DNA of 64,000 nucleotides from Asparagopsis taxiformis (taxonomy: Eukaryota; Rhodophyta; Florideophyceae; Bonnemaisoniales; Bonnemaisoniaceae): positions 1-64,000 of the forward strand of contig JALQPE010002658.1 in NCBI GenBank assembly GCA_030407315.1, read 5' to 3'. Numbering within the stretch: the stretch's first letter is position 1; the number at the start of each line of letters is the position of its first letter. The position numbers and the translations under genes were made by a program. The notes under the pieces are model-generated. The model worked only from the letters and a program-made list of their open reading frames with translations, was not told the origin of the DNA and did no database searches. Below are positions 1 to 64,000 of the stretch, in pieces.

Positions 1-5
1 ATACG

Positions 6-2580
6 TAGGGATGTTCACAGTCCCCTTTTGGTCCTCAAATTCCAAATTTTGACCGTTCTAGACTTGCCCACCATTGTGTGACAGGTAACGTGACTGCACA
101 CCATTCTTCCAAGCTGCACCATACTTGGAACTCAGGAATTCTCCCACCCCTCATAACTGGACCAAAAACCGTTTATTACACGGAGGTATCCGGACTAGAA
201 TAACTGGCAGAAGTAGCAGATGGACCAGAACCGCGTTCTGATTTGAAATCATAAACTGTTATGAAATTATGAGGACTGGAACTACCCAGAATCATGTTCC
301 GGACTGCGACCCGAACCATGTTTAATCGCACACTAGCTTAGAAAAACTTATTCCAGGACTGGAGAAGAATACACGAAATAATTGAAGAATCACTAAGCAG
401 CGTCCTCTGCGCTGTAACAATATTTCCGGAACAGGAGAACACAGATTCACTGGCAACTGAGGATGGCTGAATAGCAAGCACATCCCTTGCAACCCTGGCA
501 AGTTTGGGAGCGATTTTGGTTTGCCTTCCACCAGTAAAGGATCTGCATTGTAATCACCAAGTGCTGTTGCCCTTAGAAACATAGATATTTCGTTACTGTC
601 TGCACGTAACGGAGTCTGTTCATCTCCAAAACCAAATCAAATAGAGGACTTAGTCCCGGAACCTTGTTCTGTACTGTGTATACTTCCAATTCTCCATTAT
701 CCGGCAGATCAACCCACTTATACAAAATATCACTATCTCGAAGTACATCATTCGGAATACGAGGATCAACGACCTTTGCCAAATGGCCATGTCAGAGCAT
801 ATTATGGACTCATAAGACTTCAACACTTACGGAGCATTGTACTGGCAATAGGCTTGGTGGCCTGGTCATTTGAGTCAATACGAGACTGGCACTTTTGCAT
901 GAGTAATTTGTATGCCATAGAGCTTATACTAATCGTCACATAATTTTGTCCGGACTGATTCTCAGTAATGCGGCAGCCGTTTTTAGGAAATCAACATATG
1001 CATTTTGCTCTTTCCCACTCTTCTTCAGATATAACATGCGAGGAAAGTTCTGGAAGCCTACTGGAAACACTGTTTAGCACATTCCGAGCGTTGTAGGCGT
1101 CTGTATCATATTAAAAATTGACGACCACCTTGTAACAACATCAAGACCGGGGCAGTGCGTATGAACCCTCTCCCATTTCATCTCTAACTCTTTCAACAGA
1201 TCTCTCCGCTTCGTAGAGCTCCGTATTGAGTTCAGAGAGTGCTCTGATCGCTTGAATCTCGCTATGAACTTGTTGAAAGCACTCCCTTACCGCAAGGTTC
1301 ACAACATGAGCAATGCACCGTACATGGAAAATCTCGTATAGATCTATGACTTCCGCTAGTGAAAACACGTTGGTATAGATGAGATATTCCAGCCACAATA
1401 TCAGATCCGTTGTCGGAGGTGATTGCACGAACTTTGGACTTCAAATTCCACTTCTCCATAACTTCTAGAAGTAAGTTGGAAGCTGATTTCCTGTGTGCGG
1501 TGTTTGGAAACGCAAGAAGTCCAGAACAATTCCCTTCATGTTCCAATTATCATCAATGTAATGTGCAGTGAGCACCATATACCCTTGAATGTCTGGATGA
1601 CCATGCATCTGTGGTCATTGAAATCATTCCGGGTGCATTTTAATAGCAGATTGCACCAATATTCTCGCTTGTTCAGTTTCTGAGACAATCGACGTTGCAT
1701 TGTAACCCGACTTGGGTATCTTGTATTCGCTATCAAGCAGTTTAACAAACTTGATGAACTCACTGTGGTGCACAATAGAGAAAGGGAGAGAATTCGATAC
1801 AACCCAACGGCAAAGCTGCTTAGTAATCCGTTCATTGAATTCAACTCTTGGCACAGAGCTCGATCCTGCGCTAAGAAATTAACATCCACGCTCATTGTCG
1901 TCTGTACACTTTCTAGCATGAAACCGTGTACTTTTGCATGCGCGCTGAGAGTACTTGTTCCCACTATTGACGCTGAATATTTTGGAACAGATGATACATT
2001 TCAACTCGGTCTTGTTATCCGTCTGATTGAATTTGAAGTACTCCCAAACAGCGCTTTTTCGACGTTGGTTGAGAGCGAGTGCGACTTCAGTTGGTATTGA
2101 ACTGAGTGGCGTGTTTGCTGTTTCATCGAGTTGGTTCGCAGAGTCGTCCGTGACCATATTGGTTTTGATCAAGAATGGGTTCTAGCCTGGACAGGTTGCG
2201 ATCAACGCGTAGTTTGAGAAGGTGTTTTTGTTGTTATTGGGTCAAACCAGCGACGGACAGGAGGGGAATGCTGAATGACGCCACGGTTCAAATCTGCAAA
2301 CCAGGATCAAAAGTTCGAATTCGGAACAAGATTCTGAATGGCAGGATCCTGTTTCGGACCGAATGAAGACCACTGCGATGAACGTGTTTGTGTGGACCGG
2401 ACCACGGACCGTAAGGTGTCTTATCCTTTGAGACTGGAAAATCTGAAATCCTTTAAGGGCTGGACTGAATATACGAGCAATAGGTACAGGACTTTTCTTC
2501 GCATAGGAGTGACGGACGGGACCAGTCATTTACTTCCAACCTGGTCCGAACCACGGTTAACCAGGACCGTGAACACCCTA
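6..2580 (-). mobile_element. Decayed hAT DNA transposon with TIRs and 8-bp target duplication
   Basis: The left end reads TAGGGATGTTCACAGTCC at position 6. The reverse complement of the right end, at 2580, reads TAGGGTGTTCACGGTCC, so the termini are imperfect TIRs. The 8 bases after the right end (2581-2588) are AGTATACG, and the five bases visible before the left end are ATACG, as expected for an 8-bp hAT target duplication cut by the window edge. The target is the start of a gypsy family A LTR. Subterminal regions are rich in GGTCC/GGACC words. The transposase it carries is broken. Confidence 0.85.
322..2172 (-). pseudogene. hAT transposase pseudogene (BED finger to dimerisation domain)
   Basis: Minus-strand fragments in several frames follow the order of a hAT transposase. 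A BED-type zinc finger start (VWEYFKFNQ..CIIC) lies near 1980-2110. A segment like ITKQLCRWVVSNSLPF lies near 1790-1850, then the ITSDNGSDIVAG region near 1400-1460, RCIAHVVNLAVRECF near 1270-1330, VDPRIPNDVLRD near 740-775, and a C-terminal hATC-like part (ALGDYNADPL) near 540-570. The same blocks appear in the same order in the intact hAT transposase at 43696-45636, but clearly diverged. Frame changes, stops and a probable gap around 780-1140 show it is dead. It would have cut and pasted this element in the nucleus. Confidence 0.85.
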
Positions 2581-3229
2581 AGTATACGTGGCAAGTCCGA
2601 AATTGCAAATATTTACGTTTTCCGCGGAATTCGAATTTCGGCGGATACGACCGGCGACAGCAATGCACGAACATTGCTGGCGCATGCGCGCACGCAACAC
2701 GGCACACGTGTGCAACGAACGTATTGCAACGGCCAACGGACCAACGGGTCCCTACGTGTGACCCACAAGGTCCTTTCCCATTCGGGGACGTTACGAGCAG
2801 TGTTTACACTGTAAAGCGATGCCATCGTGGCCATATAGGTATTGGCATCGTGCCGGGAGGAAAAGGGGACAATTCATCGAACGAGCAACGGCTTAGTCTA
2901 CGACTGACTTCTACGTTTACGTTTGCCTAGCGAGGCTTCGTCTCCGTCGAGCTGCGTACTCCCTACCCATCGCCGCACGTAATGCTGATTGCGTGTAGTG
3001 CCTCCGGGCTGGTTGAGAGCGCCTCCCGGTGACGTACCACCCGTTTGATAACGTAATCCTCGCGTAGATTGTTGCGTCGTGACGCTCGTGTCTACTCGCT
3101 AACCTATCTCTACCTTTCTACCTACCAATACAGTCAAACACCAGCGGGTGGACTGCTCGTTTCGTTTCGTAAGGACAGCGTGTCCACTGGCTCGTACCAG
3201 CTACTTCGTCACCGAACTATCGTTCCACA
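2581..3229 (+). repeat. Gypsy family A LTR, isolated copy (solo or end LTR)
   Basis: The stretch matches the two LTRs of element A (8240-8894 and 18452-19112) almost throughout, from AGTATACGTGGCAA to the end CGTTCCACA. Its first few bases lie beyond the hAT insertion, left of the window. No primer-binding site follows at 3230, so it is a solo LTR or the 3' LTR of a copy lying to the left. The left target duplication is out of view. Confidence 0.85.
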
Positions 3230-3235
3230 TCGGCG

Positions 3236-5400
3236 TTGTGCGATTTGGCCGTACCCGCGAACCTGCCATGCGACGCCTATTTCCTCGAAGACGCTGCTGA
3301 CGAAACGGCTCGTACGCCACTTGGCGAGGCTCCGTACCATGCGTCGCGACGAATTCGCGCATCTCGATCCGTGGGCGGCAGCGCCAAGCGCTGGCTTCTT
3401 ATTAGACGGGGGCGTTCCGTGGAACGACGTGGAACACGAGGGGCAACGAGCGAAACCTTGGTTTCTCGACGCGAGTATGCGCCCGAGGCGCGCCGCGAAC
3501 TACGCTTGCGTCGCACGTCCGGATACTTCGTCACGCACCGCGACGTCGAGTTCCGTGAATTCCCCGAAGATCGTATCGGCGCTTTCTTCCCTCGTTACGA
3601 CGCGCGCGACTGGCCTGAACACCCGAATCCTTGTTGGCCCCTTTGCCTTGCGTCTTCCATTACGCGCGTCTGTCCTCCTTGGTCTTAACGTCCCTGTCGA
3701 AACGCGCTCGTACTTCTGGGCCGTTGCTTTAAGCGAATGGGTCGTAATGGTAGCCTGTGCGTGGCTCCATGTCGCTTACATCGAGCGTCGCATAGTGTGC
3801 TTAAGCGATAAACTTATCGCTGGGATCGAGCGCGTCGGCGGTCGTGCGCGGCGGTTCGTATTCTACGGAACACTTGAAAGTCTTCTATCGGAACATCGCG
3901 CTTGCGCATGGGACGAAACGCCCGTCTTCGACGTCGCGCCGGGTATCGATTTCAACGAAGGCGGCCAATGGTTGCCGTGGAACGCGGAACGCGGCAGTGT
4001 GGACTGGGCGCACGGTTCGCTCGGTGTCCATCGTCACACAGAGATTCCGCATCTTTGTTAAAATCGCCGCGGAAACCCGTCGCGCAGCGCGTTCGCGCAT
4101 TTAGAAGCCAATGACGTCGTGACCGTCGATGCCGTATTGTCCGCGTTATCAACCAACGAGCTACATGTGATGCGTGCGACCAACTCGCGAGAGTACGCGC
4201 AATACCTCGGCATGGCAGCGTTGCTTGCCGTAGAGCGTCGGCGCTTTCGAGACGGTCGGTATTCGCTATTTTCGGAGGCACCTCGAGCTCCGATCGACGT
4301 TACTCAGCTTGACGCAGCGCTGCGGGCGGAGTACGTCAAGGTATACAACGAACTGCAGGAACTGAAGAAGGCCACTCAGGGTCAAGTACTGCGGCGGCGT
4401 CGGGCGAAGCGAGCGCTAGTGGGGCCGCGGCGGGTGCTGCAGCCAACGTAGTTTCGGCCGTGGTTGACGACGCGATAGCAAGTGCGGCCGCGGTCGCTGA
4501 AGGCGTGGCATCATTGCACCGGATGCGGCTGAACTGCGAACTCTACTGGCTTAGGCCGAACGAGCGGCGAAGAAGCGTTGTCGCGCGTGACGTCCATTGC
4601 GCAAGCTCGCGACGACGCTTAGTCCGCCTTGACGAAGCGAATCGGGCGCGGCGACGCCGCGCACAAGACGCGAGACGAGGCCTCTGTCGCTTTTGCAAGG
4701 GGCGAGGGAGGCGCTTACAAAGACTGAGGTCCGCGAGGTGGCGTTAAAACGCAAGGTCGACGAAGAAGATGCGGTGCGTATGGAACGCATGCAGACAGAC
4801 ATCAATACGATGATGGTCGGGCGGGCGCGCACAGGAGAAGCGAAGAAGACCTTCGCGCTAAGGTGACGGAACTTCAAACTCGCTGCGACGCGGCTTCGGT
4901 GGCGCGCGAAACGGCGGAACGGGCGCTTGTCGAAGTCGAAACTAACCTTGGGGCCGAAAGGGAGCGAGCGGCTGGTCGCCTTACCGCGGTGCGCGATGAT
5001 ACCAAGCGCACGAGCGGGAAACCGTACGACAAGTCCAAGATACCATCGAGCGCGCGCACCGTTTGGGTACGGCGTTGAATAACGTCGTGGGTTACCTGCA
5101 GCGGTCCCCCGGGGGTCGGTTGACGAACAAGAATCGGCCGTGTGAAACGCAGTCTGTGAGTGGGCTGCGCGCGGAAGCATCGGTGCGTGGCGCCTCCGAG
5201 GGCGTTGGCGTGGGGCGCGGCGGCGCTCGTCCTACGACGCGCTCGCGTGCGGCTGCAGCCTTGGCGGGTCGGGCAAGCATCCCTCCACTTCGAATTGGCG
5301 TACATGATGGGCGCGTCGTTCGGGTGTTGAATCCCGAGCGGCGACGCGGTCACCAGGCAGATACGGCTTCAAGCCGTGCTCGTTCGCGCCGGTACTGCGG
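3236..5400 (+). pseudogene. Decayed coding region, coiled-coil protein of unknown family
   Basis: Overlapping plus-strand open stretches shift frame several times but each looks protein-like. One near 3500-3650 includes GYFVTHRDVEFREFPED and one near 3860-4060 includes ETPVFDVAPGIDFNEGGQW. A segment at 4119-4400 includes NSREYAQYLGMAALLAVERR and QELKKATQGQ. From about 4700 to 5100 the pieces are heptad-like and rich in Ala, Glu and Arg (TELQTRCDAASVARETAERA, then a segment with ALNNVVGYLQR). The layout resembles a retroelement gag with a long coiled coil, but no zinc knuckle or pol domain follows. I do not recognise the family. It lies directly right of the family A LTR, and its GC-rich composition matches elements A and B. 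Confidence 0.4.
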
Positions 5401-7256
5401 GTAGTTCGTCGACCGTCGCACGCGTCGGGACGGCGACACGCGCGCACCACCGTCTTAGTTCTCGTTCCGCCTCTTCGCCTGCTTCGCTGCACCTCCTTCT
5501 TAGAATAAACGTGTCTTGCTTTGTGTTCGCCTTTCGCTCCTTTACCCTTGGCGCTTCCTCGAATCGCGAATCCTTCGCGCGGCGGCGCGGCCGAAGCATC
5601 GTTGCGTACGGCTGGTGCGCTACCACGTCACAGTAAGGGCGCGCGGGCCGCGGCTTGAAACCGTACTTGCCAGATGTCTGCGTCGCCGTTCGGGGGACAC
5701 ATGTACGACGCGCCTATTGTACGCGTGCGGAGTCGGGGCGCATGAGACGGCGGGCGGTCTCTTGCGCGGCAGCGCAGCGCTCGTGCGTTTTGGCAAGGAA
5801 GGTTGGCGAAAGGGAGGAATCGCAACGTGCATCTTTCGTCCGATGAGAAGGGGGCGAGGGACAAAGGAGGGAGTGCGGTAAGCTGTGAGGGGAGGTTCGT
5901 CGCCGTTCGCTCGCGCCGTCAGCTCGCCGTGCGTGATTCCCTTCGTCGCTCGCTAATTTCGTCGCCTATTCGCTTCGCACTACAGCGCTCGTCGCTTCGC
6001 TGGGCGGATTCGTCGTGCGCTTCTTGTGACTAGCGCAGGTCGGCGGGGTTCTACTTGGGGGTTTATGCGGGGGCTACGTTTTTAGTAGCATGCCTCCGTC
6101 TTTCGTCTTCGTCCTTTCGTTAGAGGGGGAGACATGCGCGTAGGTAGCATTTCATTCCCAGTAGAGACCCGCGTCCTTCCAGGGGCTGACGTCCTTCCAC
6201 CAAGTCCATACGTTCCGCTGCCAAGCCGGGCGTGTGATCGACCAATCAGGTGACGACAGCGAGGTACAACCCGTCACGGCGCGAGGGCTCAGCTTGGCGG
6301 CGGCGCGATACAGGTGTCCCATTCCATGGTGCCTTTCTGAGGGGCAGTTTCCGTGGGACGGCCGAATTGCTAACTAGCCGGGCCAGCCCGCCTTCGCGAT
6401 GCCAGCGTCGCTCCCCTTTTTTCGCGCGAAAATATGTCGCTGGTTCCAACGCATCCGCGGTCCCCGAGGTAGTCGAAAGCCAGATAAGCAGCGCTTCATT
6501 GCGCTAGGCCAGACCCTTCTCGAACTTCGGGAGGCCTGCATTGATTTGCGCGTGCGACGATATTGCGTGGGACGACGACGACGTGGCGGCGCGTGGCGCG
6601 AATGCGGCGAAAAATAGCCGGGCGCGGACGTCGAGAATTGCGTGGCGAAACGAAACACGAAAGCTTGCGTGGCGCGATAACGACGAATCTGGCGTGGCGC
6701 AATAAGTGGCGGCCCAAGCGTAAGGGGGGTTAGGGTGCCATGAAGGCGCGCCAAAGGTATTTACGCGGCAGGCGTCGCTAGCGCTCGTGAGGGCCACTCA
6801 GACGCGTGTGCAAATACAAATGTAGACGACCGTCAATCGAGCGCGGTAGTTCGCGTATCCCGTGACGCGTGGCGCTTGCGCTCAGTGCCTAAGTTAAACC
6901 TAAGGCGACCCATTGTACAGATGCGCGCGTGTCATTCCAATAAACGTCGCGCTATGAGCGACATCGATTCGCCCTGCACCGCGGGGGTATAGAGTATGCA
7001 GCGGCGATGGCCAGTTATGCGGGGCGCAGCGGCATCCGCTTGGCGTCTCGCTTGTTCTTCCGGTGCGTCGCCACGTTTTTAGTTCGTGATGTGTGGCCCG
7101 CGGGGCGTGCGCGGAGTGCGCTTGATCGCGTCATCACTTTGCCGGTTCACCTGTCGGAGCAGCTCTTACGGAGCCCGCGGCTGGCGATGATTTGTCGGAG
7201 CGCGTCTCTGGTCAAGCCCTGTCGGGCGTCAATTGCGTGGCGTGCGGGATTGCATC
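5401..7256. other. GC-rich stretch without recognisable gene
   Basis: CpG-rich sequence with short frames on both strands, none of which resembles a known domain. The word GCGTGGCG and variants recur around 6550-6720. The right part, just downstream of the stop of the element B polyprotein at 7257, may be the 3' non-coding region of element B. I found no copy of the B LTR here, so the 3' end of B is unresolved. Confidence 0.5.
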
Positions 7257-8239
7257 CTACGGTTCCGAGTCGCGCGCTCGCGCGGCTGGGCGGCGCGCGG
7301 TTCGCTGCGCGTCATCGCGCTTCTCCCTGCGGGCGGGTACCTTCGGCGGGTTCTTTCGACGGTTGTGCGGCGTTGCAGGCTGGCTCGCGATATCGTGCGC
7401 GGGGGCCTTAGGCGCGCGTCGGTTCAGGTCTTTGCGGAAACGTGCGACCAACGGCGCGAGCAGCGAGCTCTCGGGCTCCCACGTATCGTCGCGCGGCGAA
7501 TATCCTTTCCACCTTACGCGAAAGACGGACGCGCCAGCGTCATCGATGCCTTCGGCCGTTAGTTTATCGATCATAAATTCGCGCGCCCCGTACTCTGACT
7601 CCGGGTTGACCTTGCGCGTGTCATCGAAGTCGCGTTCGTCCCGCCGCGTCGCGTCGTCGGCGTTCTCCGCGTCGTTGGTATCTCCTCGCCGCCGGGCGAA
7701 TCAGGCGCGCTTGTCGCGTCACGCGGCGCGAAGCGGATACGATCGGAGCTAACGAGTTCGGGTACGCGCTATACGATTTCGTAAGTATGGCCATGACAAA
7801 CTATTACGGGAAAGGGCCAGAGACGGGGTAGTCCAGTTTCGATGCATGCGTCTCTCACTTCGCTGCGCTTGCGTCGTCGCTCCCGCGCGGGTTCCAAGTA
7901 CACTTGGTCACCACCTAATATCCTTATTCACCGCGCGTAACTGCGGTCGAAGTCCGTTTATATCGCGCTTGCGCCTCTTCAACGCGCTTGCACACGGCTC
8001 GTGGCGTAGGCGTCGATAGCGCGCAGGAATTCCATACGAAGGAATGGCGTACTGCGATCGTTCCACTTGTTCCGTACCCAGCGACACAGGGTGCGCGTGA
8101 GCGTAAGCTCGAACGGCGACGTATTCGTCGAGCGGTGTATCGCGCGGTTGTAGGCGTACGCTAGCGCATCCAAATGTCATCCCAGTCCTTTCGCTCCGTC
8201 GATGTAATGGCGCACAGCGTCGCGACGATGGTACGATTC
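7257..8239 (-). pseudogene. Element B pol, 3' part: integrase C-terminus and chromodomain
   Basis: This is the continuation of the B integrase after the nested element. It resumes with NRTIVAT near 8234, then YAYNRAIHRSTNTSPFEL near 8110-8160, which is the segment that follows the DDE core in gypsy integrases. At 7450-7575 a chromodomain appears (VFRVRWKGY followed by DDTWEPESSL), the chromatin-reader module that chromoviruses use to choose integration sites. Frames change near 8180 and again between 7575 and 7980, so this part is broken even apart from the insertion. The stop is at 7257. Confidence 0.85.
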
Positions 8240-8894
8240 TGTAGTATACGGGCAATCCGAAATTGCAAATATTACGTTTTCCGCGGAATTCGAATTTCGG
8301 CGGACACGACCGATGACAGCAATGCTCGTGCATTGCTGGCGCATGCGCGCGCGCAACCGGCACACGTGTGCAACGAACGTACTGGCAACGGCCAACGGAC
8401 CAACGGGTCCCTACGTGTGACCCACAAGGTCCTTCCCATTCGGGGACGTTACGAGCAGTGTTTACACTGTAAAGCGATGCCATCGTGGCCATATAGGTAT
8501 TGGCATCGTGCCGGGAGGGAAAGGGGACAAGACAACGATCGAGCAACGGCTCTAGTCTACGACTGACTTCTACGTTTACGTTTACGTTTTGCCTAACGAG
8601 GCCTCGTCTCCGTCGAGCTGCGTACTCCCTACCCATCGCCGCACGTAAGGCTGATTGCGTGTAGTGCCTCCGGGCTTGGTCGAGAGCGCCTCCGGTGACG
8701 TACCACCTCGTGTGCTAACGTAATCCTCGCGTGGATTGTTGCGTCGTGACGCTCGTGTCTACTCGCTAACCACTCTACCTTCCTACCTAACAATACAGTC
8801 AAAACACCAGCGGGTGGACTGCTCGTTTCGTTTCGTAAGGACAGCGTGTCCGTGGCTCGTACCAGCTACTACGTCTACGAACTATCGTTCCACA
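8240..8894 (+). repeat. Element A 5' LTR
   Basis: 655 bp from TGTAGTATACG to CGTTCCACA. It matches the 3' LTR over its whole length but lacks several single bases (for example ACGGGCAATCC against ACGTGGCAATTCC). It carries the short tandem word TTTACG around 8572-8590. Confidence 0.95.
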
Positions 8895-8895
8895 C

Positions 8896-8913
8896 TGGTC
8901 TCTCGACCTAGAA
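8896..8913 (+). promoter_or_regulatory. Element A primer-binding site
   Basis: TGGTCTCTCGACCTAGAA starts one base after the 5' LTR. It begins with TGG, the complement of a tRNA CCA end, as expected for minus-strand priming of reverse transcription. The identical 18-mer serves element B. The matching tRNA species was not identified. Confidence 0.85.
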
Positions 8914-8993
8914 GTTGCTACGAGCATAACGACAACCAACGAGGTTGAGCTCTTTTACGTTAACGAAAAGCTACGTGCTACAGACGACGGTCT

Positions 8994-11398
8994 ATGAATT
9001 ACGCTGTGTCGAATTCCAGCGCGTCGCCCAGGCAACCGTTGCCAACGTCAGCGGACGCCGAAGCCGACGTGGCCTTGTCAGCAGAAGCGATCTTCGCGAC
9101 TGATCGATCTATCCCGCCGGATATCGAGGCGATCGGCCAGCTACCACGTACGGTAAGCCCGTTTGAGTCCGTGAGTATGGACCCCGCAACGCGCGGTCAG
9201 CTCAACGAAGGGAACGTGACTCCCACGGCACTACGTGTAGTGTACGAAGACCTTCGAGGTCACATCGAAAGGGCGAGCGACGCGGCCGTCGACGAAGCCG
9301 TAAGGCAGAGACTCGGAGTCTCGGAGCGCGAAGCTCGTGCGTTACGTGAACGCTCAGCGACCCTCGAACGGGAAAACGAAGATTTACGAAACCACCTCTC
9401 TGCCGTGGAGGGAAGACTCGACTCGTTTGTCGTAGTATTCAACGAAATCGTCGCCGGACGTTCCGCTCCGCCGAGCGGAAGCGATCCGAATTACGAAGAA
9501 GGCTCGCGCGCCTATAACTCGCAATCCTCCCTGGCCGTTCCGGGAGGATACCCACCAACACCCGGTCCGACGACCCCGACAACGTACGGAAGGGGGGCGA
9601 CAGTGCAACGAGCCATCGCCCACCCCGACGAGACGCCACGAAGGCAATTGCGTTTTAACGATACGCCAGACCACGCGCGGTCGGCGGACGCAGCACGTGC
9701 TGCGCAATTCGATACGAGAGCTCCCCCGCCACGTGAGACGTACATTCCGTGGCTGGGTACGTTCGGCACGACGGACACGCGAGTCCACGAAAACGAACGT
9801 GCCGACGCGGTACGCTTACCAGGGAACGCCCTCGGACCCGTTTGCCACGCGTTGGCAGAGCACACGACAATGCTCGACGCATTTGCGAACGTGGTGTCGT
9901 ACCGCATGTACCGACTTAACGATGTACGTGAACATCTCTACGTGAACGAGAGTCAAAGCGTACATAAGCTCAAACGTGAGCTGGAGGGACTTTTCCCTAC
10001 GTTAAAGCCGTTCTCCGGCCGGAATCCGATTACGTTGCTCGGATTCCTCGCCCAAATACGTGATGGGTTCAGCACACTCGGAGTGTGCGAGGGAGTGGCA
10101 GTACGTGCGCTGCACTTCTTCCTCGAAGGGGACGCCCGACGGTTCTACGATTCCCAGTGTACGACTGGTGTGATCACGACTGATCCGACGAAGAGGTTCT
10201 CGTGGCCTCACGTAATCAACGCGTTGATCAAACGATATCTGCAAGACGACGTGCTGCAGGAGGCCTACGAAAAGGTCACGATGATCACGCAGAGTCCTAA
10301 CGAGGACGAGAATCAGTACGCTGATAGACTCGACACCGCCACGCGGGCGTGTAACTACGTGTTTACGGATCGACTCCTCGTTCACCACTACGTACGTGGT
10401 TTGCTCCCTCGACGCGGGCAGCAGTGACGGAACGACTCCGGTCACTCCCCGAACGAGAGAGGAACGACCTCACCGTTGTGAGACGATTGGCGACGGCCGA
10501 AGGAACGACCTTCCGTGCACGTACGGCAGCTGTCGCGTCAGCCGCGAAACCGAAAGTGCGGTTTCCGGTGAAGCCTACGTTGGCTATTTCCGACCACGAG
10601 TCGAGGAAGTTCGCGGACTACGATGAGTCCGCGTACTTACGTAATGAACGGGCTAGCGAGCCCAGTTACCACGATGGTGACCCGAACATCCCCGCGAGGG
10701 ACGACGACGACGTGTCGCTCGCTGCGGCTCACGTTGCCGAGAATTTGGAGGCGATCCTCTTCACGAACAGGCCGCCGCCCAACGATACGAAAACGGCAAA
10801 CGAAAAGCCGGACGAGCTCGAAGCTCGATTGAACCGTCCATGCGAGGACGTGCCGAAGCTCACGAGCGAGCAGACGCAATTGGCGCACTCCGTAATCCCG
10901 AATGATTACTGGACGCTGTCGTGTTGGTCATGCCGCGAAGATGGCCACTCGACGTTTACGTGTCCGCGTCTGACGCCAGATCAACGGATCTTTTTCGCGT
11001 ACAAGTACTACCTCTTCCACGTGAAGAGCAACCCACGTCAGGCTGAGTACTTCCGCCAACGAATGGCCAAGCGTCACCAGGAACGACCTGATGAGCGAGG
11101 GAACGTGACCCCGCGGAGGTACGGCACGCCGCCTACGATACTCCGAAACCCCAATCGTGACGGGGGAAGGCCCTTCGACAGGCGCCGCGGCGACTTTCGT
11201 AATGACCGACGTGACCCCCGCCCGTGGGCGAACGAACGAAATGGCCAGCGTAATGGCCGCAGCGGAGTCTACGTGACGACCTCCGCTGACGAAACACCAC
11301 TCGAGGTGGAAACGAGTCACGATGACGAACGAGCTTCGTGGGCTCACGACGACAACGTGTCGAACGGCCCCGCGCCGGGAAACGACCAGGCGATGTAG
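8994..11398 (+). pseudogene. gag: Element A gag, one internal frame break
   Basis: Gag is the structural capsid/nucleocapsid protein that packages element RNA in the cytoplasm. The first part (8994-10427) has a coiled-coil stretch (ERSATLERENEDLRNHLSAV) and then a capsid-like region (EGLFPTLKPFSGRNPITLLG). The frame breaks near 10405-10425, and the second part (from about 10415 to 11398) continues in the -1 frame without loss of sense (AAVTERLRSLPERERND). The shift equals a one-base deletion. The second part contains a retroviral-type zinc knuckle, CWSCREDGHSTFTC (C-X2-C-X4-H-X4-C), near 10923-10964. The stop TAG at 11396-11398 lies just after a -1 frameshift signal leading into pol. Because the nearby 5' LTR also lacks single bases, a sequencing or assembly error is a real alternative to a dead gene. 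Confidence 0.85.
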
Positions 11399-14300
11399 GT
11401 CACGAGCCACCCACATCGCCTGAACCCTTACGTAAAAGGGGGACGACCGACGTCGATGATTGGTCCTCCGCAGGCTCACCGATGAACGAGAGCTACGTAA
11501 AGCTCACGGCCGCGAAGGCCAACTCGAGTCACACGACACCCGACGTGGGGGAAGAAACGAAGTCCGACGGGACGAACGAACCTCACACGAAGAGGAAGCC
11601 TCGCAGACGAGCGAGACGCGCTACCCGGAAGCACGACGCTTCCGAGCGCGAGAAAGCCAAGCACGCGGCTTATACGAAGCGTGTCGACGCAAAAGAAGCC
11701 ATACGGGCTCACACGATGAAGCGACGAACCGCTAGCGAAGACGTAGACCGCGCGCCGGTCAGGACCGAACCGTTGGTCCTCGATGGGCATACGTGCCTAC
11801 TTGCGTCGAAGCATTATATAGTGTCCGGAACGATCGGACTAGACCTCAACGTGATGAGGGCGATTACCATCGCGATGGATACGTGCAGCGGCTACAACTT
11901 GATACGAACAAGTTTACTACCCTACGACTGGGTCGACCGCTGTCTACGTGACGAAGAGCTACCGAAGCTCGGAGACGCCAACGGGCGACGTTTGCCTATC
12001 GAAGGCGCCATCCTGCTTCGTGTCAGGTTGGGGAACTCGCTGTTCCGCGTAAAATTCTTCGTAGCCAACACGCTGGCCGTTCCCGTTATAATGGGTACGT
12101 CGTTCATGTCGAAGCATGTCGATGCTATACGCTGTCGAGCGCAGACAATCGACCTCCATCGGGGGGATACGATACCCATTATCGCGGAGGGCGATACGAC
12201 GACTCCGTACGAGGAGGGGGAAGAGACGAATCCAAACGTGGAACACCCGAAGCGCCGCGAGCGTAACGCGGCCGCGAATCGGCCGAGCCGAACGTTCTCG
12301 GTTCGCCTGACGAAGTACACGCGTGTACCGGCGATGTCGCAACGGACCGTCAACGTGACGACGGACGCGACCGGACTCGTGTTCCTCGAACCGAAAGCGT
12401 CGGTGCAATTCCGGCATGGGCTGCGCATAGCCAACGGAGTGGTCGACGTAGGACCGAGAGAGACGTTCTCTATTATCGTGTCGAACTTCACGAAGAAGGA
12501 CCGCGAATTGCCGAAAGGCGCAACGATTGCGTACGCGGTACGCTCCCCGCTGGGAATCGTCCCACTCAAGCGTGAGGGCGGCGAAGCCCTCGCGAAGGTC
12601 TTGAACCTACCGCTAGTCGACGCGACGACACGGACGAATACGAACGGGTTGGGCGACGAAACGCCAGACCCGTTGGTCAACGAAAAGGGGAACGACCCCG
12701 CCACGGATTGGCAGTCGACAATCGATTTGTCGCACCTCGACGACGAGGATTTACGAAAGCGCATCAACGAGATGCTAGCTACACATTCGTCAATGTGGAC
12801 GAGCGGACGCCTCGGCGAAATCAATGCTACGGAGCATCGAATCGAACTCGAACCGGGCACGCGGCCCATACGTTCAATGCCCTATCGTCAGGGTCCGGCT
12901 TTACGTACGATAGCCGAGGAGCAGATCACGAAGATGCTCAACGAAGGGGTTATCGAACCCGCGTCCAGCGAATGGGCGTCACCAATCGTGTTGGTGCCGA
13001 AGAAGGACGGATCCTTACGTTTCTGTGTCGATTACAGGCGTTTGAACGCGAAAACGATCGCTGATTCGTACCCGCTTCCTCGTATGGAAGACTGCCTTGA
13101 TTCGTTGGGCGACGCCGCCATCTTCACGACACTCGATTGTAACGCCGGTTACTGGCAAGTGCCCGTCTCCGCCGAGGACCGTGATAAGACAACGTTTACG
13201 TCTTTCATGGGAACGTATCGCTACGTGCGAATGCCATTCGGGCTACGAAATGCCCCCGCTACGTTTCAGCGGACGTTGGACATCATCCTCTCCGGAGTAC
13301 GTTGGCAATCGTGCCTGGTCTACTTAGACGACGTAATCGTCTTTTCGAAAGACCTCGAGTCTCACCTGGGTCACGTTGACCAGGTGCTTTCCCTGCTACG
13401 CGCAGCGGGAGTAACGTTAAAGCTCACGAAGTGCTCGTTCTTTCAACCACGAGTTGACTACCTGGGGCACGTGATTACCCCAGGGAAGCTGCACGTTGCA
13501 GCACGGAACAAGGAAGCCTTTCGTACGGCTACGTTCCCACGCGACAAGACGCAATGTCGATCGTTTTTGGGCGCGGCCAACGTTTACCGCCGTTTCGTAA
13601 AGGCGTATGCCGAGATCGCTCGGCCACTCAACACGATGTTGAAGAAGGACGCCTCCCCCGATTGGACGAATCCAACTAACGCGCAAACGAATGCGTTCGA
13701 AACGTTGAAGACAATACTGGTGTCGCCACCAGTATTGCACCTTCCGAAGGCGGGACGTCCGTTCATGATCGATACCGACGCGTCGGCGTATCAGCTGGGA
13801 GCTACGTTGCTCCAGCAGCAGAACGAGGACAAGCCCAACGAATGGGTGCCGATTGGGTACTGGTCGAAGACCCTCAACGAAACCGAACGCGGTTACTCGG
13901 CAACGGAGCGCGAGTGTTACTCCGTCGTCTGGGCGATAACGTCGCTCCGACCCTACGTAGAGGGTCAGCGATTTACCGTACGTACGGATCACGAAGCCTT
14001 ACGTTGGCTGATGACGTTAACGGACGCGTCCGGACGACTACTACGATGGAGGCTACGCGTTGCCGAATTCGATTTCGAAGTTACGTACAGGCCTGGGCGC
14101 GTGCACCAGGTACCTGACGCTTTATCACGTGTGATATCTACGTATGACGACGGTCGACCCGTCGACGATGACGTACCATCGTACGGGGACGCAGTCCTCG
14201 TGACGACTCGCAGTCGGCGACAACCCACACGAAATGGGCAAGGACGAACGACGTCCGTACGTAAAAAGGCAACGAATGCCAGGGGTCACGACGACCCGTC

Positions 14301-15927
14301 GAACGAGACTCGTGATGAACGAACATCGGCCACGACGGCTGGCCACGATGGCTTCGAGTTCAACCGCGACGCGACGCTCGATGACGTTCTCGACGAGGAA
14401 CCGGATTTCCTCGACGAACAGCGCGCTGCCGAAGACGATTCGGCACGCGTGCCACCAGCTGACGTCCAGCTTCCCATTACGAGGGACGAGCTTATCGAAG
14501 CTCAACGCGAGGACGCGTTCTGTCAAACGATACTGACACGACAGTCCGAGACGCAGGACGCTGCATTCTTCGAAGGCCACGATGGCCTACTCCGACGCCG
14601 GAACCCTCACGATGAGGAACGTACACAAATCGTTGTGCCGGCTTCGTTGCGGCCGCGGCTGCTGGAGTTAACGCACCACCACGTCCTCGCTGGACACCCC
14701 GGACAAACGCGTATGTACTACACCCTACGGAGGACGTACTACTGGCCCGCGATGGCCGCCGACATCTACGCAACGGTACGAAACTGCGTTGGATGTGCGA
14801 AGAACCGCGTGAAGCTTCGCAAACGGACGAACCCGTTACGTTTATTCCCGGCCACGGAGCCGCTGCGAGACCTATGTATCGACATACTAGGTCCGCTGAC
14901 GAAGACCACGCGTGGCAACCGATTTATTCTCGTTATAACGGACCGCTTCACGAAGCTGACTAGAGTCGTACCTCTACGAAATATCGATTCCGCCAACGTG
15001 GCGAGCGCGTTCGTCAACGCGTGGGTCTTCTCGTATGGACCCCCACGGACGCTCATAAGCGATAACGGAAAGCAGTTCGCTGCTAAGTTTTTCCAGCGCG
15101 TCTGCAACGAAATCGGCGTGACGAACGTCTTTACGTCGACGTACCACCCCCAAACGAACGGGCAGGTGGAGCGCTACAACAGGACGATCCTGGCGATGCT
15201 GCGCAATTACGTGAACGAAAACCAGAACGACTGGGATCGATACGCATCGGCGTTAACGTTTGCGTACAACACGCATGTGCATTCGAGCACGGGCACGACG
15301 CCCTTCGATTTGATTCTCACGAATCCACCGCCACCGTTGGCGCTACACACGTCGGTAACGAACCGCGAACTACCCGACGGGGGAGGGCGAGCCACTTACG
15401 TGCGTGAGCTCGCCACAACGATGGATAACGCGTATCGAACGCTGAAGGCCGCGCAGGCACGTTATAAACGAAATTTCGACAAACGAGTCCGTGTCTCGAA
15501 TCGAAACATCCGCGCGGGAGAATACGTATTCATCGACCCGACGGACGGGACCACGAAGGGCACGAAGCTCGGCAACCACGCGTTGGGACCGTTCCGCGTA
15601 CTACGTAACGACGTACGAACGTTCGTCATCCAACGAGGAGACGTAGTTGAACGTGTCAACTCGGACCGCGTTGCGTACGCGCCAACGCCGGCGAACGCGC
15701 CCCCGCCGGAGCCATACGATGCCACCGAGGCAGACCTCGACAAGAACCGCGACGGTCCGGCGTATGTAGTAGACGATCTACTGAACCATCGCGTAAACGA
15801 TGACGGCACCCTAGACTTCCTCGTGAAGTGGGTCGGGTATCGTAACCCTACGTGGGAACCCCGCCGGAACGTATCTGAAGAGAGCGTCTCTCGATACTTC
15901 GCACGCGTGCGACGAGCAACAACGTGA
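11338..15927 (+). CDS. pol: Element A pol polyprotein: protease, RT, RNase H, integrase, chromodomain
   Basis: One open frame of 1529 codons counted from the first ATG, though it is probably made as a gag-pol fusion by -1 frameshifting at 11377-11383. Domains in order: aspartic protease near residue 181 (MDTCSGYNLI, with Cys where DTG has Gly); reverse transcriptase with YLDD at 662-665; RNase H (DTDAS) near 812; integrase zinc-binding HHCC (HHHVLAGHPG, then CVGCAKNR) near 1112-1155; integrase core D1182, D1242 and E1278 with the usual D-X35-E spacing; and a C-terminal chromodomain (FLVKWVGY, TWEPRRN) near 1475-1525. This machinery copies the RNA into cDNA and inserts it in the nucleus. No internal stop is present, so pol may still be active if the protease tolerates Cys. 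Confidence 0.95.
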   Translation: MGSRRQRVERPRAGKRPGDVGHEPPTSPEPLRKRGTTDVDDWSSAGSPMNESYVKLTAAKANSSHTTPDVGEETKSDGTNEPHTKRKPRRRARRATRKHDASEREKAKHAAYTKRVDAKEAIRAHTMKRRTASEDVDRAPVRTEPLVLDGHTCLLASKHYIVSGTIGLDLNVMRAITIAMDTCSGYNLIRTSLLPYDWVDRCLRDEELPKLGDANGRRLPIEGAILLRVRLGNSLFRVKFFVANTLAVPVIMGTSFMSKHVDAIRCRAQTIDLHRGDTIPIIAEGDTTTPYEEGEETNPNVEHPKRRERNAAANRPSRTFSVRLTKYTRVPAMSQRTVNVTTDATGLVFLEPKASVQFRHGLRIANGVVDVGPRETFSIIVSNFTKKDRELPKGATIAYAVRSPLGIVPLKREGGEALAKVLNLPLVDATTRTNTNGLGDETPDPLVNEKGNDPATDWQSTIDLSHLDDEDLRKRINEMLATHSSMWTSGRLGEINATEHRIELEPGTRPIRSMPYRQGPALRTIAEEQITKMLNEGVIEPASSEWASPIVLVPKKDGSLRFCVDYRRLNAKTIADSYPLPRMEDCLDSLGDAAIFTTLDCNAGYWQVPVSAEDRDKTTFTSFMGTYRYVRMPFGLRNAPATFQRTLDIILSGVRWQSCLVYLDDVIVFSKDLESHLGHVDQVLSLLRAAGVTLKLTKCSFFQPRVDYLGHVITPGKLHVAARNKEAFRTATFPRDKTQCRSFLGAANVYRRFVKAYAEIARPLNTMLKKDASPDWTNPTNAQTNAFETLKTILVSPPVLHLPKAGRPFMIDTDASAYQLGATLLQQQNEDKPNEWVPIGYWSKTLNETERGYSATERECYSVVWAITSLRPYVEGQRFTVRTDHEALRWLMTLTDASGRLLRWRLRVAEFDFEVTYRPGRVHQVPDALSRVISTYDDGRPVDDDVPSYGDAVLVTTRSRRQPTRNGQGRTTSVRKKATNARGHDDPSNETRDERTSATTAGHDGFEFNRDATLDDVLDEEPDFLDEQRAAEDDSARVPPADVQLPITRDELIEAQREDAFCQTILTRQSETQDAAFFEGHDGLLRRRNPHDEERTQIVVPASLRPRLLELTHHHVLAGHPGQTRMYYTLRRTYYWPAMAADIYATVRNCVGCAKNRVKLRKRTNPLRLFPATEPLRDLCIDILGPLTKTTRGNRFILVITDRFTKLTRVVPLRNIDSANVASAFVNAWVFSYGPPRTLISDNGKQFAAKFFQRVCNEIGVTNVFTSTYHPQTNGQVERYNRTILAMLRNYVNENQNDWDRYASALTFAYNTHVHSSTGTTPFDLILTNPPPPLALHTSVTNRELPDGGGRATYVRELATTMDNAYRTLKAAQARYKRNFDKRVRVSNRNIRAGEYVFIDPTDGTTKGTKLGNHALGPFRVLRNDVRTFVIQRGDVVERVNSDRVAYAPTPANAPPPEPYDATEADLDKNRDGPAYVVDDLLNHRVNDDGTLDFLVKWVGYRNPTWEPRRNVSEESVSRYFARVRRATT
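11377..11422 (+). promoter_or_regulatory. Predicted -1 ribosomal frameshift signal, element A gag/pol
   Basis: The heptamer G GGA AAC lies at 11377-11383 in the correct gag phase. Three bases later a perfect 10-bp stem begins: CAGGCGATGT (11387-11396) pairs with ACATCGCCTG (11413-11422), with a possible inner GGT/ACC extension. The gag stop overlaps the stem. Slipping back one base at the heptamer enters the pol frame exactly (GKRPGDVGHEPP). Confidence 0.85.
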
Positions 15928-18451
15928 AAGGCCACGACGGCCCCCGAAAACGCACACGAGCGTCGGGTTAAGCGCACGCGTGCGCGACGTTGCACGATGC
16001 AACAAACGAAGGCGACGAGCCGCACGAACGAGAAGCGAAGGCACAACGAGTGGCCGGGACGTCCACCCTTGCGTTGGGGGGGGCGCGATGCGTGCTAGAG
16101 CCGTCGCTCTTTTCGTTTTCGACACCATACGTTGGTGGAGGCACGAGCGCCAACGAAAGATTGGACGACGAGTCCACGCGCGGACGATTCACACGATGTG
16201 AAGAGCCACGACTGGCTCGACAGTGTTGACCGTCCCACGGGCAAAGGTGACGACACCACGGGCCACGGACGGACAACACGTCAGATTTTTCGCGCGAAAA
16301 ATTATACTTGGGCCAGCGGGCCATGGACGCACGGTACGAAAAATCGGGCCGATTACAGTGCGCTAATCCGGCCAAATCTCGGGACACGCGTGCCCCGAAA
16401 ATTTCGTAATTTTGGCATGTCACGTGAGCCATCGTACGTCCCCGTGGACAGCCGCTGACAACGAGTCGCATCGACCAACGAGGTCAACGCCAAACAGCTC
16501 GCGAGCTAACGGCAACGTGACGCCGGTAGGCGGAGAAACGACGTAGGACGGACGCGTCCCCAGCGAAGATGGCAACGGCCTCATTACGAAACTCCCCGCA
16601 CGAAGCGGAACGAAGCTATACGTTAGCCGACGAATTAGACCAACGGGTCTCAGCGCACGAAGCGCGCGAGTAAAGCGTGCGAACGACGAGCCAACGAGGC
16701 CGCGACGACGGACGGCGAACCGTATCGCCATCGTGAGGCACGACGCCGAACGCGGTAGCCACGTACGGCAACCACGGAACGACACAACGGTGTCCTGCCA
16801 CGCGGGCATAACGAACGACGCGCGAAAGCGAAAAGCCCGCCGGCCAGTCGAACGCACGTAACGAAACACGAATACGCAACGGCGTACAAGCTGGTAGCCA
16901 ACGTAAACGGCACAGCTGAAGGCAACAAGCCGACGAAAAGTTGGCTCACGTAACAGCCTCAAACGCCCGCGGGCATGCGAAGCGACTGCGTCAATCGCGT
17001 CCCCGTCGGGTTCGCAAGTCGAATAAACGGAATTACGCAACGGCGTAGAGGGCGAGCATTACGTATGCCCAGGTGCACGTCGCACCACATAACGAATGAG
17101 CTAACGAAACGCTCCTCGGACGCCGCGGCGAACGACGCCACCACACGAAGCGGACTAGCGCAACGATTGCGCCACCGGCTAACGTGAAGCCGCGGGAACG
17201 TGAAGCGCGACGGCGCTAACGGTGTTAACGGCTATACGAAAAGCCAAGCCCGCCGGCAAAAACGTTGTCTACGGAACCGCGACGCACCACGACGCACTAC
17301 CGCGTACACGCAACGGCGTGAAGCGTCAAGCCAACTCACGCGCGAGTCGGCCTGACGCTTAGCGAATTTTCCGTCCAGCTCACCGGAGCGAATTAAAATT
17401 GGCACCGACGTGCTACGTGCCAGAGAGCTCGAATGCTCAACGGAATTCGACACCCGACGGGGTTATCCGCACGAGGGACGACGGCGGAAACGAACTCCGA
17501 GATAGTTACAAAATGATATCGCCACTGGCCAACGTGAAGCCGCGGCAACGCGAAGCGCGACGGCGCTAATGACGTCAACGGCTATACGAAAAGCCAAGCC
17601 CGCCGGCCACCACGTTGTCAACGAAACCGCAACGTACTGCGACGAATTACTGCGTACACGCCACGGCGTAGAACGTCAAACCGACTCACGTGCGCGTCGG
17701 TCTGATGTTCGACGAATTTTCCGCCAAGCTCATCGGAGCAAAATTAAAATTGGCACCGATGTGCTACGCGCTAAGGAGCTCGAATGCTCAACGAAATTCG
17801 ACACCCGACGGGGTTATCCGAACGAGAAACGACGGTGGAAACGATTTTCGAGTTAGTTACTAAATGATACGCACGCCAACGGGCTCTACGGTCGAGGTTA
17901 ACGTACCACTCGCAGTGAAAAGCCGCCGCTACGCGCCGCCGCTTTGCCGAATAATCGCGTGTGTTACGAACCTGCCAACGGGCACGCGCCGCCGCGAACT
18001 CGAAGCACGGGCTACGTAAGCCTTACGACACCCGACGGGGTAGACGCCACAACAAAAAAATTGTGGGGAGGGGCTTAACGCTAACCCCTCCCCCGCTGCA
18101 GACGACCTGCCAACACGTATTACGAAGCTCAACGGAGCCATGCGATTACGCAAAGAAACAAACGAAGGTTTACGAAGCAGCTCGATGCTAAAAGCCTACG
18201 AGGCCTACGACTAACCACGGAACGACGCCAACGGGCGGGCCGCGATGATTACGAAAGAGCCGGAGCGCACGCGCGCGCTCCGGCGCCGTGGCGATTCGAT
18301 CAGCCAACCGGGCCGCGTACGTTTAAACGAGATTTTTCGGGACAACTGCCACGTCCGCAGTTGTACCCGAAAAGGCGCCACGGCCCCGTGTCTCAGGCGC
18401 GTCCTGACGGGCCTCGCGTGGCCGGGACGTCCACGTGTGGGGGTGGGGCTG
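15928..18451 (+). other. Element A 3' non-coding region with polypurine tract
   Basis: About 2.5 kb between the pol stop and the 3' LTR, very rich in ACG and CGAA words. No domain is recognisable on either strand. It contains a 350-bp tandem duplication (17171-17870), a G/C-rich hairpin (18065-18093) and the polypurine tract GTGTGGGGGTGGGGCTG (18435-18451) abutting the LTR, where plus-strand DNA synthesis would start. Confidence 0.75.
17171..17870 (+). repeat. 350-bp tandem duplication in element A 3' region
   Basis: Copy 1 is 17171-17520 (from GCCACCGGCTAACGTGAAGC) and copy 2 is 17521-17870 (from GCCACTGGCCAACGTGAAGC). Both contain GGCTATACGAAAAGCCAAGC and GACACCCGACGGGGTTATCC and end at a TAGTTAC.AAATGATA segment. 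They are related throughout, with scattered substitutions, so the duplication predates this insertion. Confidence 0.85.
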
Positions 18452-19112
18452 TGTAGTATACGTGGCAATTCCGAAATTGCAAATATTTACGTTTTCCGCG
18501 GAATTCGAATTTCGGCGGACACGACCGATGACAGCAATGCTCGTGCATTGCTGGCGCATGCGCGCGCGCAACCGGCACACGTGTGCAACGAACGTACTGG
18601 CAACGGCCAACGGACCAACGGGTCCCTACGTGTGACCCACAAGGTCCTTTCCCATTCGGGGACGTTACGAGCAGTGTTTACACTGTAAAGCGATGCCATC
18701 GTGGCCATATAGGTATTGGCATCGTGCCGGGAGGGAAAGGGGACAAGACAACGATCGAGCAACGGCTCTAGTCTACGACTGACTTCTACGTTTACGTTTA
18801 CGTTTTGCCTAACGAGGCTTCGTCTCCGTCGAGCTGCGTACTCCCTACCCATCGCCGCACGTAAGGCTGATTGCGTGTAGTGCCTCCGGGCTTGGTCGAG
18901 AGCGCCTCCGGTGACGTACCACCTCGTGTGCTAACGTAATCCTCGCGTGGATTGTTGCGTCGTGACGCTCGTGTCTACTCGCTAACCACTCTACCTTCCT
19001 ACCTAACAATACAGTCAAAACACCAGCGGGTGGACTGCTCGTTTCGTTTCGTTAAGGACAGCGTGTCCGTGGCTCGTACCAGCTACTACGTCTAACGAAC
19101 TATCGTTCCACA
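18452..19112 (+). repeat. Element A 3' LTR
   Basis: 661 bp from TGTAGTATACGTGG to CGTTCCACA, directly after the polypurine tract and directly before the target duplication GATTC (19113-19117). Confidence 0.95.
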
Positions 19113-22100
19113 GATTCATTCGCTCGACTTGTCCGTTCGATTGCGGATGATACGTCGTCGTGAATATGTTTCGCGTTCCCATAAGCGCGCACGTTTCCTG
19201 AAATAACTTCGAGCGAAACTGCGGTCCGTTGTCAGAAAGCAGCGTGCGCGGCGGTCCGTATACAAAGACCCAGTCTCTGCAAAAGGCCTTCGCGACGGCG
19301 AGCGCAGATACGCGTCCGAGCGCGATGAGTCGGCAAAGCTTGCTATAGCGATCGGCGATTACGAGTACGAAGCGGCGTTGTCGCGGAGTCTCGGGTAGCG
19401 GACCCAGAATATCGATAGCGACGTCTTCGAGCGGGCGCGTTGCGGGAAAGAGCTTCAGGGCGTTCGTGTGGCGATATTGCGTAACGCGGTTACGTGCGCA
19501 CGCATCGCACTGTCTCACTGTAGTGTAGACGTCTACGCTCATCACCGGCCAGTAGTATGCACGTCGAATTGCGTCGTACATGCGCCGCGCGCCCGGGTGT
19601 CCTGCAGTTACCGCGTAGTGGTTAGCTCGCAGAATACGCCCCTTAATCGCTTCGGGAACGACTATCTGCGTGGCGTTGTCGAGCGGAGCGGTCCTCATGA
19701 GAATCCCATCGGGGGATAGGTGAAAACGCGATCGCGGCGCGGTTTCGACGTCGCGTTTTGCGTTCTGGCAGAACTCGTCCGTAGCCTGCTCGCGTATCCA
19801 CTCGTCAGCGGATACGGGTGGTTCGATACATGCTCGAGATGTCAGCAGACAATCCAGGCTAGGATAGTATTCGGCGTAGTCGCATAGTAGCGCGGCGTCG
19901 GCTCGAACGTAAGCGTCCGCGTGCGGTTCGACGATGTTCGCGGCGCCGAAGCAGGGTATCTCGTCCGGTATTTCCGTCTCGTCGCCGCTTCGCGTGGCCA
20001 TTCGCGAGAGCGCGTCGGCGATAACATGTCGTTTACCCTTTTTATATTCGACGTCGAACTCGAACTCGGCGAGTCGCAATCGCCAGCGCGCGAGTCGTCC
20101 TTCCGCGGAGGTCATATTTAGAATCCAGCGCAGCGAATTATGGTCCGTGCGAACCGTGAACTTCCGTCCTTCTAGATGTGCGCGTAATAGTAACACAGCC
20201 CATACCACTGCGAGTCATTCGCGTTCCGTTGTCGAATAATTTCGCTCTGCGTCGTTAAGCGTGCGCGACCAGTATCCGACTGGATGTAATACGTCGTCGT
20301 CGGCGTCTAACTGTAGTAACGCGCACCCGATTTGGCCTTGCGACGCGTCGGTGTCGAGCACATACGGGTGCCCTTCGCGCGGTAGACGAAGGATAGGTGG
20401 GGATGGCATCGCTTGTCGCAATGACTCGAACGCGCGCGTTTGCTCTGGCGTCGGCGCGGGTAGGTTATCTCCTTGGTCCTTCTTCAGCAGCTGCGTAAGC
20501 GGCGCTGCTACGAACGCGAATTTTTCAACGAATCGGCGGTATACGTTGCACGTCCCCAGGAAGCTGCGCAGTTGCGATTTCGTCGTCGGGTACGTCGCAT
20601 CGCGTAGCGCGTCGCATCTCGTCGTCGGTACGGATAGCTTTCCAGGCGAAATAGTATGCCCCAGATAGTCCACTGAGCGTTTGAAGAACTCGGTCTTCGC
20701 GAATTTAAGCGAAACGCCAGCGCGTCCGAGGATTCCCAGTATCTCGTCGACGTGATGCACGTGCGCATTCACGTCGGCGGAGAAGATGATTACGTCATCC
20801 AAGTAGACAAGGCAGTGCTGCCATTTCACGTTCGCGAGCAAGATATCGAGCGCGCGCTGAAACGTCGCGGGCGCGTTCGAAAGTCCAAAGGGCATTCGGC
20901 GGAAGCGATACGTACCAACATGCAACGTAAACGTAGTCTTATCGCGGTCGGCGTGCGCTACCGGGATTTGCCAGTATCCCGAATTGCAGTCCAGCGTAGT
21001 GAAAACCGTCGCGTTACCGAGCGAGTCGACGCAATCGTCCATGCGCGGAATCGGATACGCGTCCTTCACGGTAGCGGCGTTTAAGCGGCGATAGTCGATG
21101 CAGAAGCGGGAATTCCCGTCCTTCTTAGGCACGACTACGACCGGGCTCGCCCATTCCGATGTAGCAGGTTCGATCACTCCAGCGCGGAGCATCTTATCCC
21201 CTTGCGTACGGATAATTTCGCGCGACGCGTGTCCGGCGCGGTACGGCGGTTGGTTGACGGGGTCGCCCCCGGAACCAGTTCGATGCGGTGTTCTGTCGCG
21301 TGGATGGCTCCAAGCGTGCCATTCCACATTCGCTCGTGCTTTCGCAGCATCTCGATAATTCGCGCGTGTAGGTCATCGTCTACTCGCTCATCGCGTAGCG
21401 TCGCGCGTAAGAGGTCTTCCCAATGCGGCGTCGCGTTCGCAATTCCGTCGGCTTCGCGCAGGTCCGGCGGGTTCGTCGCGTTGCATGGCGTCGCATCGTC
21501 GGGCGGTCGGTCTTGTGGAGTCGGCGCCTCTTGCGCAACTTGTAGGCAACCTACGGGGTTGGGCACCGCGGCGCCCACCTTCATGCCTTTGGGCAATACC
21601 TGTAGGCGGGTGCCGGCGTTGTGCACGTGCACGCTGAAGGGCACGTTCCTTTTAACCTGCGTTTCACCGTTGGCTAGACGAAGCAACTTCTGCCCGTAGA
21701 GGTCGGTCGCGGGTATCGTGATGCAGCGTCCGTCAGCGCCCGTGGTGACTTCGATAGCTTGCGTCGCGTGCGGCGGAATCGACGTGCGGCGCGCAACGCG
21801 GATTGGTGCGAAATCTGTCGGTCGGGTAGTCTTGGGGGTCGGTGCGCGGCGCGGTTTCGTCGGCGTGCGTGGGAGCATCGGAACGTGGTCTCCATAGCGG
21901 GTTCGCAACGCGCGCTGCGGCCCAGTATAGATCATCCGAACCACACGGTCGATGAAGTCTGCTCCCAGAATGCAAGGGACGGATAAGCGCGGCATCACTA
22001 GGAAAGTTTGAAGGTGCGCGCGGGCACCTAGAAGAACGCTAAGTCGCAACGACGCGTTCGGCGCGAGGCGTCGTCCATTCGCGTCGATAATCGCGCAACG

Positions 22101-22391
22101 CAGCGTCGGCGGCGTAGCGTGGCGCTTCCAATCAGCGCCTAATACGTTCTCGCGAATGAGGCTCGGGCCCGCGCCGGTATCAAGCACAGCGGTCACCGCG
22201 GTGGCCGTGCGTAGATTATATCCGACGCGTATCTCGAGTTTGTAGTTCGCGGTAGGGGTCTGAAACAGGACCACTGTTTCGGGTGGTAACGGAGGCGGTC
22301 TTTCGCGCGGCGGTTGCGTCATCGCGCGTCGCGTGTCCGTTGAGTGGGGAGGAGTCGGCCCACCCGCTACGACTCCTCGTAGGCGTTTCCC
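19113..22391 (-). pseudogene. pol: Element B pol, 5' part: protease, RT, RNase H, integrase core
   Basis: Read on the minus strand from the frameshift heptamer at 22391. Protease with canonical DTG (LDTGAGPSLI) near 22170-22190. Reverse transcriptase from 21180 to about 20650 with VVVPKKDGNSRFCIDYRRLN and YLDD near 20800. RNase H with DTDAS near 20355. Integrase HHCC (NHYAVTAGHPG, CDACARNR) near 19480-19640 and core motifs DILGPL, SDNGPQ and YHPQSNGQVERMN, ending at the nested element A at 19117. A frameshift near 21260 and an in-frame TGA at 20215-20217 (where related elements continue ERE-x-LAVVWA) make it inactive. Motif order is that of a chromovirus pol. Confidence 0.9.
22349..22391 (-). 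promoter_or_regulatory. Predicted -1 ribosomal frameshift signal, element B gag/pol
   Basis: On the minus strand GGGAAAC (22391-22385) lies in gag phase as G GGA AAC. After a 6-base spacer, GAGGAGTCG (22378-22370) pairs perfectly with CGACTCCTC (22357-22349). The gag stop TAG (22369-22367) is at the start of the loop. The -1 frame continues without stop into the protease. Confidence 0.85.
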
Positions 22392-24337
22392 GAGTCTTCT
22401 GCGAAGCGAACCGAGTGGGGCGTGAGCTGCTCGCCGTCGTGCGCGTCCTCTTCGCGCGTGCGTTCGCTTTCGCGCTCGCGTGCGTCATCGTCCGCGGAAA
22501 CTTCGAAAACCTGAACGTTACGCTGCAGGTTCAGTTCTTCGGGCGTTAGGCGCGCGTGGCTATGCATCTCGCGAATCGCGGCCTGTTGCTCGGATGAGAG
22601 CAGCGGGCAGCTTACCATGGGGTGCCCAAACTTCCGGCATATCAGACAGCGGAACGCCGCTGTGCGAGACGTGTCGGCCGGTGCCGTCTGTCTCACGATA
22701 GGCGGTGGGTAAGTTGCGCGCGGTATGTGCGCCGTGTACGGTCCCGCGCGTTCGCGTTCTCGGTCGTCGTTATGCGCAAAGCGTCGCGAGCGGTCGGCGG
22801 GCGATGCGTCGCGAGAGCGTGGCGTGCGATAATTCGACGAAGGGGTGCCAAGCGAGGTTGGACTTCGCATGGGGCTCGGGGTCGAGAACTTCCGTTCGCG
22901 CGGAGCGTGCGGCGTCGCGGCGGAGGTTGAGACGTTTGGCGATGAGAAGCCTGATGGCGGGGTGTGCCCCACGGTCAGTGCTTGCAGCGTCGGTGTCTCG
23001 TCCTCTTCCACGTAGAGCGCAGGAGTTCGCCGTAATAGCGGTCGCGCGCTCGCCGTCGGTGTCATCGCTCGGTGCGTGTCTCCGTGGCTCTGCGCCATAG
23101 AGACTAGCTCTCGAAAGGTGTATCGACGCGGGTCGCGAGACAGCGCGTCCCGTACGAGTTGTTGCGCATAGGGTCATAGACCGTCGACGAAAATAGAAAC
23201 AAGCGTTCGCTCGCTAAACGCATCGCCACAGCGCAGCGCGCGGCGTCGTAGTCTCGTAGCGAATTGCGTTTCGGTTTCCTTCGGGTCTTGCGTTTGTTGC
23301 GCCACGTCACGATACGCTTGCGCGACGTCGCCTTCGCGCGCATAGGTTAGCAGGAGCCACTGAACGGCTTCCGCGTAGCACGTAATCGAATCGACGCCCG
23401 CGCGCGCTCCTCGGAACGTTCGTCCCACGTACGTTTGGAACGTGTCGCGCGCCTCGTCGGCCAGGAAATACTTGAGAATCGGCAACGCTGCGCCTTCGGA
23501 TACCCCGGTGTCGTCGCATGCGCTCTTGAAATACTTCAGGAACGATAGCACGGCGATTCCGTCAGCGCCCGTGAAATTCTCTCCCTGCATCGAATGGCGC
23601 ACCATTTTCGCGGTGTTAGCCAATTCGCTCGCAATTGCTCGGTTAAACGCGCGGTCCGTATTACGCAAGCGGTACGTGCGATACGAAAGCGCGCGCGTGA
23701 ACAGCTCGTTCAACGGCTGGATCTCTACCAGCCCGGGATGCGCGGGTCCATTGTCGCTGTCCGAAGGCGGGTGGTCGTCGAATGACAGGTCCTGGCGCGC
23801 CAGTTCCAGCCATCCTTCGGGGTCCGCGTCGCGCGCGTAGTTCGTAGGGGTCGCGCGCGCTGCGGTTCGCGTTCGGTTTTCGCGCGCAGCGACGTTCGCG
23901 CGTTCAATATTGTGCTCCTCGCGGGAGTCCATCGTAGTGACGATTAGGTTGTGGACTTGCGCCCTCATCTGAGCCGTCAATCCTCGTGATTGGCCCTTGA
24001 TAGCTCGGTCCACCGCAGCTCGTACTTCAGCCTGGAGCATGCATTGGAACGTAGGGTCGTCCACTACTTGTCGAACCAAGCTCGGAAGCGTTGCGGACGG
24101 CGTAGCGTGCACGTCGGAAACGCGGAACTCGGCCTCGCGCTTCGTTGCGGCGCCATCGTCGGACGTTTGCGCGTCGTCGTCGATGCTCGCGAGCGCTTGC
24201 GTCGGTAACGGCGGCCACGGAGAAGCGGTAGGGTCAGGGATATGTGAGGCGACCAGTGCGTCGACTGCGTGCGTTTGCGACGCGACTGGCAGCGGTTCGG
24301 TCGGCGCGTTCGATCGCTCGGGCGCGGATGGATCCAT
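22367..24337 (-). pseudogene. gag: Element B gag, interrupted by one TGA
   Basis: The likely start is the ATG at 24337 (MDPSAPERSN), since an upstream in-frame ATG at 24421 adds only low-complexity residues. The capsid-like region includes GENFTGADGIAVLSFLKYFK near 23510-23580. An in-frame TGA at 23174-23176 (VDGL-stop-PYAQQLVRDAL) splits the protein, and the same frame then runs on to a zinc knuckle CLICRKFGHPMVSC (C-X2-C-X4-H-X4-C) near 22610-22655 and the natural stop at 22367. A CGA to TGA change by CpG deamination would explain the internal stop. It is the counterpart of the gag of element A, with little direct residue identity outside short motifs. Confidence 0.85.
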
Positions 24338-24913
24338 CGGCGCGGTTGCGTTCAATCGTCGCCTAGGGAAAAGGGAAAAGGGATGATGGGGAAGGAGAAA
24401 GGGGAATTCGGCGCGCGTCAAAATCTCGCGTCGGCGCGTCGAAAAATTGGCAAGTAAAAAGGGAAGCGCTTCCCGAAAATTGTCTGTGTATCGGGCGCGC
24501 GTAGTAAGGGTGAGGGGGACGAGTTCGCTCGCAGGAGGGCTTCTTCCTCGCTCGGAACGCGCAAAGACGGATCTCGATCGTCCGCGAACCCAGTACTTTC
24601 GGCACCGCCGAACCCGCGTTAGGGTTGCGAACTAGCGCGCGCACGCGCTGCGTCTTCGATCGCGTCGTTCCGCGCTGCGAACCGTCGTAGTAGAGATAGG
24701 GTAGTTATATAAACCAGAGAGGCTATAGCACCGCTTCCGGGATAGCGATACGCTCGCACGCGTCAATCGCCCTCGCTGTCGCGCACGACGAACGGATAAA
24801 GGAAGAATTAGAGTAAGCGATAGGTTTGGCGTCCCGTGTTTTCCCCAAGCGGAGTTTCTGTGCTTCGCTGAGTTCGCACGCCGGTTCGCGCAATTCTAGG
24901 TCGAGAGACCAGT
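24338..24913 (-). promoter_or_regulatory. Element B leader with primer-binding site
   Basis: Minus-strand TGGTCTCTCGACCTAGAA at 24911-24894 follows the 5' LTR after two bases and is identical to the element A primer-binding site. The roughly 550-bp leader to the gag start has no recognisable coding content. It is also present, inverted and near-identical, at 63562-64000. Confidence 0.8.
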
Positions 24914-25713
24914 TGTAGGACCAGCCGGGGTGGCGATCGCTAAGGGAGTTCTAGAATTGCAGCCGTGTCAGGGCGAGGTGAACCGTAACGCGCTGGTTGA
25001 ACTTGCGTTCGCGCGTCGCTCGGTCGCGCTGGCGAACGGGTGGTACAACGGCGGAACGTGTAGGGAACGATCGCAACACGGGATTCGCGGGCCGGCGCAA
25101 GCCGTGATCTCAGGGCGAGATCACCGAGTAAACTCGAGCACAACGCGATCCACACAGGGGTCATAAATCCCTGGCCTAGTGGCGTGCGACGCAACGCGCG
25201 CTATCGCGGTGCGACGCGGTTCGACGATCGGTTATGCGCAGCGCGCACGCGAACGTCGGCGATCGTGAGCAACCCGCACGCAACGTTGTAACGCAATCGG
25301 TCCTCGCGATTCGCTAAACGCTTAACTCGTAGCTGCGAAGATGCTGGCTGTTTATTGGTAAGGTGCGAAGCAGAACAACCATTAGTAGCTAACTACCTAG
25401 GACAGGTTGTCCTTGCGCGGCCGGCCGGCGGCCGCTCGCTCGCACGCAAAAAAGGGAAATATTTGGGAAAAAGACTTTCGTCATAAAAAACCCAAAAAGG
25501 GAAAATAAAGGGAAATTCGCAAAAGGCGCTACACGTGGCGCCAAGCTCGCAGGTTCGTTCGCGCGCACGCGTTCGCTCAGGCGCGCCGTAACACGTAATC
25601 GGATCGCTACGCGTACGCTCGCTTACTAACTAACTAATTCGCGGATGCATGCGGACTCAGCCAGACGCAGTCATTACGAGCGCGCGCGCGTCGACCGAAT
25701 AAATTGTACCACA
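24914..25713 (-). repeat. Element B 5' LTR
   Basis: 800 bp that read TGTGGTACAA...CCTACA on the minus strand, closely matching the LTR at 62761-63561 on the plus strand. It contains an AT-rich block of GGGAAA/AAAGGG words (25450-25520) beside a GGCCGGCC-rich block (25418-25440), and AATAAA on the minus strand near 25352-25358. The right flank is the coding sequence of a Harbinger-type gene. Confidence 0.9.
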
Positions 25714-26012
25714 CAATTGACAAGGCTAAGCAGACTATTGACAGAGTTGTCAGTAATTTATCTAGAATTGTACCGGAAGATTCTGTTAATGGTGATTCTG
25801 CCCACAGAGAAGTGTCAAAATCAACGAAGCATATAACGGAATGGAAAGAAAACAACTCTATGTTCGAGATTCTTGAATCTGCACTGAATGCGTTGGAGAG
25901 AGCGGAAGCAAGCGGTAGAGAGGAGTTTCTCGAAATAGCAAGAAAGAGGTATGACAAAGCACTGAAGGCTTACAAGGAAGTTTGCGATGTTGAAAAGGAT
26001 AGATTGTTGTAA
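25714..26012 (+). pseudogene. C-terminal fragment, probable Harbinger accessory (Myb-like) protein
   Basis: An open frame of about 100 residues runs straight out of the element B LTR and ends in TAA at 26012. The end is charged and helical (FEILESALNALERAEASGRE, then a Lys/Arg-rich helix). It faces the Harbinger transposase relic on the other strand, and Harbinger elements typically carry a second gene for a Myb/SANT DNA-binding protein. That identification is inferred from position and helix character; the DNA-binding part itself is missing, having been cut off by the B insertion. Confidence 0.4.
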
Positions 26013-26187
26013 ACAGATAGTCTTAGTCTGACTGCGATTGAAGTATCATAAGAAGTTATTTAGTGAAATAGAGCTTCATGCAGCTTCGCTACCTGTAGAT
26101 ACCATAATAATGACTTGGAAAGCAACGCCAACAAATTTAGAATAGTTCTGAGGTTTTTACTATACCCTAAAACGCTTTTGAGCGCAT

Positions 26188-27444
26188 TCATGCAAAATGG
26201 GCAGGAATAGAGCGGTGAGTAATAGCAGGTCGTTCGTAACCACCAGATTCTATTACTCTGACAAGTCTTTGTCGTGTTTTTGATACATTGAGACGACTGT
26301 TACACGACTCGTCAGCTATTTCTCGGATATTATGGTCCGAAAACCAAGCCTTAGAGCTATGAAGATTACTCATATCATCTTTAGAAAGCTCACGCCTGTG
26401 CACAGGCTCCCCATGGTTGATACAAAAATTAAAGATTGACATTGTAGTACCAATGACCTCCGAAGCTATTTGTACATCAATGTTTAGCTTTCCGAGAATC
26501 CCCCACTTGGCCATCAACATACCAAAAGCCTGTTATACATGCATGCGCATACTAGAATGGTAAAAATTGAATGAATCTTCAATATCCGTCTTTTGCGAGG
26601 AGGGCAAGGGTGTTATGAGATAGTTTGTACAGATATATGCTTCATCCCCTGCTATCCAAAACGGATGCGGAAGCTCACCATCTTCAAGAAACTTCCCAAG
26701 TGCCGATACAGAGTGTGCAAGCGATTCATGAGTGGAACCAGTACACATAGCCGAATATCAAATAAAACGGTATCTGTAGTCTACGACAGCCTGGACGGGA
26801 ATTTAATAAAAAGTCTTTCCTGCAGTAAAATGTCGCTGGGTGATGATCATCGTTCGGTTTCATTATTTTGACGCATATTCCATCCAGAGCTCCGACGCAG
26901 CCTGGTAATGGATTTACCGGCTTCCGGGAAATCTGGAAGCCTCAGAACTTCTTTGAAGACCTTGGAAAGTTTTGGGAAATCCAGGTAGTGTCAATGCAGC
27001 ATCAATGGTCTTCCTTGTAGAATGAAATACATTATATACAGTCTTCCTGCCTATGCAGAATGCCCTCATTACTGACCATGCCTGTGCGCCTGTTAGCATC
27101 ATCAAGCAAACTGCTAGACGTAGATCAGGTGGTACAATTGGACGGGATGCACGCAGTCACATTTCTTCGTTTCGCCTCAATTCCGGTTCAATGAGGAAGA
27201 GAAGCTTATAAAATGTATCCATTGGCATTCGATTGACCCTGCAGAATTCAATATCATTATACATCCGATTTGCATGTGAAAACGTTATACCATGGCGGAT
27301 ATCGGATGGTTTCGGGAAAGATGGACGGACTTGACCGTGTTTTAGTTGCTTCCGCTGTGCGGAAAGAACTCCAAGTAAGCATGAAAGTAGGAGCAACAGC
27401 CTTCTGATAGAGACAATCTTCTGCTGTGTCAGCGAGAATCCCAT
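26188..27444 (-). pseudogene. PIF/Harbinger transposase pseudogene (DDE_Tnp_4 type)
   Basis: Minus-strand pieces in changing frames follow the order of a PIF/Harbinger nuclease. The N-terminus is at 27157-27444 (ITFSHANRMYNDIEFCRVNR, MDTFYKLLFLIEPELRR). A helix-turn-helix-like part is at 26914-27105 (WSVMRAFCIGRKTVYNVFHS). The catalytic region is near 26750-26890, with traces like FYCRKDF and VDYRYRF. At 26533-26748 the segment FWIAGDEAYICTNYLITPL contains the typical GDxAY Asp, followed by EDSFNFYHSSMRMHV and AKWGILG. Frameshifts and stops make it inactive. Its TIRs and TAA-type target duplications were not located. Confidence 0.8.
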
Positions 27445-30400
27445 GTCGGATTAGGAATCAGGTACATTGCACTCCCCACAGAATTACGTATCTGTGTCCT
27501 GTTAGGAGTTTTCTCCGCGCTGTGCGCGTACGGGGAGCTCGCGTACATAGAGCTCGAATCGACATTTTATCGTCCGCGAATCATTCTTACAAAAGTTGTG
27601 AATTTCTGTGAGCGTCAGATGACGGAAATCGAAAACATTCAAGTTAGTTTATTAAACTTCCGTAAGGGAGATTACTTTAGAACTTCTGACTTATTCCGTT
27701 CTGAATTCGATGAATTCCGTGCATAATGTGCAGTGCGAGCCAAATGTGCGCTTGTTAGGACTGGCCCTCAGTACTTCGACCGTAAAAAATTTTCCAGTCC
27801 TTGTTCGTCACCCACCTCATCGGAGATGGCGGTCCAGACTAGTCGAACTTATGACAGACTGTCTCTATTCTATTCTACGCTGATGTCCACGGGCACTGCA
27901 AGTGCCGTGGCAAGAATCCCAATTGAATTTGTTTCTATGCGTAGTGAAATTGTGTCATAGTGCAACGTAACCAATCGAATCACAAGGACACCTGCCCCAA
28001 ATATCGATATGTGAAATACGCGAGTAGTGAGGAAAATCGGTTCGGATGGCAAACAATTTGGCCTTGAGAGGATGAATTGCGTCCACAAATCGAGAGAAGC
28101 GATGTCATCAAAACAAAAACCATGCTTACATAATGCCACCATGACATCACTTGAAGACATAGGCTTCCCGATACTCCTAGACGTACCAGTCAGTTCTTTT
28201 CTAGTTATCTAGAGTACCCGTAAAACTGGTGTAACCGATCATAGAAGTACCCTGCGCTTTGCTGGCCCTTGCTGGCATCAACAGCTCCATTCTCTGACAC
28301 TACATCTGTACCATATGTGTTTTCTACAACGAACTCTATTTCAGTGAAAACGGACTTACGGATATCGATTCACCGTTTCGCCTATCAGATCAGTTGGAAT
28401 CACAAACTGTATCGAAGTTGCTACCTGTTGATATGCGCTCAAAAATAAAACGGTGTTGCTGACCACATACACTAGTGGTAGTGTTACATGTTACATGTGA
28501 GTATGCTGAAAACTTACATGTAAGCAGTGATGGTGACATTTGCTTCTGGTAAAAACTGTCATCGTGAACCAATAGGTGGATACATGAGAGGCCGATCTCG
28601 GATAGGCTCACGAAAGCATTGCATGTAGTCAATTGAGTCTCGAAAGAAGGAGATTCCACACTAGCAGAACCCTGGCTTATAAGAATCCCGCTTCCGCTGC
28701 TTGGAAATCGCACAAGGATGATACATTCGATAATAGGAAATGATGATAGAGCACGACGGTGATGATAAATGAATCGCGTGGTTGGTGATTGAGGCTGGCT
28801 GCACATTTGAATGCTGGTTCTCTCCCACAGCGTCCTCGTCCATGGTCTTTCTCATGTGATTGCATCAACTGGACTGCATAGCAAAGATGAGGAGTAAAAT
28901 TCAACAGAAAATGGCGAGGCTTGTATGGCTCGGCTATTGGGAGAGCCGCGCGGGGCAACGAATGGAATACGTTTGGCACGTGCCGCATGGCTGCATTAGC
29001 ACCAATTGCAGAAAAGACCATGCTTACAGTACGATGCAGCCTGTCAGAGACTGCATTTAATTTAATGGCAAGGCTGCAGCGTTTCCACCTTGCCTCGATC
29101 CTACAACAATGATAGTACCTACCACATGGATCTCCAGCGTCTACAAGCTGTGTTGTAATGCTGCAGGCATGGAATGGTAAAGCGTTAATTTATATTGAGG
29201 CAGCGGCGTGCACTGTGATACACCCAATGTGAGAAAAGCAACAAGACTAATATAGAATTGCTGCTGCAGAAGGTGGGACAGTGTGTGTTCCCATGCTTAT
29301 TTGTGAATGTGCACAATGTCCTCGACAGTACATCAGTCGTTCCGTTCCGATCGGTGTGCTTCAATAGAACACGAGAGCGTCCATTTGCGCGAGTGAGTAA
29401 TCGGGCTCGAGAGCTATTCGGCAGGAACTTGTTCCGATCAGGCAATTGCGACGCAAGAGGGATGTAAGCTGCAAATTGCGGTGGAGGCTGGACGGGGGGT
29501 TAGTTAGCAGCGAAGAGATGAAGAATGTTAACTGATGCAGGGCCCATGCGGCTAACTGCACTCGCTGGAGAGGGAAGAGTGGCGCGAATGCCGCGGGTTT
29601 TGCATATGAGATCTGATCATACTGTACACTGGGTGGACAAGGAGCTAAAGTGGGCTGCAGAGGCAGGGGAGAGATGACGCGTTGTGACCCGACGAAGCGG
29701 GGCTTGCCGCGGCGCGGGGAGCAGGGACAGCGGCAGCTGGGCTTCGCGGCAGTTCGGAATGCGTGCTCTCAGACGTGGAGGCCCGGTTGGCCTGCAGATT
29801 CGTCGAGCAGATATTGTGGAGGAGTGGTCGAGCGTTTGCGCGAGAAAGTTGTTTTCAGAATTAAAAAAATTCACAGGCCCCACAATCTCAATCTCAACTG
29901 ATGGATTGAGGAACAACGCGGCGGCTGTCAATCATCACATGCGGGTCCTGAACTGCACGAAATTCGGCCACATGTGTGGTCCGACGTAAACACCTTGCAC
30001 AACGCAAATGAGCCGTCAGACTTGATTGCACACGTCATGCCAGCTTCAAACAGTCATGCTGATGATGGACTTTGCTCTTCCCATTATTTAATTGCCATCA
30101 TACTTTCAATAAGGAGGAAGATCGGCCTCGGCTCCACTCCATCCAGTCAGCACCCCCGCCCCGATTGCTCCCTCTCGCACTGTCTTCACACATTCCGTTC
30201 TTCAATCCTACTTAAACAGTCTTCTGTCCCACTTGCTACCCGCTTGCAACACAAGCCACCCAACCCACGTTCTCACCCCAGCCAGGACACTCCTATTGCT
30301 CATTTTTCCTCGATTTTATTTCCCTGTCAGCAGTCAAGCTCCACAGAGCAATTTATTTCGCTCCTCTGCCACGCTGTTCTGTATCCACACTTTTCCGTTT

Positions 30401-30498
30401 CTACCGCCATCTATAACAGCCCCTCTCCCCGGCCTATCCATTGATTCAGTCGTCTCCTCTTTGGTACTCGACCCGCACATCGTCAACATCTACATACA
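27445..30498. other. Non-coding stretch, no gene recognised
   Basis: About 3 kb of mixed composition with only short frames lacking recognisable domains (the longest, minus strand 28390-28806, is unsupported). ACATGTAA-type words cluster near 28480-28525. The last 350 bases are pyrimidine-rich (CCCTCTC, TTCC words) and may include the promoter and 5' UTR of the zinc-finger gene. Nothing else could be assigned. Confidence 0.5.
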
Positions 30499-31325
30499 AT
30501 GCCAAGAACAGATATCGACGTTCATATGTCCGACCCTCGTGATAAGCGCTCCAAGACTGCCACAGAGTCACACTCCAGATCCACCAAACATGACATAGGA
30601 TTCCTCCTCAACAATTCGCGCAATGAGCAGCCCTACAGTCGGGCACCCCAGCCATCTTCCCACCATGCCCCTGCCCGTGACCGGAACAGCAGTGCTGCCT
30701 CTAGCTCCCAAGCTGGTAGTACTTCCGGTAGCATTTCCCAAACTTCAACACAATCCGCTCGCGAATCGCAGAAAAGAAAGAGCAAGGACCGTCCATATGC
30801 ATGCGAAATTTGTGGCTTCGCATTCGGACAAAGATCAGATCGAAACAAACATACTAAAACTGTTCACTTCGGAGAAAGAAGATTTACATGCAGCTATTGT
30901 CAACAGTCATTTGGCGAAAAGGGAAATTTGTAAGTTTGTGCAGCTTTCTGATTTATCCTCCCATCCATCACCTGTTGCTTCTCTCTAACATCATATGTCT
31001 CATGTTATCATCTCTCTTCAGAAATAAGCATATCCGCGCTCGTCATGAGAAACAACGGCCATTTAAATGTCAAGAATGCAACAAGGAATTCGCCTTCCAT
31101 GACGGCCTCTCACGGCATACTGCCATGGTACATCGAGAAGCCCGCCCGTTCAAATGTGCAGCGGAAGACTGTGACAAGGCATTCAAGCAAAAAGCACATG
31201 CAGAGAAGCATCATTCCTCTGTTCACATGAAGCTAAAACCATGCGTGTGCTTTTGTGGTTCTTCCTTCAGAGAGAATTATAATCTAAAGCAGCATCAAAA
31301 AGCTGTACACAACATGAATCCATAA
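30499..31325 (+). CDS. C2H2 zinc-finger protein, two exons
   Basis: Exons 30499-30929 and 31022-31325 join to a 244-residue protein. The 92-bp intron (30930-31021) begins GTAAGT and ends CTCTCTTCAG, and splicing restores the finger sequence GNLNKHIRARH. The first about 95 residues are polar and Ser/Gln-rich and include KDRPYACE just before the fingers. Five C2H2 units follow at about 100-123, 129-152, 158-181, 187-212 and 217-240. Units 1 to 4 have normal Cys and His spacing with linkers like KQRPFKC, and unit 5 has shortened Cys spacing (CVCFC). Such proteins usually bind DNA as nuclear transcription regulators; the target is unknown. It is the only gene here without signs of a mobile element and is probably a host gene. 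Confidence 0.85.
30930..31021 (+). other. Spliceosomal intron of the zinc-finger gene
   Basis: GT-AG intron with donor GTAAGT and a pyrimidine-rich acceptor (TCATCTCTCTTCAG). Its removal keeps the frame and completes the second zinc finger. It interrupts a Leu codon after its second base. Confidence 0.85.
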
Positions 31326-33199
31326 GGGCGATCGGTCCATATTGCTGTCCACGACGATTAAGATTAAGATCCCTTCTCCATGTAGAGATGAATGATTTCA
31401 TCCCGGAAGGCAGGATAATAGCAGAGGAAATAAGGGCCAACCGTTCTTACCTCTGTTTAGTTGATTAGATAAGTGGTCTTTTTGTATAGAAGCTGTAGTT
31501 GAAAGATCACTGCATAGATTTCCTATTGGAATGTGTTGATACAAAGTATTGGATTAATTTCTCAAAGACACCACACATTCATGCAGTTTTGGGTTCTAGG
31601 CCTTTGTGAAAACATCAGTTCTATAGTCCCTGAGATTGCTCTGGATTTATCACACTGGATACCTCCACCAATATGTTCTCAACCTTGCGTGTGTTGGAAT
31701 TATCATACATACTATCAGATTGAGAAGTGAAGGTACACCAAGTTTCATATTTCACTCATTGAAATACCCATACATTCACTGAAGAAGCTATAATCCAAAA
31801 CATAATGGTGCGGTGACGGGTTCGGACACATGATATACAGTTTGCCGTATATAACAGGCTCGGAACTAAGAAGCACGATGATATGAAAGAAGTGTGGAAA
31901 TGTTTAAAGAAATGTATATTTTCTCACAGAGTGCATTAACGGGGGTTTTCCTTACATCGCGTCAGCATGATTGCAACATGAGGACGTGAGAAAACAGGAA
32001 GAAAATACTGTTGTATCTTGTACGGTAGAACAGAATGAGGGCTGATAGAAAGAATTTATGAGACGGAGAATGTGCGTGAACTATTGTTGAAAAGAGTTTT
32101 TAGGAGTTTGTTTCGAACGAAGTACTCCTGAATATTCGATATTCGATCGAGATATGGGAATTATGAGTATCGGCAAGATAACCAGACTGTTGGAAAGTGG
32201 GTGCAGTGATGATATAAAACGATAAATTGTTACAGATGCGACGCTGTAGGGCATGTATCTTACAAATGATTGACCCATACAAACATATCAATTAAAATGG
32301 CAGGAAATATGTTTCAGAAAAACCGGTGTCCACTTGACATGAAGAGGCTGTAGCTCGTGTATTGTTTTCTCATTCATCTATGGTCACAGTGGCGCTATAT
32401 TATTCAGCTATGTAACGTTATCAATACAATTGATGACGAGATACTTTTCGGCCCTCATAGATTTTTCTACCGGAATCAGACAAAGGAAGCAACAGTTGAG
32501 TCCAATCAATATTTCAATTTTCAGTCGTAGTTGTTCTGACCCCGTTCCTATGAACTGTAGGCTTCAAGGCGGTATCGAGGTTGCCATAGACAGCAATGCA
32601 CAGTTCAGAAGCTTACGTCGACTTCATGTTGCAATTATATCAAGCCACTTGTACCGTGCCAGCACATAGTAGTCCCATGAGCTGTTCCATATGACACTTT
32701 AATTTAATCACTACCCGTGTTAAGAAACGGCTGCAACAACAACTATCGGAACTGTACAGCAGTGCCCCTGGTGTCAAACGATCTTCAATATAATTCCTCC
32801 TCGTTCTGGTAGTTTCTCACATCGGTCCCTAGAATAGGAACAGAACCGATCGGCCCCGATCCATAATTTCCCTGCGTCAGGAGGCACCCACACCTGCCTT
32901 CAATGATGCGCAAAATGAGAACATGACATTGTCCTTTCCTGATATTTTTAATTTTTCTAAAAGCATTGTCGTATATTCAACTTGTTGGAAGAGAGACTCT
33001 TAGTTCAGTTTGTCAGGACGCTAACTCATCAAACGAAACTAACACTGACAAGTACACTGAAAAACACTACACTGGCAAGGTGACAAGCATTAAGAATAGT
33101 ATTTAAGAACACTTACGTTAGGATCAATAAACGGACGACGGGGACGGAGATCATCCGCATAACAGGTTATCGGCCCTTATCGCTTCCACTGCCAACTTT
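31326..33199. other. Non-coding stretch; possible decayed copia LTR at its end
   Basis: No protein domain is seen. From about 32983 (TGTTGGAAGAG) to 33180 the sequence has LTR-like traits: a TG start, a TATTTAAG box near 33100 and AATAAA at 33125-33131, just before a decayed copia gag. This could be the 5' LTR of that relic, but there is no second copy in view to prove it. Confidence 0.4.
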
Positions 33200-34232
33200 C
33201 ACACCATGAAGACCACCACCATCCCACCACTGAAGATGACGAACGCCAAACTCTGGCACCGCATGCTCCAAGCCGTCGCACACGTCTTACACCTGGACAC
33301 TCTCCTCGACGCATCCCACACAGCACCACAAGAACCCGAGAAATATGCGGAATACAAGTGACAGCAAGAACAACTCACAGTCCTCATCCTCACCAGTCTA
33401 CGGGATGAAATCACGTTGGCACTCACTGAAGAACACTCAAACTGTCTCTATACCTCACACAACATGTCCTCAACACAGTCAATGAATATACCGCCGCCGA
33501 CCACAGCCTTCTTGAGTCCAAAGATCGGAATACCCGCCTCTCATCACTGCAAGACGCGGAAGACTACATCCTAATACACAGAAAGATCCGCATCTCTATG
33601 TGCACCGTAAATTAACAAATATCAGTAATGAACTCACCACAGTTAACTTCCTGATACACGGCATACAGGACGTCGAAGCACTCCAACCCACTCACGACTT
33701 GATGATACAGACACCTCCCCTCACCATTTCCGAATTTACCACAAGACTGCACCGTGTCATCAACAGCATACAAGCAAGAAAAATGCGCGTCCCCCACTAC
33801 ACTCGTCCACGTATCACCAGATCAATCACACAAAAATAACACCCGACCCGCTGGAACCCTAGCCGAACGCACGAGGATCAGTAGACTGGCCAATGGTGCG
33901 ACTACCACAATTCCACTTCATAAAGTACCCTCGACTGCCGTGCAAAAAAGTCCAAACGGCAGCCCAACCCCAACGCCCTCTTCGCGTCCGTCCTTCCGCC
34001 GGTTTACCACATGGAAACACACTACAACACCCCGTGCACCCAAACAGCACACATTAACCAACAATTCTTGGCCTGCATGACCCCGAATCCCAGCGTAAGT
34101 TATACATTCTGGATTCAGGGGCCCACCCACCTATCTCACCAATCCAAACCCTCACAACAGGCCAATAACTACCCCCCGATGCACATGCACTGCTGACAAC
34201 CGTCACCACGCGATCACGCACTCCGGACCCGT
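33200..34232 (+). pseudogene. Decayed Ty1/copia gag and protease
   Basis: Plus-strand traces in three frames: a gag start (MTNAKLWHRMLQAVAHVLHL) near 33238-33300, a gag core of the copia type (LTTVNFLIHGIQDVEALQP) near 33633-33690, and a protease-like LDSGAHPPISPIQTL near 34110-34150 with the D-S-G signature of copia proteases. Stops and frame changes are frequent and nothing recognisable as pol follows, because copia element E begins at 34233. Confidence 0.65.
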
Positions 34233-34700
34233 TGTGATAATTTGGGTACTTATGATCCAAGAGTGCAACGAGATTCCACAGCTACTCTCGATTCGCACCA
34301 CACGTATCCACCCACTACTATGGGAGCTTATATTCGCCGCAGCGCGATTTGAGACTGACAGAGACAGCCTTGTCAGTGTGCTTATAATAGTGAATAATGA
34401 CACGATCATCAGTAGCTTAGTATGCGCTCAACATGCCAATGTTGAGGAGCTGAGTCTGGTAGCTCATTCGGAGCGTGGACAACCGGCATTATCAGTAGCA
34501 AAAAATCCTATCCTAGCAGCTCACCTGGAGCGCAGGAACACAACTGGCAGTTCACCTAGAACGCGACAACTCTATCGGTAGCTCACATGGAGCGGGATAT
34601 AAATAGGATAGTTTACTAGCGAGAAACAAAAAGGCACAACGATCATTAAGCGGCGGAGTGCCAAATCTACTTGTCTTACCTTGTGGAGCATTTGACCCTT
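34233..34700 (+). promoter_or_regulatory. Copia E 5' LTR and promoter region (3' limit approximate)
   Basis: TATAAATA at 34598-34605 is a good TATA box. Upstream are four 13-bp inverted repeats of form G(C/T)TC-N5-GA(G/A)C at 34462-34474, 34519-34531, 34550-34562 and 34581-34593, the last three spaced exactly 31 bp apart. They are candidate binding sites for a dimeric activator. The LTR end and primer-binding site could not be fixed without a second LTR. Confidence 0.6.
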
Positions 34701-34716
34701 CAGTATCCGTTCCATC

Positions 34717-35526
34717 ATGGACAATTTAACAGTTATGGGCCTAGGAGGGCGTGAATCTCCAAGGGAAATACTGCAGCCTCCCAAATTCGACCTTCAAACA
34801 GACAAGTTCCGGTGGCGTAATGACGTACGTCTATGGGTGCGACTAGTACGGAAACTGGCGCGTGGAGATGACTAGAGAGCGAATGCCTTGAGAAAAGCAC
34901 TAGTGGAAGCCATATATCTCGCTGTGGACACACCGAGCAAACACAAGCTCGACGACTACGAACTTAATACTGGGCTCCTCCGTATGGACGACGCTATTTC
35001 AGATGAAGATCAAGACGCTGCAATCGATGTTATCATGAGTATACTGGCCAAAGACTCTCCGCATGAATCCATCAAGAGAATTTCTAAAATGATGAAAAAT
35101 ATTTTCTCATGTCGTCGACAACCCAGCGAATCACCGTATGCTTACGCGAAGCGAATCGAATCCCTCGTATCTCAATATTTGAATCACTGCCACAAGTCAT
35201 CTTCCGACCAAGATAATCAAGTATTCGTGATGGTTCTGCTCGAAAACTCTGATCTCCCTCACAGTGTACAGGAAAACCTCGTGATACAACTCGCTACGAA
35301 CATCGGATCATCGCCTTCTCCAAACCCTATTACCATCTCCGGCAGTACTTTCAACGCGATCAGAACACAGATACAAAATATCGAATCTGGATCCAAAGCA
35401 AATAGAACCTACAATATCGAAAGGTACGTATCAGAAATCAAAACGCTTCTACTCTCCATCGAGCAAGCGCGAATAGATACAGCGAAAATCGAAAGAACTC
35501 TTTGCCACCGAAAAAAGCCCTCATGA
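34717..35526 (+). pseudogene. gag: Copia E gag with in-frame TAG
   Basis: Starts at ATG 34717 (MDNLTVMGLGG), with a motif like FDLQTDKFRWRNDVRLW typical of copia-type gag. A TAG at 34873-34875 interrupts the frame, which then stays open to 35526. A frame change near 35510 is needed to reach a zinc knuckle, CHACGKYGHWKGDDKC (C-X2-C-X4-H-X5-C), at about 35635-35685. Gag would form the particle that packages the element RNA; this copy cannot make it whole. Confidence 0.75.
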
Positions 35527-37775
35527 CCACTCCAACCCCACAATTTATGCCTCCAAACGCTCCTGAATACTATAACAGGAAACGAAAGCGACACTCCGGT
35601 ACAACATTGCCCGATAAACGGAATTCAAGATGCCATGCGTGCGGAAAATACGGACACTGGAAAGGAGACGATAAATGCCGCCACTCTAATATCACAAAAC
35701 AAAACGACGCAGGAACAAGACCGCAGGATCATCTCCGCAAGGACATACCATTTTTTCATTAGCGGGATCCGTGCATAAACAACCGGATCCCAACCCGATT
35801 TTGGACGAAGGAGCCCCATTTTCAATCTCAGGGATATTTACCGCAACCCATCTCTGCAATATACTGGGTATTGTCCCCTTTATCACTGCATGTAACCGCT
35901 CATACGAACAAAGCTGGGGACCCTTCCCTACATCCTCTAAACGAGTCTTAGGCGAGTGGTCACTCACAATCATGGATATACATGGTCTGTCCACCACTTT
36001 TTGCTTCGACATCATTGATGGCTCCGCCCCAGCTATTATCGGCCTCGACTCTCGCAACTCATTCAACCTCACCCACAAACCTTACATTATCTTCTCTAGA
36101 CCGACCGACTCCCAGCCGCGAAAATTCTTCACCCATTGCTCTTCAGACTCAGATGGAAATGAACGCATCCGTCTAGAAATCATTCCTCACACGAAAAGCA
36201 CAGTTCAATCTCTGATGCTCTCTAACATTGCACCCAGCCCTCTCGCCACCGCGAAACGAATTAACAGATATTCGCATGCCTTCTACGAAGATATGAAACA
36301 ACTTCTGATCGCTGCCAACCGCCTTTCGCCCGAATTAGATGACTGCCTCAAATCAGTCGCGAATGCCTGCGCAATTTGTACAGGTCATGGGAGGCCAGAT
36401 ATAACAAAAAAGGTATCCATCTCACGTATCAATAGCAACTTCAACCATGAATACAATTGGACTTCGTATGGCTTGAAGTCCGGAACGAAGAAGTCATATG
36501 CCTGCACATCATCGACACGTATACGTCTTGCTCCGAACTTGTATTGGCCCCCTCTCGGACTCAGAATTTCATCACATCGAGCCTCGAAACCGAATGGATA
36601 TACATATATGAGGTCCCACTCAAAATGTCGGGTGACCAGGAATTCGACAGAAGTGGCGTCCACACCTTATGTAACCACCATAATATCACATACTGCCCTA
36701 GACCTACCAGAAGACATAACAAGACTGGAATCGTCGAGAGGAAGAATGCAGTCATCAAGAACATTTTGGCCAAGATACCGAACGAAAGATGCACAGCCAC
36801 GACCAAAACCCTTATTGCCCGATCTTGTTTTTTGTCAAACCTTTTCGCCGGCTCTAAGATACTTAGCGCATTTCAGCTCGCAAAAGTATACTCCCCATCG
36901 ATCCTTGGCGTCCCCCCGAGCATCGTTCCTCCAGAACTCCTTGAAGCTCACAAATCCCAAACCGCGACACGCGCACTGCATAAAATCTTAAAAACTCGAG
37001 CCCCGAACACCATACCGGCTAACTTCCTGCCCCCTGGCAGATTGATTTGGGTATACCACAACTCTTCCAAATAAAACGAGCCAAATAGATGGAAAAAAGC
37101 CAAGGTCATATCAGCGCACACGCATTTTATCCTTGCCAAAGGACTTTCAGTGTCACGTGGCCTACCGATGAAGATAGCATATGAAGACGTCAGACTGATC
37201 CCTGATGGAAAACTGACCGAAGAACTTGCAGCCTGCACACTCGAAGAAGAATTACAATACAACACCAACACTGAAAGCAAATAACAACTACCGGCGCCCA
37301 CCAAACCCAAGAGCATATACCAAGAGACAGAGGTGGGGGGTGGAAATATGTACACACAGCAGATATCACCTCTGCCTCTAATGAAACATGAGCCACAACG
37401 AAGAAAACGATATCGAACAGACGCCTACCACAGTCCTCACCGGCGACGCAAAGAAAGAAATTGGAAACTCCTCGATCTCCCAAGCTCCTCCCTACGCAGA
37501 ACTCACATCAAAGAAAGAACTAATATTAAAACGCATATACGATGAGATTGGAAACTCACAGGCCTCCCGTCAACGCCTAGAATTTGCACCACCATGGATA
37601 CTCGAAACAGCATTTGAAGACGAATATAATGGGAACTGGAAAAATGCGTACGTTCCGGTAGCAGAAAAAGACGTCCCAAGAAATTCAAATGGGATCTCGT
37701 CACATTTAGTATACAAGATCAAGAACTCCGAGACTGGCGAAAGGAAAATCAAAGCCAGGATAATCGCGGGACAAT
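35527..37775 (+). pseudogene. pol: Copia E pol, first part: protease, integrase, RT N-terminus
   Basis: Protease-like ILDEGAPFSISG at 35800-35835 has Glu where copia proteases have Ser or Thr (D-S/T-G). The integrase zinc-binding end CAICTGHGRPD lies near 36370-36400. The integrase core is in another frame at 36457-37074, with DFVWLEV, DQEFDRSGVHTL and RRHNKTGIVERKNAVIKNIL, the last carrying the catalytic Glu. After a stop at about 37070 and further linker sequence, the reverse transcriptase N-terminus (WILETAFEDEYNGNWKNAYV, then HLVYKIKNSETGERKIKARI) runs from 37590 to the insertion at about 37775. Several frame changes and stops make it a pseudogene. Confidence 0.8.
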
Positions 37776-37779
37776 CATT

Positions 37780-39865
37780 AACTCAGATTTCAGTGGGATC
37801 AGAATCATGAACTCAGGAACAGAACAGATGTTTTCAAGGATGAGCCCACTGTAATTAAATAATTGCTGTTCCAAGCAGTAGCGACATGTGAGTAGTGTTG
37901 GCTGAAGATGGATGGAAGGGTTATTCTCTATTAAACCAGAAAGGTTTTGTGACAACGCAAATGATCTATTTTGTGTGTTACTGTAATTTACTGTAGGATT
38001 TGTATGATCAGCCGACAGGTTTCTGCATTGAATTAAAGACCGTACATAAAATATTGTACCATAATGTTCTCAGGAAAGTTTCGAAATATATCTACTTTTC
38101 AGCATAGTACGATTTTTCAATCCCCACCGTTGCAGCAGTGACAACTCATCTTGTTTGCCTGTGGTAGATTTTGTACAGAAATTATTTTAAACTTGTTTGG
38201 AGCTGTGACTGACAGAACCATCAGCTCCCAATAACACAGTAGACTATGGTTGGCCAATTTCACCACCAGTAGTGCTTCGTAATGGTTGATTCACAGATGG
38301 AGCAGATTATTGTGTTAAAGTTTTGAAATTGAGACAGCAATTTTCCCATTTCATAGCTCCAAATGGATTAAGTCGGCGTGAATTGAATCAAACCTTTTTT
38401 ATTGGATTTCAAGGCACGAAGAAGATATTTTAACTTCAGAACGATAGTTGAGGCACGGCTCGATTTTCGCGCGTCAAAATCTCGACATTGCATACGTTTT
38501 CCGATACAGTATGCAGCCAAGATTATTAGAACGAAACTATCCAAGTCGGATGCAATCAAAACGCATCATGCGGCGGGGGCGACGGTGAACGTATGTGAAA
38601 ACGTGTTCGTCATCCCATGCGTCATTACCCTGCAGATCACTGGCACGGGTTTGTCTAGTCGAAGATACAAGTGCATTGCAGGACAGGAATGCAACTGCGT
38701 CCAAATTGCTCAGGTATTGTTCTGCAACCCAGTTTGTTTTGTATCCACAAAGCTGCAAAATTTTGTGTTATGGTGCCACAGCGTCATGTCCATCCAAAAT
38801 ACTTTCGTCCCTCAGCAACGAACAGTGCCTTGCATATCTCATTTCCTCCGCTCATTTCAGCCGCTCGTATATGAATAACTTCCTTCATAATGCCGATCTC
38901 AATCGAGACAATCTAGTCTACATCATGTTTACTCAAGCTAGACAAACACTCAATGCATAAGAGAATCAAATTGGATCAACGCAGCTCAAGTTGCTTCTTC
39001 ATGAATGGGATGAAGCGCGTGTACGTCATGAAGTTGTAGCCGAAAGATTGGTAGCAGTGCATTTCATACCATAGCTCGTTCCAAGCTGCTTGACACATGA
39101 ATGAATGCATTTGCATTAAAAGTTTGGCTTGGTATGGGAATTACTGAAATTGAACTGTACAGGTTTCAAGCTTGAAGTGGGGTAGGCCGCTTTCCTATGC
39201 AATCAATTCAATCATCGCATAGGCACAAATCCTTACAGACAGACCCCCATTGCTCCTTCAGGACAGGTCTTGAAAGGACTCTCGGCGTAGCTGTTTTGGA
39301 GCTTTCCCTACCACGCAACGCGGCTATGATCAAATGTCCGGTGTCGGTTTGAGAGTGCGGTTCTTTCGGATGGCACCGCTAATAAGCACATGCTTGCAAA
39401 TCATTTCATCTTACTGGCACTGCATAATCAACACAGTGGGTGGGGAAATGTACGCCCTGAAAGCTCCGAGGGAACTCTCCTCCTTGAACGATCAAGGATG
39501 AAATAAGGTGTACCAGATATAGAACGTATGTGCGTTTTCGCTAGCTCTTGCTAGCGATGAGACGAATTAGTCTCTTCGAAGACCATGATTTTCCCCTGCA
39601 TCTATCACTCATTACGGTGGAAACATTGCATCTATTAAGTTCGGAACTCGTAGATGATATTTGGTCATTCACACGCCCGTTAAACTCGGTCATCAATGAG
39701 AGCGAGACTATGAATCGCCCTGTTAGGTTGGCATTGGATGCATCCACTGGATACTAGCCCTAGTTGCAGGATGAGGCACCAGGTGCAATTTCGGGATATG
39801 TAGTTCAATGTACATGGATTAAGGAAGGTGGATCTATCAATTTCATATGCCAGTATGCGTATTCG
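37780..39865 (+). repeat. Left 2.09-kb TIR arm of the large DNA element
   Basis: Matches the reverse complement of 59902-61990 with few visible differences, such as one T fewer in a T run near 38739. The inner boundary is sharp after GTATTCGA. Short frames inside (for example 38402-38878) show no domain. Subterminal words may be transposase binding sites, but none stands out. Confidence 0.9.
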
Positions 39866-40201
39866 ACAATAATCTGTGCTCAAAATTGTGGCAACAAACC
39901 TATTACGCGGGAAAGATGCATCGAAGAATGCCCAAAGTTTACTACAAGATTAGCATTAACGGTTCAGATTCTCGATTTTGAGATAAGGGGGAAACAGAGG
40001 TTACAATGTATACATTGCATCACTGCAGTACCATTGGAAGAAGTATCTCCCATGTTTTTCAGAGTGTCCAACTAGTTTCCGGAGACCGAAAGCTGCTTCA
40101 CCATGGTAAGTATACATTAAGTCTACTCAGACTAAGATTCTGTATTCAACTTACCGAAAGACTTTCTCGTTCCAGCAAATTTTTTACTCCCCTTTTCAGC
40201 T

Positions 40202-42052
40202 TCAGCTGTCCAACATTCTAAGAGAACAAGCGTCCCATGCGTAGAAACTGTCCGTAAGATCTCCCAGTTTCTTGACTTCTTCACCAGTTCCAAGAGATAT
40301 GTAAGGGAATGCAATGTGATCTTTTCCATTGATTACTCTGATACGCCATATCACAACCAAGCACACGCCGTTATTTGAGTATTCGGGGTCAGCTAGGTTG
40401 TGGTTGTGTAGAGTGCGTCTGATCGGCCAAATCTCCCCCGGCGCAGGGAGGGCAAGCTGTGCATCAGCAACTACTTCTCCGTTGACCATAAGTTTAACTG
40501 GACGGTCTGGAAGGAGGTGTTTGCAGGCCTCATCTGGTGTTTTAGTCGTCCTGGTAAGCGCGTCACAATTGAAACTTTTTGTAACACTGTTGTTACTTTC
40601 CTCCCCAAGTTCTGCTTGTTTCATTGCTTGATTTCTCCTGAAACTTTCTGATTCTGTATTTGTCTTCTGGTAAGAGCTTGACAAGCGTCTTGCGAGTCTA
40701 CTATACGCTAAGCGGAAACATTCCAAGTCTTTCTCAATACTTGTACAAGTACGGCCAGTCTCCAAACATGCTAGGGCCGTTGTGAAGGTACCGGCGTAGG
40801 TATCGAGAACAGACCCACCCTCAGGGCAGAAAGTTGTCATAATTTCTATCAACAAGTCCGTGTTCTTCTCTTCAACGCGAACTGGAATTTTCTTCCCTGG
40901 CAGTTGTAGCTTATTCCTTGTCACTGGAATACCTGTAATCGATGCGAATCTACGAGGCAGATTGCAGACAATACGATGATAGGGACTGATGAAATCAGGC
41001 TCAAACTGCTGGGGATGTCTGCCATTCTTTCGAGCAACCACACCATACTCGGTGGCATTTTGGGGAAACGCTGATAGACGATGATGCTGCATACCCGCAG
41101 TCTTCTTCACCAATGAATACACGTGACTCATTACCTTGAAATTTGTTTCACGTAGGAAAGAAATCCATTTCTGGAGGAAGCGAACGGAAGAGAATATGAA
41201 TACGAAACCCCTCGGTTTGACAACGCGAGCCGCAAACTGACAAAAAGAGACAATTTCCTTGTCGTCCAGCTTGTCTTCGAAATGTCTTCCTGTGCCAGAG
41301 GCATTAGGTTCTAAACCGTAGGGTGGGTCTGTAAGGAGCAGATCTATCTCTTCATCATCAGATTGCCGCACAGACTTGTCGTACTCCTCCCAGGTCATTT
41401 GAAAACAATGAATACCCATTTTCTCCAGCATTGAATGTTGTGATATTCTCTTCTCTTGGGAAGAATTTCCTCTCGTTTGTAGGCGCTGGGAGGTTTGTGA
41501 CGGAAAGGTTTTCGTAGATGACTTGCACGGTTTGTCAATTAGTTCTTGACCATCCAATGTTCCATGGATTTCATTTCTCTTTTTCTCATCATCTGACGCC
41601 TGGGAACCATCTAGTTTTCTTTTCTTTCTTGTTGTGAGTGATGAATCTCTGTTTTCTCCCTCAGGAGGTACATCAACATGCTCTTCTTGTACATCTCCAT
41701 CAGGGCAGCTTGTATTATTTGGTGATTCGAAAGAATTGGAAACGTTCCCTTCACCATCTAGGCGCTTTTTCTCTCCTGTCTCCTGCGCAGGGCTCGGAGA
41801 TTTTTCTGATTGTTTCCGATTAGGATACTGCTGGTTGTACTTGGCTTCCCTCATTGGGGCAGAGGCAGGGTGCAACTTGAAGTACAGATCCTTCAAGAAA
41901 GGAAGAATTAAAGTTCCATTACCAGAGTTTTCTTCCACCTCGTCGTCCAATTTTGTCGTTTGGGTAAGGTTCTGCTTTACAGCTGCCATCGCAGTAGGCC
42001 ATTTGTCGCTTTCAAGGAACCTTTCAAACTTAAAAGCTTCTGAAAGTGCCAT
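40202..42052 (-). CDS. DPPY-type DNA methyltransferase (beta-class motif order)
   Basis: 616 residues. The N-terminal about 220 residues are polar and charged, with a nuclear-localisation-like TTRKKRKLDG near residue 141. The catalytic motif DPPY is at 242-245 (IDLLLTDPPYGLEP) and the SAM-binding motif (VLDTYAGTFTTALAC) follows at about 415-430, with SIEKDLECFRLAYSRL after it. Catalytic motif before SAM motif is the order of beta-class amino methyltransferases, which make N6-methyladenine or N4-methylcytosine in DNA; which base is modified here is unknown. Ten bases upstream ends the ParB-like frame, in the same phase and separated by a single TAG. The two probably act together, as a read-through or ancestral fusion. 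The C-terminal about 120 residues are not recognised. It sits just inside the left TIR. Confidence 0.85.
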   Translation of the reverse strand: MALSEAFKFERFLESDKWPTAMAAVKQNLTQTTKLDDEVEENSGNGTLILPFLKDLYFKLHPASAPMREAKYNQQYPNRKQSEKSPSPAQETGEKKRLDGEGNVSNSFESPNNTSCPDGDVQEEHVDVPPEGENRDSSLTTRKKRKLDGSQASDDEKKRNEIHGTLDGQELIDKPCKSSTKTFPSQTSQRLQTRGNSSQEKRISQHSMLEKMGIHCFQMTWEEYDKSVRQSDDEEIDLLLTDPPYGLEPNASGTGRHFEDKLDDKEIVSFCQFAARVVKPRGFVFIFSSVRFLQKWISFLRETNFKVMSHVYSLVKKTAGMQHHRLSAFPQNATEYGVVARKNGRHPQQFEPDFISPYHRIVCNLPRRFASITGIPVTRNKLQLPGKKIPVRVEEKNTDLLIEIMTTFCPEGGSVLDTYAGTFTTALACLETGRTCTSIEKDLECFRLAYSRLARRLSSSYQKTNTESESFRRNQAMKQAELGEESNNSVTKSFNCDALTRTTKTPDEACKHLLPDRPVKLMVNGEVVADAQLALPAPGEIWPIRRTLHNHNLADPEYSNNGVCLVVIWRIRVINGKDHIAFPYISLGTGEEVKKLGDLTDSFYAWDACSLRMLDS

Positions 42053-42061
42053 TGATGCTTT

Positions 42062-43099
42062 CTAGTACTGTTCAGAGACTACTGCAAACTGTACAGGCTT
42101 GAAACCGTTTTCCTTACAAATTTCCCGAAGCCGAAAGAGAGTATTTATCTGAGTTTGTTCTCCATCTGTCCCTGAAGCTTTCATAAATATTGTTGCTTGC
42201 TTTAGAGATGTGATGTTAACGAACTTGCGAAAAACCCTGCAATCAAACTTTGTCTTCACGTTTTCCTTTGTGACTGAAGTATCACTTCTGGCAAAGCTCG
42301 AAGCAGCGAGTTCTGGGTGCTCTTCATTCATTATTTCCCCAATAACTTCAATGGTTGATCGCGGAAGTCGTGAAGCAGTTGCGGCAATTTGCTTGACGGT
42401 GCTTTCTTTAGCATGAGATGAGCCGTCATAAGCTGCAGCTACATCGGCAGCTGTGACTTTTTTCGAGTTTCTCTCTGTTTTGAGTCGATCATGTTCTTCT
42501 CGCAGTCCATTCAGCATGTCGAAAAGGGTTGGCTCGACAAAACATGTCTCAGAGTGTTTCGCATTCTGAACTCTTGCAAGCTGTTTTAGAGTTAGCAGAG
42601 GAACACCTCCTTTCAACATAGTTACTGGCCATCGAAATCCCTCCCAAGTCTCTGGGTGCTTTTCGATAAGTTTTAGGATAGCAGAATGACGGTGCATTCC
42701 GTCAACTACACCAAACCACTGATTCCGTGACTCCATTTTTTCTCTTGCTTCTGATGCGGAAAGACCAGCACCAGTCCAGTAAGAGCAAAGAACATGCCGG
42801 TGTGCTCCTGTGAGTGGCATTACAATTGCAACATCGGACCCTGCCGTGAATCCAGTACTAGAGATAATCGTTGTTAGCCGAGCTACTCCATATGGGGATA
42901 TCTTCCTAATGTTGGTCATCGGAACACAGGCAAGTGGATCAACAGTGGTTATAACGGATCCTTCCATAACATCCTGGAATCGGGATGTCGCAGATTTCTT
43001 AGAAAGCTGCATTGAAGAGGTACCTGTTTCGAGCCTTCCGGACTGTCTGATGTGATTTACCATTGTCTGCTTCAGGGAGTGAAATGATTGTTTCGACAA
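42062..43099 (-). CDS. ParB-like nuclease-fold protein
   Basis: 345 residues. The signature GVVDGMHRH at about 130-138 matches the ParB/Srx-fold core (usual form like xxDGxHRxxA), followed by SAILKLIEKHPE. The N-terminus has LACVPMTNIRKISPYGVARL, like the start of ParB-type domains where a short hydrophobic motif precedes the fold. The part after about 190 is helical and could bind DNA or partners. ParB-type domains are CTPase or nuclease folds often found beside or fused to DNA methyltransferases in phages and plasmids. Here the frame ends EQY-TAG and continues in phase with Lys-Ala-Ser-Met of the methyltransferase. Its role is inferred as DNA recognition or marking for the element. Confidence 0.8.
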   Translation of the reverse strand: MSKQSFHSLKQTMVNHIRQSGRLETGTSSMQLSKKSATSRFQDVMEGSVITTVDPLACVPMTNIRKISPYGVARLTTIISSTGFTAGSDVAIVMPLTGAHRHVLCSYWTGAGLSASEAREKMESRNQWFGVVDGMHRHSAILKLIEKHPETWEGFRWPVTMLKGGVPLLTLKQLARVQNAKHSETCFVEPTLFDMLNGLREEHDRLKTERNSKKVTAADVAAAYDGSSHAKESTVKQIAATASRLPRSTIEVIGEIMNEEHPELAASSFARSDTSVTKENVKTKFDCRVFRKFVNITSLKQATIFMKASGTDGEQTQINTLFRLREICKENGFKPVQFAVVSEQY

Positions 43100-43404
43100 A
43101 TGAAACCAGAGCTAGAGTGGAATATATTGTATTCTCTCATTCAGAAAAGGCTTGAGGAGAATGGATGCGTTGAATTTGAGAGGCAGCCCTCGTTTTGGTA
43201 ATTTTATTCGTCTAGAGATGATAGCCAATAAAAAAAGAATCACTTTCTTCAGAACTAGTAGACCTGATCAGTTCTCAAGTAACAGAAGTCAATATGGGAT
43301 TTTTCAGAACATTCAAGTGTACATTCATGTGTTAGCGATAACGACAGAGTGGGCCACGTTTGACATCATCACAATTCACGGCGCTTTACACAACGTAGAG
43401 CAAG
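43100..43404. promoter_or_regulatory. Native intergenic segment upstream of the ParB-like gene
   Basis: With 46047-46271 and 55645-56626 it forms, once the nested insertions are removed, about 1.5 kb between the divergent ParB-like and DUF7869-like genes. It probably holds their promoters. No clear TATA box or other motif was fixed. Confidence 0.4.
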
Positions 43405-43412
43405 GCGGGAAT

Positions 43413-46038
43413 TAGACCTGTAATCGGTTTGCGGTCTTTCCAGTTGAAACCGACAAGGTCCAAACCAGAGCAGTCCGTCATATCAAGAACAAAAATTGGT
43501 CCGATCGGTTTAAAAAGCGACGTAACGGTTAGTGGTCTCAATTCAGGGTACGGTCTAGTTTATCGGTCCACAAGCCCTGTGCGGGAAGTCGGATTAGACC
43601 GCTGGACCGTTTCCTCACATTCTTGAACGTTTCATTGTTCGACAATCTATTACAGCAGAGTTGAAGAGCGAAACGTGTTCAATGATAACGGATAGTTGAG
43701 CTCCAAGCAGAATAGATTCTTGTGCTCTCTGCAGACTAAACATAAAACAATATTTCATCATCTCCCGGTTTTCCTGGCAGAATTTACACAGCACTTCGTT
43801 GTTCAAAACATGAATTCAACATCGAACACAACTCTTCCACAGCCAATTTCCACGAGCTCGCAGTCGCCACCTCGAAAAAAATGCAAGAGATCCAAGACCA
43901 GTGAAGTTTGGCAATATTTCAAGGAAATTGCCTGGAATGGCAGTGCACAAACTGAGTGTATGCTCTGCCGCAAGAAATATAGTCGCAAAACAGCAACCAG
44001 CACGCTCGCACGTCACATTTCAGAAGTGCACTCCATTTCTGAGAGCAGTAGACAAACCAAAATATCAAATGACGGGCAGCTTGTCAGTTCTTCTCCCCCT
44101 CCATTGGAAAAGAGACAAGAGAGTCTAACAAAACAGTTGTGCTTGTGGATAATCAATGCATCACTTCCGTTTGCTTCGGTTGAAAATGCAAAATTTGTTT
44201 CCTTTCTTCACACCATCGATCCCACATACAAGCCACCCTGCCGTGTCACTATCCAACGAAGAGCACTGCAATACCATAGCGAAATGCGTTCAAAGATGAA
44301 AAACCTGATCTCCCGAGAAGCTAAGACAGTTTGTCTAACATCTGATGCATGGTCCTCGCGTGTATTTAGAGGCTACATGTGCATTACTGTCAGTTGGATA
44401 AACGACAAGTGGGAGGTCCAAAGCACTGTGCTTGATTTCAAACGGTTTGAGTCTCCGCACACCGGTGGAGCTACCTGTGCTCTTTTACATGATGTTATTA
44501 TGGAATGGGGGCTGAGCGAAAAGGTGAAATCCATCACTACAGATAATGGGAGTGACATTTGTGCTGGTGTCAAGAAGTTGCACAATGTTCTGAAGTCTAG
44601 TTCTGGTAACAACAGTACATTACAGAACTTTCACTTTCGCTGTATTGCCCACGTCATCAATTTGGCAGTGAAAGAATGTATGAAGTTGGTTCACAGTGAA
44701 TTGGCTGCTATTCGGTCTCTAATCAGCTCCATAAGAGGCTCTGTGAAGCGCCGTGATATTTTTGAAGCAGTGAAAATCGAACTGTGCAAACCTGAAGTCT
44801 CATTACCTGGCTTGGACGTTGAAACCAGATGGTCTTCTACTTTCCGCATGATCAAAGATGCGTACAATTGCAGAGCAGTTCTGAATTCAGTTTCCAATCG
44901 TGTTCCAGAACTGAGAGACTCTGTTGTTTCTGATGGAGAATGGAGGAAAGCTAAAACTATCTGTGGGTTTCTGCAACTCGCAGCTAGTGTAACAGAGAGT
45001 CAGTCTGGCTCCCTATACGTGACTTTAAGTTTCAGTGTATTAGCTTACAATGCACTGCTCAAAAGATGTCGCATGGCAATTGAAAACGAAGATGGAATTC
45101 TAAAATCAATTGCTGAGGCAATGCTGGGTAAATTGGAAAATTACAAGGAGGTCGTTTGTTCTGAGATGTCTGAGCTGGCGCGAGCTTTGGATCCCCGAAT
45201 TCCGGGGGACATATTGAGGGATGAAGAAGTTCTGCGGAGAAATATTAAACTGATGGATTTGGCGGGGGAAGGTGGCTACAACAGCCTAGATGGTAACCAG
45301 AATACGAGAAGTGAATCATTACTAGCCCAACTAATCGAAGAAGAGCAAAGCCCGCTATTGGGTCCATCTGATGAAATCAGGAAGTTTGTCCAGGCCACAT
45401 CTGTTGGGGATCTGAAAATTGACCCTTTAGTGTGGTGGAAAACAAATGAAAGTAGGTTTCCAAATATTGCAGAGACAGCGAAAAGTGTGCTAGCAATTCA
45501 GGCATCTTCAGTAGCTTCAGAGGCATGTTTTTCAATTTCCGGTAACATCATTTCGCCCTCAAGATCATCCCTCTCAGATGAAACTATTGTTGCATCAATT
45601 TTGGTGAGATCATGGAGTAGAATCCTGAACACGTAACTAAACGGCTAATTTGAAACTCCTTTCTCTTCTCCATGGATTGCAAAGAAACAATATATTGAAT
45701 GTGAACGAGCTAATCTGTGTGGTTTTCACTCAGCATAACCTCTATAATATCGTTGATACAACTATCTGATCTGTAGCTGTAAGCATAATGGAGATCCGAA
45801 CGTTCTGGTCTTCACCGTCTGGACCGTTTACAAAAACGGTCTAAACCTCGCGATCCATCCGTCCATTTCCGAAGATGCTATGAAGCGCTTCAGTTCAATA
45901 CCGTCTAACCGATGAAAACTGCTATCACAATGTTCAAGAACTGTTCAGTAAGCCGTCTACAATATTGACATTCCGGTTCGGTCCATTTGATGCCCCTGGA
46001 CCACATGCAAGACCAAAACCGGACCATGTACAGGTCTA
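43413..46038 (+). mobile_element. hAT DNA transposon, apparently intact
   Basis: Ends TAGACCTGTA at 43413 and TACAGGTCTA at 46038 form a 10-bp perfect TIR, flanked by the 8-bp duplication GCGGGAAT (43405-43412 and 46039-46046). At 2626 bp it carries one open transposase gene. Both subterminal regions have many GGTCC, GGTCT and GGACC words, likely transposase binding sites. It is nested in the large TIR element. Confidence 0.95.
43696..45636 (+). CDS. hAT transposase
   Basis: An unbroken frame of 646 residues; a second ATG at 43810 would remove 38 residues and may be the true start. A BED zinc finger is at about 69-112 (EVWQYFKEI, CMLCRKKY, HISEVH). The RNase H-like catalytic core has LTSDAWSS near 215 and ITTDNGSDICAG near 282, then CIAHVINLAVKEC near 315 and the hAT insertion-domain region. 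The C-terminal hATC dimerisation part includes DPLVWWKTNESRFPNIAETA and SSVASEACFSISGNII near 580-625. It cuts and pastes the element in the nucleus. With intact TIRs and target duplication it may still be autonomous. It is related to, but clearly diverged from, the decayed hAT at 322-2172. Confidence 0.95.
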   Translation: MSSKQNRFLCSLQTKHKTIFHHLPVFLAEFTQHFVVQNMNSTSNTTLPQPISTSSQSPPRKKCKRSKTSEVWQYFKEIAWNGSAQTECMLCRKKYSRKTATSTLARHISEVHSISESSRQTKISNDGQLVSSSPPPLEKRQESLTKQLCLWIINASLPFASVENAKFVSFLHTIDPTYKPPCRVTIQRRALQYHSEMRSKMKNLISREAKTVCLTSDAWSSRVFRGYMCITVSWINDKWEVQSTVLDFKRFESPHTGGATCALLHDVIMEWGLSEKVKSITTDNGSDICAGVKKLHNVLKSSSGNNSTLQNFHFRCIAHVINLAVKECMKLVHSELAAIRSLISSIRGSVKRRDIFEAVKIELCKPEVSLPGLDVETRWSSTFRMIKDAYNCRAVLNSVSNRVPELRDSVVSDGEWRKAKTICGFLQLAASVTESQSGSLYVTLSFSVLAYNALLKRCRMAIENEDGILKSIAEAMLGKLENYKEVVCSEMSELARALDPRIPGDILRDEEVLRRNIKLMDLAGEGGYNSLDGNQNTRSESLLAQLIEEEQSPLLGPSDEIRKFVQATSVGDLKIDPLVWWKTNESRFPNIAETAKSVLAIQASSVASEACFSISGNIISPSRSSLSDETIVASILVRSWSRILNT

Positions 46039-46280
46039 GCGGGAATGATTATGATGTATTTTGTCTCGAAGGCAACTGCAAACATAGATTCCTTCATGGG
46101 TACTCTTATACATCGGAGAAACAATGAATGTTCGGAAACATGACAGTTCCTGATATACGTAATGTCCGTGACCAACTTCTGTGCTGTGGAATGATGCGTA
46201 CTATGCCTATGTCAAGATATCGACAGCTTTCTATGTGACCGACTTACATCATGGCTTGCTTGAAAGTTTATGACCTTTCT

Positions 46281-47494
46281 ACTAGACTTTATTCGCCAGA
46301 GGATATTACACATACTGATTTGGGCGTGACTGGGAGGTAGCGCGGGGCGAGTGGACAGGTGTTGTTAGAATTCAGTACGCACTTGAAACTCTGCTTCCAG
46401 TGTACTGGGATAGTGTACGAAATCCTGGGAAATATTTTGGTATGCAAACTTGGAATGTGCCAGCGAGCCGCCGCCGCCGCCGAAGAGGAACCAGGTTTTA
46501 TCATACCGGCGACATTTAGAAACAGCTGGACATTCAAACTCCGGATCACACATAACACAGCCTCGCAGCTATACCTCGCTCCCGCCTGCGCTGTGTGCAT
46601 CACAGCATCACGCCGCCTCCCACTTGCACACGCACGCCGCCTCGCAGCTGTACCTCGCCCCCGCCCTGTGCATCACAGCTTCAAGACGCCTCACAGTTGT
46701 AATTCGCCGCCGCCTGCGCTGTGTGCACCGAAGCTTCACACCGCCTCCCACTTGCACACAGCCTCGCAGCTATACCTCGCTCCCGCCTGCGCTGTGTGCA
46801 TCACAGCATCACGCCGCCTCCCACTTGCACACGCACGCCGCCTCGCAGCTGTACCTCGCCCCCGCCCTGTGCATCACAGCTTCAAGACGCCTCACAGTTG
46901 TAATTCGCCGCCGCCTGCGCTGTGTGCACCGAAGCTTCACACCGCCTCCCACTTGCACACAGCCTCGCAGCTATACCTCGCTCCCGCCTGCGCTGTGTGC
47001 ATCACAGCATCACGCCGCCTCCCACTTGCACACGCACGCCGCCTCGCAGCTGTACCTCGCCCCCGCCCTGTACATCACAGCTTCAAGACGCCTCACAGTT
47101 GTAATTCGCCGCCGCCTGCGCTGTGTGCACCGAAGCTTCACAACGCCTCCCACTTGCACACGCACGCCGCCTTGCAGCTGTACCTCGCCCCCGCCCTGTG
47201 CATCACAGCTTCACACCGCCTCTCACTTGCACACAGCCTCGCAGCTTTACCTCGCCCCCGCCTGCACTGTGTGCATCACAGCGTCACGCCGCCTCCCAAT
47301 TCCACACCGCCACGCAGTTGTACGCTGCGCCCCGCCTGTCTATCTGAACCTGCCAAACACCAAGCGCACTCAGCCTGCAACACTGCTCACCCTTTGTGTC
47401 GCACCACACCTACCAACCACCTGCACCGACTGTGGTTCGCTCTGTGCTGACAAACTGCAAAGCGTAAACTGGCTGGAAACGTTCCTGGCCGCGT
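46281..47494 (+). repeat. MULE-1 left TIR arm with three 201-bp tandem units
   Basis: Tandem units begin CCTCGCAGCTATACCTCG at 46561, 46762 and 46963, exactly 201 bp apart. The right arm has only two units, which accounts for its being 201 bp shorter. Further diverged parts continue to about 47340. The units are C-rich with CACTTGCACAC and GCATCACAGC words. Long frames across them are a by-product of a period divisible by three. Confidence 0.9.
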
Positions 47495-47603
47495 ATATCG
47501 GACGGGAAAGTTCTTCACCCGCGAGAAGGGCACTTAGGGACAAACAGGCAATGGTTTTGGGCTGATGATTAAATCGGGATGGACTTAATATTCTTGATTT
47601 ATT

Positions 47604-50177
47604 TCATGGGAGGAAAAGTACGTCTGGGTTTGCCCAGGTTCGCTGAATGGTCCGCTGTGAAGTGGCTTCTAGCACTGAAGTTTTGTATCGCTGGACACGT
47701 TGCAGTATATTGTTCACAAGGTAATCGAGTTGTGGTAAACCGTTTTCGTATTTCGAAAGCTCTGTGGCATGTTCACTCAAAAATTTGGTAATTTCATCAA
47801 CACGTGCCATCAGTTGGTCTGATCTAACCATAGCAGATTGAATCTGTGTCGGAGCATCAAAATCACACTCTGAGATGTGTGCATCGCCATTATGCAATGA
47901 TGAATAGTCTTGCTGCCCCAGTATCAATGAATTAGGACTAAAAAAACAGTCATAATTGGCAATCAGTTGCCCTTCTATGCGCTGGATAGAAATGAAGGGT
48001 GGTGACCTTCGGCGGATAATATCACGATATGCCGGAAGAGGCTTCCCGGCAATTACATGCTTGCAAACGAAGTTCGAGCTTCGAATGAAGTACTGACATG
48101 TGCACAGCCAGTCTCCTGATCTTGCAACGTAAGCTCCAGAGCTCGTACGGGACTGCAATTGCCTCCATTCTGCAGAAAAGCTTTTCCACCAATTTGGCTT
48201 CTTCGACCCCGATTCGAGTAACACATATTCCATGGTAAACTTCGGCATGATCTGATTTTCGAGTACATACAATAGCAAGTCTACTCGGGGCCTATTATAC
48301 GGCAGTAAATATAGTCGTTTCAGCATGGACCAATGAGCTTCCACTTTCATTGTAGTCTTACTCAGAGCAATTTCTCCCTCAGTACGCCGTCCCCAAAGGA
48401 AAAAAGTCTTTCCACTGTACCAATGCTCATAGAGATAGTCTAGTATGCTCTTCTCTGCTGGTAGTTTCAACAAACCAAAAAGCTCTTCAATTGCTATTTT
48501 TTGCATGGTATCAAACTTCAGGCTTGGCATGAAAAATGGGTGCATGTGATAGTGCCGATCGATAACTGACAGTATCGCATTCTCGCGATCGGGATCATAA
48601 TTCAAAGTTCCTGTAGATTGGAGCTGCTTTAGCTTCCGTTTTATCGCCCGCTTCATGTGCCAGAGGCAGATAGATGCGTTCATCTTGAAAGATGTGGAAA
48701 TGGCGTTTAGTTGCCCCTTGTCTTTGTCGGAGAAGAAAAAGGAGGGTTTTAAAGATGGCAGAAAGGCTCTTACAGAGGAAAGGAATAAACAAATAGATTG
48801 CTGCCGCGTTGGACAATCTGGAAAAGTTGTTGAACTGCTCTCCAGTAACATATATGCCAGCGGGAACCCTGTCCCCATTACTGAACCGATCAAAGCAAAC
48901 AATTCTAGCTTTTCTTTGTTCGTTTTATAAGTTGAATCAATAAATACCTCCCGGATAGGTACCTTTGCTGACAGTTGCTTGCCGAGATTTGTTAGAAAAC
49001 CAGTACTGTAAGGTTCTTTCTGTTCCCAAATCGTTTGAAATTCCTTACTGTCGATCAGAAATTGATCGGCAGAAAGTTTGGAATCTTTCCCACGTTTAAA
49101 CATGCTTCCAATGCTTTCCAGCCAGCAATAATAGACGTTATTGTATTGGAATGGAGTGGCGAACTCTTTTCGTAAGATAGTGCATATCTGGAACGGAGCA
49201 AGTCCAGATTCCGTAAGTTGTGACACTCTTGATATGGCAGGTACAGATAGCGTCATTTTTGTCTCGCATCTTTCATGCATCACCGCGTGTTTCACAGTAA
49301 TACTCAGTTTTGCTTTACCAGAGTATGAGAAACTTATCGAGCCTCCGCAATTGTACTGCTTCGAAGACTCTTTTTGCCGTTTATTGGATGACTGGGGCCT
49401 TTTCCGTGATCTCTGGGAGCATATAAACTGCGAGTTCGACTTTGATCCGCCGTTTCTTGCATATCTGTAACTCTCAGTAGCACCAATCATATCGCAGAAC
49501 TGGCGCTCCAAAACGTAGCGATCCGATGATGTACCTGCTGCAGGGGGCATATCAATCATCCAGCTTTCATACCTGCACTCAAGCGAGAACTTCATCGCAG
49601 TTGCAGCTGCAGCATTGGTCTCATGGGATCGCCTAACAAATGAACTTTTTGCATCCACAAAATCTATGTAATACTTGGCATAAATTTTGGATGGTGATTG
49701 GTCAATGCAGATATCATTTCTGCATGTATTGCAGACTAAACTGCAACTAGACTTGTTCTGGACGTAAAAAGTATACATCCCTTTAAATTTCAGACACTTG
49801 GAGCATCGCGATAAGCAGAGGGCACGGCAGTATTGTAAGCTACGCTGTTCACCATTCCCAAACATGTGAGATGCAACAGCACTGAACACGTTCTCATCTA
49901 TGACGTATTCTTCTTCCTCAAACACTTGTTCCACAAATGCACTAACATTTGATTCAACCTCAAACAGATATGTAAACAAATAGTTTACTTCGCAAACCAA
50001 GGGGAAGTCCGATGGGAAGTATGTCCGAAACAGTATTTTCCAGTTCCATTCGCCTGGATTGCTTGTACCTATGTTCGAAGCTTTAGCCAACTCACCCATA
50101 ACCAAAAAAAACAACTGAGTACACCTCCCAATTAAACAGCCAATATTCTTAGATAGTGTGCAGGTGGAAGGCGACAC
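47604..50177 (-). CDS. MULE-1 transposase (MULE core plus SWIM finger)
   Basis: Unbroken, 857 residues from the ATG at 50177. A better start may be the ATG at 50099 (MGELAKASN), because the first 26 residues overlap the inner edge of the TIR. Catalytic motifs: IDSTYKTN with Asp near 411, FFFSDKDKGQ with Asp near 482 and VEAHWSMLKRLYLLPYNRP with Glu near 612. A SWIM-type zinc finger follows at about 690-707 (CTCQYFIRSSNFVCKH, C-X-C-Xn-C-X-H). Cys pairs near 140-175 (CLSRCSKC, CNTC) suggest an extra N-terminal zinc site. It performs cut-and-paste transposition. It shares core segments with the MULE-2 transposase, such as FIDSTYKTN and the following LELFA.IGSV.G.GFP.AY. Confidence 0.95.
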   Translation of the reverse strand: MSPSTCTLSKNIGCLIGRCTQLFFLVMGELAKASNIGTSNPGEWNWKILFRTYFPSDFPLVCEVNYLFTYLFEVESNVSAFVEQVFEEEEYVIDENVFSAVASHMFGNGEQRSLQYCRALCLSRCSKCLKFKGMYTFYVQNKSSCSLVCNTCRNDICIDQSPSKIYAKYYIDFVDAKSSFVRRSHETNAAAATAMKFSLECRYESWMIDMPPAAGTSSDRYVLERQFCDMIGATESYRYARNGGSKSNSQFICSQRSRKRPQSSNKRQKESSKQYNCGGSISFSYSGKAKLSITVKHAVMHERCETKMTLSVPAISRVSQLTESGLAPFQICTILRKEFATPFQYNNVYYCWLESIGSMFKRGKDSKLSADQFLIDSKEFQTIWEQKEPYSTGFLTNLGKQLSAKVPIREVFIDSTYKTNKEKLELFALIGSVMGTGFPLAYMLLESSSTTFPDCPTRQQSICLFLSSVRAFLPSLKPSFFFSDKDKGQLNAISTSFKMNASICLWHMKRAIKRKLKQLQSTGTLNYDPDRENAILSVIDRHYHMHPFFMPSLKFDTMQKIAIEELFGLLKLPAEKSILDYLYEHWYSGKTFFLWGRRTEGEIALSKTTMKVEAHWSMLKRLYLLPYNRPRVDLLLYVLENQIMPKFTMEYVLLESGSKKPNWWKSFSAEWRQLQSRTSSGAYVARSGDWLCTCQYFIRSSNFVCKHVIAGKPLPAYRDIIRRRSPPFISIQRIEGQLIANYDCFFSPNSLILGQQDYSSLHNGDAHISECDFDAPTQIQSAMVRSDQLMARVDEITKFLSEHATELSKYENGLPQLDYLVNNILQRVQRYKTSVLEATSQRTIQRTWANPDVLFLP

Positions 50178-51190
50178 ACGCGGCCAGGAACGTTTCCAGC
50201 CAGTTTACGCTTTGCAGTTTGTCAGCACAGAGCGAACCACAGTCGGTGCAGGTGGTTGGTAGGTGTGGTGCGACACAAGGGATGAGCAGTGTTGCAGGCT
50301 GAGTGCGCTTGGTGTTTGGCAGGTTCAGATAGACAGGCGGGGCGCAGCGTACAACTGCGTGGCGGTGTGGAATTGGGAGGCGGCGTGACGCTGTGATGCA
50401 CACAGTGCAGGCGGGGGCGAGGTAAAGCTGCGAGGCTGTGTGCAAGTGAGAGGCGGTGTGAAGCTGTGATGCACAGGGCGGGGGCGAGGTACAGCTGCAA
50501 GGCGGCGTGCGTGTGCAAGTGGGAGGCGTTGTGAAGCTTCGGTGCACACAGCGCAGGCGGCGGCGAGTTACAACTGTGAGGCGTCTTGAAGCTGTGATGT
50601 ACAGGGCGGGGGCGAGGTACAGCTGCGAGGCGGCGTGCGTGTGCAAGTGGGAGGCGGCGTGATGCTGTGATGCACACAGCGCAGGCGGGAGCGAGGTATA
50701 GCTGCGAGGCTGTGTGCAAGTGGGAGGCGGTGTGAAGCTTCGGTGCACACAGCGCAGGCGGCGGCGAATTACAACTGTGAGGCGTCTTGAAGCTGTGATG
50801 CACAGGGCGGGGGCGAGGTACAGCTGCGAGGCGGCGTGCGTGTGCAAGTGGGAGGCGGCGTGATGCTGTGATGCACACAGCGCAGGCGGGAGCGAGGTAC
50901 AATTGCGAGGCGGTGTTATGTGTGATCCGGAGTTTGAATGTCCAGCTGTTTCTAAATGTCGCCGGTATGATAAAACCTGGTTCCTCTTCGGCGGCGGCGG
51001 CGGCTCGCTGGCACATTCCAAGTTTGCATACCAAAATATTTCCCAGGATTTCGTACACTATCCCAGTACACTGGAAGCAGAGTTTCAAGTGCGTACTGAA
51101 TTCTAACAACACCTGTCCACTCGCCCCGCGCTACCTCCCAGTCACGCCCAAATCAGTATGTGTAATATCCTCTGGCGAATAAAGTCTAGT
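50178..51190 (-). repeat. MULE-1 right TIR arm with two 201-bp units
   Basis: Reverse complement of the left arm but one 201-bp unit shorter. The tandem units occupy about 50510-50911. The outer 350 bases, including a GGC-trinucleotide run (50991-51003), are near-identical to the left arm. Confidence 0.9.
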
Positions 51191-51204
51191 GACCTTTCTG
51201 GTGC

Positions 51205-52003
51205 ACTAGAACTTAAACACCCGGCTTAGAGAAGGAATTGATGGAAGCCTTGTCATATGTTGTGGCGAGGGGTGGTCACGGTTGTCCACATCGTAGGTAA
51301 CGCGACTTGGTCGAGATTGGGAAATCCGAATAAATCCAGCTCCGCCCAATTCCGGATTTACCGCCGCCGCCGGTGGGTACTGTAATGATAGCTGTAATTA
51401 AATGACGACATGCAATGAACTTCACGTGACTGAGCTGCCTCGTACGCACCGGTGCATATTCCCTATCCCCGGAACGACCGGTGTTGCGCCTGCGCCGCTC
51501 CAGTGGCATACCCATGGCAACAAATACCACCAAACAGCTTTGAGTTCCTTCGTTCACTGCGCATCGGCGTGCTCAAAACCACACTGACAGCCCTGCTTCA
51601 ACGACCGGCATTGTGCCTGCGCCGCTCCAGCAGCATACCCACCACCGAAAAGCTTTGAGTTACTGCGTTCGCTGCGCACCGAGACGCACAAACACAACCA
51701 CACTGACAGTCCTGCTTCTACATTCATGCAAACTGCTGCAGATACGCTGGAGCTGATCACACTGATGCTCAATTCCGTGAACGCCACTTCACAAATACGC
51801 ACACGGCTTCCCTGCTCCTACATTCCGAAACGAAAGCTTCCGCACTTTTCTTTGTGCTCTTCAATTGGATAACAAGCACTGCGCAAACGTCCAAACTGTC
51901 CTCCCTGCTGTTGCCCACGCTGCACACTACCGCCCGCACATTGATAATCGTATTGATCTTTGTTTATGGAACGGCCACATGATCCACACACTGACATTGC
52001 TGG
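51205..52003 (+). repeat. MULE-2 left TIR arm
   Basis: 799 bp, near-identical to the reverse complement of 54837-55635. It contains a GCCGCCGCCG run (51361-51371) and two diverged copies of an about 120-bp unit around GCGCCGCTCCAG (near 51495 and 51618). Confidence 0.9.
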
Positions 52004-52265
52004 TTATGGATCAAGGAAGATAGAATGTTGTTGGATTCAATACATTTCAGATGTGCTTGAAGCCGTCGGTTCCAGGTACTGGTATTGAATGATAGAGAAG
52101 CGGAATTTAGGTTGATTCATTGGTTTGGAAAGGGTAACAGGCCCTGATATGGAATGAATAGACGAAGGAAACAATTCCGCGATGTGCTGATCCGGTTATT
52201 GTGTCATGCCATGCCATTGCATAGCATGGGTGGATAGCGAACAGAGAGGGAACTTTAATGGTTTA
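52004..52265. other. MULE-2 3' flank of the transposase gene
   Basis: 262 bases between the left arm and the transposase stop, with no recognisable content; probably 3' UTR. No gene is seen. Confidence 0.5.
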
Positions 52266-54830
52266 TTAGGGAAGATTGAGGACATCCTCGTTTTCCCATG
52301 TCCGTGGTGCACCACGTGCATTAAGATTTCTTGACACTCTATCATGGTACGTTCTGTAGCGCTGCAAAACACGGAAAAGATGGTCAATTTGGCGGCTTCC
52401 AGACTCATTTTCTGATAAATCACGGACGTGTTTGATGCCCCAAGCGAAAAGATCTTGTAACTTTCTAGCTGTATCGGTGGGCTGTAGCTCTTCCGTATCG
52501 CGTGATCTAGAAACAATTATACCTGGTACAGCATGCGCAGCATGAACAGATGTAGTTGCGGATGTACCAATTTGGGCTGTTTCAATTGAATTTTCTTCAC
52601 CCGTATGCAGTGAATTCTGCTTTTCTTCACCTAGAATTGTCGCTCTATACCTGTTCTCAACCCTTTTAAAACTGAGAAACGGAGGAGATCTACTTCGTAC
52701 GACATCACGGTAGTTCGGACAGGTCATTCCGGAAGTCAAGTGCTTGCACAGAAAAAATCGGCTATGTAGAAAACCTTCACATGTACATGTCCATCGCAGT
52801 CTGTTAGTAATGTGATTTTTTGTGAGGGGAATCGAACATAGACGATTCCATTCACTGACAAAGTGCCTCCACCATACAGGCTTCTTAATACCCGAACAGA
52901 GAAGCTCAAAGTCAGCGGAGAATCGGGGGAGAACCACTACGGATAGAATGTAAACTAAAAAGTCACATTTTGGCCGATTGTAGGGTAACAAATATACGCG
53001 TTTCAACCTTGACCAATGCGCTTCCACCATCATTGTGGTCCGGGCAATTGGGATAACTTGATTGTGTCGCCTTCCCCACAATTTGAAAACGTCATCCGAA
53101 TACCAATTGCATAGTAAATATGAAATCATCCCAAAATCATCACTTCCTTCCCACAATCTAGCTATCTCAATTCTTGCGTCTGCAAGACCTGACTGAATAC
53201 GTAACTCAGGTTGAAAAGAAGAATGCATGTTGTAGTGTCTAGTGACTAGTTGCAGTATCCTCATCTCCTTTTCCCTCAGTTCCCTATGGCCATCTCTACA
53301 GATAGCATTGATTTTCCGCCGTATTGCTTGCTTCATGTGCCACAAACATATCGATGGCAGAAGTTCGAAAGCTGTTTTGATAGCACCGATCTGCCCCAAA
53401 TCTTTGTCTGTAAAGAAAAATGATGGGCGCAGATCGGGGATTGTAGATCGCACAGCAGCGAGGAATTGAGTGATAGATTGTAGCCTGGTCCGGTTGCATT
53501 CGATACTTCCTGCCTCTAACAAGAGGTAAGCGATCGGGAACCCAACGCCCAGAACTGAACCGATCACTGCAAACAACTCTAATTTTGTAGAGTTAGTCTT
53601 GTATGTTGAATCAATAAACGCCTCGATTATGTTCCATTTCTCGCATATCTCTTTTCCAATCGACGTTACCATCCCAAGTGCGAAAGGAGAAGTTAATTGC
53701 AAAACCAATTCCAAATTTTCAGCACCAGATACAAACGCTAGAGCAGATTCCTTAGGATCTGCACTGGTACGAAATTGAGAGGCTACTGTCTCGCTCCAGA
53801 CATTATATATGTTCATGTATGCGAAGGGAGTGCCAAACATATTTCTAATCCGAACAGATATTTGGAACGGAGACAAACCCAAATTGGTCAGATCCCTGAT
53901 GGCTTTCCGGACATTTTCTGTCATTGCAATGACTTTCTGAGGGCTTTCATGGCAAAGCCCATGTGTAACTGTAACTTTTAAGCGCCTCTGCTTTCCATAG
54001 CATACATTTACAGAGCCCTCACAGCCATACTCTTTCTTAGAAGTCCTTCTCCTCTTTTTGCCTTCCCGGTCACTCGCATACTGACTCTTACGTCTGTTTT
54101 GCAGCTGGCTGCATATCCAACGCGTCGATGTGCATTTCATCTTGTTAGCAATGTAGCTATATCCGTCAGCACCTTTCAAAAGTGCAATTAATCCCGTCTC
54201 CACTTCTCTGCGCTCTTCCTCCGAGCTAAAATCAGCTACCATTCCAAGCACAGAGCGAGATCTCCAGCTGTAGTAAACACACTCTATTGGCCATCGCAGA
54301 TTCCTAGCTGCAGCATGATTGTAACTATGCCATGCTGCAATCGCCTCTCCTCCAGTTCTACAATCATCCAAATCCCCACAAAAGTATATTTTTTGGGGTA
54401 TTTCATCAACAATACATGTCCTCCTGCATTCATTGCAATGTGCACTGATTGAGAGCTCATTGGTTACAAACTGGATGCTCTGCTTACGTTTCAAGCACTT
54501 TGAGCATTTACAACAGAACAAGCTTCTTGCTTCCGTCACTGCTACACTTTTGTCAACAACAAAAGCCTTTAATGACCAAAAAACATTCTCATCTACAACG
54601 TATTCTTCAGAAGAGAATAGCTCTTCGATGCTGGACTCCACCGACTCCAATGGTAATGCATAGGCTTCAGAAAAATAGAAAGCAACATCTTCAACAGTTG
54701 GAAACTCATTACCGAATGCGTCATGATATATTTCTTTTGCGTTGTCAAATGTGTTGGAGAGTATTTCATTGTCTCCCTCGAAATTGCTCTCTTCAATTGC
54801 CATTTTGCTGTCTATACCTCCTATTACCAA
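52266..54830 (-). CDS. MULE-2 transposase (MULE core plus SWIM finger)
   Basis: Unbroken, 854 residues from the ATG at 54830, with a second in-frame ATG nine codons on (MAIEESNFEG) as an alternative start. An N-terminal Cys-rich patch (FCCKCSKCLKRK, then CNECRRTC) lies near 105-140. The MULE core has IDSTYKTN with Asp near 405, FFFTDKDLGQ with Asp near 474 and VEAHWSRLKRVYLLPYNRP near 603. A SWIM finger follows at about 680-697 (CTCEGFLHSRFFLCKH). Layout and motif spacing follow the MULE-1 transposase, so the two belong to one family although most residues differ. It probably cuts and pastes MULE-2 and appears intact. Confidence 0.95.
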   Translation of the reverse strand: MVIGGIDSKMAIEESNFEGDNEILSNTFDNAKEIYHDAFGNEFPTVEDVAFYFSEAYALPLESVESSIEELFSSEEYVVDENVFWSLKAFVVDKSVAVTEARSLFCCKCSKCLKRKQSIQFVTNELSISAHCNECRRTCIVDEIPQKIYFCGDLDDCRTGGEAIAAWHSYNHAAARNLRWPIECVYYSWRSRSVLGMVADFSSEEERREVETGLIALLKGADGYSYIANKMKCTSTRWICSQLQNRRKSQYASDREGKKRRRTSKKEYGCEGSVNVCYGKQRRLKVTVTHGLCHESPQKVIAMTENVRKAIRDLTNLGLSPFQISVRIRNMFGTPFAYMNIYNVWSETVASQFRTSADPKESALAFVSGAENLELVLQLTSPFALGMVTSIGKEICEKWNIIEAFIDSTYKTNSTKLELFAVIGSVLGVGFPIAYLLLEAGSIECNRTRLQSITQFLAAVRSTIPDLRPSFFFTDKDLGQIGAIKTAFELLPSICLWHMKQAIRRKINAICRDGHRELREKEMRILQLVTRHYNMHSSFQPELRIQSGLADARIEIARLWEGSDDFGMISYLLCNWYSDDVFKLWGRRHNQVIPIARTTMMVEAHWSRLKRVYLLPYNRPKCDFLVYILSVVVLPRFSADFELLCSGIKKPVWWRHFVSEWNRLCSIPLTKNHITNRLRWTCTCEGFLHSRFFLCKHLTSGMTCPNYRDVVRSRSPPFLSFKRVENRYRATILGEEKQNSLHTGEENSIETAQIGTSATTSVHAAHAVPGIIVSRSRDTEELQPTDTARKLQDLFAWGIKHVRDLSENESGSRQIDHLFRVLQRYRTYHDRVSRNLNARGAPRTWENEDVLNLP

Positions 54831-54836
54831 TGTACT

Positions 54837-55635
54837 GCAGCAATATCGGTGTGTGGATCATGTGGCCGTTCCATAAACAAAGATCAATACGATTATCAAT
54901 GTGCGGGCGGTAGTGTGCAGCGTGGGCAACAGCAGGGAGGACAGTTTGGACGTTTGCGCAGTGCTTGTTATCCAATTGAAGAGCACAAAGAAAAGTGCGG
55001 AAGCTTTCGTTTCGGAATGTAGGAGCAGGGAAGCCGTGTGCGTATTTGTGAAGTGGCGTTCACGGAATTGAGCATCAGTGTGATCAGCTCCAGCGTATCT
55101 GCAGCAGTTTGCATGAATGTAGAAGCAGGACTGTCAGTGTGGTTGTGTTTGTGCGTCTCGGTGCGCAGCGAACGCAGTAACTCAAAGCTTTTCGGTGGTG
55201 GGTATGCTGCTGGAGCGGCGCAGGCACAATGCCGGTCGTTGAAGCAGGGCTGTCAGTGTGGTTTTGAGCACGCCGATGCGCAGTGAACGAAGGAACTCAA
55301 AGCTGTTTGGTGGTATTTGTTGCCATGGGTATGCCACTGGAGCGGCGCAGGCGCAACACCGGTCGTTCCGGGGATAGGGAATATGCACCGGTGCGTACGA
55401 GGCAGCTCAGTCACGTGAAGTTCATTGCATGTCGTCATTTAATTACAGCTATCATTACAGTACCCACCGGCGGCGGCGGTAAATCCGGAATTGGGCGGAG
55501 CTGGATTTATTCGGATTTCCCAATCTCGACCAAGTCGCGTTACCTACGATGTGGACAACCGTGACCACCCCTCGCCACAACATATGACAAGGCTTCCATC
55601 AATTCCTTCTCTAAGCCGGGTGTTTAAGTTCTAGT
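54837..55635 (-). repeat. MULE-2 right TIR arm
   Basis: Inverted copy of 51205-52003. The transposase start (54830) lies just inside it, so this arm probably carries the transposase promoter. Confidence 0.9.
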
Positions 55636-55644
55636 TTCTGGTGC

Positions 55645-56626
55645 TCACGCAAAGGGATGTGATGAGCGTCAACGAAGAATAACACCCAGTAAATATATTT
55701 TTTGTGTCAGCATGACTTTCTGTCGGATGTTGATGCGGTGGAGGAAACAAGAGTTCATGTCATGATACCTTGTCATTGGGCTTGGCATGTTCTGCAGCAT
55801 CATGCCACGTTGAGCAAGCAGTTTTGTGTCATTATGTCTTGCAGATTGGAAAAGCCGTGTTGAAAATCTATACCCTTTCCTGGGCCTGGAATTACACACA
55901 TATCACTCCCAGAAAGCCACGTTTGCAATGAAGGGATATTCTCTTCTTGCATTACATCTATACTGGAATATCAGTATCGATAAATAGAAATGAAGCCCAA
56001 TGGAATGGGCTATCTGTAATTTGGCCACTTCTCATCGACTTTATCATCACGGACGAGATATCTGAAGCACTTGATGAGCTGGGAAGTCCCTTATTTTGGG
56101 CACTTCCACAGCCTATTCGTGAGCTACGAATAATTGTAGGTCACGCGTAGAGAATTTTATGTCATAATTTTAGGGAATCTTTCCTGAATTGGATCCGTGA
56201 CCTTCACAGGAATATCAATATCATGATATAGGTCCGAAACCTTTCTTGAGAAATAAAGCCTGATGCTGCACCGATATTTTCCTGTCTGCATTCCCGAGCC
56301 TAGGATACGGGAAGGAGGTTGTTTTCATCATACATGAAAGACCCATGGACCTTGGGTCATGATGAATCTGAAAGACCGTTTCATGAAAGCGTACCCACGT
56401 CCCTAGAGCGATCATTTTCTCATTTACATTTTATTGGCCTTAGGAAAGGCAGCTTCGAGCTCGACGTCAGTCTACAGTTTTTTTCATCACGGCGCACCAA
56501 CCAAAGTGCTGTATGCACCCATATGATGACATGATGTCACTACATTTTACTAGCTGTTGAGTTTTTCAACCATTACCATGGAACGAATACCGTGTATCGA
56601 AGTCCAATATTCATGAGCGCCTTTCC
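55645..56626. promoter_or_regulatory. Native upstream region of the DUF7869-like gene
   Basis: About 980 bases of the native large element after the MULE-2 duplication. No domain is seen in either strand. It probably contains the promoter and 5' UTR of the gene at 56627; no core promoter motif was fixed. Confidence 0.4.
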
Positions 56627-59050
56627 ATGCACTGTCGAAGCTTCATTAAGGGTTTGAAAAATAAATCTGCAAGTTTCTTGATGACATCGAGGGCATTCAT
56701 CGAATCACCTCCCTCATATTCAATGCGAGAGCCGCTCCCACTACATGGAAATAATCAACTACTGGAGGACACTATGTATTCTGGAACATCTATCGATGAA
56801 ACAGTGGCCTCAGGTTCAAGCTCGCAAACAATAAAAAATTCCATATCTGTGAGTCGACAGTACCGGTTTATCAAACGACAAAAGTCGGCTCCAGTTGGTT
56901 CAAGCCTCAAAACTCGCAGGAAAGGAGCAGCAGAATCTTTATCTGAAGAGATACTCCGTCGATCAAAATGCTGTAAAATGAGAAGGTGTTTCTCAAGATC
57001 TAACATTCCGTACCTTAAGGCAAAGGTGGGGATAGTGTCAAAGTTGAATAATGGAGAGCGGCGCAAAGTGTTGATGGAGATGTTACGCTTACCTGATCAT
57101 GAATCAGGCCTTCAAACACCATTTTTCGTTTTCGACGGTCGTCGTGTTTGCGCGGCTTTCCTGAACAAAGCATTCAGGTTCTCTCGTGAATTGCAATGCT
57201 CGGTCAAAATGACACCGGGAAGCATGAAAAGAACAAATCATCGCTACATGGACTTCCATGATCAGAAAACATGCGGTAGTGATTCTATAATATCTTTCCT
57301 GAGACGCCTAGCAGATAAGACGGCTGGGAAGATGCCAGACAAACAGGAACAACACTTACCATTCTTCAAGAAGGCTGAAGTATACCGTCGATTTGAAGAA
57401 GAATACACCATTTTGTACTCAACAGAGCCTCCAACTCCGTCTTACTTCTATTCTGTCTGGAAGTCTCACTGCTTCGATATCAAAGTTCGGAAAACGACTA
57501 GGTTTGCCAAATGTGACGTATGCGAAGAACTGCGTGCAGCGATCCTTTCTGCTTCAGGACCGGGAAGTTCTACCGTTGAACTCATCAATCGGCGCAAATT
57601 ACAAGTTGCCAGGGTTTCCAAGGAGAGGCAGGAATACCAATCTAAGATGGAAAGTGCTATCCTTCATCCAGATCAGTACTGTTCCATTTGTGTCGACGGA
57701 GCAGATCAATCCGCGTTTGGATTGCCGCACTTCACGGTTCAAACGAAGTCTGTTCGAGGCAAAGCTTTAAAGGTGAAGCTGATTGGAATTCTCGAGCACA
57801 GTGCCGAAAAACGTCTACATCTGTATACAATGACAGAAGAATATGAAACAGGCGCAAACCATATCGTGGAAAGCGTACATCGCTTCATCAACGAGCGTGC
57901 ATCTGGTAGGATTCTTCCCCCAATATTGTACATCCAGCTCGACAATTGCACTCGAGAAAATAAGAATAGGTATTTTCTCTCTTATCTAGAGTGCTTGGTG
58001 TCCTGGAAAGTTTTTTCGGAAGTGCATGCATCTTTCCTCCCAGTCGGACACACGCACTCTGACATTGATCAAAGCTTTAGCTGTACATCGCGTCGATTGA
58101 GATCAAGTGATGCTATTACCCTGCATGAACTACATACGGAGCTCCGTGCATCCTACACACCATCCCCAACGGTTTCTCATATGAAAAAAGTGGCAAACTT
58201 TTCGGGACTATGCAAACAAGAGAAGAACTTGACGAACATGAGAAACTTCTCACATTTTCAGTATTTCAAGTTCAATCGACTACCTACATCAAAACAGAGC
58301 TCAGAAGGATTCTTCGAAACGATATGTTACGTCAAAACAGTTTGTGACGGAGATTGGGTACCTCTCGGACAGCATCTTGGTAAAGAGGTCCATACGTTCC
58401 TGAAGAATCCCCCGGACCTTGGAAAAACTCCCCCGACTTCAGTTACCTGCCCTGAAGGCCTAGACGAAGTAGAAGCTCGTTTGAGATCCGAAGAAGGGAG
58501 AATTAATTGCGAAGAGAAAATGGCTCAGCTACGAGATCTAGCGTCCAATGTTTTTCGTTCCAGGCTGGAAAGTTTTCACTGGGATATCCAGGGCTGTGTA
58601 GAAGGGAGCGGGCTCCAAACAAAAGAAGCGGAGAATGATAGTTGTGAAGAATTTGAAGAGGAAATCGGATCTTATCAGGCTGCGCTCTCCAGGGTTCGAA
58701 ACAATTATGGCTTCGAAAAAAACCGATTCGTTGCCGTCCGTCCTTCAAATCCTACAGCAGCCTGTCCTTTTTGGATTGCGAGGGTTCTAGAAGTGATTAA
58801 TGGAAGAGAGGGGGTTCCAAGAGAGCTAATCGTACAATGGTTCGAACCCAATTCTGAAAGAGATGTATACCACACATCGTACTCTCCCTCTTTCATCTCA
58901 AAACATGGAACATCACATCGTACCGCGTGGCGCGACAATATTCCAACGGATTCTGTAATTGTAGAGTTCGCAGATCTAACTAAGAAAAAGGAGCTAGGAA
59001 TGAGAGTGCAAAAGCTATTGCGAAGAGAGTTCTGTGCCTTCATCAGCTGA
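56627..59050 (+). CDS. DUF7869-like protein, candidate transposase of the large TIR element
   Basis: 807 residues, unbroken; the start is uncertain because the first 40 residues have no marker. Middle part: YFYSVWKSHCFDIKVRKTTR and a Cys pair KCDVCEEL near 300, as in proteins with a DUF7869 domain. The conserved core has CVDGADQSAFGLPHF near 352-366, LYIQLDNCTRENKNRYF near 434-450 and LPVGHTHSDIDQSFS near 470-484. The three Asp-bearing motifs have the order and spacing of an RNase H-like nuclease. DUF7869 proteins are widespread in eukaryotes; I do not know of a proven function. Being the only native gene apart from the ParB/methyltransferase pair, and lying beside the right TIR, it is the best transposase candidate. 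That is inference. Confidence 0.75.
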   Translation: MHCRSFIKGLKNKSASFLMTSRAFIESPPSYSMREPLPLHGNNQLLEDTMYSGTSIDETVASGSSSQTIKNSISVSRQYRFIKRQKSAPVGSSLKTRRKGAAESLSEEILRRSKCCKMRRCFSRSNIPYLKAKVGIVSKLNNGERRKVLMEMLRLPDHESGLQTPFFVFDGRRVCAAFLNKAFRFSRELQCSVKMTPGSMKRTNHRYMDFHDQKTCGSDSIISFLRRLADKTAGKMPDKQEQHLPFFKKAEVYRRFEEEYTILYSTEPPTPSYFYSVWKSHCFDIKVRKTTRFAKCDVCEELRAAILSASGPGSSTVELINRRKLQVARVSKERQEYQSKMESAILHPDQYCSICVDGADQSAFGLPHFTVQTKSVRGKALKVKLIGILEHSAEKRLHLYTMTEEYETGANHIVESVHRFINERASGRILPPILYIQLDNCTRENKNRYFLSYLECLVSWKVFSEVHASFLPVGHTHSDIDQSFSCTSRRLRSSDAITLHELHTELRASYTPSPTVSHMKKVANFSGLCKQEKNLTNMRNFSHFQYFKFNRLPTSKQSSEGFFETICYVKTVCDGDWVPLGQHLGKEVHTFLKNPPDLGKTPPTSVTCPEGLDEVEARLRSEEGRINCEEKMAQLRDLASNVFRSRLESFHWDIQGCVEGSGLQTKEAENDSCEEFEEEIGSYQAALSRVRNNYGFEKNRFVAVRPSNPTAACPFWIARVLEVINGREGVPRELIVQWFEPNSERDVYHTSYSPSFISKHGTSHRTAWRDNIPTDSVIVEFADLTKKKELGMRVQKLLRREFCAFIS

Positions 59051-59901
59051 CAAGAGTCAGATGTGCTGTTCCATGGCATGTTGAATAAAAATGATGAAAC
59101 TTTTAGTTGTGAGAATTGTTGTTGCGTTTCATACGGTCTCCAGGAACTCTCAGCATTCACTTGCAAGTAGTCTAATTTCACCTAGCTGTGTCAACTGACA
59201 CTTTCACAGCGATGCATATTGTGCACATCACCTGTATACAGGTAATAACCTAGACTAACAGCTTAATCTTGGGAGGTAGCACACTTTTATGATTCATAGT
59301 GCTATGAACCGTTGAATTGACATATAAGAATACGAGACGAACACTCCCTACGTATTATACGGTTCGTCATGGTACATATCCAGATGTTTTATGACAAATA
59401 AACTCAACGTCGTGGATCACTGATCCCAGCCACTTAACAGGTAGTCCTCAACGTTTGTGTTTCGTTTCCCCGGCTTCTATATCGTCGAAAGGAGAACGAG
59501 ACTGTAGTCTCCAGGGTGAGTCCTAGATGAAGCATGTCTTTCCTAGCTTCAACTTGACCTGAGTTTGCATTGAAATCGTTGTAGCATATGCATCATATCC
59601 GAGGAGAGTTTCATCTTGCATTCTGGACACAAAATCACTTCGTGGTGTAAACAATCAATATCTTACACAGGCCGTTTCGAAAACTTTCTCTTTCTTCCAT
59701 AGGACGAAGAAAATATTTGACAGTTGAACCAAAGCCTCATTCTCAGACTTTCTCTGGAAGGACAACAATTTCCAAGTCAATCGTAAAATAGGGAGTAGGA
59801 TTATGCAGTAAATGTCTATATTGGATCAGTCACTGCATAGTTGATATCTTCGTCCCGATGTATGAATATTTGTAGCAACATTGCCTCTTCAGAAGACATA
59901 C
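59051..59901. other. Non-coding spacer between the DUF7869-like gene and right TIR
   Basis: About 850 bases with no domain on either strand. It begins with AATAAA (59085-59091), 35 bases after the stop, a plausible polyadenylation signal for the DUF7869-like gene. Confidence 0.5.
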
Positions 59902-61990
59902 TCGAATACACATACTGGCATATGAAATTGATAGATCCACCTTCCTTAATCCATGTACATTGAACTACATATCCCGAAATTGCACCTGGTGCCTCATCCT
60001 GCAACTAGGGCTAGTATCCAGTGGATGCATCCAATGCCAACCTAACAGGGCGATTCATAGTCTCGCTCTCATTGATGACCGAGTTTAACGGGCGTGTGAA
60101 TGACCAAATATCATCTACGAGTTCCGAACTTAATAGATGCAATGTTTCCACCGTAATGAGTGATAGATGCAGGGGAAAATCATGGTCTTCGAAGAGACTA
60201 ATTCGTCTCATCGCTAGCAAGAGCTAGCGAAAACGCACATACGTTCTATATCTGGTACACCTTATTTCATCCTTGATCGTTCAAGGAGGAGAGTTCCCTC
60301 GGAGCTTTCAGGGCGTACATTTCCCCACCCACTGTGTTGATTATGCAGTGCCAGTAAGATGAAATGATTTGCAAGCATGTGCTTATTAGCGGTGCCATCC
60401 GAAAGAACCGCACTCTCAAACCGACACCGGACATTTGATCATAGCCGCGTTGCGTGGTAGGGAAAGCTCCAAAACAGCTACGCCGAGAGTCCTTTCAAGA
60501 CCTGTCCTGAAGGAGCAATGGGGGTCTGTCTGTAAGGATTTGTGCCTATGCGATGATTGAATTGATTGCATAGGAAAGCGGCCTACCCCACTTCAAGCTT
60601 GAAACCTGTACAGTTCAATTTCAGTAATTCCCATACCAAGCCAAACTTTTAATGCAAATGCATTCATTCATGTGTCAAGCAGCTTGGAACGAGCTATGGT
60701 ATGAAATGCACTGCTACCAATCTTTCGGCTACAACTTCATGACGTACACGCGCTTCATCCCATTCATGAAGAAGCAACTTGAGCTGCGTTGATCCAATTT
60801 GATTCTCTTATGCATTGAGTGTTTGTCTAGCTTGAGTAAACATGATGTAGACTAGATTGTCTCGATTGAGATCGGCATTATGAAGGAAGTTATTCATATA
60901 CGAGCGGCTGAAATGAGCGGAGGAAATGAGATATGCAAGGCACTGTTCGTTGCTGAGGGACGAAAGTATTTTGGATGGACATGACGCTGTGGCACCATAA
61001 CACAAAATTTTGCAGCTTTGTGGATACAAAAACAAACTGGGTTGCAGAACAATACCTGAGCAATTTGGACGCAGTTGCATTCCTGTCCTGCAATGCACTT
61101 GTATCTTCGACTAGACAAACCCGTGCCAGTGATCTGCAGGGTAATGACGCATGGGATGACGAACACGTTTTCACATACGTTCACCGTCGCCCCCGCCGCA
61201 TGATGCGTTTTGATTGCATCCGACTTGGATAGTTTCGTTCTAATAATCTTGGCTGCATACTGTATCGGAAAACGTATGCAATGTCGAGATTTTGACGCGC
61301 GAAAATCGAGCCGTGCCTCAACTATCGTTCTGAAGTTAAAATATCTTCTTCGTGCCTTGAAATCCAATTAAAAAAGGTTTGATTCAATTCACGCCGACTT
61401 AATCCATTTGGAGCTATGAAATGGGAAAATTGCTGTCTCAATTTCAAAACTTTAACACAATAATCTGCTCCATCTGTGAATCAACCATTACGAAGCACTA
61501 CTGGTGGTGAAATTGGCCAACCATAGTCTACTGTGTTATTGGGAGCTGATGGTTCTGTCAGTCACAGCTCCAAACAAGTTTAAAATAATTTCTGTACAAA
61601 ATCTACCACAGGCAAACAAGATGAGTTGTCACTGCTGCAACGGTGGGAATTGAAAAATCGTACTATGCTGAAAAGTAGATATATTTCGAAACTTTCCTGA
61701 GAACATTATGGTACAATATTTTATGTACGGTCTTTAATTCAATGCAGAAACCTGTCGGCTGATCATACAAATCCTACAGTAAATTACAGTAACACACAAA
61801 ATAGATCATTTGCGTTGTCACAAAACCTTTCTGGTTTAATAGAGAATAACCCTTCCATCCATCTTCAGCCAACACTACTCACATGTCGCTACTGCTTGGA
61901 ACAGCAATTATTTAATTACAGTGGGCTCATCCTTGAAAACATCTGTTCTGTTCCTGAGTTCATGATTCTGATCCCACCGAAATCTGAGTT
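59902..61990 (-). repeat. Right 2.09-kb TIR arm of the large DNA element
   Basis: Inverted near-identical copy of 37780-39865, ending GAAATCTGAGTT followed by CATT. High similarity of the arms suggests a young insertion or ongoing correction between them. Confidence 0.9.
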
Positions 61991-61994
61991 CATT

Positions 61995-62760
61995 GTCCCG
62001 CATGGAAACCGCGACAAGTATAAAGATGAAATAAGAAAGGATTCATCAACTGCCCAATTCGATTGCATCAGACTCGTCCTATCTATTGCAGCCATATTCA
62101 ATCTCCGTCTCTCACTGGTTGACATAAAAGGGGCATACCTCCAAAGCGGTCCGATCAAGAGAGATATATTTGTACGCCCGCCGAAAGAATGGAATGGGGA
62201 TAGGCGCCTCCTATGGAAGCTCACCCTACTCCCTTATGGAATAGCAGAGGCAGGCCGACAATGGGCTACCACAATTGAACATTGGATGATCGAGACATAT
62301 GGAATGCACAGAATACAAGGAATTAGCCAGTTATATACTATCAAGGACAAACAAGGCTCCCTGAACCTCATCATCGCTGAAGTGACTTACAATTTCCTAA
62401 TCGCCGGACATCTAGAAGACACAAACCACTTTATCAATGAACTCGGATCCCGGTTCGAAATTGGGAAATCAGTTGTTAACAAGCCCTTCATATTCAATGG
62501 ATGCGAGATCTCTCAAACCCCACTAGGCTCTATCACTCTATCTATGAATGAATACTTTTCGAGAATCAAACTCATTGACATATCTCGAACACGAAGGAAG
62601 GAGCAGGATGCTAGAGCAACAGAAAACGAGATAACACTCCTGAAAAGCCTTGCCGGTGTAATTAACTTCTTGGGAAGCGGAGCTCTCCCTCAAGCCAACT
62701 ATGTCGCATGCTGGATGCAGCAGACAACCTCTCAACCAACAGTTGCGCATTTGGTAGAGG
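61995..62760 (+). pseudogene. pol: Copia E reverse transcriptase, continuation
   Basis: The copia reading resumes at VPHGNRDKYKDEIRKDSSTA, which follows KARI before the insertion. Then LSLVDIKGAYLQSGPI (the first catalytic Asp of copia RT) and LLPYGIAEAGRQW. Where copia enzymes of this type have a paired-Asp active-site motif, this copy reads EVTYNFLIAG, so both Asp are lost. The segment ends ANYVACWMQQTTSQPTVAHL just before the gypsy LTR at 62761. Dead by the interruptions and by the missing catalytic residues. Confidence 0.85.
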
Positions 62761-63561
62761 TGTGGTACAATTTATTCGGTTGACGCGCGCGCGCTCGTAA
62801 CGACTGCGTCTGACTGAGTCCGCATGCATCCGCGAATTAGTTAGTTAGTAAGCGAGCGCACGCGTAGCGATTCGATTACGTGTCACGGCGCGCCTGAGCG
62901 AACGCGTGCGCGCGAACGAACCTGCGAGCTTGGCGCCACGTGTAGCGCCTTTTGCGAATTTCCCTTTATTTTCCCTTTTTGGGTTTTTTATGACGAAAGT
63001 CTTTTTCCCAAATATTTCCCTTTTTTGCGTGCGAGCGAGCGGCCGCCGGCCGGCCGCGCAAGGACAACCTGTCCTAGGTAGTTAGCTACTAATGGTTGTT
63101 CTGCTTCGCACATTACCAATAAACAGCCAGCATCTTCGCAGCTACGAGTTAAGCGTTTAGCGAATCGCGAGGACCGATTGCGTTACAACGTTGCGTGCGG
63201 GTTGCTCACGATCGCCGACGTTCGCGTGCGCGCTGCGCATAAACCGATCGTCGAACCGCGTCGCACCGCGATAGCGCGCGTTGCGTCGCACGCCACTAGG
63301 CCAGGGATTTATGACCCCTGTGTGGATCGCGTTGTGCTCGAGTTTACTCGGTGATCTCGCCCTGAGATCACGGCTTGCGCCGGCCCGCGAATCCCGTGTT
63401 GCGATCGTTCCCTACACGTTCCGCCGTTGTACCACCCGTTCGCCAGCGCGACCGAGCGACGCGCGAACGCAAGTTCAACCAGCGCGTTACGGTTCACCTC
63501 GCCCTGACACGGCTGCAATTCTAGAACTCCCTTAGCGATCGCCACCCCGGCTGGTCCTACA
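62761..63561 (+). repeat. 5' LTR of the second B-family element
   Basis: 801 bp with TGT...ACA ends. It carries an AT-rich block of CCCTTT and AAAAT words (62950-63015), a GGCCGGCC block (63043-63058), the inverted repeat AGGACA-ACC-TGTCCT (63061-63075) and AATAAA. Confidence 0.9.
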
Positions 63562-64000
63562 ACTGGTCTCTCGACCTAGAATTGCGCGAACCGGCGTGCG
63601 AACTCAGCGAAGCACAGAAACTCCGCTTGGGGAAAACACGGGACGCCAAACCTATCGCTTACTCTAATTCTTCCTTTATCCGTTCGTCGTGCGCGACAGC
63701 GAGGGCGATTGACGCGTGCGAGCGTATCGCTATCCCGGAAGCGGTGCTATAGCCTCTCTGGTTTGCATAACTACCCTATCTCTACTACGACGGTTCGCAG
63801 CGCGGAACGACGCGATCGAAGACGCAGCGCGTGCGCGCGCTAGTTCGCAAACCTAACGCGGGTTTGGCGGTGCCGAAAATACTGGGTTCGCGGACGATCG
63901 AGACCCGTCTTTGCGCGTTCCGAGCGAGGAAGAAGCCCTCCTGCGAGCGAACTCGTCCCCCTTACCCTTACTACGCGCGCCCGATACGCAGACACTTTTC
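62761..64000 (+). mobile_element. Second gypsy B-family element, 5' end (runs off the window)
   Basis: The LTR 62761-63561 (TGTGGTACAA...CCTACA) closely matches the element B LTR in opposite orientation. The primer-binding site TGGTCTCTCGACCTAGAA is at 63564-63581, and the leader continues to the window edge without reaching gag. AATAAA lies at 63118-63123 in the LTR. The insertion is in the copia E reverse transcriptase. Left flank bases AGAGG (62756-62760) would be the target duplication, to be checked at the unseen right end. Confidence 0.9.

Follow-up and report, generated by a model that had tools for sequence, protein, structure and literature searches.

A DUF7869 transposon of the red alga Asparagopsis taxiformis carrying a ParB-like/DNA methyltransferase fusion gene

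Introduction

The closest described element is represented by Sola1-1_Ec32, a giant DNA transposon of 21.5 kb from the brown alga Ectocarpus. This element encodes a protein of 1104 aa, combining a ParB-like part with an N4C/N6A methyltransferase, on the strand opposite to the transposase, and the accessible part of its description reports the authors' proposal that this protein binds and modifies its own transposon (PMC12477816). The same text cites transposons with ParB-methyltransferase proteins in red and green algae (Petroll et al. 2025, in Bostrychia; Iyer et al. 2011) and mentions giant accessory-bearing EnSpm elements in red algae. Among the retroelements, captured cytosine methyltransferases are described in retrotransposons (available text of PMC5890265). 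Since ParB-methyltransferase transposons of algae are already presented in the accessible part of PMC12477816, neither the gene nor the idea is new, and the remark of a sequence-only reading of the present locus, to which no named eukaryotic DNA transposon family defined by these genes was known, has to be revised. The locus lies in a window, i.e. the whole stretch of DNA that was analysed, of 64,000 nucleotides from Asparagopsis taxiformis (contig JALQPE010002658.1).

Results

Borders and nested insertions of the element

The element with terminal inverted repeats (TIRs) spans positions 37780-61990 (24.2 kb) and its termini read AACTCAG. Alignment of the arms gives 99.76% identity over 2,089 aligned bases with 3 mismatches, which confirms the near-identical inverted arms of 2.09 kb first noticed by the sequence-only reading, as does the CATT found on both sides.

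37776..37779, no strand: left target-site duplication (TSD), CATT
37780..39866, + strand: left TIR, starting with AACTCAGATTT, with CAGAA at positions 21 and 41
59902..61990, - strand: right TIR
61991..61994, no strand: right TSD, CATT

Three transposons are nested in the element, each with an exact target duplication (8, 9 and 9 bp), as the same reading had proposed. They make up half of the element, and without them a native length of 12,218 bp is computed, in agreement with the expected 12.2 kb.

43413..46038, + strand: nested hAT transposon, ORF 43696-45636, 8-bp TSD GCGGGAAT, Pfam hAT transposase
46281..51190, - strand: nested MULE, ORF 47604-50177, 9-bp TSD GACCTTTCT, Pfam MULE transposase
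51205..55635, - strand: nested MULE, ORF 52266-54830, 9-bp TSD TTCTGGTGC, Pfam MULE transposase

The outer ends had been read as splitting a copia gene. On the right, this holds: the first 176 bases of the flanking ORF are inside the TIR, and its RVT_2 match (E 1.3e-16) is outside. On the left it was not recovered, as the sole left-flank ORF searched (36457-37074) has no Pfam match.

61815..62783, + strand: copia reverse transcriptase ORF of the flanking interrupted retrotransposon, Pfam RVT_2

Two native genes

Three native genes had been counted, with ParB-like and methyltransferase genes as separate units. The ORFs 42062-43099 (ParB-like) and 40202-42052 (methyltransferase) are in the same frame with a single stop between them, and the relative P0123 (936 aa, 95% identical) covers both parts without interruption. 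Separate genes are thus ruled out, and the element contains two native genes in opposite orientation. P0123 and P0001, the latter 96% identical to the DUF7869 protein of the window, both come from 8109-bp contigs. In the window copy, the transposase ORF is intact and the methyltransferase gene is interrupted by the stop codon.

40202..43099, - strand: ParB-like/DNA methyltransferase fusion gene, in-frame stop at 42062-42064 in the window copy
42065..43099, - strand: ParB-like part, motif WFGVVDGMHRH
40706..41347, - strand: N6/N4 amino-methyltransferase domain, motif DPPY
40205..40546, - strand: shared C-terminal domain (SD), also N-terminal in some DUF7869 proteins
56627..59050, + strand: DUF7869 gene, intact ORF of 807 aa, predicted DDD transposase (D357, D439, D481)
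57629..58168, + strand: RNase H-like catalytic core according to the model, residues 335-514
58694..59011, + strand: possible BAH-like domain, residues 690-795

The methyltransferase of the window displays the Pfam fold N6_N4_Mtase (E 3.1e-15), which together with the DPPY motif places it in the beta class of the N6/N4 amino-methyltransferases. The best folds retrieved by a fold search are N6A enzymes, N4C enzymes matching too, and adenine is the most likely target base predicted by this comparison. Concerning the ParB-like part, the window copy has no Pfam match up to E 1, and the nine rows of relatives scanned gave weak matches to GmrSD_N (three rows) and DndB (two rows). A sequence search of the PDB with nine ParB rows yielded a single match at E 2, to a TetR regulator. 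With the whole fusion, NCBIfam and PHROGs return methyltransferase families plus weak families or families of unknown function, and the match list of the fold search is taken up by the methyltransferase part.

The second protein matches DUF7869 in Pfam (E 2.3e-51) and no other family up to E 1. Its model indicates a probable DDD transposase, integrase-like and with an RNase H fold, and the triad D357/D439/D481 is present in all 12 DUF7869 proteins of the paired set. The C-terminus perhaps carries a BAH-like domain. DUF7869, which is not mentioned by name in the literature searched, is a domain without known function, for which a role as the core of a DDD transposase can now be tested.

Relatives in the assembly

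The search of the assembly detected at least 117 scored matches to the ParB part among 656 candidates and at least 150 to DUF7869 among 502 candidates; both counts are lower bounds, and some pairs on adjacent contigs may represent one element twice. Searched with the initial 501 bp of the left arm, the assembly gives only the two arms of the window element itself. By this TIR search, of the kind suggested by the sequence-only reading, the window family is single-copy; its relatives are many. In the same assembly, 13 phycobilisome matches were found, 11 of them on C469 (best E 1.1e-57), and one match was read as allophycocyanin beta; by these matches the host is very probably a red alga.

In the seven relatives that were fetched, the ParB-methyltransferase is always a single ORF of 963-1052 aa with a DUF7869 ORF nearby, the latter being fragmented in C816 and C150. 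The ParB-methyltransferase is also a single ORF in C1017 (1022 aa) and is fragmented in C279. In the merged lists, a DUF7869 match lies no more than 12 kb away from at least 76 of the 117 ParB places, and for the other 41 none is listed at this distance; the window is one of the misses, because the nested insertions separate its two genes by about 14.6 kb. Reciprocally, no ParB match is listed within the same distance of 94 of the 170 DUF7869 loci, and DUF7869 elements without methyltransferase may well exist. The elements C1570, C1581 and C1609 measure 13.9, 13.9 and 25.8 kb, respectively. The 7 kb examined in C1581 contain a DUF7869 paralogue without the catalytic core and no ParB-methyltransferase.

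This core-less paralogue, present in three related elements, is a possible second regulator and makes self-regulation plausible. The ParB-methyltransferase could thus be a repressor of its own element, acting in copy-number control and not as an activator. We consider this improbable, as all 12 paired proteins retain the catalytic motif of the methyltransferase, which would be superfluous for a pure DNA-binding repressor.

Ends and target sites

Identical 4-bp TSDs were observed at 10 of the 13 independent sites where both ends were read: CATT in the window, TCGT in C1689, AACG in C2197, CACG in C1974, CCGG in C150, TGTT in C3057, ATCA in C1570, CAAA in C1581, CTGC in C1609 and AGAG in C348. 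The sites C786, C2895 and C2105, with both ends read, show no matching 4-bp duplication and are counted as failures. For the elements with a listed ParB match, the duplication is found at 7 of 9 sites. The 13 sites leave out C16, whose right side is disrupted, C837, which occupies the site of C1581, and the one-ended copies; the left ends of C816 and C90 and the right end of C228 were not found and are absent from the count. The ends first assigned to C816 and C16, with arms that were too short and no TSD, were replaced, and the outer pieces of other copies gave ends of the C16 type. In C90, C228 and C3057, a short-seed search of the gene surroundings found no inverted repeats, and the ends of these elements were located through the shared motif. 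The length of the TIR goes from about 3.6 kb in C786 down to no long repeat in C3057.

All 31 ends start with AAC or ACC and have CAGAA at position 21, most of them having been located with a pattern that contains the CAGAA motif. The motif test on 10 representative ends is likewise partly circular, six ends having been located with a pattern that holds CAGAAT or GAACAGAATG. The four ends obtained from the comparison of arms or copies alone all have CAGAA at position 21, with 7 occurrences of CAGAA against a shuffle mean of 0.8 (reached by 0 of 2000 shuffles). A second CAGAA repeat at positions 40-43, outside the search pattern, is present in 8 of the 10 representative ends (0 of 2000 shuffles). 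The motif search with one end type gave 61 matches vs 0 in the reversed control. Palindromic target sites were also considered and rejected: the best-offset value was reached by 11 of 2000 shuffles and the TSD-centred value by 1397 of 2000, the signal being driven mainly by the window.

The long near-identical arms and the single-copy state of the window family could also result from a local inverted duplication, one of the possibilities under which the sequence-only reading would have failed. The window element has its own TSD, and dispersed relatives have the same end motif with TSDs of their own; the locus is therefore a transposon, and we rule out a local duplication, to which we attach a negligible probability. 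The window element is a genuine mobile DNA transposon, as had been proposed, and its dispersed relatives have the same gene pair.

The Sola superfamily, reportedly defined by Bao et al. in 2009, is recognised by a 4-bp TSD, a DDD transposase and relatedness to the Sola1, Sola2 or Sola3 transposases. The duplications described above are of this length, and the conserved triad with the RNase H-like model corresponds to a DDD transposase as a predicted activity. From the TSD and the DDD model, the DUF7869 elements are probably of the Sola type.

Relationship between the two proteins

Phylogenetic trees of the two proteins were compared for 12 elements, nine from the assembly and three public pairs, the latter joined by inference from contigs of equal size. 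The trees show no conflict among well-supported branches. The Mantel correlation between the 12 protein pairs is 0.957 (reached by 0 of 10,000 permutations); within two clades, the values were reached by 1 of 5040 and 6 of 120 permutations.

The C-terminal region of about 100 aa of the methyltransferase protein constitutes the SD, which has no Pfam match. Alignment and single-sequence searches reveal its homology to the N-terminal region in 12 of the 120 listed DUF7869 proteins; these two comparisons are the independent support, the SD profile having been built from the same 11 methyltransferase C-termini. Each of the 12 elements has the SD on exactly one protein, the methyltransferase in 11 and the transposase in one (ext8748, where the methyltransferase is devoid of SD and the transposase has it at the N-terminus), and no element has it on both. 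In a tree of 129 DUF7869 proteins, the SD-bearing proteins form two distinct groups, and the tree requires 5 gains or losses vs a shuffled mean of 11.7; some of the apparent losses may reflect incomplete proteins.

We conclude that the ParB-methyltransferase is a long-kept partner of the transposase, apparently retained with it through deep divergence while a domain moved between both. A captured passenger without role in transposition is conceivable, since capture of host genes does occur (the C3057 family carries pieces of a TOG-domain gene), and we regard it as highly improbable: the TOG gene is fragmented whereas the ParB part is free of stops in 107 of the 117 matched stretches, and the matching trees and the domain exchange also argue against it.

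Discussion

Proposed mechanism

The reading that we favour, and judge reasonably probable, is a cut-and-paste TIR transposon in which a DUF7869 transposase, probably of the Sola type, acts with a ParB-methyltransferase partner that binds and methylates the element, the mark being coupled to assembly. DUF7869 would cut and join at the CAGAA-marked ends, making the 4-bp target duplications. The ParB-methyltransferase is predicted to be bound to the element through its ParB-like part and/or the SD, which may aim both proteins at the same target or join them. Methylation, most likely of adenine, would take place at or near the ends, marking and assembly of the transposase would be coupled, and the effect of the mark would be to license transposition, or else to leave the chromatin of the element open or protected. 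A more specific form of this model is only tentative: a single coupled modification-transposition machine, in which the ParB-methyltransferase and a BAH-bearing transposase have in common, and exchange in the course of evolution, an end-targeting domain, only adenine-methylated ends are assembled and moved, and the core-less paralogue is a regulator in some families.

The methyltransferase could instead act broadly on host chromatin, by an anti-silencing or permissive 6mA and not at its own ends, the two genes staying paired only because the element spreads with the help of both. The available text of PMC12695648 connects 6mA with a transcriptionally permissive chromatin state across eukaryotes, and the possible BAH-like domain of the transposase suggests a contact with chromatin; the exchange of a domain between methyltransferase and transposase points on the contrary to an element-specific target or complex, and we hold the action on host chromatin to be unlikely.

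With at least 117 matches to the ParB part, one algal genome is a candidate system in which targeted 6mA (or 4mC), a debated mark in eukaryotes, would be produced naturally.

Comparison with known systems

Termini of EnSpm/CACTA elements begin with CACTA or CACTG, and their transposase has a TNP2-type domain. Some of the present ends have the sequence AACACTG, in which CACTG begins at position 3, but the ends start with AAC, or ACC in C228, and not with CAC, and the window transposase matches DUF7869 alone in Pfam up to E 1.

Like Sola1-1_Ec32, the present element is a giant DNA transposon with a ParB-like/methyltransferase protein opposite to the transposase; compared by description, the accessible part of that account (PMC12477816) includes no DUF7869, no domain shared with the transposase, no co-evolution, no end motif and no core-less paralogue. 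The elements of Petroll et al. 2025 and Iyer et al. 2011, as cited there, have similar proteins, those of Petroll et al. come from the same host group, the red algae, and both sets may overlap to a large extent with the families described here. The close pairing of transposase and methyltransferase and the exchange of a domain between them appear new: none of the titles and abstract openings searched reports a domain common to both proteins, their co-evolution or a paralogue without the core, subscription papers being mostly outside the search. The retrotransposons of PMC5890265 are likewise mobile elements with a DNA methyltransferase, according to its available text, but they combine a retrotransposon with a C5 enzyme, whereas here a DNA transposon is combined with an amino-methyltransferase.

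The window methyltransferase matches the class of CcrM and M1.HpyAVI, which are beta-class N6-adenine DNA methyltransferases; it differs from them by its fusion with a ParB-like part and with the SD, and in being carried by a eukaryotic transposon. In bacteria, adenine methylation by host enzymes controls transposons such as Tn10, whereas the eukaryotic transposon described here apparently brings its own adenine-type methyltransferase.

Core-less DUF7869 paralogues

Three related elements of the same assembly (C90, C3057 and C1581) each carry a paralogue of the DUF7869 protein, the predicted DDD transposase:
L027:7035-8255, minus strand, core-less paralogue of the C90 element
L031:6797-7966, minus strand, core-less paralogue of the C3057 element
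L093:5714-6751, minus strand, core-less paralogue of the C1581 element
These proteins of 346-407 aa comprise the N- and C-terminal parts of DUF7869 without the catalytic core. They are related to one another (E down to about 5e-51) and their sole match in the window is the DUF7869 gene itself. The core-less paralogue is a possible regulator of transposition.

ParB and methyltransferase sequences

Contig C481 shows four equally scoring ParB matches (G000:C481:29207-43131), each with one stop, which are spaced by about 4.3 kb and apparently form a tandem array. Adjoining the C16 element is a second ORF for a methyltransferase, 624 aa long (L025:541-2412, plus strand); it bears the shared C-terminal domain and displays 32% identity to the methyltransferase of the window.

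Target sites and other repeats

The target site of the window element, GGGACAAT-C-ATTGTCCC (37760-37779 and 61991-62010), forms an almost perfect palindrome, and palindromic target sites are weakly suggested across the elements. The inverted arms at the C1689 and C150 target sites are shorter than those of the window.

The left part of the window is GC-rich, and much of it is occupied by two retrotransposons, named by eye from their ORF content:
8994-15927, plus strand, Ty3/gypsy-like retrotransposon
19015-24421, minus strand, Ty3/gypsy-like retrotransposon
The arms of the first MULE (46281-47500 and 50172-51190) contain direct repeats with 73/55-bp spacing, which lower their apparent identity.

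TOG-domain sequences in the C3057 family

The C3057 family contains pieces of an XMAP215/CLASP TOG-domain gene (L031:2531-5775, minus strand). Thirteen places were identical to the query, and a fourteenth, also given as 100%, scored slightly lower. An ORF of 2079 aa was matched at 97% (C2212:35498-36229). Since this ORF is likely the host gene, the pieces look like captured host sequence.
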